Below, one piece after another: positions 1 through 64,000 of a stretch of 64,000 nt of DNA; position 1 is the first letter of the stretch, and each line of letters begins with the position of its first letter. The translations under genes and the position numbers were made by a program. This DNA comes from Gigantopelta aegis (Eukaryota > Mollusca > Gastropoda > Neomphalida > Peltospiridae): contig NC_054706.1 in the NCBI RefSeq assembly GCF_016097555.1, forward strand, positions 28,397,611-28,461,610, written 5' to 3'. Below the pieces are notes generated by a model. The model searched no databases and was not told where the DNA came from. It worked only from the letters and a program-made list of their open reading frames with translations.

Positions 1-48
1 TGTATGTCTGTTTGTCTGTCTGTCTGCCTAATTTCTGAGAAAAAGAAA

Positions 49-375
49 TGTTTTAGAAAAAATGTATTTAACGACGCACTCAACACATTTTATTTACGGT
101 TATATGGCGTCAGACATATGGTTAAGGACCACACAGATTGAGAGAGGAAACCCGCTGTCGCCACTTCATGGGCTACTCTTTTCGATTAGCAGCAAGGGAT
201 CTTTTATATGTACCATCCCACAGACAGGATAGTACATACCACGGCCTCTGATATACCACTTGTGGTGCACTGGCTGGAACGACAAATAGCCCAATGGGCC
301 CACCGACGGGGATCGATGCCAGACCGACCGCGCATCGAGCGAGCGCTTTACCACTGGGCTACGTCCCGGCCCCCT
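49..375 (-). mobile_element. SINE, head A, tail 1
   Basis: Nearly full copy. The tRNA-like head (A-box TAGCCCAGTGG and B-box near GGGATCGATCC in sense) is at the right; the 3' tail ending GTCGTTAAATA is at the left. Confidence 0.9.
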
Positions 376-535
376 AGTTTCTGAGAGACGTAATTAAAGG
401 GATATTGGTTTACCACTGGACTACGTCCCGGCCCCCTAGTTTCTGAGAGACGTAATTAAAGGGATATTGGTTTACCACTGGGCTACGTCCCGGCCCCCTA
501 GTTTCTGAGAGACGTAATTAAAGGGATATTGGTTT
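348..535. repeat. 62-base tandem repeat, three copies, starting in a SINE head
   Basis: Each unit holds about 28 bases of the SINE head (ttaccactggg...cggcccc) plus 34 bases of flanking DNA. So the SINE/host junction was tandemly copied after insertion. Confidence 0.9.
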
Positions 536-670
536 GACGACACGTTCGGCATCTTGTAAAGTGAGAGTGCGCTTTGCGTTAACAACTGTCAGTTTTGAAC
601 TTTCCGAAGACCACATTTAACATATTTCTTAAATCTGACCTTAACTTGATTATTTTGGAGTTCACATATA

Positions 671-828
671 CAGGGCCGTAGCTAGCAGGGGGCAAGGGTG
701 GGGGGGTGGGGGGTGGGGGGCAGAAAAATTCGGAAAGCATTATAGAAACTTAAAGAAAAGGAGTTTTAGACTATTAACTACTCAGTTGCCCCCCCCCCCC
801 AACACAAAAAATCCTAGCTACGGCCCTG
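671..828. mobile_element. short inverted-repeat element, CAGGGCCGTA family
   Basis: Ends CAGGGCCGTAGCTAG and CTAGCTACGGCCCTG are perfect inverse copies. A 5-base duplication, atata, flanks it (666-670 and 829-833). The interior has a G-rich tract near one end and a C-rich tract near the other. Confidence 0.85.
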
Positions 829-1624
829 ATATAACTTTAAACTTTGAACACATCACAAGTAAAACAGCAATAACTATCCATAGTGAAATAATCGCATTAC
901 TTGGCATTTCTGTAGTTGGCGCTGCTTCTGTTGTTGGCGCTGCTGTTGTTGGCGCTGCTGTTGTTGGCACTGCTGTTGTAGTGGTGGTTGCTGCTGAAAA
1001 TGAAAATACATAAATGAACAATTATCGTGTCGATGGTTGCCAGCCAGAGACAGGACTGTCAAAACGTATTTTAAAATCAGTTCGTAAAAAATCGAAAAAT
1101 AAACCAATTTTACTTATTTGTTTCAAAGTATATGGCTTTGCACAACACCAATTTCATAATGCTCCCCCATATCCCTCCCCACCCCCGAAAAACAAAACAC
1201 AGAAAGAAAAAAAGATAAAATAAAACAAACAAAAACACCACTGCATTGTAGAAAGGCAAATTGTGGACTACTTTTACTTGGAAACGAGAAAACAACAAGT
1301 GGCCTGTCCAGGTGGGCGAGCGATCACTAGACTGGTCCTTGCGGCTAACGTTAGATGAATGTGATGCGATAGAAGACGATGGTACCAGTCAATCTGTCCG
1401 CGAGTGCACGGCCTCTAGAACACGCCACTGTTTTGCTTGTCAATCCTCAATATCTCAAACCATACACACACCATGCACACGGTCAAATACACTTAATTGC
1501 AAACATGCACACACTACACATGTGTGCACCCACACACCACACGTGCCTACACACAGGGAACAAGACAGAGAGACAGACAAATATATAGAAAGACAGAGAC
1601 ACACATGCAAAACACCACACATAC

Positions 1625-1627
<3 letters not shown>
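829..1627. other. non-coding stretch, no gene recognised
   Basis: Contains a GTTGTTGGCGCTGCT trinucleotide-rich patch (915-985) and AC-rich simple sequence (1460-1600). Open frames here are short and low in complexity. Confidence 0.6.
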
Positions 1628-1713
<86 letters not shown>

Positions 1714-1745
1714 CAGAGACACAGGCAGACAGACAGACAGACAGG
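1628..1745. repeat. (GA)n then (CAGA)n microsatellite
   Basis: About 34 GA units pass into GAGACA and CAGACAGA units, next to the 3' end of the LINE fragment. Confidence 0.95.
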
Positions 1746-2856
1746 CAGACAATTCAATTTATTGCATATTACCAAACAAGCTGGTGTTAGCCAACAGATA
1801 AAAAAAAAAAAAAAAAAAACCCATACAACATCTATAACAACAACAATTAATAATAATAACAATATTAATGTAAATGCCAGACGGAGAAACAAAGTTTGTA
1901 TTATATTTGTAGGAATAAAGTATATTATAAAAATAAATGGTTAAAGTACTTGGAAATAATTAAATTAAATTACTGCCCCACAGATAGCTGGAACAAGAAC
2001 TTTACGTTTAGAAATACAGCCGTCAATAAATGATAATACATGGTTAAGAATTTCAATGTCACCATTTATTGTATGACATAATAAATATAAATTGTAAATT
2101 GCTATTTATGAGTAGAGAAGTCGGAAAAGGAGTTTAACTTATCAAACAGTTGCTTTTCAACATAATAAATAGGACAGTCTAAAATAAAATGTTTTTCATC
2201 TTCCACAGCTTGAACAAAACACGTCCTCTGTTCAATTAGTTTTTTAGGTTTACAGAATCTTCCAAGTTCAATATGAAGATTGTGCGCACCGATTCTCATT
2301 TTAGTAAATTGTCTACTTTGTTCAAAGTTTGGTATGCAGAGCAGGTAGTTTTCTAATTTAGATTCTGATTTGAATAGACTGTATGTTCTGAGTTTAGAAT
2401 CATTGTTTTGAATAGTATCTGACCAGAATTCTATATATTTCGACTGGAGTTCTTGTTTCAGCTTACGTGTATCTCTGTGAGGAAAATAAAGAGCCTTGGT
2501 TGTCCCATATTTGACTAAAGGCAAAATTTATGCACATAATTTTTATATAAAATGACCAGTTTAAATTGGATGAGTTATTATAATAATATGATTTCAAGTA
2601 CACCTTATGCACTATTGACGAACAGTTATGTGTTCCCAATCTAAACCAGTATTTTGCTGCAAGGGGTAAGCATGTAATAAGAAGTGGGTGCTGGCCAAGT
2701 TCACCGCGTATAGCATCATGGGCGCTTCTTTTGTTAACACCAAGTAGGTATTTATAGAATTTTATTTGAACACTTTCGAATGGAGTATTGTCACATATCT
2801 TTTTGAAACTCCAACGGTCTACTCCTTTGAGATAATAGGGGCTCCAAACCTCAGAC
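1745..2856 (-). mobile_element. LINE 3' fragment, C-terminal part of ORF2, 5'-truncated
   Basis: Two adjoining frames carry EVWSPYYLKGVDRWSFKK, FYKYLLGVNKRSAHDAIRGE and KMRIGAHNLHIELGRFCKP, the region after the reverse transcriptase in Jockey/CR1-like molluscan LINEs. A frameshift lies near 2520. The 3' end has an AATAAA-like sequence and a TGTC-type tail merging into the microsatellite. Confidence 0.75.
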
Positions 2857-2859
2857 AGA

Positions 2860-3480
2860 GAGACAGACAGAGAGAAAGGGAAAGAGGAGAGGGAAAGAAC
2901 ATAACGATATTTACGGAAAACCCCCACCCCAAAACATACTTTGTGATCGACAGTCATTGATTCGGGTTTTCAAACAATCCAATTCACTCTTCAGCTTCTG
3001 AATTCTGCGAACGATATAAAACAATTAATAGCACTCGGACCAATATCACTTGAAGGCGAGTCGAGGCGAGCGCTCAAACATTGGGGTACATCTCGCCATC
3101 AGGTCGCTGAAAGACATCAGTGCTACAGCTAACCCACTAGAGAAAGAGAAAGTGGCCAACTAGGGCTTTGTCAAGTGATTCTATCGTTATTGTTTCCTTA
3201 ATATCTAGTTTTATTATCGTGTTCACATGTCATTAACGACGCCCTGGGCACAAAGAAAACGTATGGATTGAAACACGTTTTTCAGCTTACAAAACTGCAT
3301 GAAACTTTATATTATCGACAATAATAAGACCTTTTTTTATATTTGCAGTCTAAAATAGAGATACAAATCGTAGCTTATTTCCTCCGATAGCAAAGGCGCT
3401 GGTACCTTTTGGAACGACAATAGCATAGAGTTAAAAACCGATTTATTTTGGCTCTAGTACTCTGTGTATTTTCTGGCGTT
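2860..3480. other. unassigned sequence
   Basis: CAGA simple sequence at the left, then unique-looking DNA without convincing coding, repeat ends or RNA genes. Confidence 0.5.
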
Positions 3481-4740
3481 CACGTGAATAATATTCAGTT
3501 TACGAAAGAAAATAGGATGGATTTGAGATGCAATTTTACCTTCTCCGGCATTCTATACCAATTCAGGGGCGGATTATGGGGGATTTCCCAGTTGCACGGA
3601 CCCCCCCCCCCCCAACTCCACCACGTAGATCTAACTAATTATTGATGTCCACGTAAAATTTATAATTTCAAATTATAAACATATACATATTGTTTCGGAC
3701 CCCCCCCCCCCCCCCCCCCCCCCCTTTACCTAAAGCATAACCCGCCACTGCAATTCTATGTTTCTCGTGTTAATAAAGGAGGGTCGGGTTCGGAAATACA
3801 AAGAGTATAGATTTGAGATGCTGTTTTACCTTGTTTGACACTCTCTACTAATTGCATCTTTCCCGGGAGAGGCTGTTCTCCTATAGACGAGGCACTAGAT
3901 AGAGATTTATAGAATCAGCTACTATTTTGACAAATGCCCATTCGACTCTACGTTGTGCAGAGATGCGGCCCTGACCATGTATTACGGTTTTGTCGTGCAG
4001 ATTTAATAAAAGACAGTCACGTTTATAAAGACAATAGTATAAAGTTTAGATGCGGTTTACCTGTTCTGGCACCTCTACTAATTTTATTGCTCCCAGTCTC
4101 AGTTAAGAAGAATCAATTTTGAAAAGACAATAGTATAAATTTTAAAGGCAAATTTAACCCTTCTGTCACTCTCTACAACCTATGTGTTTCCTGTGTTAGT
4201 AAAAGAAAATCAAGTTTGAAAAGACAATAGTATACATTTGAAAAGTGATTTTACCCCTTCTGTCACTCTCAACAACCTATGTGTTTTCTGTGTTAGTAAA
4301 TGAAAATCAATTTTGAAAAGACAATAGCATAAATTTGAAAGGTGATTTTACCCCTTCTGTCACTCTCAACAACCTATGTGTTTTCTGTGTTAGTAAAAGA
4401 GAATCAAGTTTGAAAAGACAATAGTATACATTTGAAAAGTGATTTTACCCCTTCTGTCACTCTCAACAACCTATGTGTTTTCTGTGTTAGTAAAAGAGAA
4501 TCAAGTTTGAAAAGACAATAGTATACATTTGAAAAGTGATTTTACCCCTTCTGTCACTCTCAACAACCTATGTGTTTTCTGTGTTAGTAAAAGAGAATCA
4601 AGTTTGAAAAGACAATAGTATACATTTGAAAAGTGATTTTACCCCTTCTGTCACTCTCAACAACCTATGTGTTTTCTGTGTTAGTAAAAGAAAATCAATT
4701 TTGAAAAGATAATAATATAAATTTGAAAGGCGAATTAACC
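3480..4740 (-). repeat. tandem array of about 96-base units derived from an exon/intron boundary
   Basis: From 4140 to 4740 about six nearly identical 96-97-base units repeat. Older, diverged units continue left to about 3480 and are interrupted by the inserted element 3564-3750. On the minus strand each unit has a donor-like AG|gtaaa at the place where the peptide exon 1 has its donor, and an acceptor-like cttttactaacacag. The last unit merges into exon 1 of the peptide candidate. Confidence 0.75.
3564..3750. mobile_element. short inverted-repeat element with 5-base target duplication
   Basis: Begins CAGGGGCGGATTATG and ends CATAACCCGCCACTG, inverse copies with a few changes. It is flanked by caatt (559-563 as 3559-3563, and 3751-3755). 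It carries two long C tracts and splits an old unit of the 96-base array. Confidence 0.8.
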
Positions 4741-4867
4741 TGTTATGGCAGCGTCTAATGCGCCTACCATGATGTCTCCAGCGCCAACTCCACCACCTGC
4801 CTCCGTGAGCTTCCGAGCACACGAGGAAAACACCGAGAAGTACCACTAAGATCAACGACAGCTTCAT
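4657..4867 (-). CDS. candidate secreted cationic Trp/Arg/His-rich peptide, two exons
   Basis: Exon 1 (4867-4740) begins MKLSLILVVLLGVFLVCSEA, a classic signal peptide, followed by HGGRWWSWRWRHHGRRIRRC and HN. It ends AACAG|gttaat in phase 2. A 64-base intron with a pyrimidine-rich tract ending tttactaacacag leads to exon 2 (4675-4657), which adds RKHIGC and a stop. The product would be 48 residues, about 28 mature, with two cysteines closing a C-terminal ring. A TATA box sits 54 bases upstream of the ATG. Exon 1 is well supported; exon 2 lies in the first unit of the adjacent tandem array and is a guess. The composition resembles host-defence peptides, but I recognise no family. It may also be a decayed copy of a larger gene. 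Confidence 0.4.
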
Positions 4868-4920
4868 CTTCGTCAGAGAACAGCTCTTGTTGCAGAATAC
4901 CAACCGGTCTTACCGATACA

Positions 4921-4928
4921 CTTATATA
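4921..4928 (-). promoter_or_regulatory. TATA box of the peptide candidate
   Basis: TATATAAG on the minus strand. A start site about 30 bases downstream (near 4895) would leave a short leader before the ATG at 4867. Confidence 0.45.
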
Positions 4929-5158
4929 ATGGAAATCTTGTAAACAATTTACACACGCTGAGAAGCATCAAAGACTCGCAATTTTTTGTCAGATGGAAGA
5001 TAGCAACATGTGATACATCCGACAATTAGACTCAACACGTTCGCCACATTCACCAATGCAACACGTCCAATAAAAAACAGCAGGGTGGAAATCGATTACA
5101 CTGTGACGTATAGTGAACCTGGTAAGCATGTGTCTGTGACGCGTAAGTTAGCTACAAG

Positions 5159-5485
5159 GAAGAAAATGTTTTATGTAACGACGCACACTCAACACATTTT
5201 ATTTACGGTTATATGGCGTCAGACATATGGTTAAGGACCACACAGATATTGAGGAAGGAAACCCGCTGTCGCCACTTCATGGCCTACTCTTTTCGATTAG
5301 CAGCAAGGGATCTTTTATATGCACCATCCCACAGACAGGGTAGTAGATACCACGGCCTTTGATGTACCAGTCGCGGTGCACTGGCTGGAGCGAGAAATAG
5401 CCCAATGGGCCCACTGACGGGGATCGATCCCAAACCGACCGCGCATCAAGCGAGCGCTTTATCACTGGGCTGCGTCTCGCCCGTC
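5159..5485 (-). mobile_element. SINE, head A, tail 1, full length
   Basis: Flanked by a 9-base target duplication agctacaag (5150-5158, 5486-5494). The 3' end carries ATTTTCTTCC. Confidence 0.93.
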
Positions 5486-5641
5486 AGCTACAAGTTGTAA
5501 ATATCTAGTCGATAAAGATGTTAAAATGTGCTTTTTGAGGATATGTATTAAATAGAATAATACATTCGTGTCCGTTAGATATCATTTATCTCACAACTCG
5601 TTGTTTAAAAACGTATTAAACTCGCTTTCGCTCGTTAGATG

Positions 5642-5803
5642 CATTTTAAAACAACTCGTTGTGAGGTAAATTGGATCTAATGGCCACTCGTGTACCATTT
5701 TAAAACAACTCGTTGTGAGGTAAATTGGATCTAATGGCCACTCATGTACCATTTTAAAACAACTCGTTGTGAGGTAAATTGGATCTAATGGCCACTCATG
5801 TAC
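5642..5803. repeat. 54-base tandem repeat, three copies
   Basis: The unit cattttaaaacaactcgttg... is almost perfect. Because 54 is divisible by three, it makes a repeated 18-residue open frame on the minus strand, with no other sign of coding. Confidence 0.9.
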
Positions 5804-6019
5804 CATTTTCTTCAATTAATACATTGAGGTAGGGTTTGTAGGACTGATATATATGGGTCATAGTTTGGTTGATTTATTGCATATGGTGTTTTTAAACACA
5901 ACCGTTAACTTTGTCGCCTATGGGATTTTATTTGGTATAGTGATACCTATAAGACATCTGGTATGTCCCAGTAAAATAAATAATATTCGATTTTTCTATA
6001 ACAGATTATATGAGGTAAA

Positions 6020-7920
6020 TTTGTGTAAGGGTAGTGATGAGTGAGTGTGTAGTGTGTTAGGGAAGTTGTGTCTGAGGGTAGTCGTGTGTTATGGTAGTCG
6101 CGATCGTGTGTTGGTGACTGTTAGGGTAGTGATGTGTGTTAGTGTAATCATGTATTAGTGTTATTTAACGACGCACTCAACACATTTTATTTACGGTTAT
6201 ATGGCGTCAAACGTACGATGAAGAACCACAAAGATAACGAGAGAGGAATCTCGCTGTCGCCACTTCATGGGCTACTCTTTTCGATTAGTAGCAAGGGATC
6301 TTTTATATGCACCATCCCACAGACAGGGTAGTGTATACCACGGCTTTTGATATACCAGTCGTGGTGCACTGGCTGGAACGAGAAATAGCCCAATGGGCCC
6401 ACCAACGGGGATCGATCCCACATCGACCGCGCATCAAGCGAGCGCTGTACCACTGGGCTACATCCCGCCCCTATGTTAGGGTAGTGGTGTGTGTTAGTGT
6501 AGTGGTGTGTGTTAGGGTGGTCGTGTGTTAGGTTAGTGGTGTTTGTTAGGGTAGTGGTGTGTTAGGGTAGTGGCGAGTGTTAGGGTGGTGAGTGTTAGGG
6601 TAGTGTGTGTGTTAGGATAGTGGCGTGTCTTAAGGTAATGGTGTGTGTTAGTATAGTGATGTGTAAGGTTAGTGATGTGTGTTAGGTTAGTGATGTGTGT
6701 TAGTATAGTGATGTGTAAGGTTAGTGATGTGTGTAAGGTTAGTGATGTGTGTTAGGTTAGTGATGTGTGTTAGGGTAGTGGTGTGTCTTACGGTAGTGGT
6801 GTGTCTTAAGGTAATGATGTGTGTTAGTGTAGTGCTGTGTTAGATTAGTGATGTGTGTTAGGGTAATGGTGTGTGTTAGGGTAGTGATGTGTGTTACGGT
6901 AATGGTATGTGTTAGTGTAGTGATGTGTTGGGTTAGTGATATATGTTAGGGTAGTGGTGTGTGTTAGTGTAGTAGTGTGTTGCGACAGTCGTGTGTTAGG
7001 GTAGTGGTGTGTGTTAAGGTAGTGATATGTGTTAGGGTAGTAGTGTGTTACGGCAGTCGTGTGTTAGGGTAGTGATGTGTGTTAGGGTAATTGTGTGTGC
7101 TAGGGTAGTGGTGTGTCTTAAGGTAGTGGTGTGTGTTAGTGTAGTGATGTGTTGGGTTAGTGATGTATGTTAGGGTAGTGGTGTGTTACGACAGTCGTGT
7201 GTTAGGGTAGTGGTGTGTCTTAGGGTAGTGATGTGTGTTAGGGTAGTGGTGTGTGTTAGTGTAGTAGTGTGTTACGACAGTCGTGTGTTAGTGTAGTGGT
7301 GTGTGTTAGTGTAGTGGTGTGTGTTAGTGAGGTCGTGTGTTAGGTTAGTGGTGTGTGTTACGGTAGTCATGTGTTAGGGTCGTCATGTGTGTTAGGGTAC
7401 TGGTGTGTGTGTGTTAAGGTAGTGGTTTGTGTTAGGGTAGTCATGTGTTAGGGTAGCGATGTGTGTTAGTGTTGTGATATGTTAGGTTAGTGGTGTGTGT
7501 TAGGGTAGTCGTGTGTTAAAGTAGTGGTGTGTGTTAGGGTAGTGGCGTGTGTTAGGGTAGTGTGTGTATTAGGGTAGCGGTGTGTGTTAAGGTAATGGTG
7601 TGTGTTACGGTAATGGTGTGTGTTAGTGTGTGAGGAAAGTGTGGTGTGATGGTAGTCGTGTGTTAGAGTGGTGGTGTATGAGGGTAATGATATGTTAGGG
7701 TAGTTGTGTGTAAGGGTAGTTGCGTGTAAGGGTGGTAGGGTATGAGGGTAGCGATGGTGATAGTGTGTTAGGGTAGTGGTGAGGGAGAGTAGTGGTGTGT
7801 GAGGGTTGTGATGTGTAAGGTTGGTGGGGTGTGAAGGAAGTGGTGTGCAATGGTGGTGGTGCGTTAAGGTAACGATGGTAGTGGTGAGTTAGGGTAGAGG
7901 CAGATAAGGGCGGGGTGTGT
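6020..7920 (+). repeat. GTGTTAGGGTAGTG-type minisatellite
   Basis: Irregular units of about 14-21 bases built on gtgttagggtagtggtgt, with many variants, for almost 2 kb. It is the reverse complement of the theme in the arrays at 10.4-12.6 kb and 26.8-28.5 kb. A SINE interrupts it at 6158-6472. Confidence 0.9.
6158..6472 (-). mobile_element. SINE, head A, tail 1, inside the minisatellite
   Basis: Full-length copy from TATTTAACGACG at the left to GGGCTACATCCCGCCCC at the right. Confidence 0.92.
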
Positions 7921-8116
7921 GTGACCTCATTTAATTAAAATAAACTTCCTTATCCAAGTAGATCGACGAATTAAGGTAGGCAGATATGGACGAATGTACA
8001 GATGGAGTGAAACAGAATATGTGACATAGATACACACATTTTTAAAAAGCTTTATTAATTGATATATTAAAAAGTAATAGTTTTGAGATGAATGCAACTG
8101 AAATGTTTATATATCT

Positions 8117-8261
8117 CAATGGTGTAGCCAGCATGAGGCAGACGAGGCACTTGCCTCGTCTAGAATTTCCCCAGATTTATTCTAATTTTCCCATGATACT
8201 GATATTTATTTTACAGGTCTGGGTTTGCCTCGGCGTTTTTTCCTCTCTGGCTACGCCCCAG
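8117..8261. mobile_element. 145-base inverted-repeat element with proven empty site
   Basis: Ends CAATGGTGTAGCCAG and CTGGCTACGCCCCAG are inverse copies with mismatches. It is flanked by tatct (8112-8116, 8262-8266). The paralogue at 26160-26164 has a single tatct and no insert. Confidence 0.9.
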
Positions 8262-8351
8262 TATCTGCACGTATTTGACGTAATACATATAAAAGTATAA
8301 AAAGATATGTTTTTCTATTATGTAAAATAAATGTGGCTATTTTTTCCTTAA

Positions 8352-9162
8352 AGGGACACACCCTAGTTACGGTTATTTGTTAACCATTACGGCGTTGTTT
8401 TTCGCTATTAAACCCATTTTTTCACAAATAAAATTGCACTTTACTTACCGTTTATTATTTAGAATACACATTTCCATTCACCTGAAGTGCTTTTTGGTAA
8501 TCCTGATGTGTGTAAAACCACGAAATGCATTTTTTTGCATTTTTTCACAAGTCGTGCTGTCGAGAAAAAACCGTTAAGCAAGCGAGGTCCAATCTATTTT
8601 TAGAGGGAATCTTCCTGTGTAAACGTCACAGATGTTGGTATACCACGTGACCGTTATCATTTTGGTTCGGTTTGTTTTCTCGTGCACGGTTCGCGCAATC
8701 AACATCCGATTTGTTGTTGTTCATTTGTGAGATTTTTCTTCACAGTTCGTGAACATTTTCAGTAACAATCAAGTTCAGACAAGTAAGTGTCTCAATACAA
8801 AACGTTACAAACCCTTAAAACCAATATTTTTGCTAAGTCTTACGATATCTGGAGAGGGGATACAACCAGGACAGCACAGTTGGAACATGTCCAGGAGACG
8901 TGAAACGAACGCACCCCAAGTCTGTGAAATTTGTCGTGACGTAGGCATTGTTGTGCTTCGAGCGACATCTACCGGTGACATCAGAATACTAACTTTCAAA
9001 ATTATTTCAAGCAATTGGGACATGGGGATTCCCATGGTATTTATCGATATAAAACCTGCTTTTTCACTCCATTTGATAAAAACGTGATCTAAGTGTGTTA
9101 CAGGTTTGCAGATTAACCAAATTATAATTTATTTTCGCTGGATGGAACTAGGGTGTGCGGCT
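8352..9162. mobile_element. TTAA-flanked non-autonomous element, about 0.8 kb
   Basis: Ends AGGGACACACCCTAGTT and AACTAGGGTGTGCGGCT are inverse copies, with TTAA on each side (8348-8351, 9163-9166). TTAA targets suggest piggyBac or Kolobok machinery supplied in trans. A 112-codon open frame (8749-9087) is unrecognised and probably not coding. Confidence 0.8.
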
Positions 9163-9166
9163 TTAA

Positions 9167-9477
9167 AGGCATATTGTCACAGACCACTGGCCTATTTAAT
9201 GGTCTAACAAAGTATTACCTGAACAAATATATTTTGATTTGTCTAAATGTACTTTATTCAACCATCTTCATAACCACCATACTCCATTTATTAATGACAT
9301 TTTGTAAAAATAATTGAATTATGGCAATGGTCCATAATTCAAAAACTAAAATTGCCGAGAGGGATGACATTGATTTCACTCCATCAAGGTTCAGTTAAGA
9401 TGATGCAATAGCTAGATTTGGTTATTTATTATCCATTTTTAGATAAATATGTTCCTTAAATCTGTGACAGTATGCCT
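9167..9477. mobile_element. TTAA-flanked non-autonomous element, 311 bases, copy 1
   Basis: Ends AGGCATATTGTCACAGA and TCTGTGACAGTATGCCT. It shares its left TTAA with the previous element; the right TTAA is at 9478-9481. The paralogous site at 26249-26252 has one TTAA and neither element. Confidence 0.9.
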
Positions 9478-10005
9478 TTAAAGTGGCTAGAAGTTTCTGA
9501 AAGTGGCGATTTATGAAAACCAATGGGGCGATGTTTTTTCTTGACCAAGGCCGACCACTGATGCACACACACACAAACACATGCACGCGCGCGCGCACAC
9601 ACGTAATTGAAATTGACAATATAACTGATAAAAACTGGTAAGCTGCTGATAAATCAGCTGCAACCTATTGCAATGTACACAAATAACCTCATTCAATTAA
9701 AATAAACTTCGAAGTAGATCGACGAATTAAGGTAGGCAGAAATGGACGAATGTACGGACGGAGTAAAAGACAGAATATGTGCCGTGGACAACAGTAATTT
9801 TGTAACATGTTTTCGTGATTCATATTCAAATACATTGTGTAATACCAACACCTGTCACAGAAAAATCTAACCTAATTTATTTCACTGGGACATATCTGTA
9901 CTGAGGTGTCTTCAGCATAAAGTGAAAAACATATGTTGCAATTTACGTTTACATTTCAGTCAAAGTCATAGCTAGAAATTAATTTGACAAAATATTTTTA
10001 TTTAT

Positions 10006-10440
10006 TTTATTTTATTTTATTTTGTTTGTTTGTTTGTTTGTTTGTTTGTTTGTTTGTTTGTTTGTTTGTTTATTTGTTTATTTATTTATCAATTTGTTTG
10101 TTTGTTTGTTTGTTTGTTTATTTATTTATTTATTTATTTATCAATTTATTATTATGTGTTTTAACCATTATATCTTCTTTCTTCTTCTCCTATATTTCCC
10201 AGTTCTTTCCATTCTATGTGTCATAGCAATTTGTTTTGCTTTTTACCAATCTTTAATTTATACAGAAACATTACAAATGCATTTATGTATCAAATTGTTA
10301 TATATGACTATATAACATTATTATACCACAAATTAGATATATGTACTTGTATATAAATTATATCACTTTGATGTAAGGCCATGAATTCAAGGCTCCCCAA
10401 CCTTGATATGGTCAGAATGGACGGGAAAATAAATATTTTA
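10006..10440 (+). mobile_element. probable LINE 3' untranslated tail with (TTTG)n
   Basis: Absent from the paralogue at 26.8 kb, so inserted. It has long TTTG/TTTA repeats, then a GTAAGG...AAGGCTCCCCAACCTTGA hairpin and GGGAAAATAAAT end resembling the end of 36420-36760. Both look like 3' ends of one LINE family. Inference. Confidence 0.45.
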
Positions 10441-10442
10441 AA

Positions 10443-12600
10443 AAAACGCACACCATTACACTTATATACAAATACCCTAACATACCACTACACTAGAAAA
10501 CAACTACAATAACACAACACTACCCTCACACAACACTACCCTCACACAACACTACCCTAACATACCAATACACTGGAACACAACTACAATAACACACCGC
10601 TACCTTCACACACTACTACCCGCACACACTACTACCCTAACATACCAATATACTGGAACACAACTACAATAACACACCGCTACCTTCACACAACACTACC
10701 CTCACACACTACTACCCTAACATACCAATACACTGGAACACAACTACAATAACACACCGCTACCTTCACACACTACTACCCTCACACACTACTACCCTAA
10801 CATACCAATATACTGGAACACAACTACAATAACACACCGCTACCTTCACACAACACTACCCTCACACACTACTACCCTAACATACAAATATACTGGAACA
10901 CAACTACAATAACACACCGCTACCTTCACACAAAACTACCCTCACACATTACTACCCTAACATACCAATATACTGGAACACAACTACAATAACACACCGC
11001 TACCTTCACACAACACTACCCTCACACACTACTACCCTAACATACCAATACACTGGAACACAACTACAATAACACACCGCTACCTTCACGCAACACTACC
11101 CTCACACACTACTACCCTAACATACCAATACACTGGAACATAACTACAATAACACACCGCTACCTTCACACAACACTACCCTCATACACTACTACCCTAA
11201 CATACCAATATACTGGAACACAACTACAATAACACACCGCTACCCTCACACACTACTACCCTAACATACCAATATACTGGAACACAACTACAATAACACA
11301 CCGCTACCTTCACACAACACTACCCTCACACACTACTACCCTAACATACCAATATACTGGAACACAACTACAATAACACACCGCTACCTTCACACAACAC
11401 TACCCTCACACACTACTACCCTAACATACCAATACACTGGAACACAACTACAATAACACACCGTTACCTTCACACACTACTACCCTCACACACTACTACC
11501 CTAACATACCAATATACTGGAACACAACTACAATAACACACCGCTACCTTCACACAACACTACCCTCACACACTACTACCCTAACATACCAATACGCTGG
11601 AACACAACTACAATAACACACCGCTACCTTCACACACTACTACCCTCACACACTACTACCCTAACATACCAATATACTGGAACACAACTACAATAACACA
11701 CCGCTACCTTCACACAACACTACCCTCACACACTACTACCCTAACATACCAATACACTGGAACACAACTACAATAACACACCGCTACCTTCACACACTAC
11801 TACCCTCACACACTACTACCCTAACATACCAATATACTGGAACACAACTACAATAACACACCGCTACCTTCACACACTACTACCCTCACACACTACTACC
11901 CTAACATACCAATATACTGGAACACAACTACAATAACACACCGCTACCTTCACACAACACTACCCTCACACACTACTACCCTAACATACCAATACACTGG
12001 AACACAACTACAATAACACACCGCTACCTTCACACACTACTACCCTCACACACTACTACCCTAACATACCAATATACTGGAACACAACTACAATAACACA
12101 CCGCTACCTTCACACAACACTACCCTCACACACTACTACCCTAACATACCAATACACTGGAACACAACTACAATAACACACCGCTACCTTCACACAACAC
12201 TACCCTCACACACTACTACCCTAACATACCACTACACTGGAACACAACTACAATAACACACCGCTACCTTCACACAACACTACCCTCACACACTACTACC
12301 CTAACATACAAATATACTGGAACACAACTGCAATAATACACCACTACCCTCACACACCGTGACCACTACCCTTAGACACTACTAACCTAACACATCTCTA
12401 CCCTTACACACCACTAACCTAACACATCACTAGCGTTACAGACCACAACCCCTAACATACCACTATCGTAACACATCACTACCCTCACACACCATAAACC
12501 GTAACTCACCATTACCTTCAATATACAACAATATACTCAAACATCACCACCCTCACATACCACTACCCTTATACACAAACACACTAACATACATAACTAC
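10443..12600. repeat. 80-base satellite, largely a 160-base dimer
   Basis: About 22 units of 80 bases (aacacaactacaataacaca...). Neighbouring units often alternate aatatactgg with aatacactgg and cacactactac with cacaacactac, so the array is largely built of dimers. Units at both ends are degenerate. Confidence 0.92.
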
Positions 12601-12924
12601 AGTCCTTGCCTTTTGAAAAACAAACATCAAACTGCTTAGGCGAGTGAAAACCAAGTATTTATTAAAGTATGAAGTAATTGGTACCTGTAAATGCAGACAT
12701 ATGTTGCAAAAATTAATCGAAAAACCAATCATGTTTTCTTCTAATTTTATGTTGTTTGGTTCATTAGTGTAGTCTGACTTCTTTTACCTTTCAGAAATGG
12801 AGTAATAGTTTATTAAAGTTTCAGGAGTAGTACTATAGAAATATGATTATGACATGTATACACTGATGCAGACCATTTGATTTTTTAATTAAAATATGTA
12901 CTATTCAAATAATTTGATGCACAC

Positions 12925-12972
<48 letters not shown>

Positions 12973-14795
12973 TCAGTGTTAGATGGTTTGATGAACGTGC
13001 AGCTAAACATATATAGGAATCAACTTGTCTTGAATTTCATTATTATGTACAACGAATGTGATTAGGATAGTTGGAACGGGAAAAAAAAACTGGTTCCGAG
13101 GAGGTGGTGGTTCATGAACTACGACCCAAGCATATCAGGTGTGCACTACCGACTCATAAAATTATTAAAACATTTTTTTTTTAAATAACTCGTGAAACGT
13201 AGACCTACAATTACTTCAATTGATAGTGTTAGTTGGGACATTGACATTCACATGGCATTTTTAATTCAACAATTATGCAACATTTTGTTACACGTCATTT
13301 GACCTAGCGCTACAAGTTACGAACGGCTCTGACGGCGTTACGTCATTGATCTAGAACGGCCCCAATATTGTTTATAACAAAATATACACTCTGAAAAAAA
13401 TCCGTCATTACAAAGGATTTTATTCCAAACGTGGGATGCCATAATACATATATATATATATAATTTTAAAAAAACCCATAATTTTAGACACCATCATCAA
13501 TGCGTAATAAGTTGTCAAGTAGACCAGCGTGTGCGTGCAGAATCCAAGAGTAAAAATAATATGACTCCGATAGCTCTAAAAATTGGTCAATATACCACAG
13601 AGTACTGCGCATCAAATCATGTTCCAGTCTGTGACTTTATAACAAACGAAACAAAAATTAAATAATCGGAAATGACCGTTGATTACTGTTACTATAGTGT
13701 GTACATATATACATATCTAAATAACATATGCATATTCATTAACCTCTGGCTGAAATACAAATATTTAAATGAAGTTTTATTTACTTCTTTTTTTTTAAAG
13801 AAAAAGAAAAAAAAAGAAAGAAAAATAATAGATACGTAAAAAAATAAAAATACCTAGGCTTATTCCTACATACCTATTATCATTTCTTTTCCTTCTTTTT
13901 ATTATTCTGTCTAAATTTCATTTTTTTTTTAAAACTCAAAAAACCCAACAAAGTATAAGATTACACGATTGCCATTTTCGGGACCTCACGTAAGCTTTGT
14001 AGGCTAACAGTTATGAACTAATCGAGACAATTTTACCGACTTCGCTGATTTCCGTAACGAATTCATTTGTGTAGGCTACAGAAGCCACTATTTAATTCAA
14101 TCCCTTTTCTCTTTTTGTCATAACTATATGAACAATATAAATGAGTTATCCTTATCAGACGTTGTGACCTATTACCTTACAAAAGTGGACTGTTTCCAAT
14201 TAATAATAAATTAAATAGGCAAAGAAGTTTTGATCGGATTGGTACGCCTTCGAAGATGTCTATTAAAACTACATTCCCTGGAATATTTTTTATTATTTAA
14301 GCATATACAACAGAAAATCCAATTACGTTTGGTGCATATATGACTCCGCACTGGTTTTACTACGCTGGCTTATCCAGGTCAAAAACAAAGCCATGATTTT
14401 GAAAGTGGAACACTTTTGACGGGCTCCTACCGATCTCGGTTTTCATTGGCTTATCACAAGTATAGAATTCCCCAACAAGAGATCAAGTGAGATTTCGCAA
14501 TGTTTTAACAAATTTAACCGTCTTGATTGAGGGGTCGTCTCATATCTCCAAAACATATTTATATCCATAGAGATATGGTACAACGCCTTTCCAGGGGTCG
14601 GTGAGTGGGGAGATGTGCCTTGAAATTTTGACAGTGGCCAGCTGTTGGCATACGCGTTACATGTAAGGGGGTGTTACTAATTACGTAACGCTCTAGGTAG
14701 AGGAAGAGGGTACTGTGTTCGATTTACGTAACATTTTTCAAGACTATATGCTATTTTTATTCATTACTTAGACCTAAAAAAGGTGTTTTTTTGGA
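12601..14795. other. AT-rich intergenic DNA, no gene recognised
   Basis: Holds a (TA)n run (12929-12966) and a second short one (13444-13461), with no open frame of note, no tRNA and no SINE. Confidence 0.6.
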
Positions 14796-14799
14796 AATG

Positions 14800-15242
14800 C
14801 GCGGTCAGTCTAGGATCGATCCCCATCGGTGGGTATACAAAAAAAACATGGTATGTGATATCCTGTCTGTGGGATGGTACATATAAACAATCCCTTGCTA
14901 AAAAAAAATGTAGCGGGTTTCCAAGGCGCGTGTGCAGGGGTTTCAGCGGGGTTGGGGTTATAGACTGTGTTAAGCGAAGTTTATATAGGGTCATGCTCCC
15001 CCAAAAAATACATTTCAATTTTTTTTAAGCTTGGGCAAATAAGGGTTTCGACCTCCAGCACATGCACCCGATTCCTCTCTAAGATTATATGTAAAAATTA
15101 CCAAATGTTAGACATCCAACAGCAGATGGAAGGAAGGATAGGATATGTTTTATTTAACGACGCACTCAACACATTTTATTTACGGTTGTATGGGGTCGGA
15201 TGATTATTAAATCAATATGCTTTATCTTTGATGTCGTTAACC
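14800..15242 (+). mobile_element. SINE, head A, tail 2, split by two insertions
   Basis: SINE parts at 14800-14928, 15072-15124 and 15200-15242 are in order. A 143-base unrelated insert (14929-15071) and an opposite-strand SINE tail separate them. Confidence 0.75.
15125..15199 (-). mobile_element. SINE tail 1 fragment nested in a SINE
   Basis: Reads GTCGTTAAATAAAACAT with a CCTTCC end on the minus strand, cutting a tail-2 SINE at ...CATCCAACAGC / TGATTATTAAATC. Confidence 0.8.
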
Positions 15243-15469
15243 CCCCCCCCCCCCAACTTTATTTACCCTTTCCAAACGAAATAATATTTATTTGAGTTTG
15301 TCGATTTTAACACGTAAAATTAAGAAGTGAAAACGTTCATTGTCTACTTTAGTATATTTTATTTTAAAAATATATACATGATTAGTGTGTTACTAGTATA
15401 CAAACTAAACTTTGAAAGTTCTACTAACTAATTATAAAATATCAATTCTGAACTAGGAAGGTACGACTG

Positions 15470-15667
15470 CAGGGCCGTACCCTCCGGGGGGGGGGGGCAG
15501 GGGGGACAGCTGCCCCCCCCCCCCCCCCCCCTGAGAATCTTGTCCTTTTTTTTATATATATATATATCTCCAGTAATAGCATAGAAATGTTTAATCTTTA
15601 TAGTATGTTAAAAATTATTTATAAAATTTAGTGCCCCCCCATGGATTTTGGTCAGGGTACGGCCCTG
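15470..15667. mobile_element. short inverted-repeat element, CAGGGCCGTA family
   Basis: Ends CAGGGCCGTACCCT and AGGGTACGGCCCTG; 5-base duplication gactg at 15465-15469 and 15668-15672. G- and C-rich tracts near the left end. Confidence 0.88.
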
Positions 15668-15974
15668 GACTGTCGATAATATGTTGTCAAGATCAAACCG
15701 GTTTTAACTACAGCGCAAGATTTCTCTTTTAATTTTTTGAGACGAACCCTACAATTTGAAATCGGCAAACGCACATGTTAAATGAAACTGACAACAGGCT
15801 GTCGTTTGTACTTTGCCGAGCTATGGCGGCAGAGGCGACGAATCAAGCGTATACGTTTGAGATATCCGTTCATAGCGAACACACACGACTTTTTTAAAAG
15901 TGCATTTGAGCTTGTATTTCACATTTGTACATGATGTTATAATATGGTAACCAAATAATGTAACTTTAAACCTT

Positions 15975-16150
15975 AGCCTGAGTACTCTGACTGTAAGAGA
16001 GCTAGACGGACATTTGGACATAAATACGCTCTCATTACAGAGACCAAGTTATGTAATTTTTTGGCAATCACCGACCACCAAAAAGTAGTCAAAGATTTCC
16101 GCTCTAATACCACAACAATCCTATGTTTGACGTCAAATACATTTACATTA
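15975..16150. repeat. interspersed repeat, second copy at 38667-38834
   Basis: Shares agtactctgactgta, gctagacggacatttgga and taccacaacaatcctatg with the later copy. Short inverted stretches near its left end may form a hairpin. Family unknown. Confidence 0.7.
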
Positions 16151-16751
16151 GAGACCGCACCGGAAGACTGGTAGCGCCACTCACATCCGTTACACCATTG
16201 CCGAATGCAAGGTTTGAAAAGCACATGTTAGTTAACGTCTATAAAACATTTATTGTTTAATATTGGAAGAATACCAGTACTTGTAACAGGTATAAAATAC
16301 ATTGATAAAACTTTATAACAAATATAGAACTCGTGTTACTTGCCACTTTACGTTTTATTCAGTGGCAAAGTGAAAAAGTGGCGATATCGCATTTAATTAT
16401 TGAAAAATAGTGTTGTTGTCGTTATTGCAAGTATTTATTTTTGTGAGGTAATTATATTTAATTTATTACTCTTGCAGTACATGACAAAATTTAGATGTTT
16501 TGATTTATTGTATAACTGTGATCGCCCGTTAACAACATCTTCCTGTTTGTCTGTTTACTACAATCCAAGATAGCGGATATTTGTTTACATTTTCAATGAT
16601 TTGTTATTATGAATACATTTATTGTGGCCCTGACACATCTGTTGTTAGGGAATCACATAAAAATAATCTCTATAACCACATCTTTATAATTAATGGATGT
16701 AGGACAAAATGTCACTGGAAAAAATGTCAAGTCAAAATATCAACTATTAAA

Positions 16752-16984
16752 GTGGAAGGAAATGTTTTATTTAACGACACACTCAACACATTTTATTTAC
16801 GGTTAATGGCATCAGACATATGGTTAAGAACCACACAGATATTGTGAGAGGAAACCCGCTGTCGCCACTTCATGGGCTATTCTTTTTCGATTAGCATCAA
16901 GGGATCTTTTATATGCACCATCCCACCGACAGGATAGTACACACCACAGCCTTTGTAACACCAGTTGTGGAGCACTGGCTGTAA
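16752..16984 (-). mobile_element. SINE, tail 1, head missing
   Basis: Runs from the 3' tail to the CCAGCCAGTGCTCCAC part and stops before the tRNA-like head. Confidence 0.88.
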
Positions 16985-16999
16985 TCAATTAAAGTGGTA

Positions 17000-17998
17000 C
17001 CCAGGTAAAAATGTCAACTTTGACATCATACTTAATGTGTAAAAAAACACTTTTTAAAATCCTAACCATGTATTCTACGACTTTTCGTTTCACCAATTAA
17101 ACCACTGTTTGCACACCTTTGACAGCACTAAATCTGTATATAATTGTCTCAATAACACAGCATGGGTGATGTAATTTTGTTTTTTAATGCCACTAACTTA
17201 TTTTAAAAAAATCAAAAGACAGGCTGGCTAATGAGCCATACAAACAACAATGAAGCATTCTCTAATTATTCCAAATTTTGTAATTATGAAGAAACTCAAT
17301 TTGCCAAAACCTAACAAATACATCTGTTATCTCTCTTGCTCTGTCCTTCGTTTCCTCTCTCCCCCTCTTTCACTGTCTCACTTCTCTCTATCTCTCATAT
17401 ATAACACACACACACACGTTGACATTTTGACAGAGATACAACATTAATGGTACACATTTTGTCCTCTTACATATTGACCATTGACCTATATATCATTTTT
17501 CCATGGCCGACTTATGCTCTTTACTCTGTACAATTGAATGCTGTGATAATGCGGGTAACGAATGAGGAGTTACATATAGCACATGACGATAATGGCAATG
17601 TTCATTTGTAATGTACAAATGAGTTTTATTACATTCCACGTTGTATGATATATGCTTATGCAACAAAAATGGCCGTTTTCTTATGTTGAACCCTTTTTGG
17701 GGGTGGATGGGTATTATAATGACCAATTAGTTGATTATACTGATTATATTAATGGTACTGAAGGTATTTTATTTGAAAATAATGAATACATTCCTACAAT
17801 TTTGAGTGTGCCAAACTTTTTTTTGGCAAAACGGAGTTACCTACCCTGATTACAAATGTTTTATTTTGTGGATCAGGGCTAATTGAATTATTATTTTTTT
17901 TTATTTTTTTTTTTTTTTTTTAAAGGTATTTCTTCAGTATAGCAAACAATCAATATCATTCTTGTCATATTTAAAAAGTGTCCGCGGTCCCTATTTAC
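17000..17998. other. intergenic, no gene recognised
   Basis: AT-rich with a CT-rich patch (17330-17400) and a T tract near 17890. The open frames are short and unlike known proteins. Confidence 0.55.
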
Positions 17999-18180
17999 AT
18001 TGACCATTTTCGAGTTACTTGATTAAAAAAAATTCAGATATTAATCGCTAATACTCACACTACCGAAAGAAACCCGACAGCACCCACATTCAGCTAAGCT
18101 TCGGCAAACCTATATCGTGACGTTGCGTCAAATGATCGCCCACTCAGCCATTCCGTCTTCCAGGGGCCGTCTCAAAAACA
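17999..18180. repeat. interspersed repeat, second copy at 40055-40265
   Basis: Shares gacagcacccacattcagct, ttaatcrctaatac and a tgatcgcccact block with the copy in DHRS7B intron 5. Unclassified. Confidence 0.65.
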
Positions 18181-18207
18181 CAAATACCCGACAATCACCA
18201 AAAAAAA

Positions 18208-18405
18208 ATTGTTTTGTGTAACGACACCACTAGAGCACATTGATTCATTAATCATCGGCTATTGGATGTCAAATATTTGGTAATTTTATCATAGTGTTAG
18301 AGAGGAAACCCGCTACATTTTATCATTAGTAGCAAGTGATCTTTTATAGGCCTATGCACCATCCCACAGACAGGATAGCACATACCACGGCCTTTGATAT
18401 GCCAG
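18208..18405 (-). mobile_element. SINE, tail 2, head missing
   Basis: Forms an inverted pair with 18634-18845. Both share the unusual AATGATAAAATGTAGC and CTCTCTAACAC variants. Confidence 0.88.
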
Positions 18406-18475
18406 AGTGGTACACATGCCAAGCAGACTCGTAGATGAAATACTTTTTTCACTTTGAGAAAACGTGAATGTGATA

Positions 18476-18606
<131 letters not shown>

Positions 18607-18633
18607 CACTCTCTGTCGCTTTGGTGATTGTCC

Positions 18634-18845
18634 ACAGCCCAGTCGTAAAGCGCTCACTCGATGCGTTGTCGGTCTGGGATCGATCCCCGTCGGTGGGTCA
18701 ATTGCGCTATTTCTCGCTTCACCCAGTGCACCACGACTGGTATATCAAAGGCCGTGGTATGTGCTATCCTGTCTGTGGGATGGTGCATATAAAAGATCAT
18801 TTGCTACTAATGATAAAATGTAGCGGGTTTCCTCTCTAACACTTT
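18634..18845 (+). mobile_element. SINE, head A, 3'-truncated in tail 2
   Basis: Contains GGGATCGATCCCCGTCGGT and the middle part, and stops after CCTCTCTAACAC. Confidence 0.88.
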
Positions 18846-18905
18846 ATACTTTAAACTTTATATTTAACATACATACATACACACATACATACACACATAC
18901 ATACA

Positions 18906-18937
<32 letters not shown>

Positions 18938-19014
18938 CATATTACATACATATTATACATATTATATATACATACATACATACAATAGAGATATTCAAAA
19001 TATAAAAATACATA

Positions 19015-19400
19015 TATAGCCAATGCCAGGTTTGTCCACATCTGCATGTAAGTCAAACGTTGCCAAGCCATGGGGCCTTAGAACCGCGTGGTTGTTGGAC
19101 CGGTTCGAATATGGTCGACTAACGATCGTTCTATTTTTGTGGAACGTAGTTGGTCTGATTGATAGCGTTCCGCCCCAACAATTGCGGGCGATTGGGTGCC
19201 ACAGGTTCAGGTCTCGGTAACGGCATGAGGAAATTTGTGAAGGCAATAAAGGATTTTAATATCCCCTGTGCCAGTGTGTCATTGAATATATGTATGTTTA
19301 AATCAAAACCCGACACACATACATACAACAGAAATAATCAAATTTAAAAATACGTACGTACGTTCATACATACATACATACATACATACATGCATACAAA
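19015..19400 (+). mobile_element. second SINE family with (CATA)n ends
   Basis: A tRNA-like part (ggtctgattgatagcg and B-box-like GGTTCAGGTCTC), a body with gcaataaaggattttaat, and a 3' end in ACACATACATAC. CATA repeats lie on both sides (18868-18990, 19311-19400). Confidence 0.55.
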
Positions 19401-19692
19401 CATACGTATATTTTTTGTTTCAACACTATTCAGCAGTTGGGAAACTTTGGGCCGACTTTGTATATACTTTTATAAATTGGTACATTTTCGGCCGGTGTCC
19501 ACCCAAAATGTCACAATTGGCGTATCTTGGGCAGTTGGGATATTTTGGGTTTCAACAGGAGGTCTTTGTTGTTGTTGCTATTTGGTTGTTTGTTGTTGTT
19601 TGCTTGTTTGTTGTTGTATTTTGTTTTGTTTTTTGTTATTTGTTTGTTTGATTATTATTATTATTGTTGTTGTTGTTATTTGTTATTTGTTT

Positions 19693-20006
19693 ACCGGCCT
19701 CGGTGGCGTCGTGGTTAGGCCATCAGTCTACAGGCTGGTAGGTACTGGGTTCGGATTCCAGTCGAGGCATGAAATTTTTAATCCATAACTGGTTCAACAA
19801 AGGCCATGGTTTGTGCTATCCTGCCTGTGGGAAGCGCAAATAAAAGATCCCTTGCTGCTAATCGGAAAGAGTAGCCCACGAAGTGGTGACAACGGGTTTC
19901 CTCTCAAAATCTGTGTGGTCCTTAACCATATGTCTGATGCCATATAACCGTAAATAAAATGTGTTCAGTGCGTCGTTAAATAAAGCATTTCTTTCTTTCT
20001 TTCTTT
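19693..20006 (+). mobile_element. SINE, head B, tail 1
   Basis: Head GCCTCGGTGGCGTCGTGG with B-box GGGTTCGGATTCC. The tail ends in (CTTT)n. The target duplication resembles gttatttgttt. This copy lacks the CCGACTCCAAACCCTG block. Confidence 0.9.
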
Positions 20007-20147
20007 GTTATTTGTTTTGTTTGTTTGTTACTTGTTGTTATTTGTTTTTTGTTTTGTTTTTTGTTGTTGTTGCTGTTATTTGTTATTTGTTTTTGGGGTT
20101 TGTTTTGTTGTTGTTGTTTGTTTATTTGTTTTTTGGGTGGTGTTTCT

Positions 20148-20336
20148 CCCGGGCCTGGATCTAGTTCACTCGGTAAAGGGCTCACCTGAGGTGTTTGGGT
20201 TGAAGAATCGAAAACCCTTCTGAACCTGTACCCTAATGCAGTTTTGTTCCACACGACTGACATATCAAAGGCTGTGGTATGTGATGTCCTGTCCGAAGGA
20301 AAGTATATCTAAAAGATCCCTTGGTGCTAATGAATT
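20148..20336 (+). mobile_element. SINE fragment with a third head type
   Basis: Head reads agttcactcggtaaaggg...cacctgaggtg, unlike heads A and B, then joins the shared CATATCAAAGGCTGTGGTAT core. Confidence 0.6.
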
Positions 20337-20339
20337 TTT

Positions 20340-21495
20340 TTTTTTACTTGTCCCCCCCCCCCCCCCCCCTCATCTGTATGACGGACAGCGTGGTGGCGCA
20401 CAAGTCTGTGGAACAACCATTAAAACAACCAAGTCTTTCTCTATTGTCTATATAAACAACAAACGGGTAATGCACACCACTTTTCAAAAGTTCTAGGTAA
20501 GTACACTGCAGAGAAATTCGTAATTGCACCTGTGAAGTGAGTGAAATTCGGTGTATGTGGCTTTACCGCCACCACTACCACCACCCCCCCCCCCCCCCCC
20601 CCCCCCCCAACACACACACCATTAAGTCTAGCGGTGCATTAGCTCTGGAATGGAGCCAGTACAGGACTTTTAAAAACATCTCCTATTGCCTCTGGTGGGA
20701 CACGAACCCAGTACCTACCAGCCTCAAGTAATGTAACACAGCAGCTGACACGTGATCCTCGATTCTGTTGCGACTTTCCTCCAGACGCACAGCGCTCTTC
20801 CATTCGCATTGCAGAAATGTTTGTTGGATGGGTATACAGAGAAGATGTTTCGAGGATCAAAGCGAATTTTCGTTATTTATGTTTTTTTAATTCTCTTTTT
20901 TAATATGTTTTCCGGGAGAGCTTGATTCGAGCCCACTAGAAATTTCGCTCGCCAAAGTCTAGATCGCACCTGGTTCCTGGTTCGTCTTAGTACAACTTCG
21001 GGTTTATTTTAATCTATTGATTAATCAACGCACAGACCAATAAAACAAATGTGTTACTGTTTCTGACGTATTAATATATTGATTTCATAAAGGAAAATAG
21101 GACACTTACACCAGGAGAGAGCATGTAGCATGTAGTTTGTAACTTGTTGACATTGAAGACTTGTTTGTGGTAATTCCAGCCCATGCAAAAGTAGTGCTTT
21201 TTGTGTGAAATCCATGTTAAATTGCCCAACTTCAAAATAAAGATTGCCAATAGAACGAGTTCTCGTTGGCACTAACAACAGACACCATTGCGAACATACA
21301 TTACATAAGCATTTATGTTCACACCAAAACTGAGAACATTTCCGTCTCAGTGTTTTTCTATATGACCGCATCTGGCTGTAGTACCTATCCGAACCGTCGC
21401 AGAAAAAATCGAATTCAATTTATTTTACTTTTAATTTACGCAAAAACATCAATATAAATAGCGTTAAAACCCGTTATATCCTTCTGCCTCTCTCG
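20340..21495. other. intergenic with C tracts, no gene recognised
   Basis: Long C runs at 20352-20369 and 20583-20608. The rest looks unique and has no coding signal. Confidence 0.55.
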
Positions 21496-21497
<2 letters not shown>

Positions 21498-21588
<91 letters not shown>

Positions 21589-21600
21589 GCGCACACGCAC
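21498..21600. repeat. (CT)n(CA)n microsatellite
   Basis: About 35 CT units followed by CA/CG units and, after 21627, CATT repeats. Confidence 0.95.
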
Positions 21601-21910
21601 ACATGGGGTGTCGATAAATAAACATTCATTCATTCATTCATTCATTCATGCATGCATGCATTCGTTCATTTTCTCATCCATTAGCCAATGATTAATATAT
21701 CATTGTGCTCTGGTGGTGTCGTTAAAGGAAACAAACTTTAATCTTCAATGAACATATGACCATTTTCCTGGGAAAAAACACCCCGAAAATCAAGCCATAA
21801 TCCGCTACAATATCTGAAAACATTACCAATATCTGTTAGCGAAAACCATTCCCCACTTACGTGTCGGACAAATTTTATGCACATTTCTAAGTCTATTTAT
21901 CTCTTTGTTA

Positions 21911-22163
21911 GTTCACACCAGAGAGCATTATAACTTCATGGTACTCGGGCTGCCGGTACAAGTTCACTCCAGAGAGCATTATAACTTCATGGTACTCGGG
22001 CTGCCGGTACAAGTTCACTCCAGAGAGCATTATAACTTCATGGTACTCGGGCTGCCGGTACAAGTTCACTCCAGAGAGCATTATAACTTCATGGTACTCG
22101 GGCTGCCGGTACAAGTTCACTCCAGAGAGCATTATATCTTCATGGTACTCGGGCTACCGGTAC
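21911..22163. repeat. 51-base tandem repeat, five copies
   Basis: Units gttcactccagagagcatta... are nearly identical, so recent. The length is a multiple of three and keeps open frames on both strands. It lies 27 bases left of a SINE. Confidence 0.92.
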
Positions 22164-22189
22164 CTGTACGAGCGTGCTTCGACGTACTA

Positions 22190-22528
22190 CGGGCGGGACG
22201 TAGCCCAGTGGTAAAGCGCTCGCTCGATGTGTGCGGTTGGTCTGGGATCGATCCCCGTCAGTGGGCCCATTGGGCTATTTCTCGCTCCAGCCAGTGCATT
22301 ACGACTGGTACATCAAAAGCCGTGGTATGTGATATCTAGTCTATGGGATGGTGCATATAAAAGATCTCTTGCTGCTAATCGAAAAGAGTAGCCCATGAAG
22401 TGGCGACAGCGTGTTTCCCCTCTCTCTCTCTCATTATCTGTGTTGTCCTTAACCATGTGTCCGACGCCATATAACCGTAAATAAAATGTGATGAGTGCGT
22501 CGTTAAATAAAACATTTCTTCCTTCCAT
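22190..22528 (+). mobile_element. SINE, head A, tail 1, full length
   Basis: Clean A-box TAGCCCAGTGG and B-box GGGATCGATCC; tail GTCGTTAAATAAAACATTTC. Confidence 0.93.
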
Positions 22529-22935
22529 ATGGGGAAAGAAGGTATTGGCGTCAGTATGACGGTGATCTGACAATAACCTAGTTCGTAAACAACACCACGT
22601 GTTACTCCGTGTAGAAACTGCGTACTGATCAATGACCTTTATGAAGATACTCTACATCAAACACGATCAAACAATGGTTGCTTGGTACATGGCATGGTCT
22701 GAGGTCGGACAATTTTGCTGCAAAGTAAACTCCGAAATTCAAACGGTAATCCCACTGAAATGTTAGGAAAATCGTAACCACATTTTTAGTTATCTATTTC
22801 TTTGTTCATTCTTATATGGTGATAGTTTTTTTGTTAGTCCAAACGTTGCATAGGTCTGTCTGGAATGGTTGTCATGAATGGTAGTTCAACACGTGAATTG
22901 AGGAATTCTTTTAATGCATCTTGCATAATCATTAA

Positions 22936-23273
22936 AGGCATATTGTCACAGACCACTGACCTATTTAATGGTCTAACAAAGTATTACCTGAACAAATACA
23001 ATTTGATTTGTCCCTAAATGTACTTTATTCAACCATCTTCATAACCACCATACTCCATTTATTAATGACATTTGGTAAAAATAATTGAATTATGGCAATG
23101 GTCCATAATTCAAAAACTAAAATTGCCAAGAGGGATGACGTAGATTTCATTCCATCATGGTTCAGTTACGGTAAGAGAGAGAGCTAGATTTGGTTTCCAA
23201 CAATAATTATGTAATTTTTATTTATTGTCCATTTTTAGAGAAATAAGGTCCTTAAATCTGTGACAGTATGCCT
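22936..23273. mobile_element. TTAA-flanked non-autonomous element, copy 2
   Basis: Same ends as 9167-9477, with TTAA on both sides (22932-22935, 23274-23277). Most of the interior is alike; it has a small extra stretch near 23180. Confidence 0.9.
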
Positions 23274-23599
23274 TTAATGTGACCGTTTTTCTTCCAGGGA
23301 TAGTGGTGTTTTTGGGTTGTTTTTCTTTTTTCATTTTTTTTTATGAGAAAACATGTAATAATAAAACGCTGGGCTTTAAATGAGCTTTAAAATGGTATAA
23401 ACATCAAGCATGTTGGTAAAGTTGTAAGTGGAAGTACAGCGGGGGTGTATTTCAGACTCATTACTTAACACTGTCGAAAATGTAAAATTTGACAATTTTT
23501 AACACTCACTCTAACCCTATTTTTAGATATACACTGAATAGGGCTAGATGACACTCGAGAGAGAAAGACACACACGCGCGCGCGCACACACACACGCAT

Positions 23600-23671
<72 letters not shown>

Positions 23672-23685
23672 TGTGTGTGTGTGTA
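23600..23685. repeat. (CA)n(GA)n(GT)n microsatellite
   Basis: About 30 GA units between CA/CG and GT units. A 25-base SINE head fragment (minus strand) follows at 23722-23746. Confidence 0.93.
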
Positions 23686-23749
23686 CAACACAAATAATGA
23701 GAGAGAAAATACGCTGCACTTTACCACTGGGCTACGTCCCTCCCTTAGA

Positions 23750-26070
23750 GGCCACTGACATTTCACAAGAAACCTTACCTGCCTGGGGCCAATGCACACG
23801 TAAAAGGACGACGACCCCTATTGTCCAGCTCTTTTTCACGTTTTATCAATGTAAACAAACACATGTGGGCTAAGGGACCGAATCACACCCATTTCTGTGC
23901 ATTTTATACAAATGTCGCATGATTTCAAGGTCCTTTTGGGGACAGTATGCAGTATCGAGTGTAAATCAAGTGCATATATTCACTAACTGCATCCTATTCC
24001 CTGTCAAACCCAGTGTAACAATTCAGCATACAAAGCAGCTCCCCAGCCATTAATCACATAACAAGAAAACTATATTTTCTCGCATTCGATGCCTATCAGA
24101 CCTAAATTGTTTTTACCATGACACTCAAACTGACATATGGCATTTAAATAGATAAAGTCTGATGCCACATTAACATTAATATTTCAGATTGCCCTACTGT
24201 TTTTCTGAAGAGTATATATTGTGACGACCGAGCGTCTGAATGTTTTGTGAATGGCTAGTAATAAACTTCCAAATAATTATAGAAGGCAAAGATGACAACA
24301 CGTTTGTAAAGTTAAATCATTTATTCTGTAACAACAAGGGTAAATAGTTTTCCAACAGTCTCAATAAAATGCTTCTTGCACTATACTGCATTATTTGAAT
24401 ACCAATTAGTATTTGCTATCAACAAGCACTTTCAGGTCATACACATTGAGCAATATGTCACTAAATGTTACTATGAACTAACAGTCTCAGCTATATGTAT
24501 TAATTAAGGTAAGTAATTACAGGTTGCCTAGTTTATCATGAAACTACGTTATGCAACTACACAGCTATTTCCATTATAATTAAATTTCTACTTCTAGATT
24601 TCCTTATACTGTAACTTCAGATGTGCTAGTTTTATATATTGCTTTATCTTTAATACTACAGTTCAGTACACTATCTCTACTGCTATCTCTCACAACTTCC
24701 TAGTACTTCAGTACTATATTTCTCTACTTCGAGTGGCACTCCACCACTCTCTTTCACTTCAATACTATAATAACTACACAGGGTTGCACTACATCACCCT
24801 CAACTACTATTTAAACACTACAAACTACACAGGGTGGCACTACATCACCCACAACTAAAATACTTGAGTTTGTTTTAGTTTTTTTTGTCTTTTTATTTGG
24901 GGGGTTTTGGGGGGTGTTTTTTGCTGTTGAGTATATATATATATATATTTATATATCTATATATATCAGTGCTCGGCCTGTCAGCTGCCACAATCGCCAA
25001 TTGTGATAAAAATATAAAAGTGGCGACAAACTAATCAATATAGCGATTTTGTAATGTGGCAATTTTGTTTTAATATAAAAAAGCAAACATACGAGCTTAG
25101 TTTTAGGTATCCAGTAACAAAGAATAATTTCAACCATTATCTAATTTTCTGATCCGTCTTGCCACGTTATCGAATCTCCTCCTGCACAAATAATGCATGA
25201 ATTCGTTTTATTGCTACATGTAGATTTCTGTTCATTGTTGTATAAACGTAATCCAGCACCAGACACCTGCACACATTACATATTGTCAGAGCGCTTGACA
25301 TCAGATTCGGACGAGTTCCATTTGACAATGTTCTCCTTTCTTGTCCATTCTCGTGGCAAAACAAAAGAATCACTAATCAGGATTGAAGAATGTGGCATCT
25401 TACTGTTGACCTGAATGGAACACAATTCAATATCACCCTTTGTAAAATTCTGAATAAAAAATATTAGTGGTAGTAAATCTTATTAATGGATAGTCATTGC
25501 GGGTAAATTTACCCCCAAAAAATCAACGTTTGTATTTCGGCTGAACCATTCAAAATTATCCAAATCACCTAAACGTTTCGACCTGATGCCAAAATAAAAC
25601 AATTTTAAAAAATGGCTTAATTATCCTACTGAGAAACATTGCAAAACCAGACTGTCTCCTCTCTGGTTTACATCGGACCTGACCTGGCTGCAGTGCTCAT
25701 TTTGGGAAGGTTTTGGAGTTCGGAACCGCTCCCTGCTCCCTGGCTGCAGTGCTCATTTTGTTCGCAACCGCTCCCTGCTCAAGCAAAAAAAAAAAAATTT
25801 CTAAATATATCCTCTGAGGAAAGATAATAATAAAATATAAAAATATCGAATGACATGTTTTGTTTAGGCCTAAAAATAAAACCTGTATTTTTTTCGCAAA
25901 CCAGACCTTACCTAGAAAACAGAACCGACCCGAATTATTTGTTCAATGCATTAGTTTCTCTCTGTTTTTCAAATTCGCCCCACTAATATGTAGTTGGAAA
26001 GAGTAATTACACACCATTGTATGTGCACCCATAGATGGTGAATGTAATGTTTTAAAAAGCCGAGAGGTTC
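23750..26070. other. intergenic, no gene recognised
   Basis: Holds a detached Tc1-like terminal repeat (24166-24222), two similar actacacagggt(g/t)gcac blocks (24773-24856), a (TA)n patch and a 50-base direct repeat near 25690-25785. No convincing exon. Confidence 0.5.
24166..24222. mobile_element. solo terminal repeat of the 29.3 kb Tc1 family
   Basis: Shares ttaacattaatatttcag and agagtatat with the right end of the Tc1 copy at 30867. No partner end is near. Confidence 0.6.
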
Positions 26071-26074
26071 CTGG

Positions 26075-26336
26075 ATACACACATTTAAAAAAAACCACTT
26101 TATTAATTGATATATTAAAAAGTAATGGTTTTCAGATGAATGCAACTGAAATGTTTATATATCTGCACGTATTTGATGTAATACATATAAAAGTATAAAA
26201 AGACATGTCTTTCTATTATTATGTAAAATAAATGTGGATATTTTTTCCTTAAAGTGGCTAGAAATTTCTGAAATTGGCCATTTATTAAAACCAATGTGGC
26301 GACTTTTTTTCTCTTTTTTTTGAGCAAGGCCAACCA

Positions 26337-26407
<71 letters not shown>

Positions 26408-26805
26408 CACGTAATTAAAATAGACAATATAACTGATGGAAACTGGTAAGCTGCTGATAAATCAACTGCAACCTATTGCAATGTACACAAATAACGGATG
26501 ACCTCATTCAATTAAAATAAATTTCGAAGTAGATCGTCGAATTAAGGTAGGAGAAATGGACGAATGTATGGACGGAGTGAAAGACAGAATATGTGACGTG
26601 GACAACAGTAATTTTGAAACATGTTTTCGTGATTCATATTCAAATACATTGTGTAATACTAACACCTGTCACAGAAAAATCGAACCTAATTTATTTCACT
26701 GGGACATATCTGTACTGAGGTGTCTTCAGGATAAACTGAAAAACATAAGTTGCCATTTACGTATACATTTTAGCCAAAGTCATAGCTAGAAATTAATTTG
26801 ACAAA
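26075..26805. repeat. segment duplicated at 8025-10005 (copy without insertions)
   Basis: Serves as the empty-site control for three insertions in the first copy. It has its own (TA)n expansion (26338-26405) where the other copy has (CA)n/(CG)n. Confidence 0.87.
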
Positions 26806-26839
26806 ATGTATACTGAACAAAGAATTTACCTTTCATCCA

Positions 26840-28490
26840 CTTTGTACGCACACCATTACACTGATATACAAATACTCTAACATACCACTACATTAGAACA
26901 CAATTACAATAACACAAAACACCACTACCTTCACACAACACTACCCTCACACACTACTACCCTAACATACCACTACACTAGAACACAACTACAACAACAC
27001 ACCACACCACTACTTTCACACAACCCTACCATCGAACACTACTACCCTAACATACCACTACACTGGAACACAACTACAATCATACACCACTACCTTCACA
27101 CAACACTACCCTCACAAACTACTACCATAACATACCACTACAATAGAACGCAACTACAATCATACACCACTACCTTCACACAACACTACCCTAACATACC
27201 AATACACTAGAACACAACTACAATAACACACCACACCACTACCTTGACACAACACTACCCTCACACACTACTACCCTAACATACCACTACACTGGAACAC
27301 AACTACAATCATACACCACTACCTTGACACAACAATACCCTCACACACTACTACCCTAACATACCACTACAATAGAACGCAACTACAATAACACACCACT
27401 ACCTTCACACAACACTACCCTCACACACTACTACCCTAACATACCACTACAATAGAACGCAACTACAATAACACACCACTACCTTCACACAACACTACCC
27501 TCACACACTACTACCCTAACATACCACTACACTGGAACACAACTACAATCATACACCACTACCTTCACACAACACTACCCTTACACACTACTACCCTAAC
27601 ATACCAATACACTAGAACACAACTACAACAACACACTACTACCTTCACAAAACACTACCCTCACAAACTACTACCCTAACATACCACTACACTGGAACAC
27701 AACTACAATCATACACCACTACCTTCACACAACACTACCCTCACACACTACTACCCTAACATACCACTACACTAGAACACAACTACAATAACACACCACT
27801 ACCTTCACACAACACTACCCTCACACACTACTACCCTAACATACTAATACACTAGAACACAACTACAATAACACACCGCTACCTTCACACAACACTACCC
27901 TCACAAACTACTACCCTAACATACCACTACAATAGAACGCAACTACAATCATACACCACTACCTGCACACAACACTACCCTCACACACTACTACCCTAAC
28001 ATACCACTACACTAGAACACAACTACAATAACACACCACTACCTTCACACAACACTACCCTCACAAACTACTACCCTAACATACCAATACACTAGAACAC
28101 AACTACAACAACACACTACTACCTTCACACAACACTACCCTCACACACTACTACCCTAACATACCACTACACTAGAACACAACTACAACAACACACTACT
28201 ACCTTCACACAACACTACCCTCATACACTACTATCCTAACATACCAATACACTAGAACACAACTACAACAACACACTACTACCTTCACACAACACTACCC
28301 TCACACACTACTACTCTAACATACCACTACACTAGAACACAACTGCATTAATACACCACTACCCTCACACACCGTGACCACTACCCTTAGACACTTATAA
28401 CCTAATACACCATTACCCTTACACACCACTACCCTAATACACCACTACCTTAACACAGCACTAGCCTCGCACAACATGCATTCACACAAC
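26840..28490. repeat. 80-base satellite, second array
   Basis: Same theme as 10443-12600 but with cactacactag/aatagaacg variants and without the clear dimer pattern. Both arrays end in the same acaccgtgaccactacc sequence. Confidence 0.9.
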
Positions 28491-28587
28491 ACTATCATCC
28501 TGTTTCATCTGTCCTAGGTGTAACTATATTTTGTATGTTTGTGTTTTTCCTGGTAATATTTACCCTTGACCAATGTGAAGATACGAA

Positions 28588-28980
28588 TGAAAGAAAGAAA
28601 GAAATGTTTTATTTAACGACTTACTCAACACATTTTATTTACGGTTATATGGCGTCAGACATATGGTTAAGGACCATACAGATTTTGAGAGGAAACCCGC
28701 TGTCGCCACTACATGGGCTACTCTTTCCGATTAGCAGCAAGGGATCTTTTATTTGCACTTCCCACAGGCAGGATAACACAAACCATGGCCTTTGTTGAAC
28801 CAGTTATGGATCTCTGGTCGGTGCAAGTGGTTTACACCTACCCATTGAGCCTTGCGGAACACTCACTCAGGGTTTGGAGTCGGTATCTGGATTAAAAATC
28901 CCATGCCTCGACTGGGATCCGAACCCAGTTCCTACCAGCCTGTAGACCGATGGCCTAACCACGACGCCACCGAGGCCGGT
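28588..28980 (-). mobile_element. SINE, head B, tail 1, full length
   Basis: Flanked by a 9-base duplication agatacgaa (28579-28587, 28981-28989). Carries the complete CCGACTCCAAACCCTG block. Confidence 0.94.
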
Positions 28981-29312
28981 AGATACGAACGTTGCAATAC
29001 AGATCGTATTTCGTTTTATTGTAATGAATTGTATTGTGTTGAGTTTTATTGTGCTGTATTGTATTGTATTGTATTGTATTGTGTGTTGTCTTGTGTTGTA
29101 TTGTCTATATGTGTGTGGTGGTTATTCGTGTGTTATAATTAGCGGGGGGGGGGGGGGGGGGGGTTAGACAAGAAATATTTCGACGAAAACCGGCATGCGG
29201 ATTCTGTTTTCAAAAGGAAATGGGAACAAACTGCATTTTAGGCGTCAACGAATTTACGTTTTGTTTATAGGGTGACCGCCCTCTAACTTCTGAATTCGGG
29301 TGGACAAACTCA

Positions 29313-30867
29313 GTATATATAATCTTCAAAAAAAGTAGGGGAACTCTAATAAAAATTTACAATTGCCAAAAGTGTAAGGTATATTAGCTGTGGGGAATGG
29401 TTATATGTTAATAGTGAATTAATTGGGCAAACATTACAACCGGTAGTTCAGTATTAGAGTAGGTTTTATGACCACCAAAGATCTTGAAGGACGACTGGGG
29501 CCAGAAGTGAAATTTGAAAGTTGACGTCTTTTTATCAGTAGTGGGTGATACCGCCACGATGTGTCAGACATTCATTCAGTCGACGAGGCATACTGCGTAC
29601 GAGTCTCCCAGTGGCCCTTTGGGGGAGTCTGTTCCACTCCTCTTGCAGCGCCTGACCAAGTTCCGCTAACGTGGTCGGCGGTCTTTGGCGTTGACGCACA
29701 CGTCTCCCTATCATATCCTATACGTGTTCAATGGAGGGAAGGTCTGGCCATGGCATTCGATAGATGTTGTGCTGCTGGAGGTGAGCATTGATGATTCGTG
29801 CACGATGAGCACGGGCACTGTCGTCCTGAAAGATAAGACGTCGACCCACACGCCTAGCAAACGGGACGACGAAGAGTGTCAGTGTGTTGTCCCGGTAGTA
29901 CTGCCCAGTGACCCTTCCTTGCACAATATGAAGGGGGATTCTGTCAGTCATAGTGATACCACCCCACACCATAACCGATCCACCGCCAAATCTGTCATGA
30001 CATCGCATTGTGACGTTGGCGTGCCATTCATTTCGTCATCGCCAGACCCGACCACGCCTGTCAAGGAACTCCAAAGTGAATAGGTTCTCATCAGAAAACG
30101 TAACACGTGACCAGCGACGAATACCCTAGTTCTTACGCTCCCTACACCATTCACGTCTGTGGGCAATGTGACGATTTGTGAAGGTAGGCACAACCCGGGG
30201 CCGTCGAGCATGAAGATGGGCTGCATGAAGACGATTTCTAATCGTCTGACCCGTAACTTGGACACCAGTAGCCTGATGAAGGTTTGCAACAATTTGATTT
30301 GCCGTTTGAGCTCGATTTCTTAGAGACTGGTTACGGATGAATCGATCCTATACTCCTGTCGTTGCCCTGGGACGACGTGAACGGGGTCGATCGTCAACAT
30401 TTTGGGTTTGTTGGTACCTGTTCCATAGTCTGCTAATCACGAACTTCGAAACATTGAAGGTGTTGGCCACTTCACGCTGACTTCTGCCCGTTTGCAGCAT
30501 GCCAATAGCCCGTAGACGCTAATCGCGTTGCATACGCCGCATCGCAAATTCAAACAATAAAAATGACTAAAAACAAAACAATAACAACTGTATGATCAAC
30601 AGAATGAAAAAGATTGACAGAAATAATGTTCCACAGTGACTAATTGACCTTCCTGGAAATTGTCAAAATCGAGAATGACACCCCACGCACGTGTACGGGG
30701 CAACTGCGTGATGCACGTACAAACTATGGAATGTGTTTTGGTGTGTTGATAAACAGACCTGAACGTTCTTCACTAGGATGTCAGTGGTCAAAACGTATGT
30801 TCAGTCTAACAGTTGATATTAACATTAATATTTCAGGTTCCCCAACTTTTTTTAAGAGTATACATAC
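29313..30867 (-). mobile_element. Tc1-like transposon (element 1)
   Basis: Inverse ends gtatataatcttcaaaaaaa and, from the right, gtatactcttaaaaaaagtt. It holds a broken transposase with an N-terminal HTH (GRSQREVANTFNVSKFVISR), GGGSVMVWGGI and FQDDSARAHRARI. About four residues before the last Glu are lost and frames are shifted, so it is dead. Confidence 0.85.
29720..30540 (-). pseudogene. Tc1 transposase, broken
   Basis: HTH, DDE second Asp (FQDDSAR) and the SIEHV end are recognisable. The spacing to the last Glu is shorter than the usual DD34E, and there are several frame changes. Confidence 0.85.
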
Positions 30868-30870
30868 ATA

Positions 30871-30969
30871 GTTGTTCCAGCCAGTATAGCAATGATATAA
30901 AAAAAGGCTGTGACATGTGCTATTCTGTCTGCGGGATGGTACATACAAAATATCCATTACTACTAATGT
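30871..30969 (+). mobile_element. SINE fragment between two Tc1 elements
   Basis: Holds gttccagccag and gctattctgtctgcgggatg. It is the only DNA between the two transposons. Confidence 0.75.
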
Positions 30970-31158
30970 AATATTATATATATTGACACACAATGAAAAC
31001 GCAAAAACAACTATTCATTGCAAATAACGACAAACTATTAATGAATTGATGGATAATGTAATACGACATTAATGACTAGTATTCATGAGATACATTCACA
31101 TGGAAACATGGCCAGTTATCATCAGTAATCGAGTTGCATTCGTAATCGAAAAGTTCAA

Positions 31159-31186
31159 CCCCCCCCCCCCCCCCCCCCCCCCCCCC
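31159..31186. repeat. C tract inside Tc1 element 2
   Basis: About 28 C in a row between the left terminal repeat and the transposase. Confidence 0.9.
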
Positions 31187-31195
31187 ATATCAAGG

Positions 31196-32159
31196 TCAGT
31201 ATTTGGTGTATCCACCATTGGCCCGTGAGCATGCGTGAAGACGACGGGGAAAGGATTGGCACAAACATCTCAAATAAGCCACAGTAATGTTCCTCCACTC
31301 CTCCTGCAACGCCTGTGCAAGCCCAGCGACGTTACGCGGTGGTGGCTGGCGGTGACGTACACGGCCTCCCAACTCATCCCACATGTGTTCAATTGGGTTC
31401 AAATCCGGTGAAACGGCGGGCCAGTTCATAACAGTGATACCGGGTTGTTGCAGGAATGCCAGGGTAATCCTTGCAGTATGTGGACGGGCACTGTCTTGTT
31501 GAAACAGAAGGGGACCTCCTGGTCTTTGGTGACGGCGCAAAAGTGGCTGGATAACTGGTCTTAGAATAACGTCCACTCCTGAAATCACAGTTGATTGCCC
31601 CCCATACCATCAGACAACCGCCGCCAAACGTTCCCTCACACATTCGTCAGCGTACCGTTCATGGAGTCTCCTGTACACACGTGCTCTTCCGTCGGCAAAG
31701 GAGACAGAGAAACGGGACTCATCTGAGAAAACAATGCTCCGGTAAAAGGCTGGTGGATGATTACCAAACTGTAGTCTCGCAGCACGATGTCGCGGTATCA
31801 TGATGTTACCGTTGTACGGGCGTCTGCATCTGAGTCCAGCCGTTCTGAGTCGACGGATGACTGTCATCGGATGGATATGCCTTCCATGACGCCCTATCGT
31901 GTTGCTTTGCTGTCATTGTCGCAGTTCTGAACCGGTCACGGAGGTGGTGTCGTCGAATCTGCCTATCTTGGCGTGGGGTCGTAACGGGACGTTGACCAGG
32001 TCGAGGTCGATCATGGACACTCCCGGTCTGTTGATGACGTTCAACAAGTCGTCCAATAGTCGATGAATGGACTCTGAAGGTCCTAGCAACTTGGCTTTGC
32101 GAAGTCCCCCCTTGAACCATGCCCAACGCTCGCTCCCTTTGTTCTTCTCCGAGTTTCAT
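31196..32159 (-). pseudogene. Tc1 transposase, broken by a few frameshifts
   Basis: N-terminal HTH (GTSQSQVARTFRVHSSTIGR), middle IVFSDESRFSVSFADGR, C-terminal FQQDSARPHTARIT. From this second catalytic Asp to the last Glu there are 34 residues between, as in Tc1. Confidence 0.88.
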
Positions 32160-32457
32160 TCTTAATGTGATGAGGAATATGACACCGTTACGTGACTTTT
32201 ATGTGTCCACATACTGGCATTTCACGTGCATTGCATGCAGCATGATTGAACATGTAGTGAACGCATTTCACACCATTTTGTGTGTTTCTGCTATTGTATG
32301 TGTAACGAGAACAAAACCAGGATTAAAACCCCGACAAAAGTACCAATCAATGGCTTCCTCTCATAAATTGTTATTTTAAGTCCAATAAATATATTTTTCA
32401 TTAATCACAACAAACTATTGAAAAATATCTGTTTTGCGTTTTCATTGTGTGTCAGTA

Positions 32458-33765
32458 TATAACGTTACTATAACATATCTGACGCTAATGTTTGGGGTTA
32501 CCTGTTTTTAACAAGATATTTTGATTCTTTGTATAATTTTTATATATGATTATAATACATGTATGGGGTCTACAATCAACCGTTTAGGAGATATAGGGCC
32601 TCAAAGTTGTTTTGGCGGCCACATTGGATTTATGCTAATTAAAACACCTTTCCCGGTATCTGATTTTGGCGGATTTTGGCTATAATGTTCAGTGGGGTCA
32701 TCATAACATAAAACAAAAAAAGCTTCTGTTGCAATTTGTTCTAGGTTCAAGCATATTTTGACTGGACTAATAGTCGCTTCATTGTCTACGATGGTTTTAC
32801 GATATTGAATCGAGCAGGCGAAGGGAGTCCAAACTTCGCTTTGATCAGCTTGACTTCGCCGTGTCTGTCACTTTAAGGCGAAATCTGTGTCGCCTTTTAA
32901 AAATAGGGGTCACTTGCATTGTACACAATCACAGATGAATGGTGAAGAACTTGAGTAACACCTAATCATAGACAATAAATGTTCGAGAGTTCGAAGTGAC
33001 ACTAGAGCCACAAAATCATGCAACAGGCTCACAGATAGGCGGTCAAGCTTAGACAACAACAGTGTCTGGCATTAAAAGTAGGCCTACATGTCCAACTGAC
33101 TGTTAAAGCATATACTTATAATTCTATAGGCCTACATGTCCAACCGACTGTTAAAGCATATAATTTTAATTCTATTGTCAAGCATGTGTGCTGGGAATTG
33201 TACAAGGGTGTAGATTTAGACTATGGTGAGCAAATTGTTTTAGGGAGGTTGGGTCATGCTCCACCGGAAAATACACTGTATAATAATATTCGTTTGGAGC
33301 AGTAGACTTCGACGTGAACGAAAAAAATGTGAGGAGGAATTAATTAGTTTCATGCAGACTTACTCATAACAAATAAATTCAAACAAAGATGTCGAAACTA
33401 TAAAATAATACAGGAAAACTAAGCGGCCACTTTTTCCCTAATAAAATGTGTTTAATGTAAATGCAATCCCAAGTCGTTAAAATGCTGGCGTTAAGCGGCC
33501 ACTGTAAATTCTATTTTAAATGTTTAAAATGTTATTTTGAACAAAATGCGACAAGGTGTAGCAAATAAGCGATCTTTACATCTTCACTGTTAGTAGTACC
33601 GATTCAGTCCGACATCTGTATCAATTAAGAAATAGGGACTCTGGAATACATTTAATTGCCTCTAGTTAATCTAAGCTTGACATTGGTAGATTAACCTACT
33701 AGGACAATACGCTGCATGGAGTAGTAATTAAATGAAAAGAGAAGACAAACTTATGAGAACAGAAC
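32458..33765. other. intergenic, no gene recognised
   Basis: A 48-base tandem pair (taggcctacatgtccaac...) lies at 33080-33175. Two taagcggccact blocks near 33425 and 33490 resemble parts of the short elements at 34.9 and 55.9 kb. Confidence 0.5.
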
Positions 33766-34770
33766 AGAACAGAACTTTATTCAACTCAGATCACCAAACA
33801 ATGATAAATTGAGGTGGTTTACAAACATATTATACAGACAGCTGTTCACCATTGCATACTGTCTATAATTATGCTGTACAGATATTTTTGAAAACAGTTA
33901 ATCACATTTAAGAACATACATAAGCTCTTTGTCGTTGATAACATTTTTGAATTAAATAATTGACAAAATTTATAAGTATTGGGTCTGTCATAATATTTTT
34001 TTTGACATATGAATCTCTCATTTGCGAAATATGTACATTGAAATAAATAATGATATTCATCACCTAAAGTGGTGTTACAGAGAGGACATTTTCTTTCTTG
34101 TCTATTAATGTTTTGCCATTGGCCAATTTCAAACGGTAGATAGTGATTACAAGTCCTGAATCGGCAATATATTGTTTGCAGTTTTTCAGTTAAATACAGA
34201 AGATAATTTTCGCTTGAAAAGGTTGATTTGAAAATTCGGTATATGTGGAACATTTCGGATATGAATTTAAGTTATCATTCCAAGCCGGTCTATACTGATC
34301 TTGTAGCCTTTGACTTACAATATGAGTGAATGCTTTCTTACTTGTAATATTTTGATTTAACCAATAATTTCCCAAGCCTAACATGTTTAGGGTATCTTTT
34401 ATATTAATTAACCATTTAAATATATATCCATGATTAATAGTTTCATATATCATGATTCTGTATAATATTGCTGATATTTTAGAGGCCTTTCCAGTTATGA
34501 GCGAGGCCCAAAAATTTAGCATCCTGGTTTTAATCTTAATACCTAGGGAAAAACTCCCAATTCACCATAAATCATAGGGAGGGAGGTACTCTTTCTAAGT
34601 CTCTGTATGTCTCTTAAGAAATTTAATTGAATTTGTTCGATATTTTGGCTATTACCAACTCCCCAGATTTCTGAGGAATACAGGAGAATTGGGACAATAT
34701 AACTTTCAAAAAGGCGCAGCTGGCAGTCTATAGGTAGATTTAAATTTCTAGTTCTAATGTTTAGTTAATG
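33766..34770 (-). mobile_element. LINE 3' fragment, C-terminal part of ORF2
   Basis: From about 34765 down, LPIDCQLRLFESYIVPILLY, SSEIWGVGNSQNIEQIQLNF and LPMIYGELGVFP are readable, then MLNFWASLITGKASK in another frame, then CPLCNTTLGDEYHYLFQC, a CCHC-like motif typical of LINE C-termini. Two or so frameshifts. The 3' end has AATAAAG followed by (TTCTG)n. Confidence 0.82.
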
Positions 34771-35205
34771 TCATTATAATGTGAGAGAATGAATTGTAAA
34801 TGGTTAAATTAATGTCTTTTCAGTTGCATTTCATTATTTTTGAAGCTGGATTTTGAGAGGATTCTAGACCACACATACATGTATAGCAGTACAGACGGTA
34901 AAAAAAAGTTTTAAAATTACACACTGTAAAAGTTGCACCTGTATTCATCGGCCACTTATCTTAAGCGGCCTTTTTGACTACTTTGTATGGCCGCTTAAGG
35001 CAGGTTTGCTTTTATTGGGTTAATATAACTTTTTTGAGGGTTTTTTTTTTAAAGATTAAAACGTCAAGTCTCCCTCCTGTTAAAAACTTCACTCTCTCGA
35101 AAGTGTGAGAGAGAAGTGACATGGCTCTATGATTTTGACCTCGCGTGAGGTCTGTAAAATAGCTTCCAAAGTATGGGCCCAATGTGCTAAGGCATGTCAG
35201 TCTGT
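34771..35205. other. intergenic with a decayed short element
   Basis: Contains ttaagcggcc in both orientations (34960-35000), as in the element at 55925. Otherwise nothing recognised. Confidence 0.45.
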
Positions 35206-35210
35206 TCAGT

Positions 35211-35390
35211 GTGTTGTAATGACAACCAAGATGTGTTATGACACAGGTTTTTAACACAAATTTCCATTCAATGTGTTGTAATGATAACCAAGATGTGTTA
35301 TGACACAGGTTTTTAACACAAATTTCCATTCAATGTGTTGTAATGACAACCAAGATGTGTTATGACACAGGTTTTTAACACAAATTTCCA
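35211..35390. repeat. 62-base tandem repeat, about three copies
   Basis: Unit gtgttgtaatgacaaccaag..., with two or three differences between copies, ending 20 bases before a SINE. Confidence 0.92.
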
Positions 35391-35410
35391 CCACGGCTGT
35401 ACCTATATGT

Positions 35411-35688
35411 GGGGTGGGACGTGGCCTGTGGTACAGCGCTCGCTTGATCCACGGTTGATTTGGGATCGATCCCCATCGGTGGGCCATTGGGTTATTTCTC
35501 GTTCCAGCCTCTGCACCAGGACTGGTATATCAAAGGCTGTGGTATGTGCTATCCTGTCTGTGCGTATAAAAAGATCCCTTGCTATTAAAGCAACAATGTA
35601 GCGGATGTCCTCTCTAAGACTATATGTCAAAATTACCAAATGTTTGACATCCAATAGCCGATTATTAATAAATCAATGTGTTCTTCTT
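35411..35688 (+). mobile_element. SINE, head A, tail 2
   Basis: Head, core and ACATCCAATAGCCGATTATT tail are present; the extreme 3' end is replaced by CTTCTTC. Confidence 0.9.
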
Positions 35689-35689
35689 C

Positions 35690-36089
35690 TTTATTTGGTA
35701 CCTACATGTACATGTAGCCTAAAATAAGTGGAGTGGCAATACAAAAACAGTTAGGACACAGTTATACATGTTGTTCTCCAGAATTGTGTTAATTAAAAAA
35801 GGACACTTTTTTATTTTAAATATTATTCATACTGTACTCTGCCTATTCACTCTTTTTGTAAGTAAAGTTAATTTCTTTGGTTCACTTGGAATTTTAAAAT
35901 ATGTTTTAACCTTATGTGCTTTTAACAGAAACCGCAGTGATACCTGATGGTAGAACACAAACATCTTTTCACAAAAGCTGATGGCCAAACATCTCCGCTA
36001 CCAAAAGCACCAATAACATTTCAGAAGCTTCAATAATTTTGTGCAGTGGTCACATGTTAAATTCTGAACAGGGCAGAGTTAGCAAAACT
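35690..36089 (-). other. DHRS7B: probable DHRS7B 3' untranslated region
   Basis: AT-rich, with no open frame, directly downstream of the stop. An AATAAA on the minus strand (35810-35815) is a candidate polyadenylation signal. The stretch ends at a SINE (35411-35688). The extent is inferred. Confidence 0.4.
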
Positions 36090-36301
36090 TCATTTGTTTT
36101 TCATGAAATCATGTTTTTGTTTTTCCGCTCGCGATGCCATTAGCTTGAAAAATAGTCCAGGTAGAAGAGTCCTGATGAACACTGCAATTCGTGGAACGAA
36201 GGAGGCCAGAATTACATCTTTTCTTCCCATAATGACACTGTTCAAAACCTGCATGGCCACGTATTCGGGACTCATTCCAGCCGCGGTCGTCTTGTCTGTA
36301 A
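36090..36301 (-). CDS. DHRS7B: DHRS7B last coding exon and stop
   Basis: The acceptor ttaatgttacag precedes TTACAGAC, completing Val245 of the [17 protein letters not shown] run. The C-terminal part, [17 protein letters not shown] then [18 protein letters not shown], ends in TGA. The end matches the family's conserved C-terminal hydrophobic segment and basic tail. No peroxisomal SKL-type signal is present. Confidence 0.92.
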
Positions 36302-37138
36302 CTGTAACATTAAACCAATTATTACATTCATACAGTTCCGAACAGCAGGTACCATTATAATCATGTACATGCACAACAGGTTCATGCAAGACTAAAACAT
36401 TAATGGTGGCTTAATTAATTAAGATGCAGCTTCGTTATGCGGTTTTCATTTATTCAGGTTTGTTTTTTGTTGGGGGGTTTTTAAAATTAATTTTGTATTA
36501 TTATTATTTTTGTTTTATTATTGTTGTTTTTGTTTTATTATTGTTATTTTTCTTTTTCTATTTGTTTATTTTACTTCCGTCTATTATTTCTTCTCTTCTT
36601 TTGTGTGGTAACGTTTATTAATATCATAACATATTATTTGTATTATTATATAATGTGTATCCTATAACATTAATGTAAGGTAGTGATACCAGGGCCCCCA
36701 ACCCTGGCATTATCGTATTTCTTTTCTGGAACAATAAACTTTGAAAAAAAAGAAAAAAAGAAAAGAAAGAAAGGTGAGGCTTCGACACTGCATATCTATA
36801 AATTGTTTAAAAGATGAATATCCTCTTAATTATCCAGAAATGCTAGTATTTACAGTATTAGCCCCAAAAGATATATATATTACTGGTTTCTGTTCAGTGC
36901 GCACATTAATTTTGGCCTCACATGTCAACATTTTTTTTTTTTTTTTTTCAAATGTCTTGTAAGTAACAGCACCATCTATACCAGAAATAATGCTGTGCTG
37001 TCTCAAATATTGTGACACACCATGACATTAGCTGGCGGCAAAGTCAAAGTCAAAGAAAAAGTTCCTTTGGCTATGGAAAATAAGACGGAAAGTATTTAGG
37101 GTATAAAGCAAATGAGGAGGGATCCAAGGCAGATGACA

Positions 37139-37174
<36 letters not shown>

Positions 37175-37192
37175 TGTATTTATTTATATATT

Positions 37193-37226
<34 letters not shown>

Positions 37227-40200
37227 TATATACAGTCAAACTTGGATAACTTGATCTCGAAGGGGACGAGGAAATAGTTCGAGTTTCAGGGAGTTTGAGT
37301 TTTCGAAATTAATATATAACAGTTCAAATTTGAAAGAGGAAGTAAATGTTATAATGAACGTTGATGTATTTTACAGATGTCAAAGCATGGTGGAACATAA
37401 CTAATAAATAAAACACCGAATGCGAATAACACTCAGTACATTTATTTTTCACGAAATTATTTTAAATAAGAAAAATCATTAAAAAGCAGTAATGCAAGTC
37501 AGGTCATAACAATTATAAAAAAGAATCAGTGCTAACAATTATTACAAGTGCTCTTTGAGTTACCCACTGTGTCTGTAATTGTGTATTATGTAGCAATGCT
37601 CTCCGCCATGTACGAACACCAACACTCAAACACAGGATCAGTTCATTCCGCTTGGTTGGCGATCTATTATTCTGTAATTTTCACCTTAATCCTTGACAGC
37701 CAAGACCACCCGAGACAGGCACGCTTCAGATGATTGCCCGGATTGACAATTCATTTGTCTTTAAAATATTATTGGCAACGACTGTTTGATCAATCCACAC
37801 GCATCAAGTTTTAGAGGTGCATACTCTATTAAATCTTTATGGCGGGACCAAAGAATTAGATTGAGTTTATCGAGTGTTCGCAGTTTGAGTTTTCGAAGGC
37901 CGTTATTTCTAATTTGTATAGCAATTCGGCTGGGACTGTCGTTTCAGGTCAAGAGATCGAAATTTTCAAGAGATCGAAGGTGGAGTTTTCGAAGTTTGAC
38001 TGTACATGTATATGTATGTATGTATGTATGCATGTATGTATGTAAGTATGTATGTATTATTATTTATTTATTTATGTATTATAAATTATATATATATATC
38101 AGAGATGGGGTAATCGTAATCGTAATTGATTGTAATTGATTACATTTGTTTTCATGTAATTGCAATCGTAATCGATTACAATGTTTGAGAATGCCATGTA
38201 ATCGCAATTGTAATCAATTACATTGCTAATTACTTTCATGATTACTCATAATTATTTACTAAACTTAAATTTAGCATCAACTTCAGTAACAGTGCCTATA
38301 GTTAGAAGCAGTACTGGTCAATCAGTAGAAGTGATCTCCTATTGTCTACTACAGAAGAACTATCATTTGCAATGAGAAACTGGGAATCATAATGACTGGA
38401 TTATCAAATGAATGTAACCCAGGGAATGAAGACACACATTCACATAATGGCATCTATCTTGTTTATGTTTACTATAAAACCATTTGAATGAATACAGTGT
38501 TCTAGTTAGCAATATATAGAAATGGGCTGCACCCTACCCCAGTTTTGTGTCCTAATTCCTTGCCGTATAAATGCATATACAGCGTTATCACGGGTCTGAA
38601 TTCAACTAAGCAATGCTTGACAATATTTCGTTTTGTCACAGGTGTGAAAGTCCACCAACAGTACCTAGCCCAAGTACTCTGACTGTAGAGGGCTAGACGG
38701 ACATTTGGACAGATATTCAGCCCTTATAGTCAGAGACCAAGCTGTGTAATTTTCTGGCAATAGCTGCCCACCACATGGTAGTCAAAGATTCGCACTCAAA
38801 TACCACAACAATCCTATGTTTGACATCAAATACCTGTAGCGTTCCTGGTTTTCAGTCTGTCTATCTTTTCATATTTTCTTTGGTTATTATATTCAGTTAA
38901 GATTCTGATTATATCTCTTACTAATTACATTAACAGCATGATCTAACTCTACTCACTTATGAATATCAGAAATGTTATTTTCTCATTGCTACGAGGGATA
39001 ATACAATAAGTGTTGTGCAACCGTTTTAAATGTTGTCGGCAGAAGTCCGTGCAAGAGTGTGGCCTGACTGAATCAACCAATCAGGTTGGTCAGGTTAGAT
39101 CATTTTTCGACGCACGTTATTCATCCCCACTTGCGCTCGGGTTGTTTTTCTGTGAGGTTAGTTTTTGTGTGCTGTGTTGTTTTTCGTTTTATATATATAT
39201 AAACATGTTTGCTTCCATTCCTAGCTGTCTGCCCATTTAAACATACATTTAACCAATGTATATCTTATAAGTTTCGGTTATTAAAATTATAAATTAACTA
39301 CGTAAAGCGAGTCAGGCAATGACCCGTGTTACGTGTAAGGTGTAATCGTCCCATATATAATTCCGTGTTTTTACCGTGCACGAACTGTCCGCTTAATCGT
39401 TTTGGCTGAGTTAGAGAACGGACGACCCGTCTGAGTAAATTAAACCTGATTAAATTAGGATCTCGTTGATTTTAATAAGCGGTCTTCGTCATTGTCGATG
39501 GTTTGTAACCCCATTCCGAATAAGTGAGTCCTAATTATATGGATTAACGACTGCTTTAATAGGGTGTTTTGGTTAAAAATAGCTTTGAAAGGGGCTGTCC
39601 AATATATATGATTTAAACGGAGTTCGTGTACACCGGCATGGATGGGTAATCGTGTAAGGTGTAGAACCTAATTATTTGGTGTGTGCTGAATATTCTCTTC
39701 GTCGGGATTATCCACGACACATTCATACACGTCCCTAAATATAAATATTTATTTGTATGGATATGTGGGTGTAAATTTATTTATTTAGTGGTAGTCAATT
39801 CATATATGGATCTTGGAGGACTACCATACATATTTGTTATTTGTTTGTACTCCCTCGAATAAATGTATAATCTGTTTGTTTGTTAGTTTGGGTTTTCTGT
39901 GCTAGCCAAGTTGGTCTGGTTTATAGTAATTTCAGCCTTCTAGAGAATTATTAATAGACTCTTAGTACCAGCAAAAGTCTACAACCGAAAGGGGTAGCCG
40001 AACCCGTGGTCCCCAGATTGGGACCCGAAAAGTAAATTTCATTACATACCTTTACATCGATAATTTTCAAGCTACTTGATTTTTAAAAATCAACATATTA
40101 ATCACTAATACACACACTACAGAAAGAAATCTGACAGCACCCACATTCAGCTAAACTTTGTAACACTCCGTCGCAAGAATTACAAAGTTCGATTACCTAT

Positions 40201-43200
40201 ATCATGACGTAGGTCACGTGATCGCCCACTGGGTGATTCTGACTTACACAAAGTAACAGGGGCCTTCTCAACCTATGCAGAGCTTTAGATCTCACAAATG
40301 TGGGCACAACGTGGACTTTTATCTTTTCCAAATGTAAGATCATTTTAGTTCAGTACTGTCATTAACAGCTGCTGTAGAGTTGTCAATATTCAGAAATGCA
40401 TTTCAAGTTATTTTAACCTAATTAAATTTTAACCTAATTAAACTTAACATTTCAGTTGTTTGAGGTGAAATATTTTGAGGTCAGCATGTTTGTACTTAAT
40501 TTGGGTGTGATTATTTTGAACATAATATGTATGTTGCCTCGTCTTTGATGCAATCTAAAGCCCTGAAATGTTATGAATCTGGAAACTTGGCTGCACAAAG
40601 ATGCAGACCCGTCAACCCTCCCGGATTCCATGGGAGTCTCCCGGTATTTGATCAAATCTCCCACCCTCTGTGCAGGAGACAATTTCTCCTGTTAAATGAC
40701 ATTTTTGTAAGCATAAAAAAAATCCTGTTTTGCCAAAATAACATAAGGGAAGTAACTCAATCTCATTCGGAAAATGTCGACTACTTTCGGTTTCCGAGAA
40801 TGTAACAGGCCGAATTGTCCCGGCTGTTTAACCTTTGCCGAAGTAGGACTTGTGGGATATTTATATTGTTAAAAAAACACATGGAGTTTATAAAATGACG
40901 TGTTATTATAATGTTTGTTGTCATCGTAATGTCTACGAAGCGTGTTGCCGATAATTCAACAGGCTGTGTATTGCCATATATATAACTATCCAATTTAGTT
41001 CTAATAATGCCTCTGAATTGTAAAATATCTTCCCACTAGATTATAAGCACAAATAAAAGATCCCTTGCTGCTAATCGGAAAGAGTAGCCCATGTAGTGGC
41101 GACAGCAGGTTTCCTCTCAAAACTGTGTGGTCCTTAACCATATGTCTGACCCCATATAACCGTAAATAAAATGTGTTGAGTGTATCGTTAAATAAAACAT
41201 TTCTTTCTTTCCCACTAGATTACATAATGCAACTATGACGAATCTGAAGTGCCAGACTCTGGCCCAGACTTGACAGCGACGATACACATGATGCATGTTA
41301 AAATCACATGTCATAGCAAGACAACGAAAAGACCAATTAGCTATATACACATGTGTCAGTTAATTTTGTATGTTTGCGCAGTAAAATGTTGGTAACAAGG
41401 GTATATTCAAGAGATTATTTTTGTACAATTAATAAATGTTGTGTTTGACATAAAGTTACTCACGGAAATGGGTATAATTCTGGTAAATTTCACACGATGT
41501 CTGTAATGAGGTTTTACTTATGATTAATGGAAATACAATATTTATTGCATCATTATAATGATTTTAAATAAGTACCACGCCACTGTTCCTCATAATAGTA
41601 AAAACTGAATATTAATTTATAAGATTTATATAAATTTGTCTCAGGTACTTAGCTACACTAACCACAAATGATGATGTAACGTAACCTGTAAAGGCTGTAA
41701 GTATAATACCGTAAATGTACTAATTAATTTTTTAATTTCTTGTTCGTGTTCTTAACATTTTTGGATAAAAGAGTTATTTAAAAAAATATATATGTATTAA
41801 ATCATAATATTTAAACTTTAAAAAAAAAAAAAAATGATATATACTCAACCAAAAAAGTATTGCAGTTCCCACTAAATCGTCTTCAAACTTTATATTATTT
41901 GTCTAAAACCAGTCAAATTTAGTTAATTAAGTAAAATGGATTATTTGAAAAGCCTGGAAGTAAATTTATGTTTATGAACAGATGTTTATTGACGGATACT
42001 TCATTGTTAAACAGGAGGGTACAAAAATGTGATTTTGTCACAAATGTCAATATCTTGTATGCAGACCATTTTGGCGAAAATGGCTGTACAACGACATCTC
42101 ATGCTGGACGTAAGCCTACGAACTTCTACTGCAGCAATTTGGTTCCATTCTTGACGTAACGCCAGTTCAAGGTCACGAAGAGTGTTCAGTTGTGGGTGAT
42201 GTTCTCGTAATCGTCGACCCAAGATGTCCCACGTGTTCAATGGGGGAAAGGTTGGGGGATCTGGCTGGCCAGTCTAAGACTTGAATGTGATTTCTCTGCA
42301 AAAGTTCGTTAGTTATGCGGGCAGAATGAGGGCGGGCATTGTCTTGCTGAAATGTGAATGTAGGGTTGCGTTGCATAAATGGCAAGACAACAGGTGTAAT
42401 GATTTCGTCACAATATCGTTATGCAGTTAATGTTCCATTAACAGTAACCAGGTCAGTTTTGCCGTTGGAATGAATTCCCGCCCAGACCATGCTGCTGCCT
42501 CTGCCGTATCTGTCAAGCTCGATGATGTTTGCAGTGTCATAACGTTCGACTCGCCGACGCCATGTTCTTAGTCTACCATCCGCAAACTCTAGACAGAATC
42601 GGGATTCATCTGTGAACAAGACTTCATAACACTGTCTAAGACGCCACTGCTGATGAATTCTGGCCCACCTCAAGCATTCTGCGACATGACGTCATGTTAA
42701 TGGAACCCCTACACCAGGGCGACGAGCTCTTAAACCAGCATCATGGAGTCGATTACGAACGGTTTGAGGGTGAACCATTGTGCCAGTAGCCAGTCGTAAG
42801 TCGGCCGCCAACTTGGGAGCACCTTGGAATCTACGGCGGCGTGATGACGTCACTAAATACCGGTCCTCTCTTTGCGTTGTCGCACATGGCCGACCGGAGC
42901 GACGTCTGTCTTTTACTGCTCCAGTTTGTTGCAAACGATACCGTAGACGCAGTATTGTCATCGGGTGGACATTAAAGTGACGAGCAACGTTCCTAACACT
43001 TTCACCAGCAGCAAGTCTACCAATGGCCTCATGGCGTTGGTTTTCGGACATTGATGGACAGAGTCCCATGGCAATTTTCACACAATTTTCTTTCGTTTCA
43101 CATTAGATACAGGTCTGCCAGTTGAAAATCAAGGCTTATGCTTAATCATTGCACGTGATTTTCATGTTATGTGCGCACACGACATTTTCAGACTGTGTAC

Positions 43201-44215
43201 GAACAAAGACAGGAAGTGGAAAACTTTCCAGAAAAAACAGATTGACAATCAAACAGTATGCTGGATTAAACATGGTGATTACTTGCATTTCTTTCAAAAT
43301 TGCAAAATGTATACATTATGATCAAAAATGCAATACTGCAATACTTTTTTGGTTGAGTATATATTTTTTTTTTTTATTTTATTTTTTTTTTTTTTTAAAT
43401 GCCAAGATCTAAGGTTAACAAGTATATATGACATTATGTAGTGTTCATATAACTTATTGTAATATATATATTTTTTAAATCTTGCGATTTTGGGTTAAAT
43501 TGTGTTAATTTAAAAAATCTCCTGCTTTTTTTTACAAAATCTCCTGCTTTTTCAACACACACCTCCTGCTTTCTCTTGACTAAAGGTTGACAGGTCTGAA
43601 GATGCACCCTTTATTTTACTATAAGTGATACTGAAATATGAATTTTACATAACATTACAGGGCTTATAGAATTTTTATGAAATCCACTTGTCATGGGATC
43701 AGTGATTTAAAAAATGTACTAGCCATGATTAAAAATTCACAAGCTCTATTTTACTTTTAAGTTAATAAATTTACTAAATAATGTAATAATTGGATATGTC
43801 ACCTAAAGAGGGAGATAAAGCTTAACTTTGGGGGATGGGGGTGGGGGCAGGATATTCATATTTAGAAAATAGACTTTACTGCAACATCTGACCCAAAACA
43901 TTTTACTAGCCATCGGGCATGGCAAAAGTAGATATTTACTAGCCCAGCATCGAATATCACTAATCATGGGAGTGGAGCTACCATAATCTAGAAGCCATGC
44001 ATTACTTACCACCGTATTTCGACCCATCCTCACACACTGCATTCACAGAGAGATTGGTCTTTACATAACCAGGGCTAATCACAGTCACAGCAATATTCCT
44101 GTCAGCCACCTCTGCACGCAGACAGTCAAAAAATGCCTGGAAGGCATGCTTGGAAGCGGAGTCTGCAGAACATAAATAAAACACATTGTCATGTATTATT
44201 TGCTTCACCAATTAC

Positions 44216-44247
<32 letters not shown>

Positions 44248-44431
44248 GATAAAATCTTTATTTATAGAAGGTAGCTCAATTAGTTCTAGACTATTCTCCC
44301 CTGAGGCCTTCTTACTATTTATAATCATAATAATAATCATAATAATAATAATTGTTATTATTATTATATTATTATTATTATTAAAAAACTAAACTAACAA
44401 AACCATACTAATAATAATAATAATAATAATA

Positions 44432-44463
<32 letters not shown>

Positions 44464-47409
44464 AAAACTAAACTAACAAAACCATACATGTATGTACAAT
44501 GTAGAAGAGCAATCATGTTTCTAAGGAATGTTTTAAACATATTTTTCTTAAATATATTTAAACTAGTAAATTTTTTAACATCATTAGGTAAACATACAGG
44601 AACCTATACTTAATTATTTTATTACAAATCACAGTAAAACCCCACCTAATGACCACCCTGGTTCTAAGACCACCCCACTATAAAGACCAATATTTTAAAG
44701 ACCGGAACATTTCCTTATTATTTTGTAGTAAAAATACTTTGGTATTAAGACCACCCTGCTATTACGGATTATGACCAGTAAAGTCAGTGGTCGTTTTCAG
44801 TGTATTTGGACCCCACAAATGCGACCACAGCATTTACGTGTCAAGTCACATAAGCGACAAACAATACATAATGTATAAAAGCTTGCCTAGTTGTCAACGC
44901 TATGGTGTTAAAGTTAATTGCAGGTAAATCTGTTGCTCAAACTAGTAATTAAAAAACCCTATATTTATTTACTTGAAAAGACAAAGGTATTTGTTTTGAA
45001 CTAGAAAATCATAATTAATTTCTGGAAGGTACGGAGCACAAGCATTTTATTGTATAACTTGCACACAATAATGTTGAAAAGTAAGTTACAATACAGAGTA
45101 AAATGGTTTTTTTTTGTGAAAGCAAATGCCATACCATACTTTATTTTTCAACAATTAGCTGTGATCAGTCAAGTGAGACAGAAGTCACAAATTTGTATGA
45201 CCTTTGGGGCAGTGGACATATCCTAAAATGTTATTTGTCCAGACAGTAAGTGTTGTTAAACTCTATTGTGTAATAATTGAGAAAAAGACCGGGTCCAGGC
45301 ACACAAATAACTGAAGCAGGTTTGACACTTTGATTATTCTTGCTTTTCAATGTACACTGTAAACGTGAATACACTGTCATCACCTATTAATTTTATCAGT
45401 TTACACATTGCTGACGACAACCGGAAAGGAAGGTGGAATGTAAAACTCACAATCAATATTTACCAAACAATCATCCTTTTTTAAATGTTGGTAATTCAGT
45501 ATTAGGACCACTCCAATAAAAAGACAAAATTTATTAAGTGCTGCCGATGGTCGCAATAATGGAGTTTCACTGTAATTTTTAAACATAAAAAGACTTCCTT
45601 GTTTTAGTCAGTTGCCTGCAATTACTATGGGCTCTAATTAAGGGTGTCAATATACACCTACCTCATGATACGATATTTATCACGATACATAACCTGCAAT
45701 ACGATATGTATCATAATACCTGATTCACAGTGTTTTTCCAGTAAAACAAGAAATAGAATCTGTGGTGAAAATATAGATTTAAAATAAGAAACAAATATGA
45801 TGAAAGTGAAACACTGATTAAAACAGGAAACATCATACACATACTGACATAAGCAGGAGGCATTAATATAGGCCAATGGCCTGTTTGCCAATCCATTTCT
45901 TTTGTGAAATAAAAATAGTTTAAACTATAAGCAGGAAGATATTCCCTGTCTACTTCACTGTGTTTTCTTCAAGGAAATAGCCTGTATAAGCAAATCAAAT
46001 CAAAATGATATGGAAATAGGAATCGATAAATGGTCAAAATGTGAATTGATACAGTGTCACAAGCAAGGGTATCGTGTATCATCAATGCAGCAGTGTATCG
46101 AAAAAAAGAAGGAAATGTTTTATTTAACGACGCACTCAAGACATTTTATTTACGGTTATATGGCATCAGACATATGGTTAAGGACCACACAGATATTGAG
46201 AGACGAAGCCCGCTGTCGCCACTTCATGGACTACTCTTTTCGATTGGGAATTCAGAAATTGTTTACGTGCACATTCAGAGCAAGCTGTTGTAGTGCACGC
46301 CTGTCCTGGGCACAAGTACCGGCCTCAGTCGGTTCCTCCATCCAGGACAGGAAAGGGTTGGGGTGGGTGAAGGAGAGACCACCTGCACTGGCAGGTGCAA
46401 GGGAGCACCAGCAGTCCAACCGTAGTTGGTAACAGGCGGGAGATGATATGGTGCTATGTAATTTGGAATGTCCCGTAGGATTAAGCCAAAGGGAAATGAG
46501 TGCGCATTTTGATGAAGGAAGTTTGGCACAATTTTGATGGTCATTCTAAAAAATAAACATTAGAGAGCTACGTATAGGCTTGGATTTTAGTAGGCTGAGA
46601 GTAGCTCGTACAGTTTTGTAGTTAAGACCTGCAGATGATGAGGTGTCTCCCTAGGTTGCCCATAGGGCCCTTAGAAAGGGCTTGATCTCTTCTGATCGTG
46701 GCATGACAACCCAGGGGAGACTCGAAGCAATTGTATATATACACTGCAATTGTGTATATCTAGGAGGTAAGGTCAGCGAATCCTAGTGTTTTCCTGGGTT
46801 CCGTCTCTTGGCGCTATCTGATCCGTATGTTGTTCTTCTCTTCCATCTCTCCCATTCTTGTGCCCTTGGTGCCTCCACCAGCAGCAAGGAATTTTGGGGT
46901 TGGGTAGAGGGAGCCGGTATTCTTTTGTCCAGCTCCCTCAAGTTGCATTGCAATTGTGTACTAGGAGCCGGTTTTCTTTTGTCCAATTCCTTATTAAGTA
47001 CGTGCTGGGCCATTTTTGATTTTAGTTTGTGGGCGGGTGCATTGTTATGGACTTCTCTTTTCGATTAGCAGCAAGGGATCTTTTATATGCACCATCCCAC
47101 AGACAGGATAGTACATACCATGGCCTTTGTTACACCAGTTGTGGAGCACTGGCTGGAACGAAAATTAGCCTAATGGGTCCACCAACGGGGATCGATTCTA
47201 AATCGACCACGCATCAAGCAAGCGCTTTACCACTGGGCTACATCCCGCTCCGTAAAAATATCATTTCTTACTGCTAATCAAAAAGAATAATAGGCATCAG
47301 AAACTGGGAGGTCAGGGAATGGGGAGGACAATAGCTCCCCCCCCAACTCTGATGATTTACCACTGGGCCCTTCCAGATGAAACACAAACTAACATATTAT
47401 AGTTGACAA

Positions 47410-47440
<31 letters not shown>

Positions 47441-50400
47441 TGATTGCATCTTCCAAGGCTATAATGTTACACGGTCAGCAATTCTTTATAAATGTAGAAA
47501 AGCAAAAACAATAGCAGGGTACATTATTTCAAAATCTAAGGTAACTGGAAGTCAGTTCACGTGACTTTTATTTAGGTAACCGATTGTTCGGTTACGTGAA
47601 TATAGTTCTCGTATTTAACCGACGACTTGAGCTGACCTAAATCCCAAAAGACGAACGGTTCTGTGTTACTTTATTTGGTGGTTCAAACGTATTTAAAAAC
47701 ATAAACTGATTTTCACTTTCATTACTGATCTATGGTACTTTTAATTCTAGAATGTAATTGTTTACCATGTAACCAATTGGTGGTTCTCATGATTTTAAAA
47801 TTGTGTAACCAACACGCGAACAGAACAACGGTTCTTGTGAAATATTGTGCCCTACATAGATTGTGAAGCAATGACTGGGATGGAACAAAAGAACGAACGA
47901 AACGTTTTATTTAACGACACACTCAACACATTATATTTTACGGTTATGGCGTCAGACATATGGTTAAAGACCACACAGATATTGGGAGAGGAAACCTGCT
48001 GTCGCCACTTCATGGGCTACTCTTTTTGATTAACAGCAAGGGATCTTTTATATGCACCATCCCACACACAAGGTAGTACATACCACGGCCTTTGATATAC
48101 CAGTCGTGGTGCACTGGCTGGAACGAGAAACAGCCAAACGGGCCCACTGACGGGGATCGATCCCACACTGACCGCGCATCGAGCGAGCGCTGTACCACTG
48201 GGCTAAGTCTCACCCTCTGACTGGACCGACAAAACATTACTATGGATAACTGATACTAAAACTTCTAGCATTGAGCTAAAACATGTATATGCCTGTTCTA
48301 GATTAAAAACTTACATGCCGATCTGTACGGTATGGAGATTTTCCCTTGAATACTGCTTATACCCACAATATGACCTCGACCTTGATTCCGCATGGTTGGC
48401 AAGATTGCTGAAAATTACAAGAAAATCACACATATTTTTGACATACGTGCTTGAAATGTGTACAGTACATAAAATTAAAGTCCCACTGTGCTTAACAATA
48501 ATTCAGCTAAACACAAAGTATGTATAATGTACACATCAACTACTTTAATCCTTTCAAAACTACATGTATTTCTTTGGAGCCAATTTCACAAACAACATAA
48601 GTTTACGTTTGTAACCACCAGTTGCATGTGTGTACCTGCCGTACATTTACATGCGTTTTGCATCTATTTCACGCAGAAAATTACATCATTACAGAAAATT
48701 AGTATTGTAAGGACAAAAGAAAATGAAATATGTAAACTTTAAACCGTATTAGTTAGTAGTAATACGAATTGTGGTTTAGTTGTATATATGCATTGTATTT
48801 ATGTTTATGTACAAAACTAGGTTTATAATGTTTTTAAAAGTTAATTTAATGTTCCTTTCATCCATAACCTAACTTCCTAACCTTAAAACATTTCCCCCTA
48901 TTAAAATGGACCAGTCCAAACATCCCATCAGCCAATCATTGACTAGAATGTTTTATAACTGTATCCTGTATATCCCATTTTCAGTCATGTGACCACTCAT
49001 AGCTTATTTCAATGTTTATCATGGTGGGGGAAGGGAGAAGGAGATGAAATATCAATTGGCAACTTTTACTTTCAATTTACAGCGGATGCATGGTGGAGCC
49101 AAAAAGCTACAGGCTAATTTAGTGATGGTGATGATAATTAGTTTAACGTGCCCATATACCACTAGGGTTTTGAACACGCCCATCCCGAGTCCGACCTCCA
49201 ATAAGATCGGTACAAAAACAAATTCCAAACACAAGACCTGATAAACATTAAACTTGATAATGATCCATAAAGTCAAATTGTTTCCACAATACGGTAAATA
49301 TATGTTCAATGCCATGTTTAGACCAGAAATACCGATACTTACCAGGTGTCCTATGGTCTACCAAATTGATAATATAATTTCTGTGGCAGAAGTCTTGTCA
49401 TATATGTTTCAAAAGTTATTCTGCCATGCCATTACTGTCACATGTTATTTCAGCACAAAAACTTTTTAATGACATAGCAGGGCTTTAGACTGCATCGAAG
49501 TCGAGTCAATAAACATGGTGCCCAAAATACAAATGCCCAAAATACTCATGCCCAAATTAACTATAAACATACTGACCTCAAAATATTTCACCTCAAAACC
49601 ACTGAAATATTAAGTTTATTTTCATTAAAATAACTTGAAACGCATTTCTAAATATTGACACCTCTCCAGCAGTTGTTAATGACAGTACTGAACTAAATAA
49701 AACGACAAAAGTCCTCGTTGTGCCCAAATTTGTGAGATCTAAAACCCTGCATAGGTTGACCGACTACTTCATCTTGTAGTATACAATTATCAATGAATTT
49801 GTGTTCGAAATGTTGAATGCAGAAAGCATGAATGAATGATTGTTTAACAACACACCAGCACAAAAAAACGTTATTGGGTGTAGAAGCCAGTTAAACTCAA
49901 TCCAATCAATATTCACCACTTGAAAACATCCATACTTTTATTGACAGTCCTTTAATAGGGTGGGATGTAGCCCAATGGTAAAGTGCTCGCTTGATGCTCG
50001 GTTGGTTTGGGATTGATCCCCATTGGTGGGCCCATTTGGCTATTTCTTGCACCAGCCAGTGCACCACGACTGGTATATCAAAGGCTGTGGTATGTACTAT
50101 CCTGTCTGTAGGATAGTGCATATAAAAGATCCCTTGCTACTAATGGAAATATGTAGCGGGTTTCCTCTCTAAAGACTACGTTAAAATTACCAAATGTTTG
50201 ACATCCAATAGCCAATGATTAATAAATCAATGTGCTCTAGTGGTGTCATTAAACAAAAACCTTTAGTAAATCCTGATAAAGTACCAACCTTTAGTGAGAG
50301 CAACATGGCCGAAGTAGTTGACAAGCATTACTTTCTGATCTACCTCCAGTGAGGTGTTCTCTATCTGTCCGCGGAAACTGACACCTGCATTGTTGATGAG

Positions 50401-53400
50401 AATGTCTATTTCACCAAATATTGAGACGGCTTCTTGACACTTTTCTTGTAATGATGCTAGATCTTCTAAATCCATGGTAACCATATGTAGTTCATGTTTG
50501 CCACCACCCTACAACAAATCATAAACAATTCATGGATATCCAGAGCTGCATATAATGTGGAGACGGGTGTTCAAGGGGCAACTGCTCCCCCATGCACCCC
50601 CCTACTAAAACGTAGCAAGAGAGTTGCGTATACAATTCCAGACGACAATATTTCAAAATCTTAGGTAACTGGAAGTCAGTTTAAGTGAGTTTTACTTACT
50701 AGGTATCTGATTGCTCAGTTACGTGAAAAGATTTCTTGTAACCGATGAGTTAGGTCTACCCAATCCTAAAACACTTGGAACTACGGTTCTGTGCTACATT
50801 GGTGGTTCAAGAACATTAACTGATTTTCACTTTCATTTCTGATATATGGTACTTTTAATTTTAGAATGTAATTGTTCACCATATAACTGATTGGTGGTTC
50901 TTGTGATTTTAAAATTGCATAACCAACACACGAACAGGACAACAGTTCTCGTGAAATATTGTGCCCTGTAATTCCCAATAAACAAGACAGTACATACCAA
51001 TGGCTTTTGATGATCCAGTTATGGGGCACCTTTTGGGATGCAACAGTTCTCGTGAAATATTGTGCCCTGTAATTCCCAATAAACAAGACAGTACATACCA
51101 ATGGCTTTTGATGATCCAGTTATGGGGCACCTTTTGGGATAAATAATCCTACCACCCTTCAAACTGCAGGTTACTACCAAGGAACTACTATGGAGCTACC
51201 CGGTATATCCCGCCATAAAAGGGCAATGAAATTTGTATGTTTCACCAATAGACCTCTTTACCATTCCTAATGCGCATGCGCGCGGAGAGTGACGTCCCTT
51301 GCCTAATTAGATGGAATCCAGGCTGAAAACAAATTGGGGGGCATGATCGACAGTTGTGAGCGTCGTGAGTAGCTTCGTAGGAGCTGTGAATCTCTAGCGA
51401 CTAACGTACATATTTCGTATCAGATGGTATAATGGCAGCGAAAAATGGTCTATTAAAGTTTACATTGGAATGGCTTAAGACCAAACGCAGAGAAACATTA
51501 ACTTAGACGAAGTCTCTGGAGCCGCCTGTAACAAAGCAAAATTAAAATATTTATACAATAAAATGAACTTAATTGGAATGTATTTGCTACTTTTAACAAT
51601 TAGAATTATAGTTATATTCACGCGGATTCCTAGTGATGTTTAATTCTCCACATATTTCAGTATTTAAAATTTAATAAAAATATGCCTCCACTTCTGCCTA
51701 AAAAACCAACGAAATCCCTGCCTCAGATAGACCTTTATCACAGCTATATTTTCACCTTATCGTTTCATTAAAAAAAAGACAGCCATATAACTACTAATCA
51801 ATGCTACATGTCTTATCTACAAATTATTTCTTTCTTTATTTTCTTTCTTTCTTTCTTTTATTTACTCTTTCTTTCTTTCTTTCTTTCTTTTATTTACTCT
51901 TCACTATAATTTATATCGGACACATACAACTTTATTTGAAATATTTGGTATTTACGAAGTTTTAAATATATTTATTTTATTTTATTTTCACTTTTTATGT
52001 TTTTCTTGTATTTACTTTTCACTATCATGTATATGAGGCACATACAACTTCAAGTCTCCCGAGCATAATACATTATGTTTATTCCTTATCTATCTATCTA
52101 TCTATATATTGACGATACCGAAACACACGAGGGTAATAATCTCTTTATCATATAATATCAAACTTAACACAACATATTTCTGTAAACTGTATATATCAGT
52201 TAACCATCGATCGATATATCAAAATAAAATAGCGCATGACGTTTTTTTCTGAACGCTGGACAACTTTCAAAGTAAAGTTGCTACTGACGTGTTTTTATTT
52301 GACGACTGTTGATGCATACGTCAATTCTAAAGTGTCACTGTAGTACGTTTGCTTAAATGTCAATAAACGTAGCGCCAATACCTTGATTAATTTACAGTTA
52401 TCTAATTCTGAAAGTATGTGATCTGAAAAATATTTATTTATTTATTTTATTGGCCTAACTCTTCTTTTTCTTTCACAATTTTAATTATTTCGGTTTAAAT
52501 TCAGGCTTGTCCATCGTCCGAGGCATTATACTTCATATGTTTGCTTCTAACATTCAAACGAAGTACCATTTGACTGTGCATAATAAACCCTCTTGAGTTT
52601 ATAATAAAGGAACCATCCTGAGTTTGTCGCCATATTATCAAGTTGTCAGCTAGTTTAATCTCTTATAAATAAGCCTTACATGTTTCTTAGGCTACATATT
52701 CTTGCTTGAAATATAAATATCTGTATATGCAATACAGTTACATTTCTGGCCATTCTCGGGTCGGAAGCAACAGAGAGGCCGGGGCGGGGGATTGTACCCC
52801 AACTTTTAACTACTTTATATAAATCTGGTTTAAAACACACACACACACACACACGACTGTGTCCTTCCACTACAGATTGTGCCCCCACCCCCAATATTGT
52901 TCCTACGGGCCTGATTCTAATATTTTATAGTAGCTCAAGTTCCATACATATCATTTCATTTTTCTTCAAAATACTGAACACAATTTTAAATAATTGGCTA
53001 AAACGAAATCCTGACAAAAATCCAGAATGTAGTTATCCGTATGATGCTTTATAAATATTTAAATCACGTTAAATACGATAAATATCTGCATACATCACAC
53101 ACACACACACACATACATTATCATTTCAGCCCATATCCAACATTTATTGTATACGAATCAGAACCGATGGTGTAAACAACAATTTGTTTTTTCGTGATAA
53201 GCAATAATACGCAAACGTCTCCAATAAGTATTTGTTGGATGTTTACAGAAGTTTTCGTTCCTATTGATACAATAGTTAATAATAGAGCTAATTCGCATTC
53301 CTATTGTGTGGTCTCCCATTGTCCCCCCCCCCCCCAATTTGTAGACAGGGCTATTTGTACGAGATCTCGCGTCAGTTCACGACTAACGTCCATCAGTTGC

Positions 53401-55827
53401 CCCACTACGCACACATGCGCAGTGGAATGTGAAAGAAGTCTATTCAGCTGTTGATTTCAATCGACAGTAAACAGGCATGCATTTATGATTTTTTTTACAT
53501 GATACACTGATGTAGTTTGGTTGATACAAAGGCAAGATTAAAATAAATACAAAAATGGGGGCCCCGCCTAAACCTGTGCCCGATGAAAACATCTGATCGC
53601 ATTAAAACTGTGTTTGTGTTTTGCAATCGTAATTAATGAGGGCTTCAGGGGCAGGACGTAGCCCAGTGGTAAAACGCTCGCTTGATGCGTGGTTGGTCTG
53701 GGATGGATCCCTGTCGGTGGGCCCATTGGGCTATTTCTCGTTACAGCCAGTGCACCACGACTGGTATATCAAAGGCCGTGGTATGTACTACCTTGTCTGA
53801 GGGATGGTGCATGTAAAAGATGCCGTGTTGGTAATTGAAAAGAGTAGCCCACGAAGTGGCGACAGTGGGTTTCCTCTCTCAATATCTGTGTGGTCCTTAA
53901 CCATATGTCTGAAGCTATATAACCGTAAACAAAATATGTTGAGTGCGTTGTTAAATAAAACATTTCTTTCTTTCAAGGCTTCAGTACATAAACAATAATT
54001 GTAACTGCAATTTAACATCATTGACAAACCACTGCATTCTCTTGTAAGGCAGTTCTCGTTTCTTCTAGCTTTGATGTGCTTCTTCCAGACAAAATTACAT
54101 GGCACCCTGCCTTATAAAACACCTCCGCACATGCTGAAAGAAAAAGAAAAAAACTTTTACTTTTTTTTTTAACACAGACACAAAGACAGTTTTTGGTTTT
54201 GGACATTACAAACATGGATGATGATGATGAGATGGATGATGAAGCTGCAGTATTTCCATTTCGACATGCTCTATCTACACTTGCTGTAAGTTAGAGTTAT
54301 CTCGGTATCACCCGAGCCCAGGGTACACAGAACCTGCAGTGCACATGTATATTTTATGATATATTATGATTTGTGATTAGAACATAATTTGATAACATCA
54401 ACATTGCAAAGAAGAAGTATCCTTTGTTTAACACCACCACTAGAGCACATTGATTTATGAATCATTGACTGTTCAATGTTATTGAGTTGCTTTAAAAAAA
54501 AAAAAAAAAATGTTTTATTTAACGATGCACTCAACACATTTTATTTATGGTTATATGGCGTCAGACATATGGTTACGGACCACACAGATTTTGAGAGGAA
54601 ACCCGCTGTCGCCACTACATGGGCTACTCTTTCCGATTAGCAGCAAGGGATCTTTTATTTGCACTTCCCACAGGGAGGATAGCACAAACCATGGCCTTTG
54701 TTGAACCAGTTATGGATCACTGGTCGGTGCAAGTGGTTTACATCTACCCATTGAGCCTTGCGGAACACTCACTCAGGGTTTGGAGTCGGTATCTGGATTA
54801 AAAATCCCATGCCTCGACTGGGATCCGAACCCAGTACCTACCAGCCTGTAGACCAATGGCCTAACCACGACGTCCCCGAGGCTGGTCTTAAAAAAACAAT
54901 AACAAGCAAAAGTGAGTTTGATACATATTTAACAATGAGCTGCATAATAAATGGTATTTAACACACAAATGTATTATTCTATTTCTTACATGCATGTATA
55001 TCCTTAAAAACCAGGTTTAAAATAAATTTAAACACATTTCCCATCTAAAACTTACTTACAGCACTCACATGACCTACAAAGGGTCATCTCTTAAGAAAAA
55101 TATATCTTTTCATATTTAACATTCTGGAAGGGACTGCCTCATTTAATAGTAATAGCCTTAAGGTTTGATAGAAAAATTCACGTCAGATAAAAAAACAAAG
55201 AAATACCAAAAAAAAGTAAACCTCAGAGATGAAAAGACAAATACATCAATAGAGATTATTACATGAGCTTGTCTGTCGTACTGATTTTACGAAATGAGTC
55301 AGGATTCTTCGAGAGGGAGGTAATATGTGAATTTTGACACAAGTTTTGTAAAATCAGTACGATTCACACACGAGTGTAGTGATTTCTTTATTATCCACAT
55401 TATGAATAACAAGGACAATGTCAAAATGTTTCAAATGTAACTAGAAGGAGATGGCGAAATGATATGATTTTAATAAGTGATTATACACAGAAGACTCGGG
55501 AAGCCGCATTAAGTCATGATGTCGCTTCCCAAAATTGGATCATTATTTGTGCACGTAAACAATCAATATGACACACTAGTATTATACTGGTTATATTTCC
55601 GTGTATATCATGAACTATGTGGATAATAATTAAATGGTAATATGATGATTTTGTACTCTCATACCTCTCCCAAGTCCTGATGTTGCACCTGTGATGAGGA
55701 CAATTTTATCTTTGATAGTCTTTCTCCTCCAGTGCTCCAGAAATAGAGACAGCATGTACACGAGACACAAAAAACACAAAGATATTCCGGCCACATAGGC
55801 AAGCAAAATCCATGATCCACCAACCAT
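36090..55827 (-). CDS. DHRS7B: DHRS7B/PexRAP-like short-chain dehydrogenase, complete, six coding exons
   Basis: Coding exons in order: 55827-55665, 54133-54030, 50508-50289, 48407-48315, 44162-44010, 36301-36090. All junctions are GT-AG and in phase, giving 945 coding bases and 314 residues (human DHRS7B about 325). Residues 6-30 form one membrane helix, followed by a basic stretch. The Rossmann glycine motif TGATSGLG is at 46-53, NNAG at 128-131, the catalytic Ser at 181, the YSASK tyrosine and lysine at 194 and 198, and a PG motif at 224-225. Segments such as [37 protein letters not shown] and [13 protein letters not shown] match my memory of human DHRS7B closely. The human enzyme is a peroxisome/ER-anchored NADPH-dependent reductase in ether-lipid synthesis (acyl/alkyl-DHAP reduction). 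All catalytic residues are present and no break is visible, so the gene looks functional. It is divergent from USP22. Introns hold many transposons. The exact end of exon 2 is uncertain by one codon. Confidence 0.93.
36420..36770 (+). mobile_element. probable LINE 3' tail in DHRS7B intron 5
   Basis: T-rich stretch, then GTAAGGTAGTGATACC, a CAGGGCCCCCAACCCTG hairpin and AACAATAAACTTTG before an A/G-rich tail. Similar in plan to 10.3-10.44 kb. Confidence 0.45.
37233..38002. mobile_element. pogo/Tigger-like non-autonomous element
   Basis: Ends CAGTCAAACTT and AAGTTTGACTG, with TA on each side, in flanking TATG repeats. Repeated 'gagttttcgaa' motifs inside both ends. No transposase frame. Confidence 0.7.
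38099..38260. repeat. TAATCGTAATCGATTACA-rich repeat
   Basis: Starts CAGAGATGGGGTAATCG, a hAT-like end I have seen in invertebrate repeats; no matching right end was found. Confidence 0.4.
38667..38834. repeat. interspersed repeat, other copy at 15975-16150
   Basis: Cut at its right side by the solo LTR. Sequence resumes after the LTR as tacctttacatcg, matching tacatttacatt in the intact copy. Confidence 0.75.
38835..40046. mobile_element. candidate solo LTR, about 1.2 kb
   Basis: Begins TGTAGCG and ends CATTACA, flanked by tacc (38831-38834, 40047-40050). The paralogous repeat at 16.14 kb shows the uninterrupted site. No internal region is present; family probably Ty3-like, unproven. A fossil. 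Confidence 0.6.
40278..40565. mobile_element. inverted-repeat element, copy of 49478-49749
   Basis: Ends CAGAGCTTTAGA and TCTAAAGCCCTG; the interior matches the other copy in reverse orientation over its whole length. Confidence 0.75.
41044..41208 (+). mobile_element. SINE, tail 1, 5'-truncated, 14-base target duplication
   Basis: Starts at CACAAATAAAAGATCCCTTG and ends (CTTT)n. ttcccactagatta flanks it at 41030-41043 and 41209-41222, so it was truncated at insertion. Confidence 0.92.
41840..43362 (-). mobile_element. Tc1-like transposon (element 3) in DHRS7B intron 5
   Basis: Ends CTCAACCAAAAAAGTATTGC in inverse orientation at both sides, next to TATA. The best preserved of the three: HTH, DDE motifs and full length are present, with about two frame changes. 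Confidence 0.92.
42010..43081 (-). pseudogene. Tc1 transposase, broken
   Basis: Start [43 protein letters not shown], then [33 protein letters not shown] and [14 protein letters not shown], with SPIEHV placed for DD34E. Two or so frameshifts separate the parts. Confidence 0.9.
44010..44162 (-). CDS. DHRS7B: DHRS7B coding exon 5 (catalytic Tyr/Lys)
   Basis: The acceptor atttatgttctgcag precedes ACTCCGCTTCC. The split codon T|AC gives catalytic Tyr194, followed by [17 protein letters not shown] and [14 protein letters not shown]. The donor is GGTG|gtaagt. Confidence 0.93.
44213..44465. repeat. (AAT)n clusters in DHRS7B intron 4
   Basis: Three AAT/ATT runs. A 27-base aaaaaactaaactaacaaaa block occurs twice (44384, 44462). 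Confidence 0.9.
44632..45572. mobile_element. pogo/Tigger-like non-autonomous element, 0.94 kb
   Basis: Ends CAGTAAAACCCCACCTAATG and CATTATTGCGACC... in the form TGGAGTTTCACTG. Repeated 'aagaccacc' blocks lie near the left end. Confidence 0.6.
45640..46100. repeat. GATACGATAT/ATCGTGTATC-rich sequence
   Basis: cacgatac, atacgatatgtatc, atcgataaatgg and gtatcgtgtatc blocks at both ends suggest an old inverted-repeat element; ends not defined. Confidence 0.35.
46112..47252 (-). mobile_element. SINE, head A, tail 1, split by an 801-base insertion
   Basis: Tail part at 46112-46245, head part at 47047-47252. The joining sequence atggactactcttttcgatt is present at both breaks. Confidence 0.88.
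46246..47046. mobile_element. 801-base insert with a 20-base target duplication
   Basis: Flanked by 46226-46245 and 47047-47066 (19 of 20 bases alike). Contains tttacgtgcacattcagagc..., also at 59185. No open frame of note. The long duplication suggests retroposition or a similar route. Confidence 0.65.
47520..47855. mobile_element. about 330-base repeat, copy at 50640-50975
   Basis: Shares ggtaactggaagtcagtt, actgattttcactttcatt and gtgaaatattgtgccct. Ends acattatttca / tgaaatattgt are weak inverse copies. Confidence 0.7.
47879..48216 (-). mobile_element. SINE, head A, tail 1
   Basis: Complete copy in DHRS7B intron 4; the 3' tail is GTTCGTTCTTTTGTTCC; gactgg may be the target duplication. 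It ends 99 bases from exon 4. Confidence 0.9.
48315..48407 (-). CDS. DHRS7B: DHRS7B coding exon 4 (catalytic serine), 93 bases
   Basis: Found by looking for the missing ALLP...RSAY segment of the family. The acceptor gtaattttcag precedes CAATCTTGCC, and the donor is GCAT|gtaagt. It encodes [18 protein letters not shown], then [12 protein letters not shown], and begins and ends in the phases its neighbours need. It carries catalytic Ser181. Confidence 0.92.
48410..49477. other. DHRS7B intron 3 part without recognised elements
   Basis: AT-rich, no terminal repeats or coding found. Confidence 0.5.
49478..49749. mobile_element. 272-base inverted-repeat element, 5-base duplication
   Basis: Ends CAGGGCTTTAGA and TCTAAAACCCTG; catag flanks it at 49473-49477 and 49750-49754. 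Interior repeats of tgcccaaaata near the left end. Confidence 0.82.
49957..50262 (+). mobile_element. SINE, head A, tail 2, next to a splice donor
   Basis: Full copy with AGTGGTGTCATTAAAC tail, flanked by cctttaata / cctttagta. Lies antisense in intron 3; about 25 bases separate it from the exon 3 donor. Confidence 0.92.
50289..50508 (-). CDS. DHRS7B: DHRS7B coding exon 3 (NNAG motif)
   Basis: The acceptor ttgttgtag precedes GGTGGTGGC; the exon ends ACTAAAG|gttggtac in phase 1. It encodes VTMDLEDL (adenine-pocket Asp), [13 protein letters not shown] and [11 protein letters not shown]. The donor lies only about 25 bases from the 3' end of a SINE inserted on the opposite strand (49957-50262). 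Confidence 0.92.
50640..50975. mobile_element. about 330-base repeat, copy of 47520-47855
   Basis: Same order of blocks as the first copy; its right end runs into a 101-base tandem pair. Confidence 0.7.
50941..51142. repeat. 101-base tandem duplication
   Basis: aacagttctcgtgaaatatt... repeats at 51042 with no visible difference, so very recent. It joins the end of the 330-base repeat to a SINE-like patch. Confidence 0.93.
51247..53444. mobile_element. candidate 2.2 kb DNA element with long imperfect inverted ends
   Basis: Left AATAGACCTCTTTACCATTC followed by TGCGCATGCGCGCGGAG; right end, reversed, AATAGACTTCTTTCACATTC followed by TGCGCATGTGTGCGTAG. Interior is non-coding, with CTTT repeats (51830-51900). 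Confidence 0.55.
53649..53976 (+). mobile_element. SINE, head A, tail 1
   Basis: Full copy with target duplication ggcttcag (53641-53648, 53977-53984), 54 bases downstream of DHRS7B exon 2, on the opposite strand. Confidence 0.94.
54030..54133 (-). CDS. DHRS7B: DHRS7B coding exon 2
   Basis: The acceptor ttctttcag precedes CATGTGCGGAGG. The split codon makes Ala55, then [20 protein letters not shown], the second strand of the NADP-binding fold with the GR pair typical of NADP(H) use. The donor is taken as GCAGTG|gtttgt to keep phase 0 with exon 3; GCA|gtggtt is an alternative one codon shorter. Confidence 0.88.
54424..54480 (-). mobile_element. SINE tail 2 fragment
   Basis: Holds tttaacaccaccactagagc and acattgatttatgaatcatt in minus sense; no head. 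Confidence 0.75.
54497..54887 (-). mobile_element. SINE, head B, tail 1
   Basis: Full copy between A-rich target copies; nearly identical to 28588-28980. Confidence 0.93.
54888..55664. other. DHRS7B intron 1, no recognised element
   Basis: AT-rich; two acgaaatgagtcagga / ttttgtaaaatcagtac blocks (55290-55365) are loosely inverse. Nothing else. Confidence 0.45.
55665..55827 (-). CDS. DHRS7B: DHRS7B coding exon 1 (anchor and glycine motif)
   Basis: The start is [12 protein letters not shown]; it reads through the membrane helix to TGATSGLGR and stops in phase 1 at AGAG|gtatgag. Eleven bases upstream of the ATG (55828-55838) follow an acceptor-like tttgctttttgcag ending at 55839, so a non-coding 5' exon probably lies further upstream. 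Confidence 0.92.
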
Positions 55828-55924
55828 CTTTCACAGGTCTGCAAAAAGCAAATATTTTGCATACATGTGCACGTGCATAAATAATAGATATAACTACAGG
55901 TATATTAAAAATTAAATGTCATAT

Positions 55925-56082
55925 ATAGTCAAACCTGCGTTAAAGAGCCACCTGTGTTAAAGCGGCCACACTTTTATTCTCCCAAATCATGTAATACAGT
56001 ACAAACTAAGCTGTATTAATTAGCATTTTAAAAGGCCACTTTTTATATTCTCTTTGATGGCTGCTTAAAACAGGTTTGTCTG
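55925..56082. mobile_element. pogo/Tigger-like short element near the DHRS7B start
   Basis: Left AGTCAAACCTGCGTTAAAG and right, reversed, CAGACAAACCTGTTTTAAG, in TA-rich flanks. About 100 bases upstream of the coding start. Confidence 0.7.
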
Positions 56083-56385
56083 TACATGTTTGTACATCTA
56101 AGATGTCTCAACCTATTTGGACCATATGGGCATACATTTTCATCTCTCTGTGTGAAAATCTTGTACATAATTTTTAGTGCCACTTTCTTTTGAAAAGGGG
56201 CCTATATGTTCGGATCGATAGAATACTTGAATAAATCTTTGAATATATACATGAGTATACATATATATAAACTATATACATAGATTTTAGAATTTTGAAG
56301 CCAAACATCGGCCTACAAATGGTGCACTAATATTGAAAATGCTACGGCAGGGAACATTTTGTTCAGTTTCACAATGCAATTACTG

Positions 56386-56436
56386 CGGGCGAGACATAGC
56401 CCAGTGGTAAAGCGCTCACTTGATGCACAGTCGGAT
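56386..56436 (+). mobile_element. SINE head A fragment
   Basis: Only the tRNA-like 5' half (TAGCCCAGTGGTAAAGCGC). Confidence 0.8.
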
Positions 56437-56719
56437 TTTAGAAAAAAAATGTATTTTAGACATAGTAACTTGCGACCCTTTGGTTGCTGACAATTGCTAA
56501 AGCATTACATGGTTTCCTCTAGCATTCCCCTACATATCACTATGGGGAGGGCTTGAGGTGACTTGAGCTAACAATGCACTTCTATGTAAAGAATGTGACA
56601 AGAAGAAACTCGACACCCCTACCTGAAACACAAATCACCAGATTTTAGAAACAGATGTCAGGTGTTTTGTTGAAACATTTGTAAAATGATCAAACAAAAG
56701 CATTAATTAAAGGTCTGAC

Positions 56720-57370
56720 ATTAGATTTATACTACGGTCACATATCCACCGGGCCCCGTACAAATTTCTAAGATTTCGGGAAATCGGGGGTATCGCAGGG
56801 GGCTGCGGCATCCATGTGCAGCAGTCACATATTCGGCGGGGCCCGCACTGTGCCCTTTGAAGTTTTCTCGACTCCAATCGCGAGACGCCGTATCTAAGCT
56901 GCAACAGTGCAAGCTAGGGTACCGCAATATAATCCTACGGATACTGTGTGGCAGTTGGAGGGGAGCCATGAGTAACCCGTACAATGTGTAATACGGGGCT
57001 CGTGAGGGACTTGCACAGACATCGTAAGATACTTGTACGATGATCTTGGAAATCGTACGGGTGCCATACGATTTGAGGGACCCGAATGTCCGTCCCAAAA
57101 TCGTACAGCATCCGTATAAATGTCATGGGGGCAATGCTGGGCCTGTGCGGTGCTCATGCGATGCTGTCTACGTGTGTACAGGCTTACAGCCATACAAATT
57201 TCTATGACATTGGGAACTTGCGCTAAAAGCTTCCGATTTGCACTACGGCGAAGAGGAAAAAATGCCAAGGCGCCCTCAGGATAGCTATGGCACCATTGCG
57301 GCCGCCGTGAGATTTTGCAAATTTTACCTAAAATTTGTGCCCGTACGTGCGCCTTATCCCGAATCGGAGG
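56720..57370. other. CpG- and CGTAC-rich block between the two gene starts
   Basis: Unlike the AT-rich surroundings, it has many CGTAC, GTACGAT and CCGTAC words, partly in inverse pairs. It may be a decayed repeat or part of the shared regulatory region. No open frame looks real. Confidence 0.45.
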
Positions 57371-57659
57371 ATAGGCTATGTGACTCCGTCATTACCATCA
57401 TTTACTGATTTAGGAAAAAATTTCAACAGTTTTGTCCTTCAAATTGAGTTTTCAACACTAAGTATTCTCTAGATCTATCTCTACATACAATCACGACATA
57501 GCCATAGGTCACTGAGTGAAGTGTTGAACATGTACCTTTAAATTAAAGATAAAATGACATTATTCATGACGTCATTTTGTTTACTTTTTCTAAAGTTTCA
57601 TACTCTAAGGAAAAATGTGTGCATTTCAGCAATGCACTAATGCATATTTTAGTTGTCAT

Positions 57660-57864
57660 TAGCATTCACATTTGCACGTGCAACACGATATTTGTGCTGT
57701 GAATTTAGGCGCACCTGAAAACTTTTACCACACCTTTCACGTGCCCCTTAAACGGAACCGGATATACCTGTCAATCTACCGCATGTGCGCAGACATTTGG
57801 CGTTTTTCTTGGTCACTGCGCATAAACCTTTGTTGAATATAACAAGAAATTCGACAGCAAAAAC
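57660..57864 (+). promoter_or_regulatory. candidate USP22 promoter, TATA-less
   Basis: Just upstream of USP22 there is no TATA box, but an E-box-like GCACGTGC, a second TCACGTGC, an ETS-like AACCGGATAT and an NRF1-like CGCATGTGCGCA lie within about 150 bases. This fits a housekeeping promoter. Assignment is from motif resemblance only. Confidence 0.35.
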
Positions 57865-57900
57865 ATGAAGTCTGAAAACATCAGGAGGGGTGAAAGATGA
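57865..57900 (+). promoter_or_regulatory. upstream open frame overlapping the USP22 start (ATGA)
   Basis: ATG at 57865 opens an 11-codon frame (MKSENIRRGER) whose TGA (57898-57900) shares ATGA with the USP22 ATG (57897-57899). Such an arrangement can allow or limit reinitiation. It matters only if transcription starts upstream of 57865, which the sequence cannot show. Confidence 0.5.
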
Positions 57901-58016
57901 GTGTCAATGGATGCCAGCATCTGAAAAGTTACAAAGCAACAAAAGGAACCGAATCTTTTAGAATCATCCATTCTTTTTTCATCGCCTGCTCATCAGCTGA
58001 TGCCAGGCGACGAAAG
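57897..58016 (+). CDS. USP22: USP22 coding exon 1
   Basis: Forty codons, from the ATG overlapping the stop of a short upstream frame to CGACGAAAG|gtgaga in phase 0. GCQHLKSYK...SFRIIHSFFIACSSADARRRK aligns with the CSHLGSFK...EARKRK start of human USP22 and the GCRHYQSY start of Nonstop (both from memory). The region is too short to stand out without the family alignment. Confidence 0.9.
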
Positions 58017-61000
58017 GTGAGAGAACAAGGAACTGCCCATGGGAAAACAAAATATTTTCTTCAATTTGTCTGACAGTTGGAGATGTGAAATGTTGTGTTC
58101 ACATGAAAACAAATTATATGTCATGGCACAGATTAATAAATCCACCATATTTCAATCATCAAGACGTAAATATTCAAATTACAGTTGTAACTTGTTTACA
58201 AACATCCAACTGGTCCTTCTGGATTTAATAGACAACTCTGACAAAGGTTTCGTTAGACCGAACGGACATACGAAAGGTTCTTTCTACATCTGAAAATTGT
58301 TACATTGCATAATATATATGTTTGACTTGGGTTTTTTTTTAAAAGAGATCTGCATACGATTGAACCCTGACATAAAAATACTTTTATTGAATTAAGAAAA
58401 CATTATAAAAAACTGTGCACAAATGAGGAAAAGACAAGTAGACATATAAAATATTTGGGAGCGGTTATAGAATCTGTCCGCCACTAATCCTTCTGTAAAA
58501 AGAGGGATTTTTTGGTGGGGATTCTTGAAAAAAGTGGGGCATGGGTTTTTGCGGGGGAAAAAGAAAGATTTTTTAAAAATTTATTTAGAAAAAACAAAAC
58601 AATATGGACATTAAGACTTATTGGGGGGGGGGGGGCAGCCCCCCTTGCTAACCCTAATCACTCTGTAGCCGTGTAGGCTATCAACACTCCTCTGTAACAA
58701 TCGACCGACAAAGTTCCTAAATTAAAATAAAGTAAAACAGAAAATCACTCGACCCTATGTTCCTAAAACAAACTAAACCCTAACCGTTCCTGAAATAAAA
58801 CACAAAATAACGCAAAGTTCCTAAAATAAAATAGAAATTAACTCGAGTTATTGGCTTTATTTTAGTAATCGTCAGAGTAGTTAAAATTATCGAAAATTAC
58901 ATATTCGTTATTTAGTGTATAGTAAATGGTTGTATTTAGGTGGTGGACATATTCTATAACCGTACCACCAATATTTGTATAGATAGGGAAAGGGTACCAG
59001 ACGTTTCGCCCCCCCCCCCCCCAGTCCGCCCCCAAATAGGATGTCAGTTCGCCCCCACGTGCATAACCAGTTCGCCTCTACAAAGGTACCAGTTCGCCCC
59101 CAGTCAGTTCGGGTCATGTTCCTGGCCTGGAAAGTCATGAAATTTTTATATTGGTCATGTAATAAAGTTCAGGTCAGGACATAGGGTTTTACGTGCACAT
59201 TCAGAACAAGCTGTTGTAGCGCACGCCTGTCACGGGCCTCCGTCCATGGTTACTAATTAGTGGCCAAAAGAACCCCCACAATAATCCCTCAGTTAGAATA
59301 ATGCTCACCAGAAGAGGCCATATAGGGGTGAACAGGTCTGGCTGGGGGGCGAAACGTCATGGATTCATAGGGAAATAATTACATGACTGCCATTTTGCGC
59401 TGTGCACACTATATTAAATAGCATGTGATATTAAACAAACATAAATGGACAACAGTTTCACACTGCTGTCATTGTCAAAGTCTTGTCTGCTTCGCAAGAT
59501 TCATTGACTAACGTGTCCCTCTTGAAAAACAATGGCCTGGTTTATGGGAATAGACTACGACATCCATTTAATCTCTTCACATGAGCAGTCGGTCCAGGAT
59601 CGATCCCCATCAGTGGGCCCATTGGGCTATTTCTTGTTCTAGCCATTGCACCACGACTGGTATATCAAAGGCTGTGATATGTGCTATCCTGTCTAATCGA
59701 AAAGAGTATTAACAGACACAAAATCATCTGCAAACTGTGAAGTGGAGAAGCCGTTCTCACGTAAGTTTGAGGATGATTGTTATGTTCATATATATGTAAG
59801 TTAACCCAGATGAACGTAAAAGAAATAACAGACAATACTTATAATTAAATTTGAATCATACTTGCTAATAAATAACACTAAAACATCATACTTCAGGCCA
59901 CTACATTTCGACCGATTTGGTCGGATATGTAACCATATTTTTTATTTGGCGACTAAAATGTTTTATACAGTCGCCCCTCTGGCAACAGAACCAAAGTCGA
60001 TATTAACAGATCAGCAATAGTCGCGCTAGGGGACAATTCTGGCGAAATAGTCACTGTGTACATCTAAACTTCACTTTGTTAAGCGCCTTCGATTTCACAG
60101 AGATAAAAATCATTATATCATCGATAATATGATCGCCATGAAAATAGGCCGCAACCATGTTTTCGCCAAACGATCGAAGTCAGATTTTAACAAGTATATA
60201 TGATCAGAGTAAAAGATATCTAAATAGTTATTAAATGTTTCTTAGTACACTTATGAAATACTTTATTTAAAAGGAAAGTAAAAGTTTGTAAAAAACAAAC
60301 AAAAACCCATTACAATCATATTTATATTAACAACTTTAATTTTTTTAAAGTTGATCACACGATTAACATAGATTAGGATCTCTGTCAACCATTTGTATGC
60401 AGCACGCAAACACATTGTCAAGATAAAGTAGAAAATCAGTTAACTATTGGCGCTTTTTTCTCTTTTCCAAATAACTTAGTACTTTTTTTTTCAAATTAAT
60501 TTGTTACAAATAAAATGTCATGAATGCACGAAATAAAAAGTAGACCTTTCAGTTTTGTATTTATCTCCATTTTTGCAAGGACTCATTATCCCCTCTCTAC
60601 ACCCGAACACATTTTTAAACTATACATACATCTTTTAACTCCATTTCATTCTATAAGACATGTCTACAGGCATTCATTATGTTCTGTAAAAACACATGTG
60701 ATTGAGCGGTATCCCGATATTCCAAGGATACCAGAATTTATATAATTCTGCGTTTTTATTTTTCGCTGAAACAATGAAAGTTGTCATTTACTGGTGAAGT
60801 TAAATAACAGTGTCGTCCAAGTTTGTTACGATGTTATTTATGAATTTCATTTAAGTGGGATATTAAATTCTCAGGTGGGATACCAGACTTTTAAATGTTA
60901 GTATCCAACTGGGATACTGCCCAAAATTTTAATCTCGAACACTGTTGAGGAATGAAAGGATTAAAGTGCATTGTTTTTTGTGTGCGAGTAAGGTCTAGAT

Positions 61001-63984
61001 GGACTAAGTGGCAACCCTAGTTCTGTCTGACAGCTACTTTTGTGTACGAGTTCGAATTCCAGCCAAGGAGACACACATTTTACATGTGGTGGTGGAGGAA
61101 TAATGGAAGTCTTTCAAGAAGTTGTGCTTCATTTCTATGTGCACACACACACAAAATACCTTTATAATCTCTGGCGACGTCAGCAACAACACACTTAACG
61201 CGGTAAAGGGCTGACCCCAAAGTGGCTTATTACCATTAACAGGGCTGTCGGACCAGAACCAACTAAAATTTATTAGCCCACCATAATTTCTACTAGAACA
61301 ATATATTATTGTTTAACAATATTATAATACACTGTCTTCACTTGTAACGTTTGTTATATATATATTTATATAAGACGGACATTGGAAGTGCAAAAACATG
61401 TGGGGGCACACACACATGTATATATAAATACATGAATAAATATATAAAAACTATTGCTGCTTTCTACGCCAGTGTATAATAACAAACATTATTATGGCAA
61501 CTTGGTAAGTGATCAACATCACATGGCAAACGAAATCAATCCCAAACCTCAGTTGACGGATCAATAAATTTGGAAATATTTTGATAACATTTTTCACATT
61601 TACAAAATTCATGTGACATCCTGCAATTATTTAATAGAGCAATCTATTCAAACACACCTTCAACATAAACACGTAATTTCTAGAAAGTACTGACATTTGA
61701 CCGGCTCTGTTTTCAGAATTTGAAAATCTCTTGTCAATGCCGTACTTGTATTGTTGTGTATTTCATCATCATTCTGAACAGTTTGTTCGATTTTGAATGG
61801 TTTGGAATTCTGGCATAGCTGATGTAGAATGGATGCAAATGGGTGTTTTTTTAACTACTAGTCAGTCAGAAAAAGATAGCCCGTTTTTAACTTAAGATCT
61901 TATCCATCAGAATTTTTACTCTTATTTGGCTTACAGAGAACTTAAATAAATTTAGCAGTAATGTGTATGCTAACTAGCTATTGTTGTTTGATTTAACAAT
62001 TAATCAGTAGCATGTAACCAATGTGTGTTCAGTTAATAAATAAAAAAACAATTGCACAAAGGTTTTTCTGAACAGTCTGTTGTAAATCTTTTTAAATTTA
62101 GAGTGATGAAATATTAGTGTCTTGTGTAACCTCACTAAATTCGCTAAAAGTGTTATGCTGGCTAACATTTTCTGATTTACAAAATGAATAGTCATGTAAT
62201 TATTATCATATATATATATATATATATATATAGTTATTTTATATGTAAATATGCTTGTACAGTGAAACCTCTCAAAAGCAGAATTCCCCCAAAACCGGAC
62301 ATTTTTCACGGTTCTTTTTAAAAAATCATTACAGAACTTAACCTCACTTAAACAGGATACCTCTTAAAACTGGACTGAGGGTGTCCGGTGTAGAGGAGTT
62401 TCGCTGTTTATCAATTATTAAACTTTGATTTGTAGGCTTTTTCCTGTGTGTGTCACACGTGTCGCCAGAACAAGACAACACTTCACCAGAAACGACTTCA
62501 TGCCTGCCTCTACTGTGTCTACTTCGGATGTTACAATGCTCATCACATACAGGAGCATGCAAAAGCCAAGAAACACAATCTAGGTTGGTACTCCAAGCTG
62601 TTGTCACCAGAATGTGCCGTTTTAAAACATGTACATATATGTGGGTCCATAATTGTATTAACTTTTAAATGTTATGTTTTAGGTTCATCCACCCTACCAC
62701 TTCTACTATAAGATCAGTTGCCTTGTCTTCTGTCCTCCGGTGTTAAATTTTTGTTTTGTTTAACGACACCACTAGAGCACATTGATTTATTAATAATTAG
62801 CTATTGGATGTCAAATGCTTGGTAATTTTGACATATAATCTTAGTGGAAACCTGCTACATTTTCCCATTAGTAGCAAGGGATCTTTTATATGCACGATCC
62901 CACAGACAGGATAGCACATACCATGACCTTTGATATACCAGTCGTGATACACTGGTTGGAATGAGAAATAGCCCAATGGGCCCACTGTGAAATCGATCCC
63001 AAACACACACTGCATCAAGCGAGCGCTTTACCACTGGGCTATGTCCCACCCCTATCCTCCATTGTATACATGTATGTATGTATATATAATTACTAACTTT
63101 CCATTGTTATACAATCTATTCTGATGTCCATTATTGCTAAAACACTGGAGTTTATCCTTTGATAAACAATTTACTCTATTCTGATGTCTTGACTGGCCTC
63201 GGTGGCGTCGTGGCAGGCTGGTAGTTATTGGGTTCGGATGCCAGTCGAGGCATGGGATTTTGAATCCAGATACCGACTCCAAACCCTGAGTGAGTGCTCC
63301 GCAAGGCTCAATGGGTAGGTGTAAACCACTTGCACCGACCAGTGATCCATAACTGGTTCAACATAGGCCATGGTTTGTGCTATCCTGCCTGTGGGAAGTG
63401 CAAATAAAAGATCCCTTGCTGCCTGTCATAAAAAGAGTAGCCTATGTGGCGACAGCGGGTTTCCTCTAAAAACAGTGTCAGAATGACCATATGTTTGACG
63501 TCCAATAGCCGATGATAAGATAAAAAAATCAATGTGCTCTAGCGGTGTCGTTAAATAAAACAAAGTTTACTTTTACTTTTTTTACTATTCTGATGTCCAT
63601 TATTGCTAAAACACTGAAGTTTATCCTTCAATAAACCTCAGAAAATGTCATCATAATGTCAGGTGAGATATCATTAAATGTAAAACATGTCATGGAAAAC
63701 TTTGAAAAGTGATTTATATGTATTTTTAACTAAATAAGGTGTTTGTAATTACATGATTTTATACAATGTCTGTCTGTTATACATCAATAGTTTTACAAAA
63801 CAGGACAAACAATTCTTGTATAAATAACTTTTACTTGTATTGTAGTTTACCTACATGTTTCACCTTTCAGCTATTGACATGGTGTATGGCACAATCTACT
63901 GCTTTGGGTGTGCAGACTATGTCTACGACAGAGAGCTGGAAGATATGGCATCAAAACATATTAAGTCTTCAGCCATATCCCTGG
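57897..63984 (+). CDS. USP22: USP22/Nonstop-type ubiquitin hydrolase, N-terminal part (partial, runs off the window)
   Basis: Three exons (57897-58016, 62436-62583, 63871-63984) join in phase and give residues 1-127. The start is MSVNGCQHLKSYKATKG. The ZnF-UBP ligand pattern is complete: Cys6/His8, Cys46/Cys49, Cys64/Cys67, Cys72, His77, His81, His87 and Cys100/Cys103. The run RLHACLYCVYFGC and HAKAKKHNLAIDMVYGTIYC are close to human USP22 and fly Nonstop as I remember them. In those species the finger docks the enzyme in the SAGA DUB module (with ATXN7L3, ENY2, ATXN7), which removes ubiquitin from histone H2B. The USP catalytic Cys and His boxes lie beyond the right edge and cannot be judged. 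USP27X/USP51 are mammal-specific copies, so in an invertebrate USP22 is the fitting name. Confidence 0.92.
58017..58993. other. USP22 intron 1, left part
   Basis: An open frame (58039-58293) has no recognised homologue and directly follows the donor; probably not coding. A G tract lies at 58622-58634. Confidence 0.5.
59000..59358. mobile_element. 359-base inverted-repeat element with AGTTCGCCCCC repeats
   Basis: Ends GACGTTTCGCCCCCC and GGGGGGCGAAACGTC are exact inverse copies. Three or more cagttcgcc(c/t)c repeats lie inside the left end. The 59185 block is shared with the insert at 46.26 kb. Confidence 0.8.
59582..59712 (+). mobile_element. SINE, head A, deleted inside and truncated
   Basis: Core from CGATCCCCATCAGTGGGCCC; the segment between CCTGTCT and AATCGAAAAGAG is missing. 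Confidence 0.85.
59713..62259. other. USP22 intron 1, right part, no recognised element
   Basis: AT-rich, with (TA)n near 62213-62232 and AC repeats near 61141. No exon with family resemblance was found. Confidence 0.5.
62260..62406. mobile_element. pogo/Tigger-like short element beside a splice acceptor
   Basis: Ends CAGTGAAACCTCTC and, reversed, CAGCGAAACTCCTC; TA at the left. It leaves only 29 bases to USP22 exon 2. Confidence 0.75.
62436..62583 (+). CDS. USP22: USP22 coding exon 2 (zinc finger core)
   Basis: The acceptor actttgatttgtag precedes GCTTTTTCCTG (phase 0); the exon ends AATCTAG|gttggt (phase 1). It encodes SCVCHTCRQ, RLHACLYCVYFGCYNAHH and EHAKAKKHNL. Only 29 bases separate the acceptor from the right end of an inserted short element (62260-62406). 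Confidence 0.93.
62748..63052 (-). mobile_element. SINE, head A, tail 2
   Basis: Complete copy in USP22 intron 2; the B-box region is partly deleted (GGGATCGATTTCACAG). Confidence 0.92.
63189..63584 (+). mobile_element. SINE, head B, tail 2
   Basis: Head GCCTCGGTGGCGTCGTGG lacks about 17 bases near the anticodon position. The tail switches to GTCCAATAGCCGATGAT and GTGCTCTAGCGGTGTCG. Target duplication ctattctgatgtc (63176-63188, 63585-63597); the host site is itself a tandem pair. Confidence 0.93.
63871..63984 (+). CDS. USP22: USP22 coding exon 3 (end of zinc finger)
   Basis: The acceptor catgtttcacctttcag precedes CTATTGACATG; the donor is CCCTGG|gtaaat. It encodes IDMVYGTIYCFGCADYVYD, then a charged helix. 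Phase 2 in and phase 1 out, so a further exon is required outside the window. Confidence 0.93.
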
Positions 63985-64000
63985 GTAAATTATTACTTGT

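Follow-up and report, generated by a model that had tools for sequence, protein, structure and literature searches.

Conserved gene order around head-to-head USP22 and DHRS7B genes in the gastropod Gigantopelta aegis, and a candidate bidirectional promoter between them

Conserved microsyntenic gene pairs of metazoans were reportedly described by Irimia in 2012. For the bilaterian ancestor, 256 new blocks of conserved microsynteny have been inferred, in which unrelated neighbours keep their order across phyla, as USP22, DHRS7B and TMEM11 do here (PMC8851819). In amphioxus, bidirectional promoters account for 25% of neighbouring genes (3,950 of 15,884), and of 372 that are putatively ancestral the majority has been lost in vertebrates (PMC6292497). 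These chordate pairs stand head to head and are enriched in housekeeping functions; amphioxus retains them, and in vertebrates most have come apart. They were called from CAGE or from 5′-to-5′ microsynteny, whereas the pair described here is called from gene models. SERPINI1 and PDCD10 are likewise two unrelated genes arranged head to head, for which a conserved bidirectional promoter was found (PMC1796892), whereas that of USP22 and DHRS7B is a proposed one. DHRS7B was absent among the matches listed in the literature search that yielded SERPINI1-PDCD10. Searches of the literature for USP22 with microsynteny and for Drosophila CG7601 returned no match, and in the available portions of publications naming both USP22 and DHRS7B, the pair is nowhere treated as conserved or bidirectional.

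Here we describe a 64,000-nucleotide stretch of G. aegis chromosome C8 (the window), in which the two genes occupy positions 36090 to 63984. USP22 is a chromatin deubiquitinase and DHRS7B an ether-lipid reductase. A single adjacency in human has thereby become a tested three-gene neighbourhood, compared between a mollusc and a mammal, members of two phyla.

Head-to-head USP22 and DHRS7B genes

USP22 (+) and DHRS7B (−) lie head to head. The initial annotation had placed them on opposite strands with starts 2.07 kb apart, and our exon models confirm this: their start codons are 2,070 bp apart, a spacing from ATG to ATG and not between transcription starts. The ends of the span coincide exactly with the stop of DHRS7B and the donor of USP22 exon 3. 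Under random order inside the chromosome, such a head-to-head neighbour has a chance of ~3e-4 by arithmetic, a figure that applies to a pair chosen for its adjacency in human.

36090..55827, − strand: DHRS7B coding part, six exons with splice sites and an open 313-aa frame
55665-55827, 54033-54133, 50289-50508, 48315-48407, 44010-44162, 36090-36301, − strand: DHRS7B coding exons (stop included)
55828..55838, − strand: non-coding remainder of the most 5′ DHRS7B exon identified; these 11 nt of 5′ UTR, from acceptor to ATG, include an in-frame TGA
57897..63984, + strand: USP22, first three coding exons (57897-58016, 62436-62583, 63871-63984), the zf-UBP part

All five DHRS7B introns have GT and AG ends, including one with a weak donor (GTGGTT after 54033; score 0.43, the lowest among the 8 donors of the models, which span 0.43-10.49). 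The translation matches Pfam adh_short (E 8.5e-54) and fits a classical SDR (TGxxxGxG, NNAG, YxxxK, with YSASK present). Among DHRS7, DHRS7B and DHRS7C, the comparison covered human DHRS7B, with which the translation shares 54.7% identity over 296 aa. A search of the genome for a second DHRS7B copy found none.

Within the window, USP22 comprises the zinc-finger part (Pfam zf-UBP, E 1.8e-12), and the gene runs on past the window end, with UCH pieces 5.3-14.5 kb further along C8. The catalytic domain thus lies downstream of the finger, its Cys box and His box reading GLINLGNTCFMNC and GSGHYTCYIR; the last C-terminal residues were not found in the sequence read past the window. Exons 2 and 3 are matched by human USP22 (tblastn); exon 1 has no tblastn match to that query and is supported by its splice sites and the joined protein. 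Among solved structures, the closest relatives of the catalytic part are 6tbm (1.5e-58), then five Ubp8 entries, then USP36, and those of the finger are 6tbm (1.2e-8), then USP20 (4.2e-6) and Ubp8 (1.4e-5). In these matches 6tbm is labelled only as a ubiquitin hydrolase; we take it to be the yeast SAGA complex. No chain labelled USP22 is among the structure matches listed for either part. By its predicted protein, USP22 here is of SAGA type and resembles SAGA Ubp8 more closely than it does other USPs.

The gap between the start codons

Repeat DNA takes up a third of the gap; it comprises a dispersed repeat of 642 bp and part of a SINE. The features of the gap are as follows.

56381..56468, no strand assigned: SINE-like fragment with 13 further local matches in the window
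56732..57373, no strand assigned: dispersed repeat of ~642 bp, GC-rich (GC 0.49-0.55)
57380..57896, no strand assigned: unique segment 5′ of the USP22 ATG, proposed bidirectional promoter; one genome match, itself
57715..57768, − strand: candidate donors of a DHRS7B 5′ UTR exon, near the USP22 start
57715, − strand: candidate donor CAG/GTGCGC, score 9.42
57734, − strand: candidate donor AAG/GTGTGG, score 8.54
57768, − strand: candidate donor CAG/GTATAT, score 5.99
56623, 56420 and 55952: rival donors in the gap, scores 10.33 (best in the gap), 7.98 and 7.01

The DHRS7B ATG is preceded by an acceptor (TTTGCTTTTTGCAG, last base 55839, score 5.36) that outscores 6 of the 7 acceptors in the DHRS7B and USP22 models; acceptors scoring at least 5.36 occur at 40 sites in 128,000 strand-bases. 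An acceptor of this strength 11 nt before the ATG points to a putative 5′ UTR intron, so that DHRS7B transcription probably starts nearer to USP22. The donor scores in the gap compare with 0.43-10.49 for the 8 donors of the models. With the donor at 56623, DHRS7B could start up to ~1.27 kb, minus the length of the exon, from the USP22 ATG. Bidirectional pairs are defined by opposite-strand starts within ~1 kb; here the strands are opposite and the ATGs further apart than this, and the acceptor and donor sites suggest a smaller distance between the starts.

The GC-rich element was considered as a candidate for terminal inverted repeats, but its best match was equalled in 380 of 1236 control stretches, and the genome search proved it instead to be a dispersed repeat. 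There are at least 45 further genomic match rows at 72-84% identity (40 of 155 candidates scored); several rows represent a second part of the same copy, and the longest matches end at the same two boundaries. The SINE word from the window has no match in a collection of genome contigs, the USP22 start sequence has none among viral contigs, and Rfam at gathering scores finds nothing in the window.

The 517 bp of 57380-57896 are the sole segment of the gap demonstrated to be unique in the genome, and this 0.5 kb is where any shared promoter would have to sit. The segment carries promoter-type motifs, namely TGACGTCA at 57567, CACGTG at 57675 and 57738, CCGGAT at 57758, and TGCGCA at 57786 and 57817. 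These 6 motifs, picked post hoc, compare with a mean of 0.35 in shuffled sequence, and none of 2000 shuffles reaches 6. We put the odds that one shared promoter drives both genes in G. aegis at about even. The initial annotation had reasoned that conserved linkage would indicate regulatory DNA within the gap that both genes share. Such DNA is no more than plausible; repeats occupy one third of the gap, and the two genes are not tightly paired in mammals.

Gene order on C8 and in other animals

The order on C8 is TMEM11(+) – DHRS7B(−) – USP22(+). The position of TMEM11 was predicted from the pig order ahead of the genome search, and its single genome match lies where predicted, 89 kb beyond DHRS7B and on the strand expected from the presumed human arrangement; the pig source gives order without strands. 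By arithmetic under random order inside the chromosome, the chance that TMEM11 falls on the expected strand and no further than 89 kb away is ~5e-4. The 89 kb are rich in transposon-like frames: of 205 frames of at least 55 aa, seven short ones were put to Pfam and match no family, and a gene with short exons may lie outside these seven. Neither TMEM11 nor NATD1 is found inside the window (best E 0.44), and NATD1, MAP2K3 and KCNJ12 have no match at E 1e-3 in the 274 kb of C8 surrounding USP22 and DHRS7B. The NATD1 family has one partial match in the genome, on C13. FLCN and ATPAF2, which we take to be genes of human 17p11.2, are also on C8, 37 and 4.1 Mb from the window, respectively.

Mammalian USP22 and DHRS7B are not tightly paired. 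In human they are presumably ~80 kb apart. In pig, the order is USP22, a lncRNA, DHRS7B, TMEM11, NATD1 and MAP2K3 (PMC11240794), an arrangement in which USP22, DHRS7B and TMEM11 succeed each other as on C8, with a lncRNA added between the first two. In mouse, Tmem11, Gtlf3b, Gtlf3a, Map2k3, Kcnj12 and Tnfrsf13b are listed between Dhrs7b and Usp22 (PMC2990707; legend taken as map order), and mouse is thus, going by that legend, a counter-example to the adjacency. In axolotl, dhrs7b, tmem11, natd1, map2k3 and kcnj12 are linked, and usp22 is unmentioned in the accessible part of that source (PMC6473073). DHRS7B-TMEM11 chimeric RNAs occur in leukaemia (PMC5861515).

In all likelihood, USP22, DHRS7B and TMEM11 form an inherited neighbourhood older than the mollusc/vertebrate split. 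The pig order is kept and TMEM11 lies where it was predicted, yet NATD1 is elsewhere and six loci separate the mouse genes, so that the linkage looks old but dispensable. The earlier suggestion of an ancient conserved pair is supported as far as the linkage goes.

Shared promoter or passive linkage

The reading that we favour, with a probability of roughly 0.6, combines this neighbourhood with a probable ancestral bidirectional promoter that still works in G. aegis; it is supported by the order and strands, the TMEM11 prediction, the lack of further DHRS7B and TMEM11 matches, the SAGA type of USP22, the acceptor and donor sites, the motif cluster in the unique segment, and the amphioxus precedent. 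Against it weigh the top score of the donor at 56623, the post hoc choice of motifs, the weak donor in the DHRS7B model, the mouse order, the axolotl linkage group in which usp22 goes unmentioned, and the comparison of two phyla. USP22 and DHRS7B would fire in opposite directions from 57380-57896, USP22 directly and DHRS7B via a non-coding first exon, the intron of which would now carry the 642-bp repeat along with the SINE fragment. Mammals would have kept or loosened the gene order and lost the close shared promoter.

The main rival, which we consider a serious if somewhat less probable account, is that an ancestral chromosome has been little rearranged here and that the two genes have separate promoters without shared control. 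FLCN and ATPAF2 share C8 with the window, and such chromosome-scale conservation, also described for molluscs as macro-synteny in the available text of the G. aegis paper (PMC7895826), raises the chance of unconstrained neighbours. TMEM11, moreover, is linked across 89 kb, where a shared promoter is impossible, and mouse does without the adjacency (PMC2990707). However, the displacement of FLCN and ATPAF2 indicates that order inside C8 has changed, which makes an intact triplet unlikely by chance (~2e-7 under random order within C8); USP22 and DHRS7B are also close, and the gap DNA on the USP22 side is unique and motif-dense. The locus thus offers a simple test case for unrelated neighbours kept by a shared promoter versus slow rearrangement.

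We regard as improbable that an enhancer of one gene, in or beyond another, holds all three together as in genomic regulatory blocks. Linkage does reach TMEM11, past any shared promoter, and a lncRNA lies between pig USP22 and DHRS7B (PMC11240794), but the mouse order breaks such a block (PMC2990707). None of the three genes, moreover, is a developmental regulator of the kind usual for these blocks. That the genes joined independently in both lineages is very improbable: the comparison is limited to two phyla and the sole match to the family of NATD1, which follows TMEM11 in pig, is on C13, but three genes share one order with fitting strands, and TMEM11 was predicted before the genome search.

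A bolder version of the shared-promoter reading, which we hold to be rather unlikely, is that a triplet of bilaterian age was held by an ancestral bidirectional promoter through which an ether-lipid reductase was coupled with a chromatin deubiquitinase, and that vertebrates undid this coupling. If so, the pig lncRNA between them could be a remnant of old divergent transcription.

The divergent USP22 and DHRS7B genes

Gene models confirm the geometry proposed in the initial annotation: USP22 (+) and DHRS7B (−) have start codons 2,070 bp apart, with 2,069 bp of gap separating them. The features are as follows, in window positions:

57897 onwards, + strand: USP22, three coding exons inside the window
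55827 down to 36090, − strand: DHRS7B, six coding exons, open frame of 313 aa
56381–56468: SINE-like fragment
56732–57373: dispersed GC-rich repeat, ~642 bp, many copies at 72–84% (genome search)
57380–57896: unique segment, no second genome match

The USP22 start encodes a zf-UBP finger; across 123 aa it shares 48% identity with human USP22. The catalytic domain lies beyond the window on the same strand of the same chromosome, C8 (C8:28466946–28476081), in pieces each 52–88% identical to human USP22. After 6tbm, the closest solved structure for both finger and catalytic part, the catalytic part matches Ubp8 next, and the finger USP20 and then Ubp8. DHRS7B encodes a short-chain dehydrogenase (adh_short, E 8.5e-54) that shares 54.7% identity with its human counterpart across 296 aa; 6 of its 21 genome matches are its own exons, and the other 15 are pieces at 25–53% identity. 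The genome searched comprised 1.149 Gb in 5,216 contigs, with the window at C8:28397611–28461610; the published Gigantopelta aegis assembly has 15 pseudo-chromosomes, a size of 1.15 Gb and 21,438 genes (PMC7895826).

Extent of the linkage

The human order is USP22(−) DHRS7B(+) TMEM11(−), and FLCN and ATPAF2 are also 17p11.2 genes. An inherited pair predicts TMEM11 past DHRS7B on the + strand, where the family search placed it:

C8:28344404–28344886 (match 28344407–28344877), + strand: TMEM11 ortholog, E 2.3e-69

This single match in the whole genome is convergent with DHRS7B; it lies 53 kb to the left of the window, 89 kb past the stop codon of DHRS7B. In the intervening DNA many of the longer frames are transposon-like by eye, no Pfam family was found for seven others there, and a short-exon gene may lie between the two genes. 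FLCN and ATPAF2 are also on C8, 37 Mb and 4.1 Mb away; both have, in addition, a single weaker, partial match on a small contig. Genes of the region thus kept one chromosome, FLCN and ATPAF2 drifted apart along it, and USP22, DHRS7B and TMEM11 kept their order. For random order within C8 the joint chance is ~2e-7, an arithmetic estimate that assumes uniform gene density and is uncorrected for the pair having been picked as a known human adjacency. NATD1 has one partial family match in the genome, on C13, and MAP2K3 and KCNJ12 are without a match within 274 kb.

In pig, USP22 stands on one side of the lncRNA ENSSSCG00000055301, with FLCN listed on that side, and DHRS7B, TMEM11, NATD1 and MAP2K3 stand on the other; this chromosome 12 lncRNA, between USP22 and DHRS7B, is reported to be upregulated in males (PMC11240794). 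The mouse source lists, in a figure legend assumed to follow map order, Dhrs7b, Tmem11, Gtlf3b, Gtlf3a, Map2k3, Kcnj12, Tnfrsf13b and Usp22 (PMC2990707). USP22, DHRS7B, TMEM11, MAP2K3 and KCNJ12 are all present in an alphabetical listing of human 17p11.2 (PMC3422354), and axolotl dhrs7b, tmem11, natd1, map2k3 and kcnj12 are linked in an account that leaves usp22 unmentioned (PMC6473073).

The gap and a candidate shared promoter

The dispersed repeat, on which no clear terminal inverted repeats were found, and the SINE-like fragment make up ~35% of the gap; the genome-wide searches covered the dispersed repeat and the unique segment. Only 11 nt, among them an in-frame stop, separate a splice acceptor from the start codon of DHRS7B, which most likely begins with a non-coding exon nearer USP22; no similar acceptor was found within 40 nt before the USP22 ATG. 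Were one of the donor-like sites at 57715, 57734 or 57768 used, this exon would adjoin the USP22 start; were it 56623, the best-scoring donor of the gap (56420 and 55952 also score), the exon would lie up to 1.27 kb away. The unique segment holds 6 promoter-type sites against 0.35 in shuffles (at least 6 in 0 of 2,000), a cluster that is suggestive only as a promoter sign, the motif list having been picked once the sequence had been read. With CpG observed/expected of 0.47, 0.95 and 0.64 in its three 200-bp bins against 0.72 for the whole window, the segment shows no clear CpG island.

From sequence, we favour a bidirectional promoter in 57380–57896, with the DHRS7B transcript predicted to be spliced across the gap repeat. 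This would agree with amphioxus, where one in four neighbouring genes sits in a bidirectional promoter; vertebrates have lost most of a set of 372 such promoters that are putatively ancestral, with 54.5% lost in stem vertebrates (PMC6292497). Passive retention accounts as well for the linkage of TMEM11, a gene unable to share a promoter at 57380–57896, and the mouse order (PMC2990707) shows that adjacency is dispensable. The step from linkage to shared regulatory DNA, taken in the initial annotation, is therefore best read as a reasonable hypothesis rather than a conclusion. The observation itself is confirmed, and the interpretation, widened from two genes to three, is partly supported.

Other features of the window and its flanks

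Fragmentary open frames at 42419–43102, 31196–32198 and 29718–30035 resemble Tc1/mariner-type transposases by eye. GC skew is very strong at 6001–8000 (0.67), 10001–12000 (−0.71) and 26001–28000 (−0.56), probably owing to long simple-repeat-like arrays. ARAGORN places a tRNA without a clear anticodon at 28904–28976 (−), where Rfam makes no call; it is perhaps a tRNA-derived SINE. Left of TMEM11, C8:28274632–28275819 holds an F-box and leucine-rich-repeat open frame, FBXL16-like by eye, and right of USP22, C8:28507169–28516588 holds three similar open frames that by eye resemble the start of alpha-L-fucosidase. By eye, a short open frame at 4598–4909 (−) opens like a signal peptide and continues into a Trp/Arg/His-rich stretch; it could encode a small secreted peptide.
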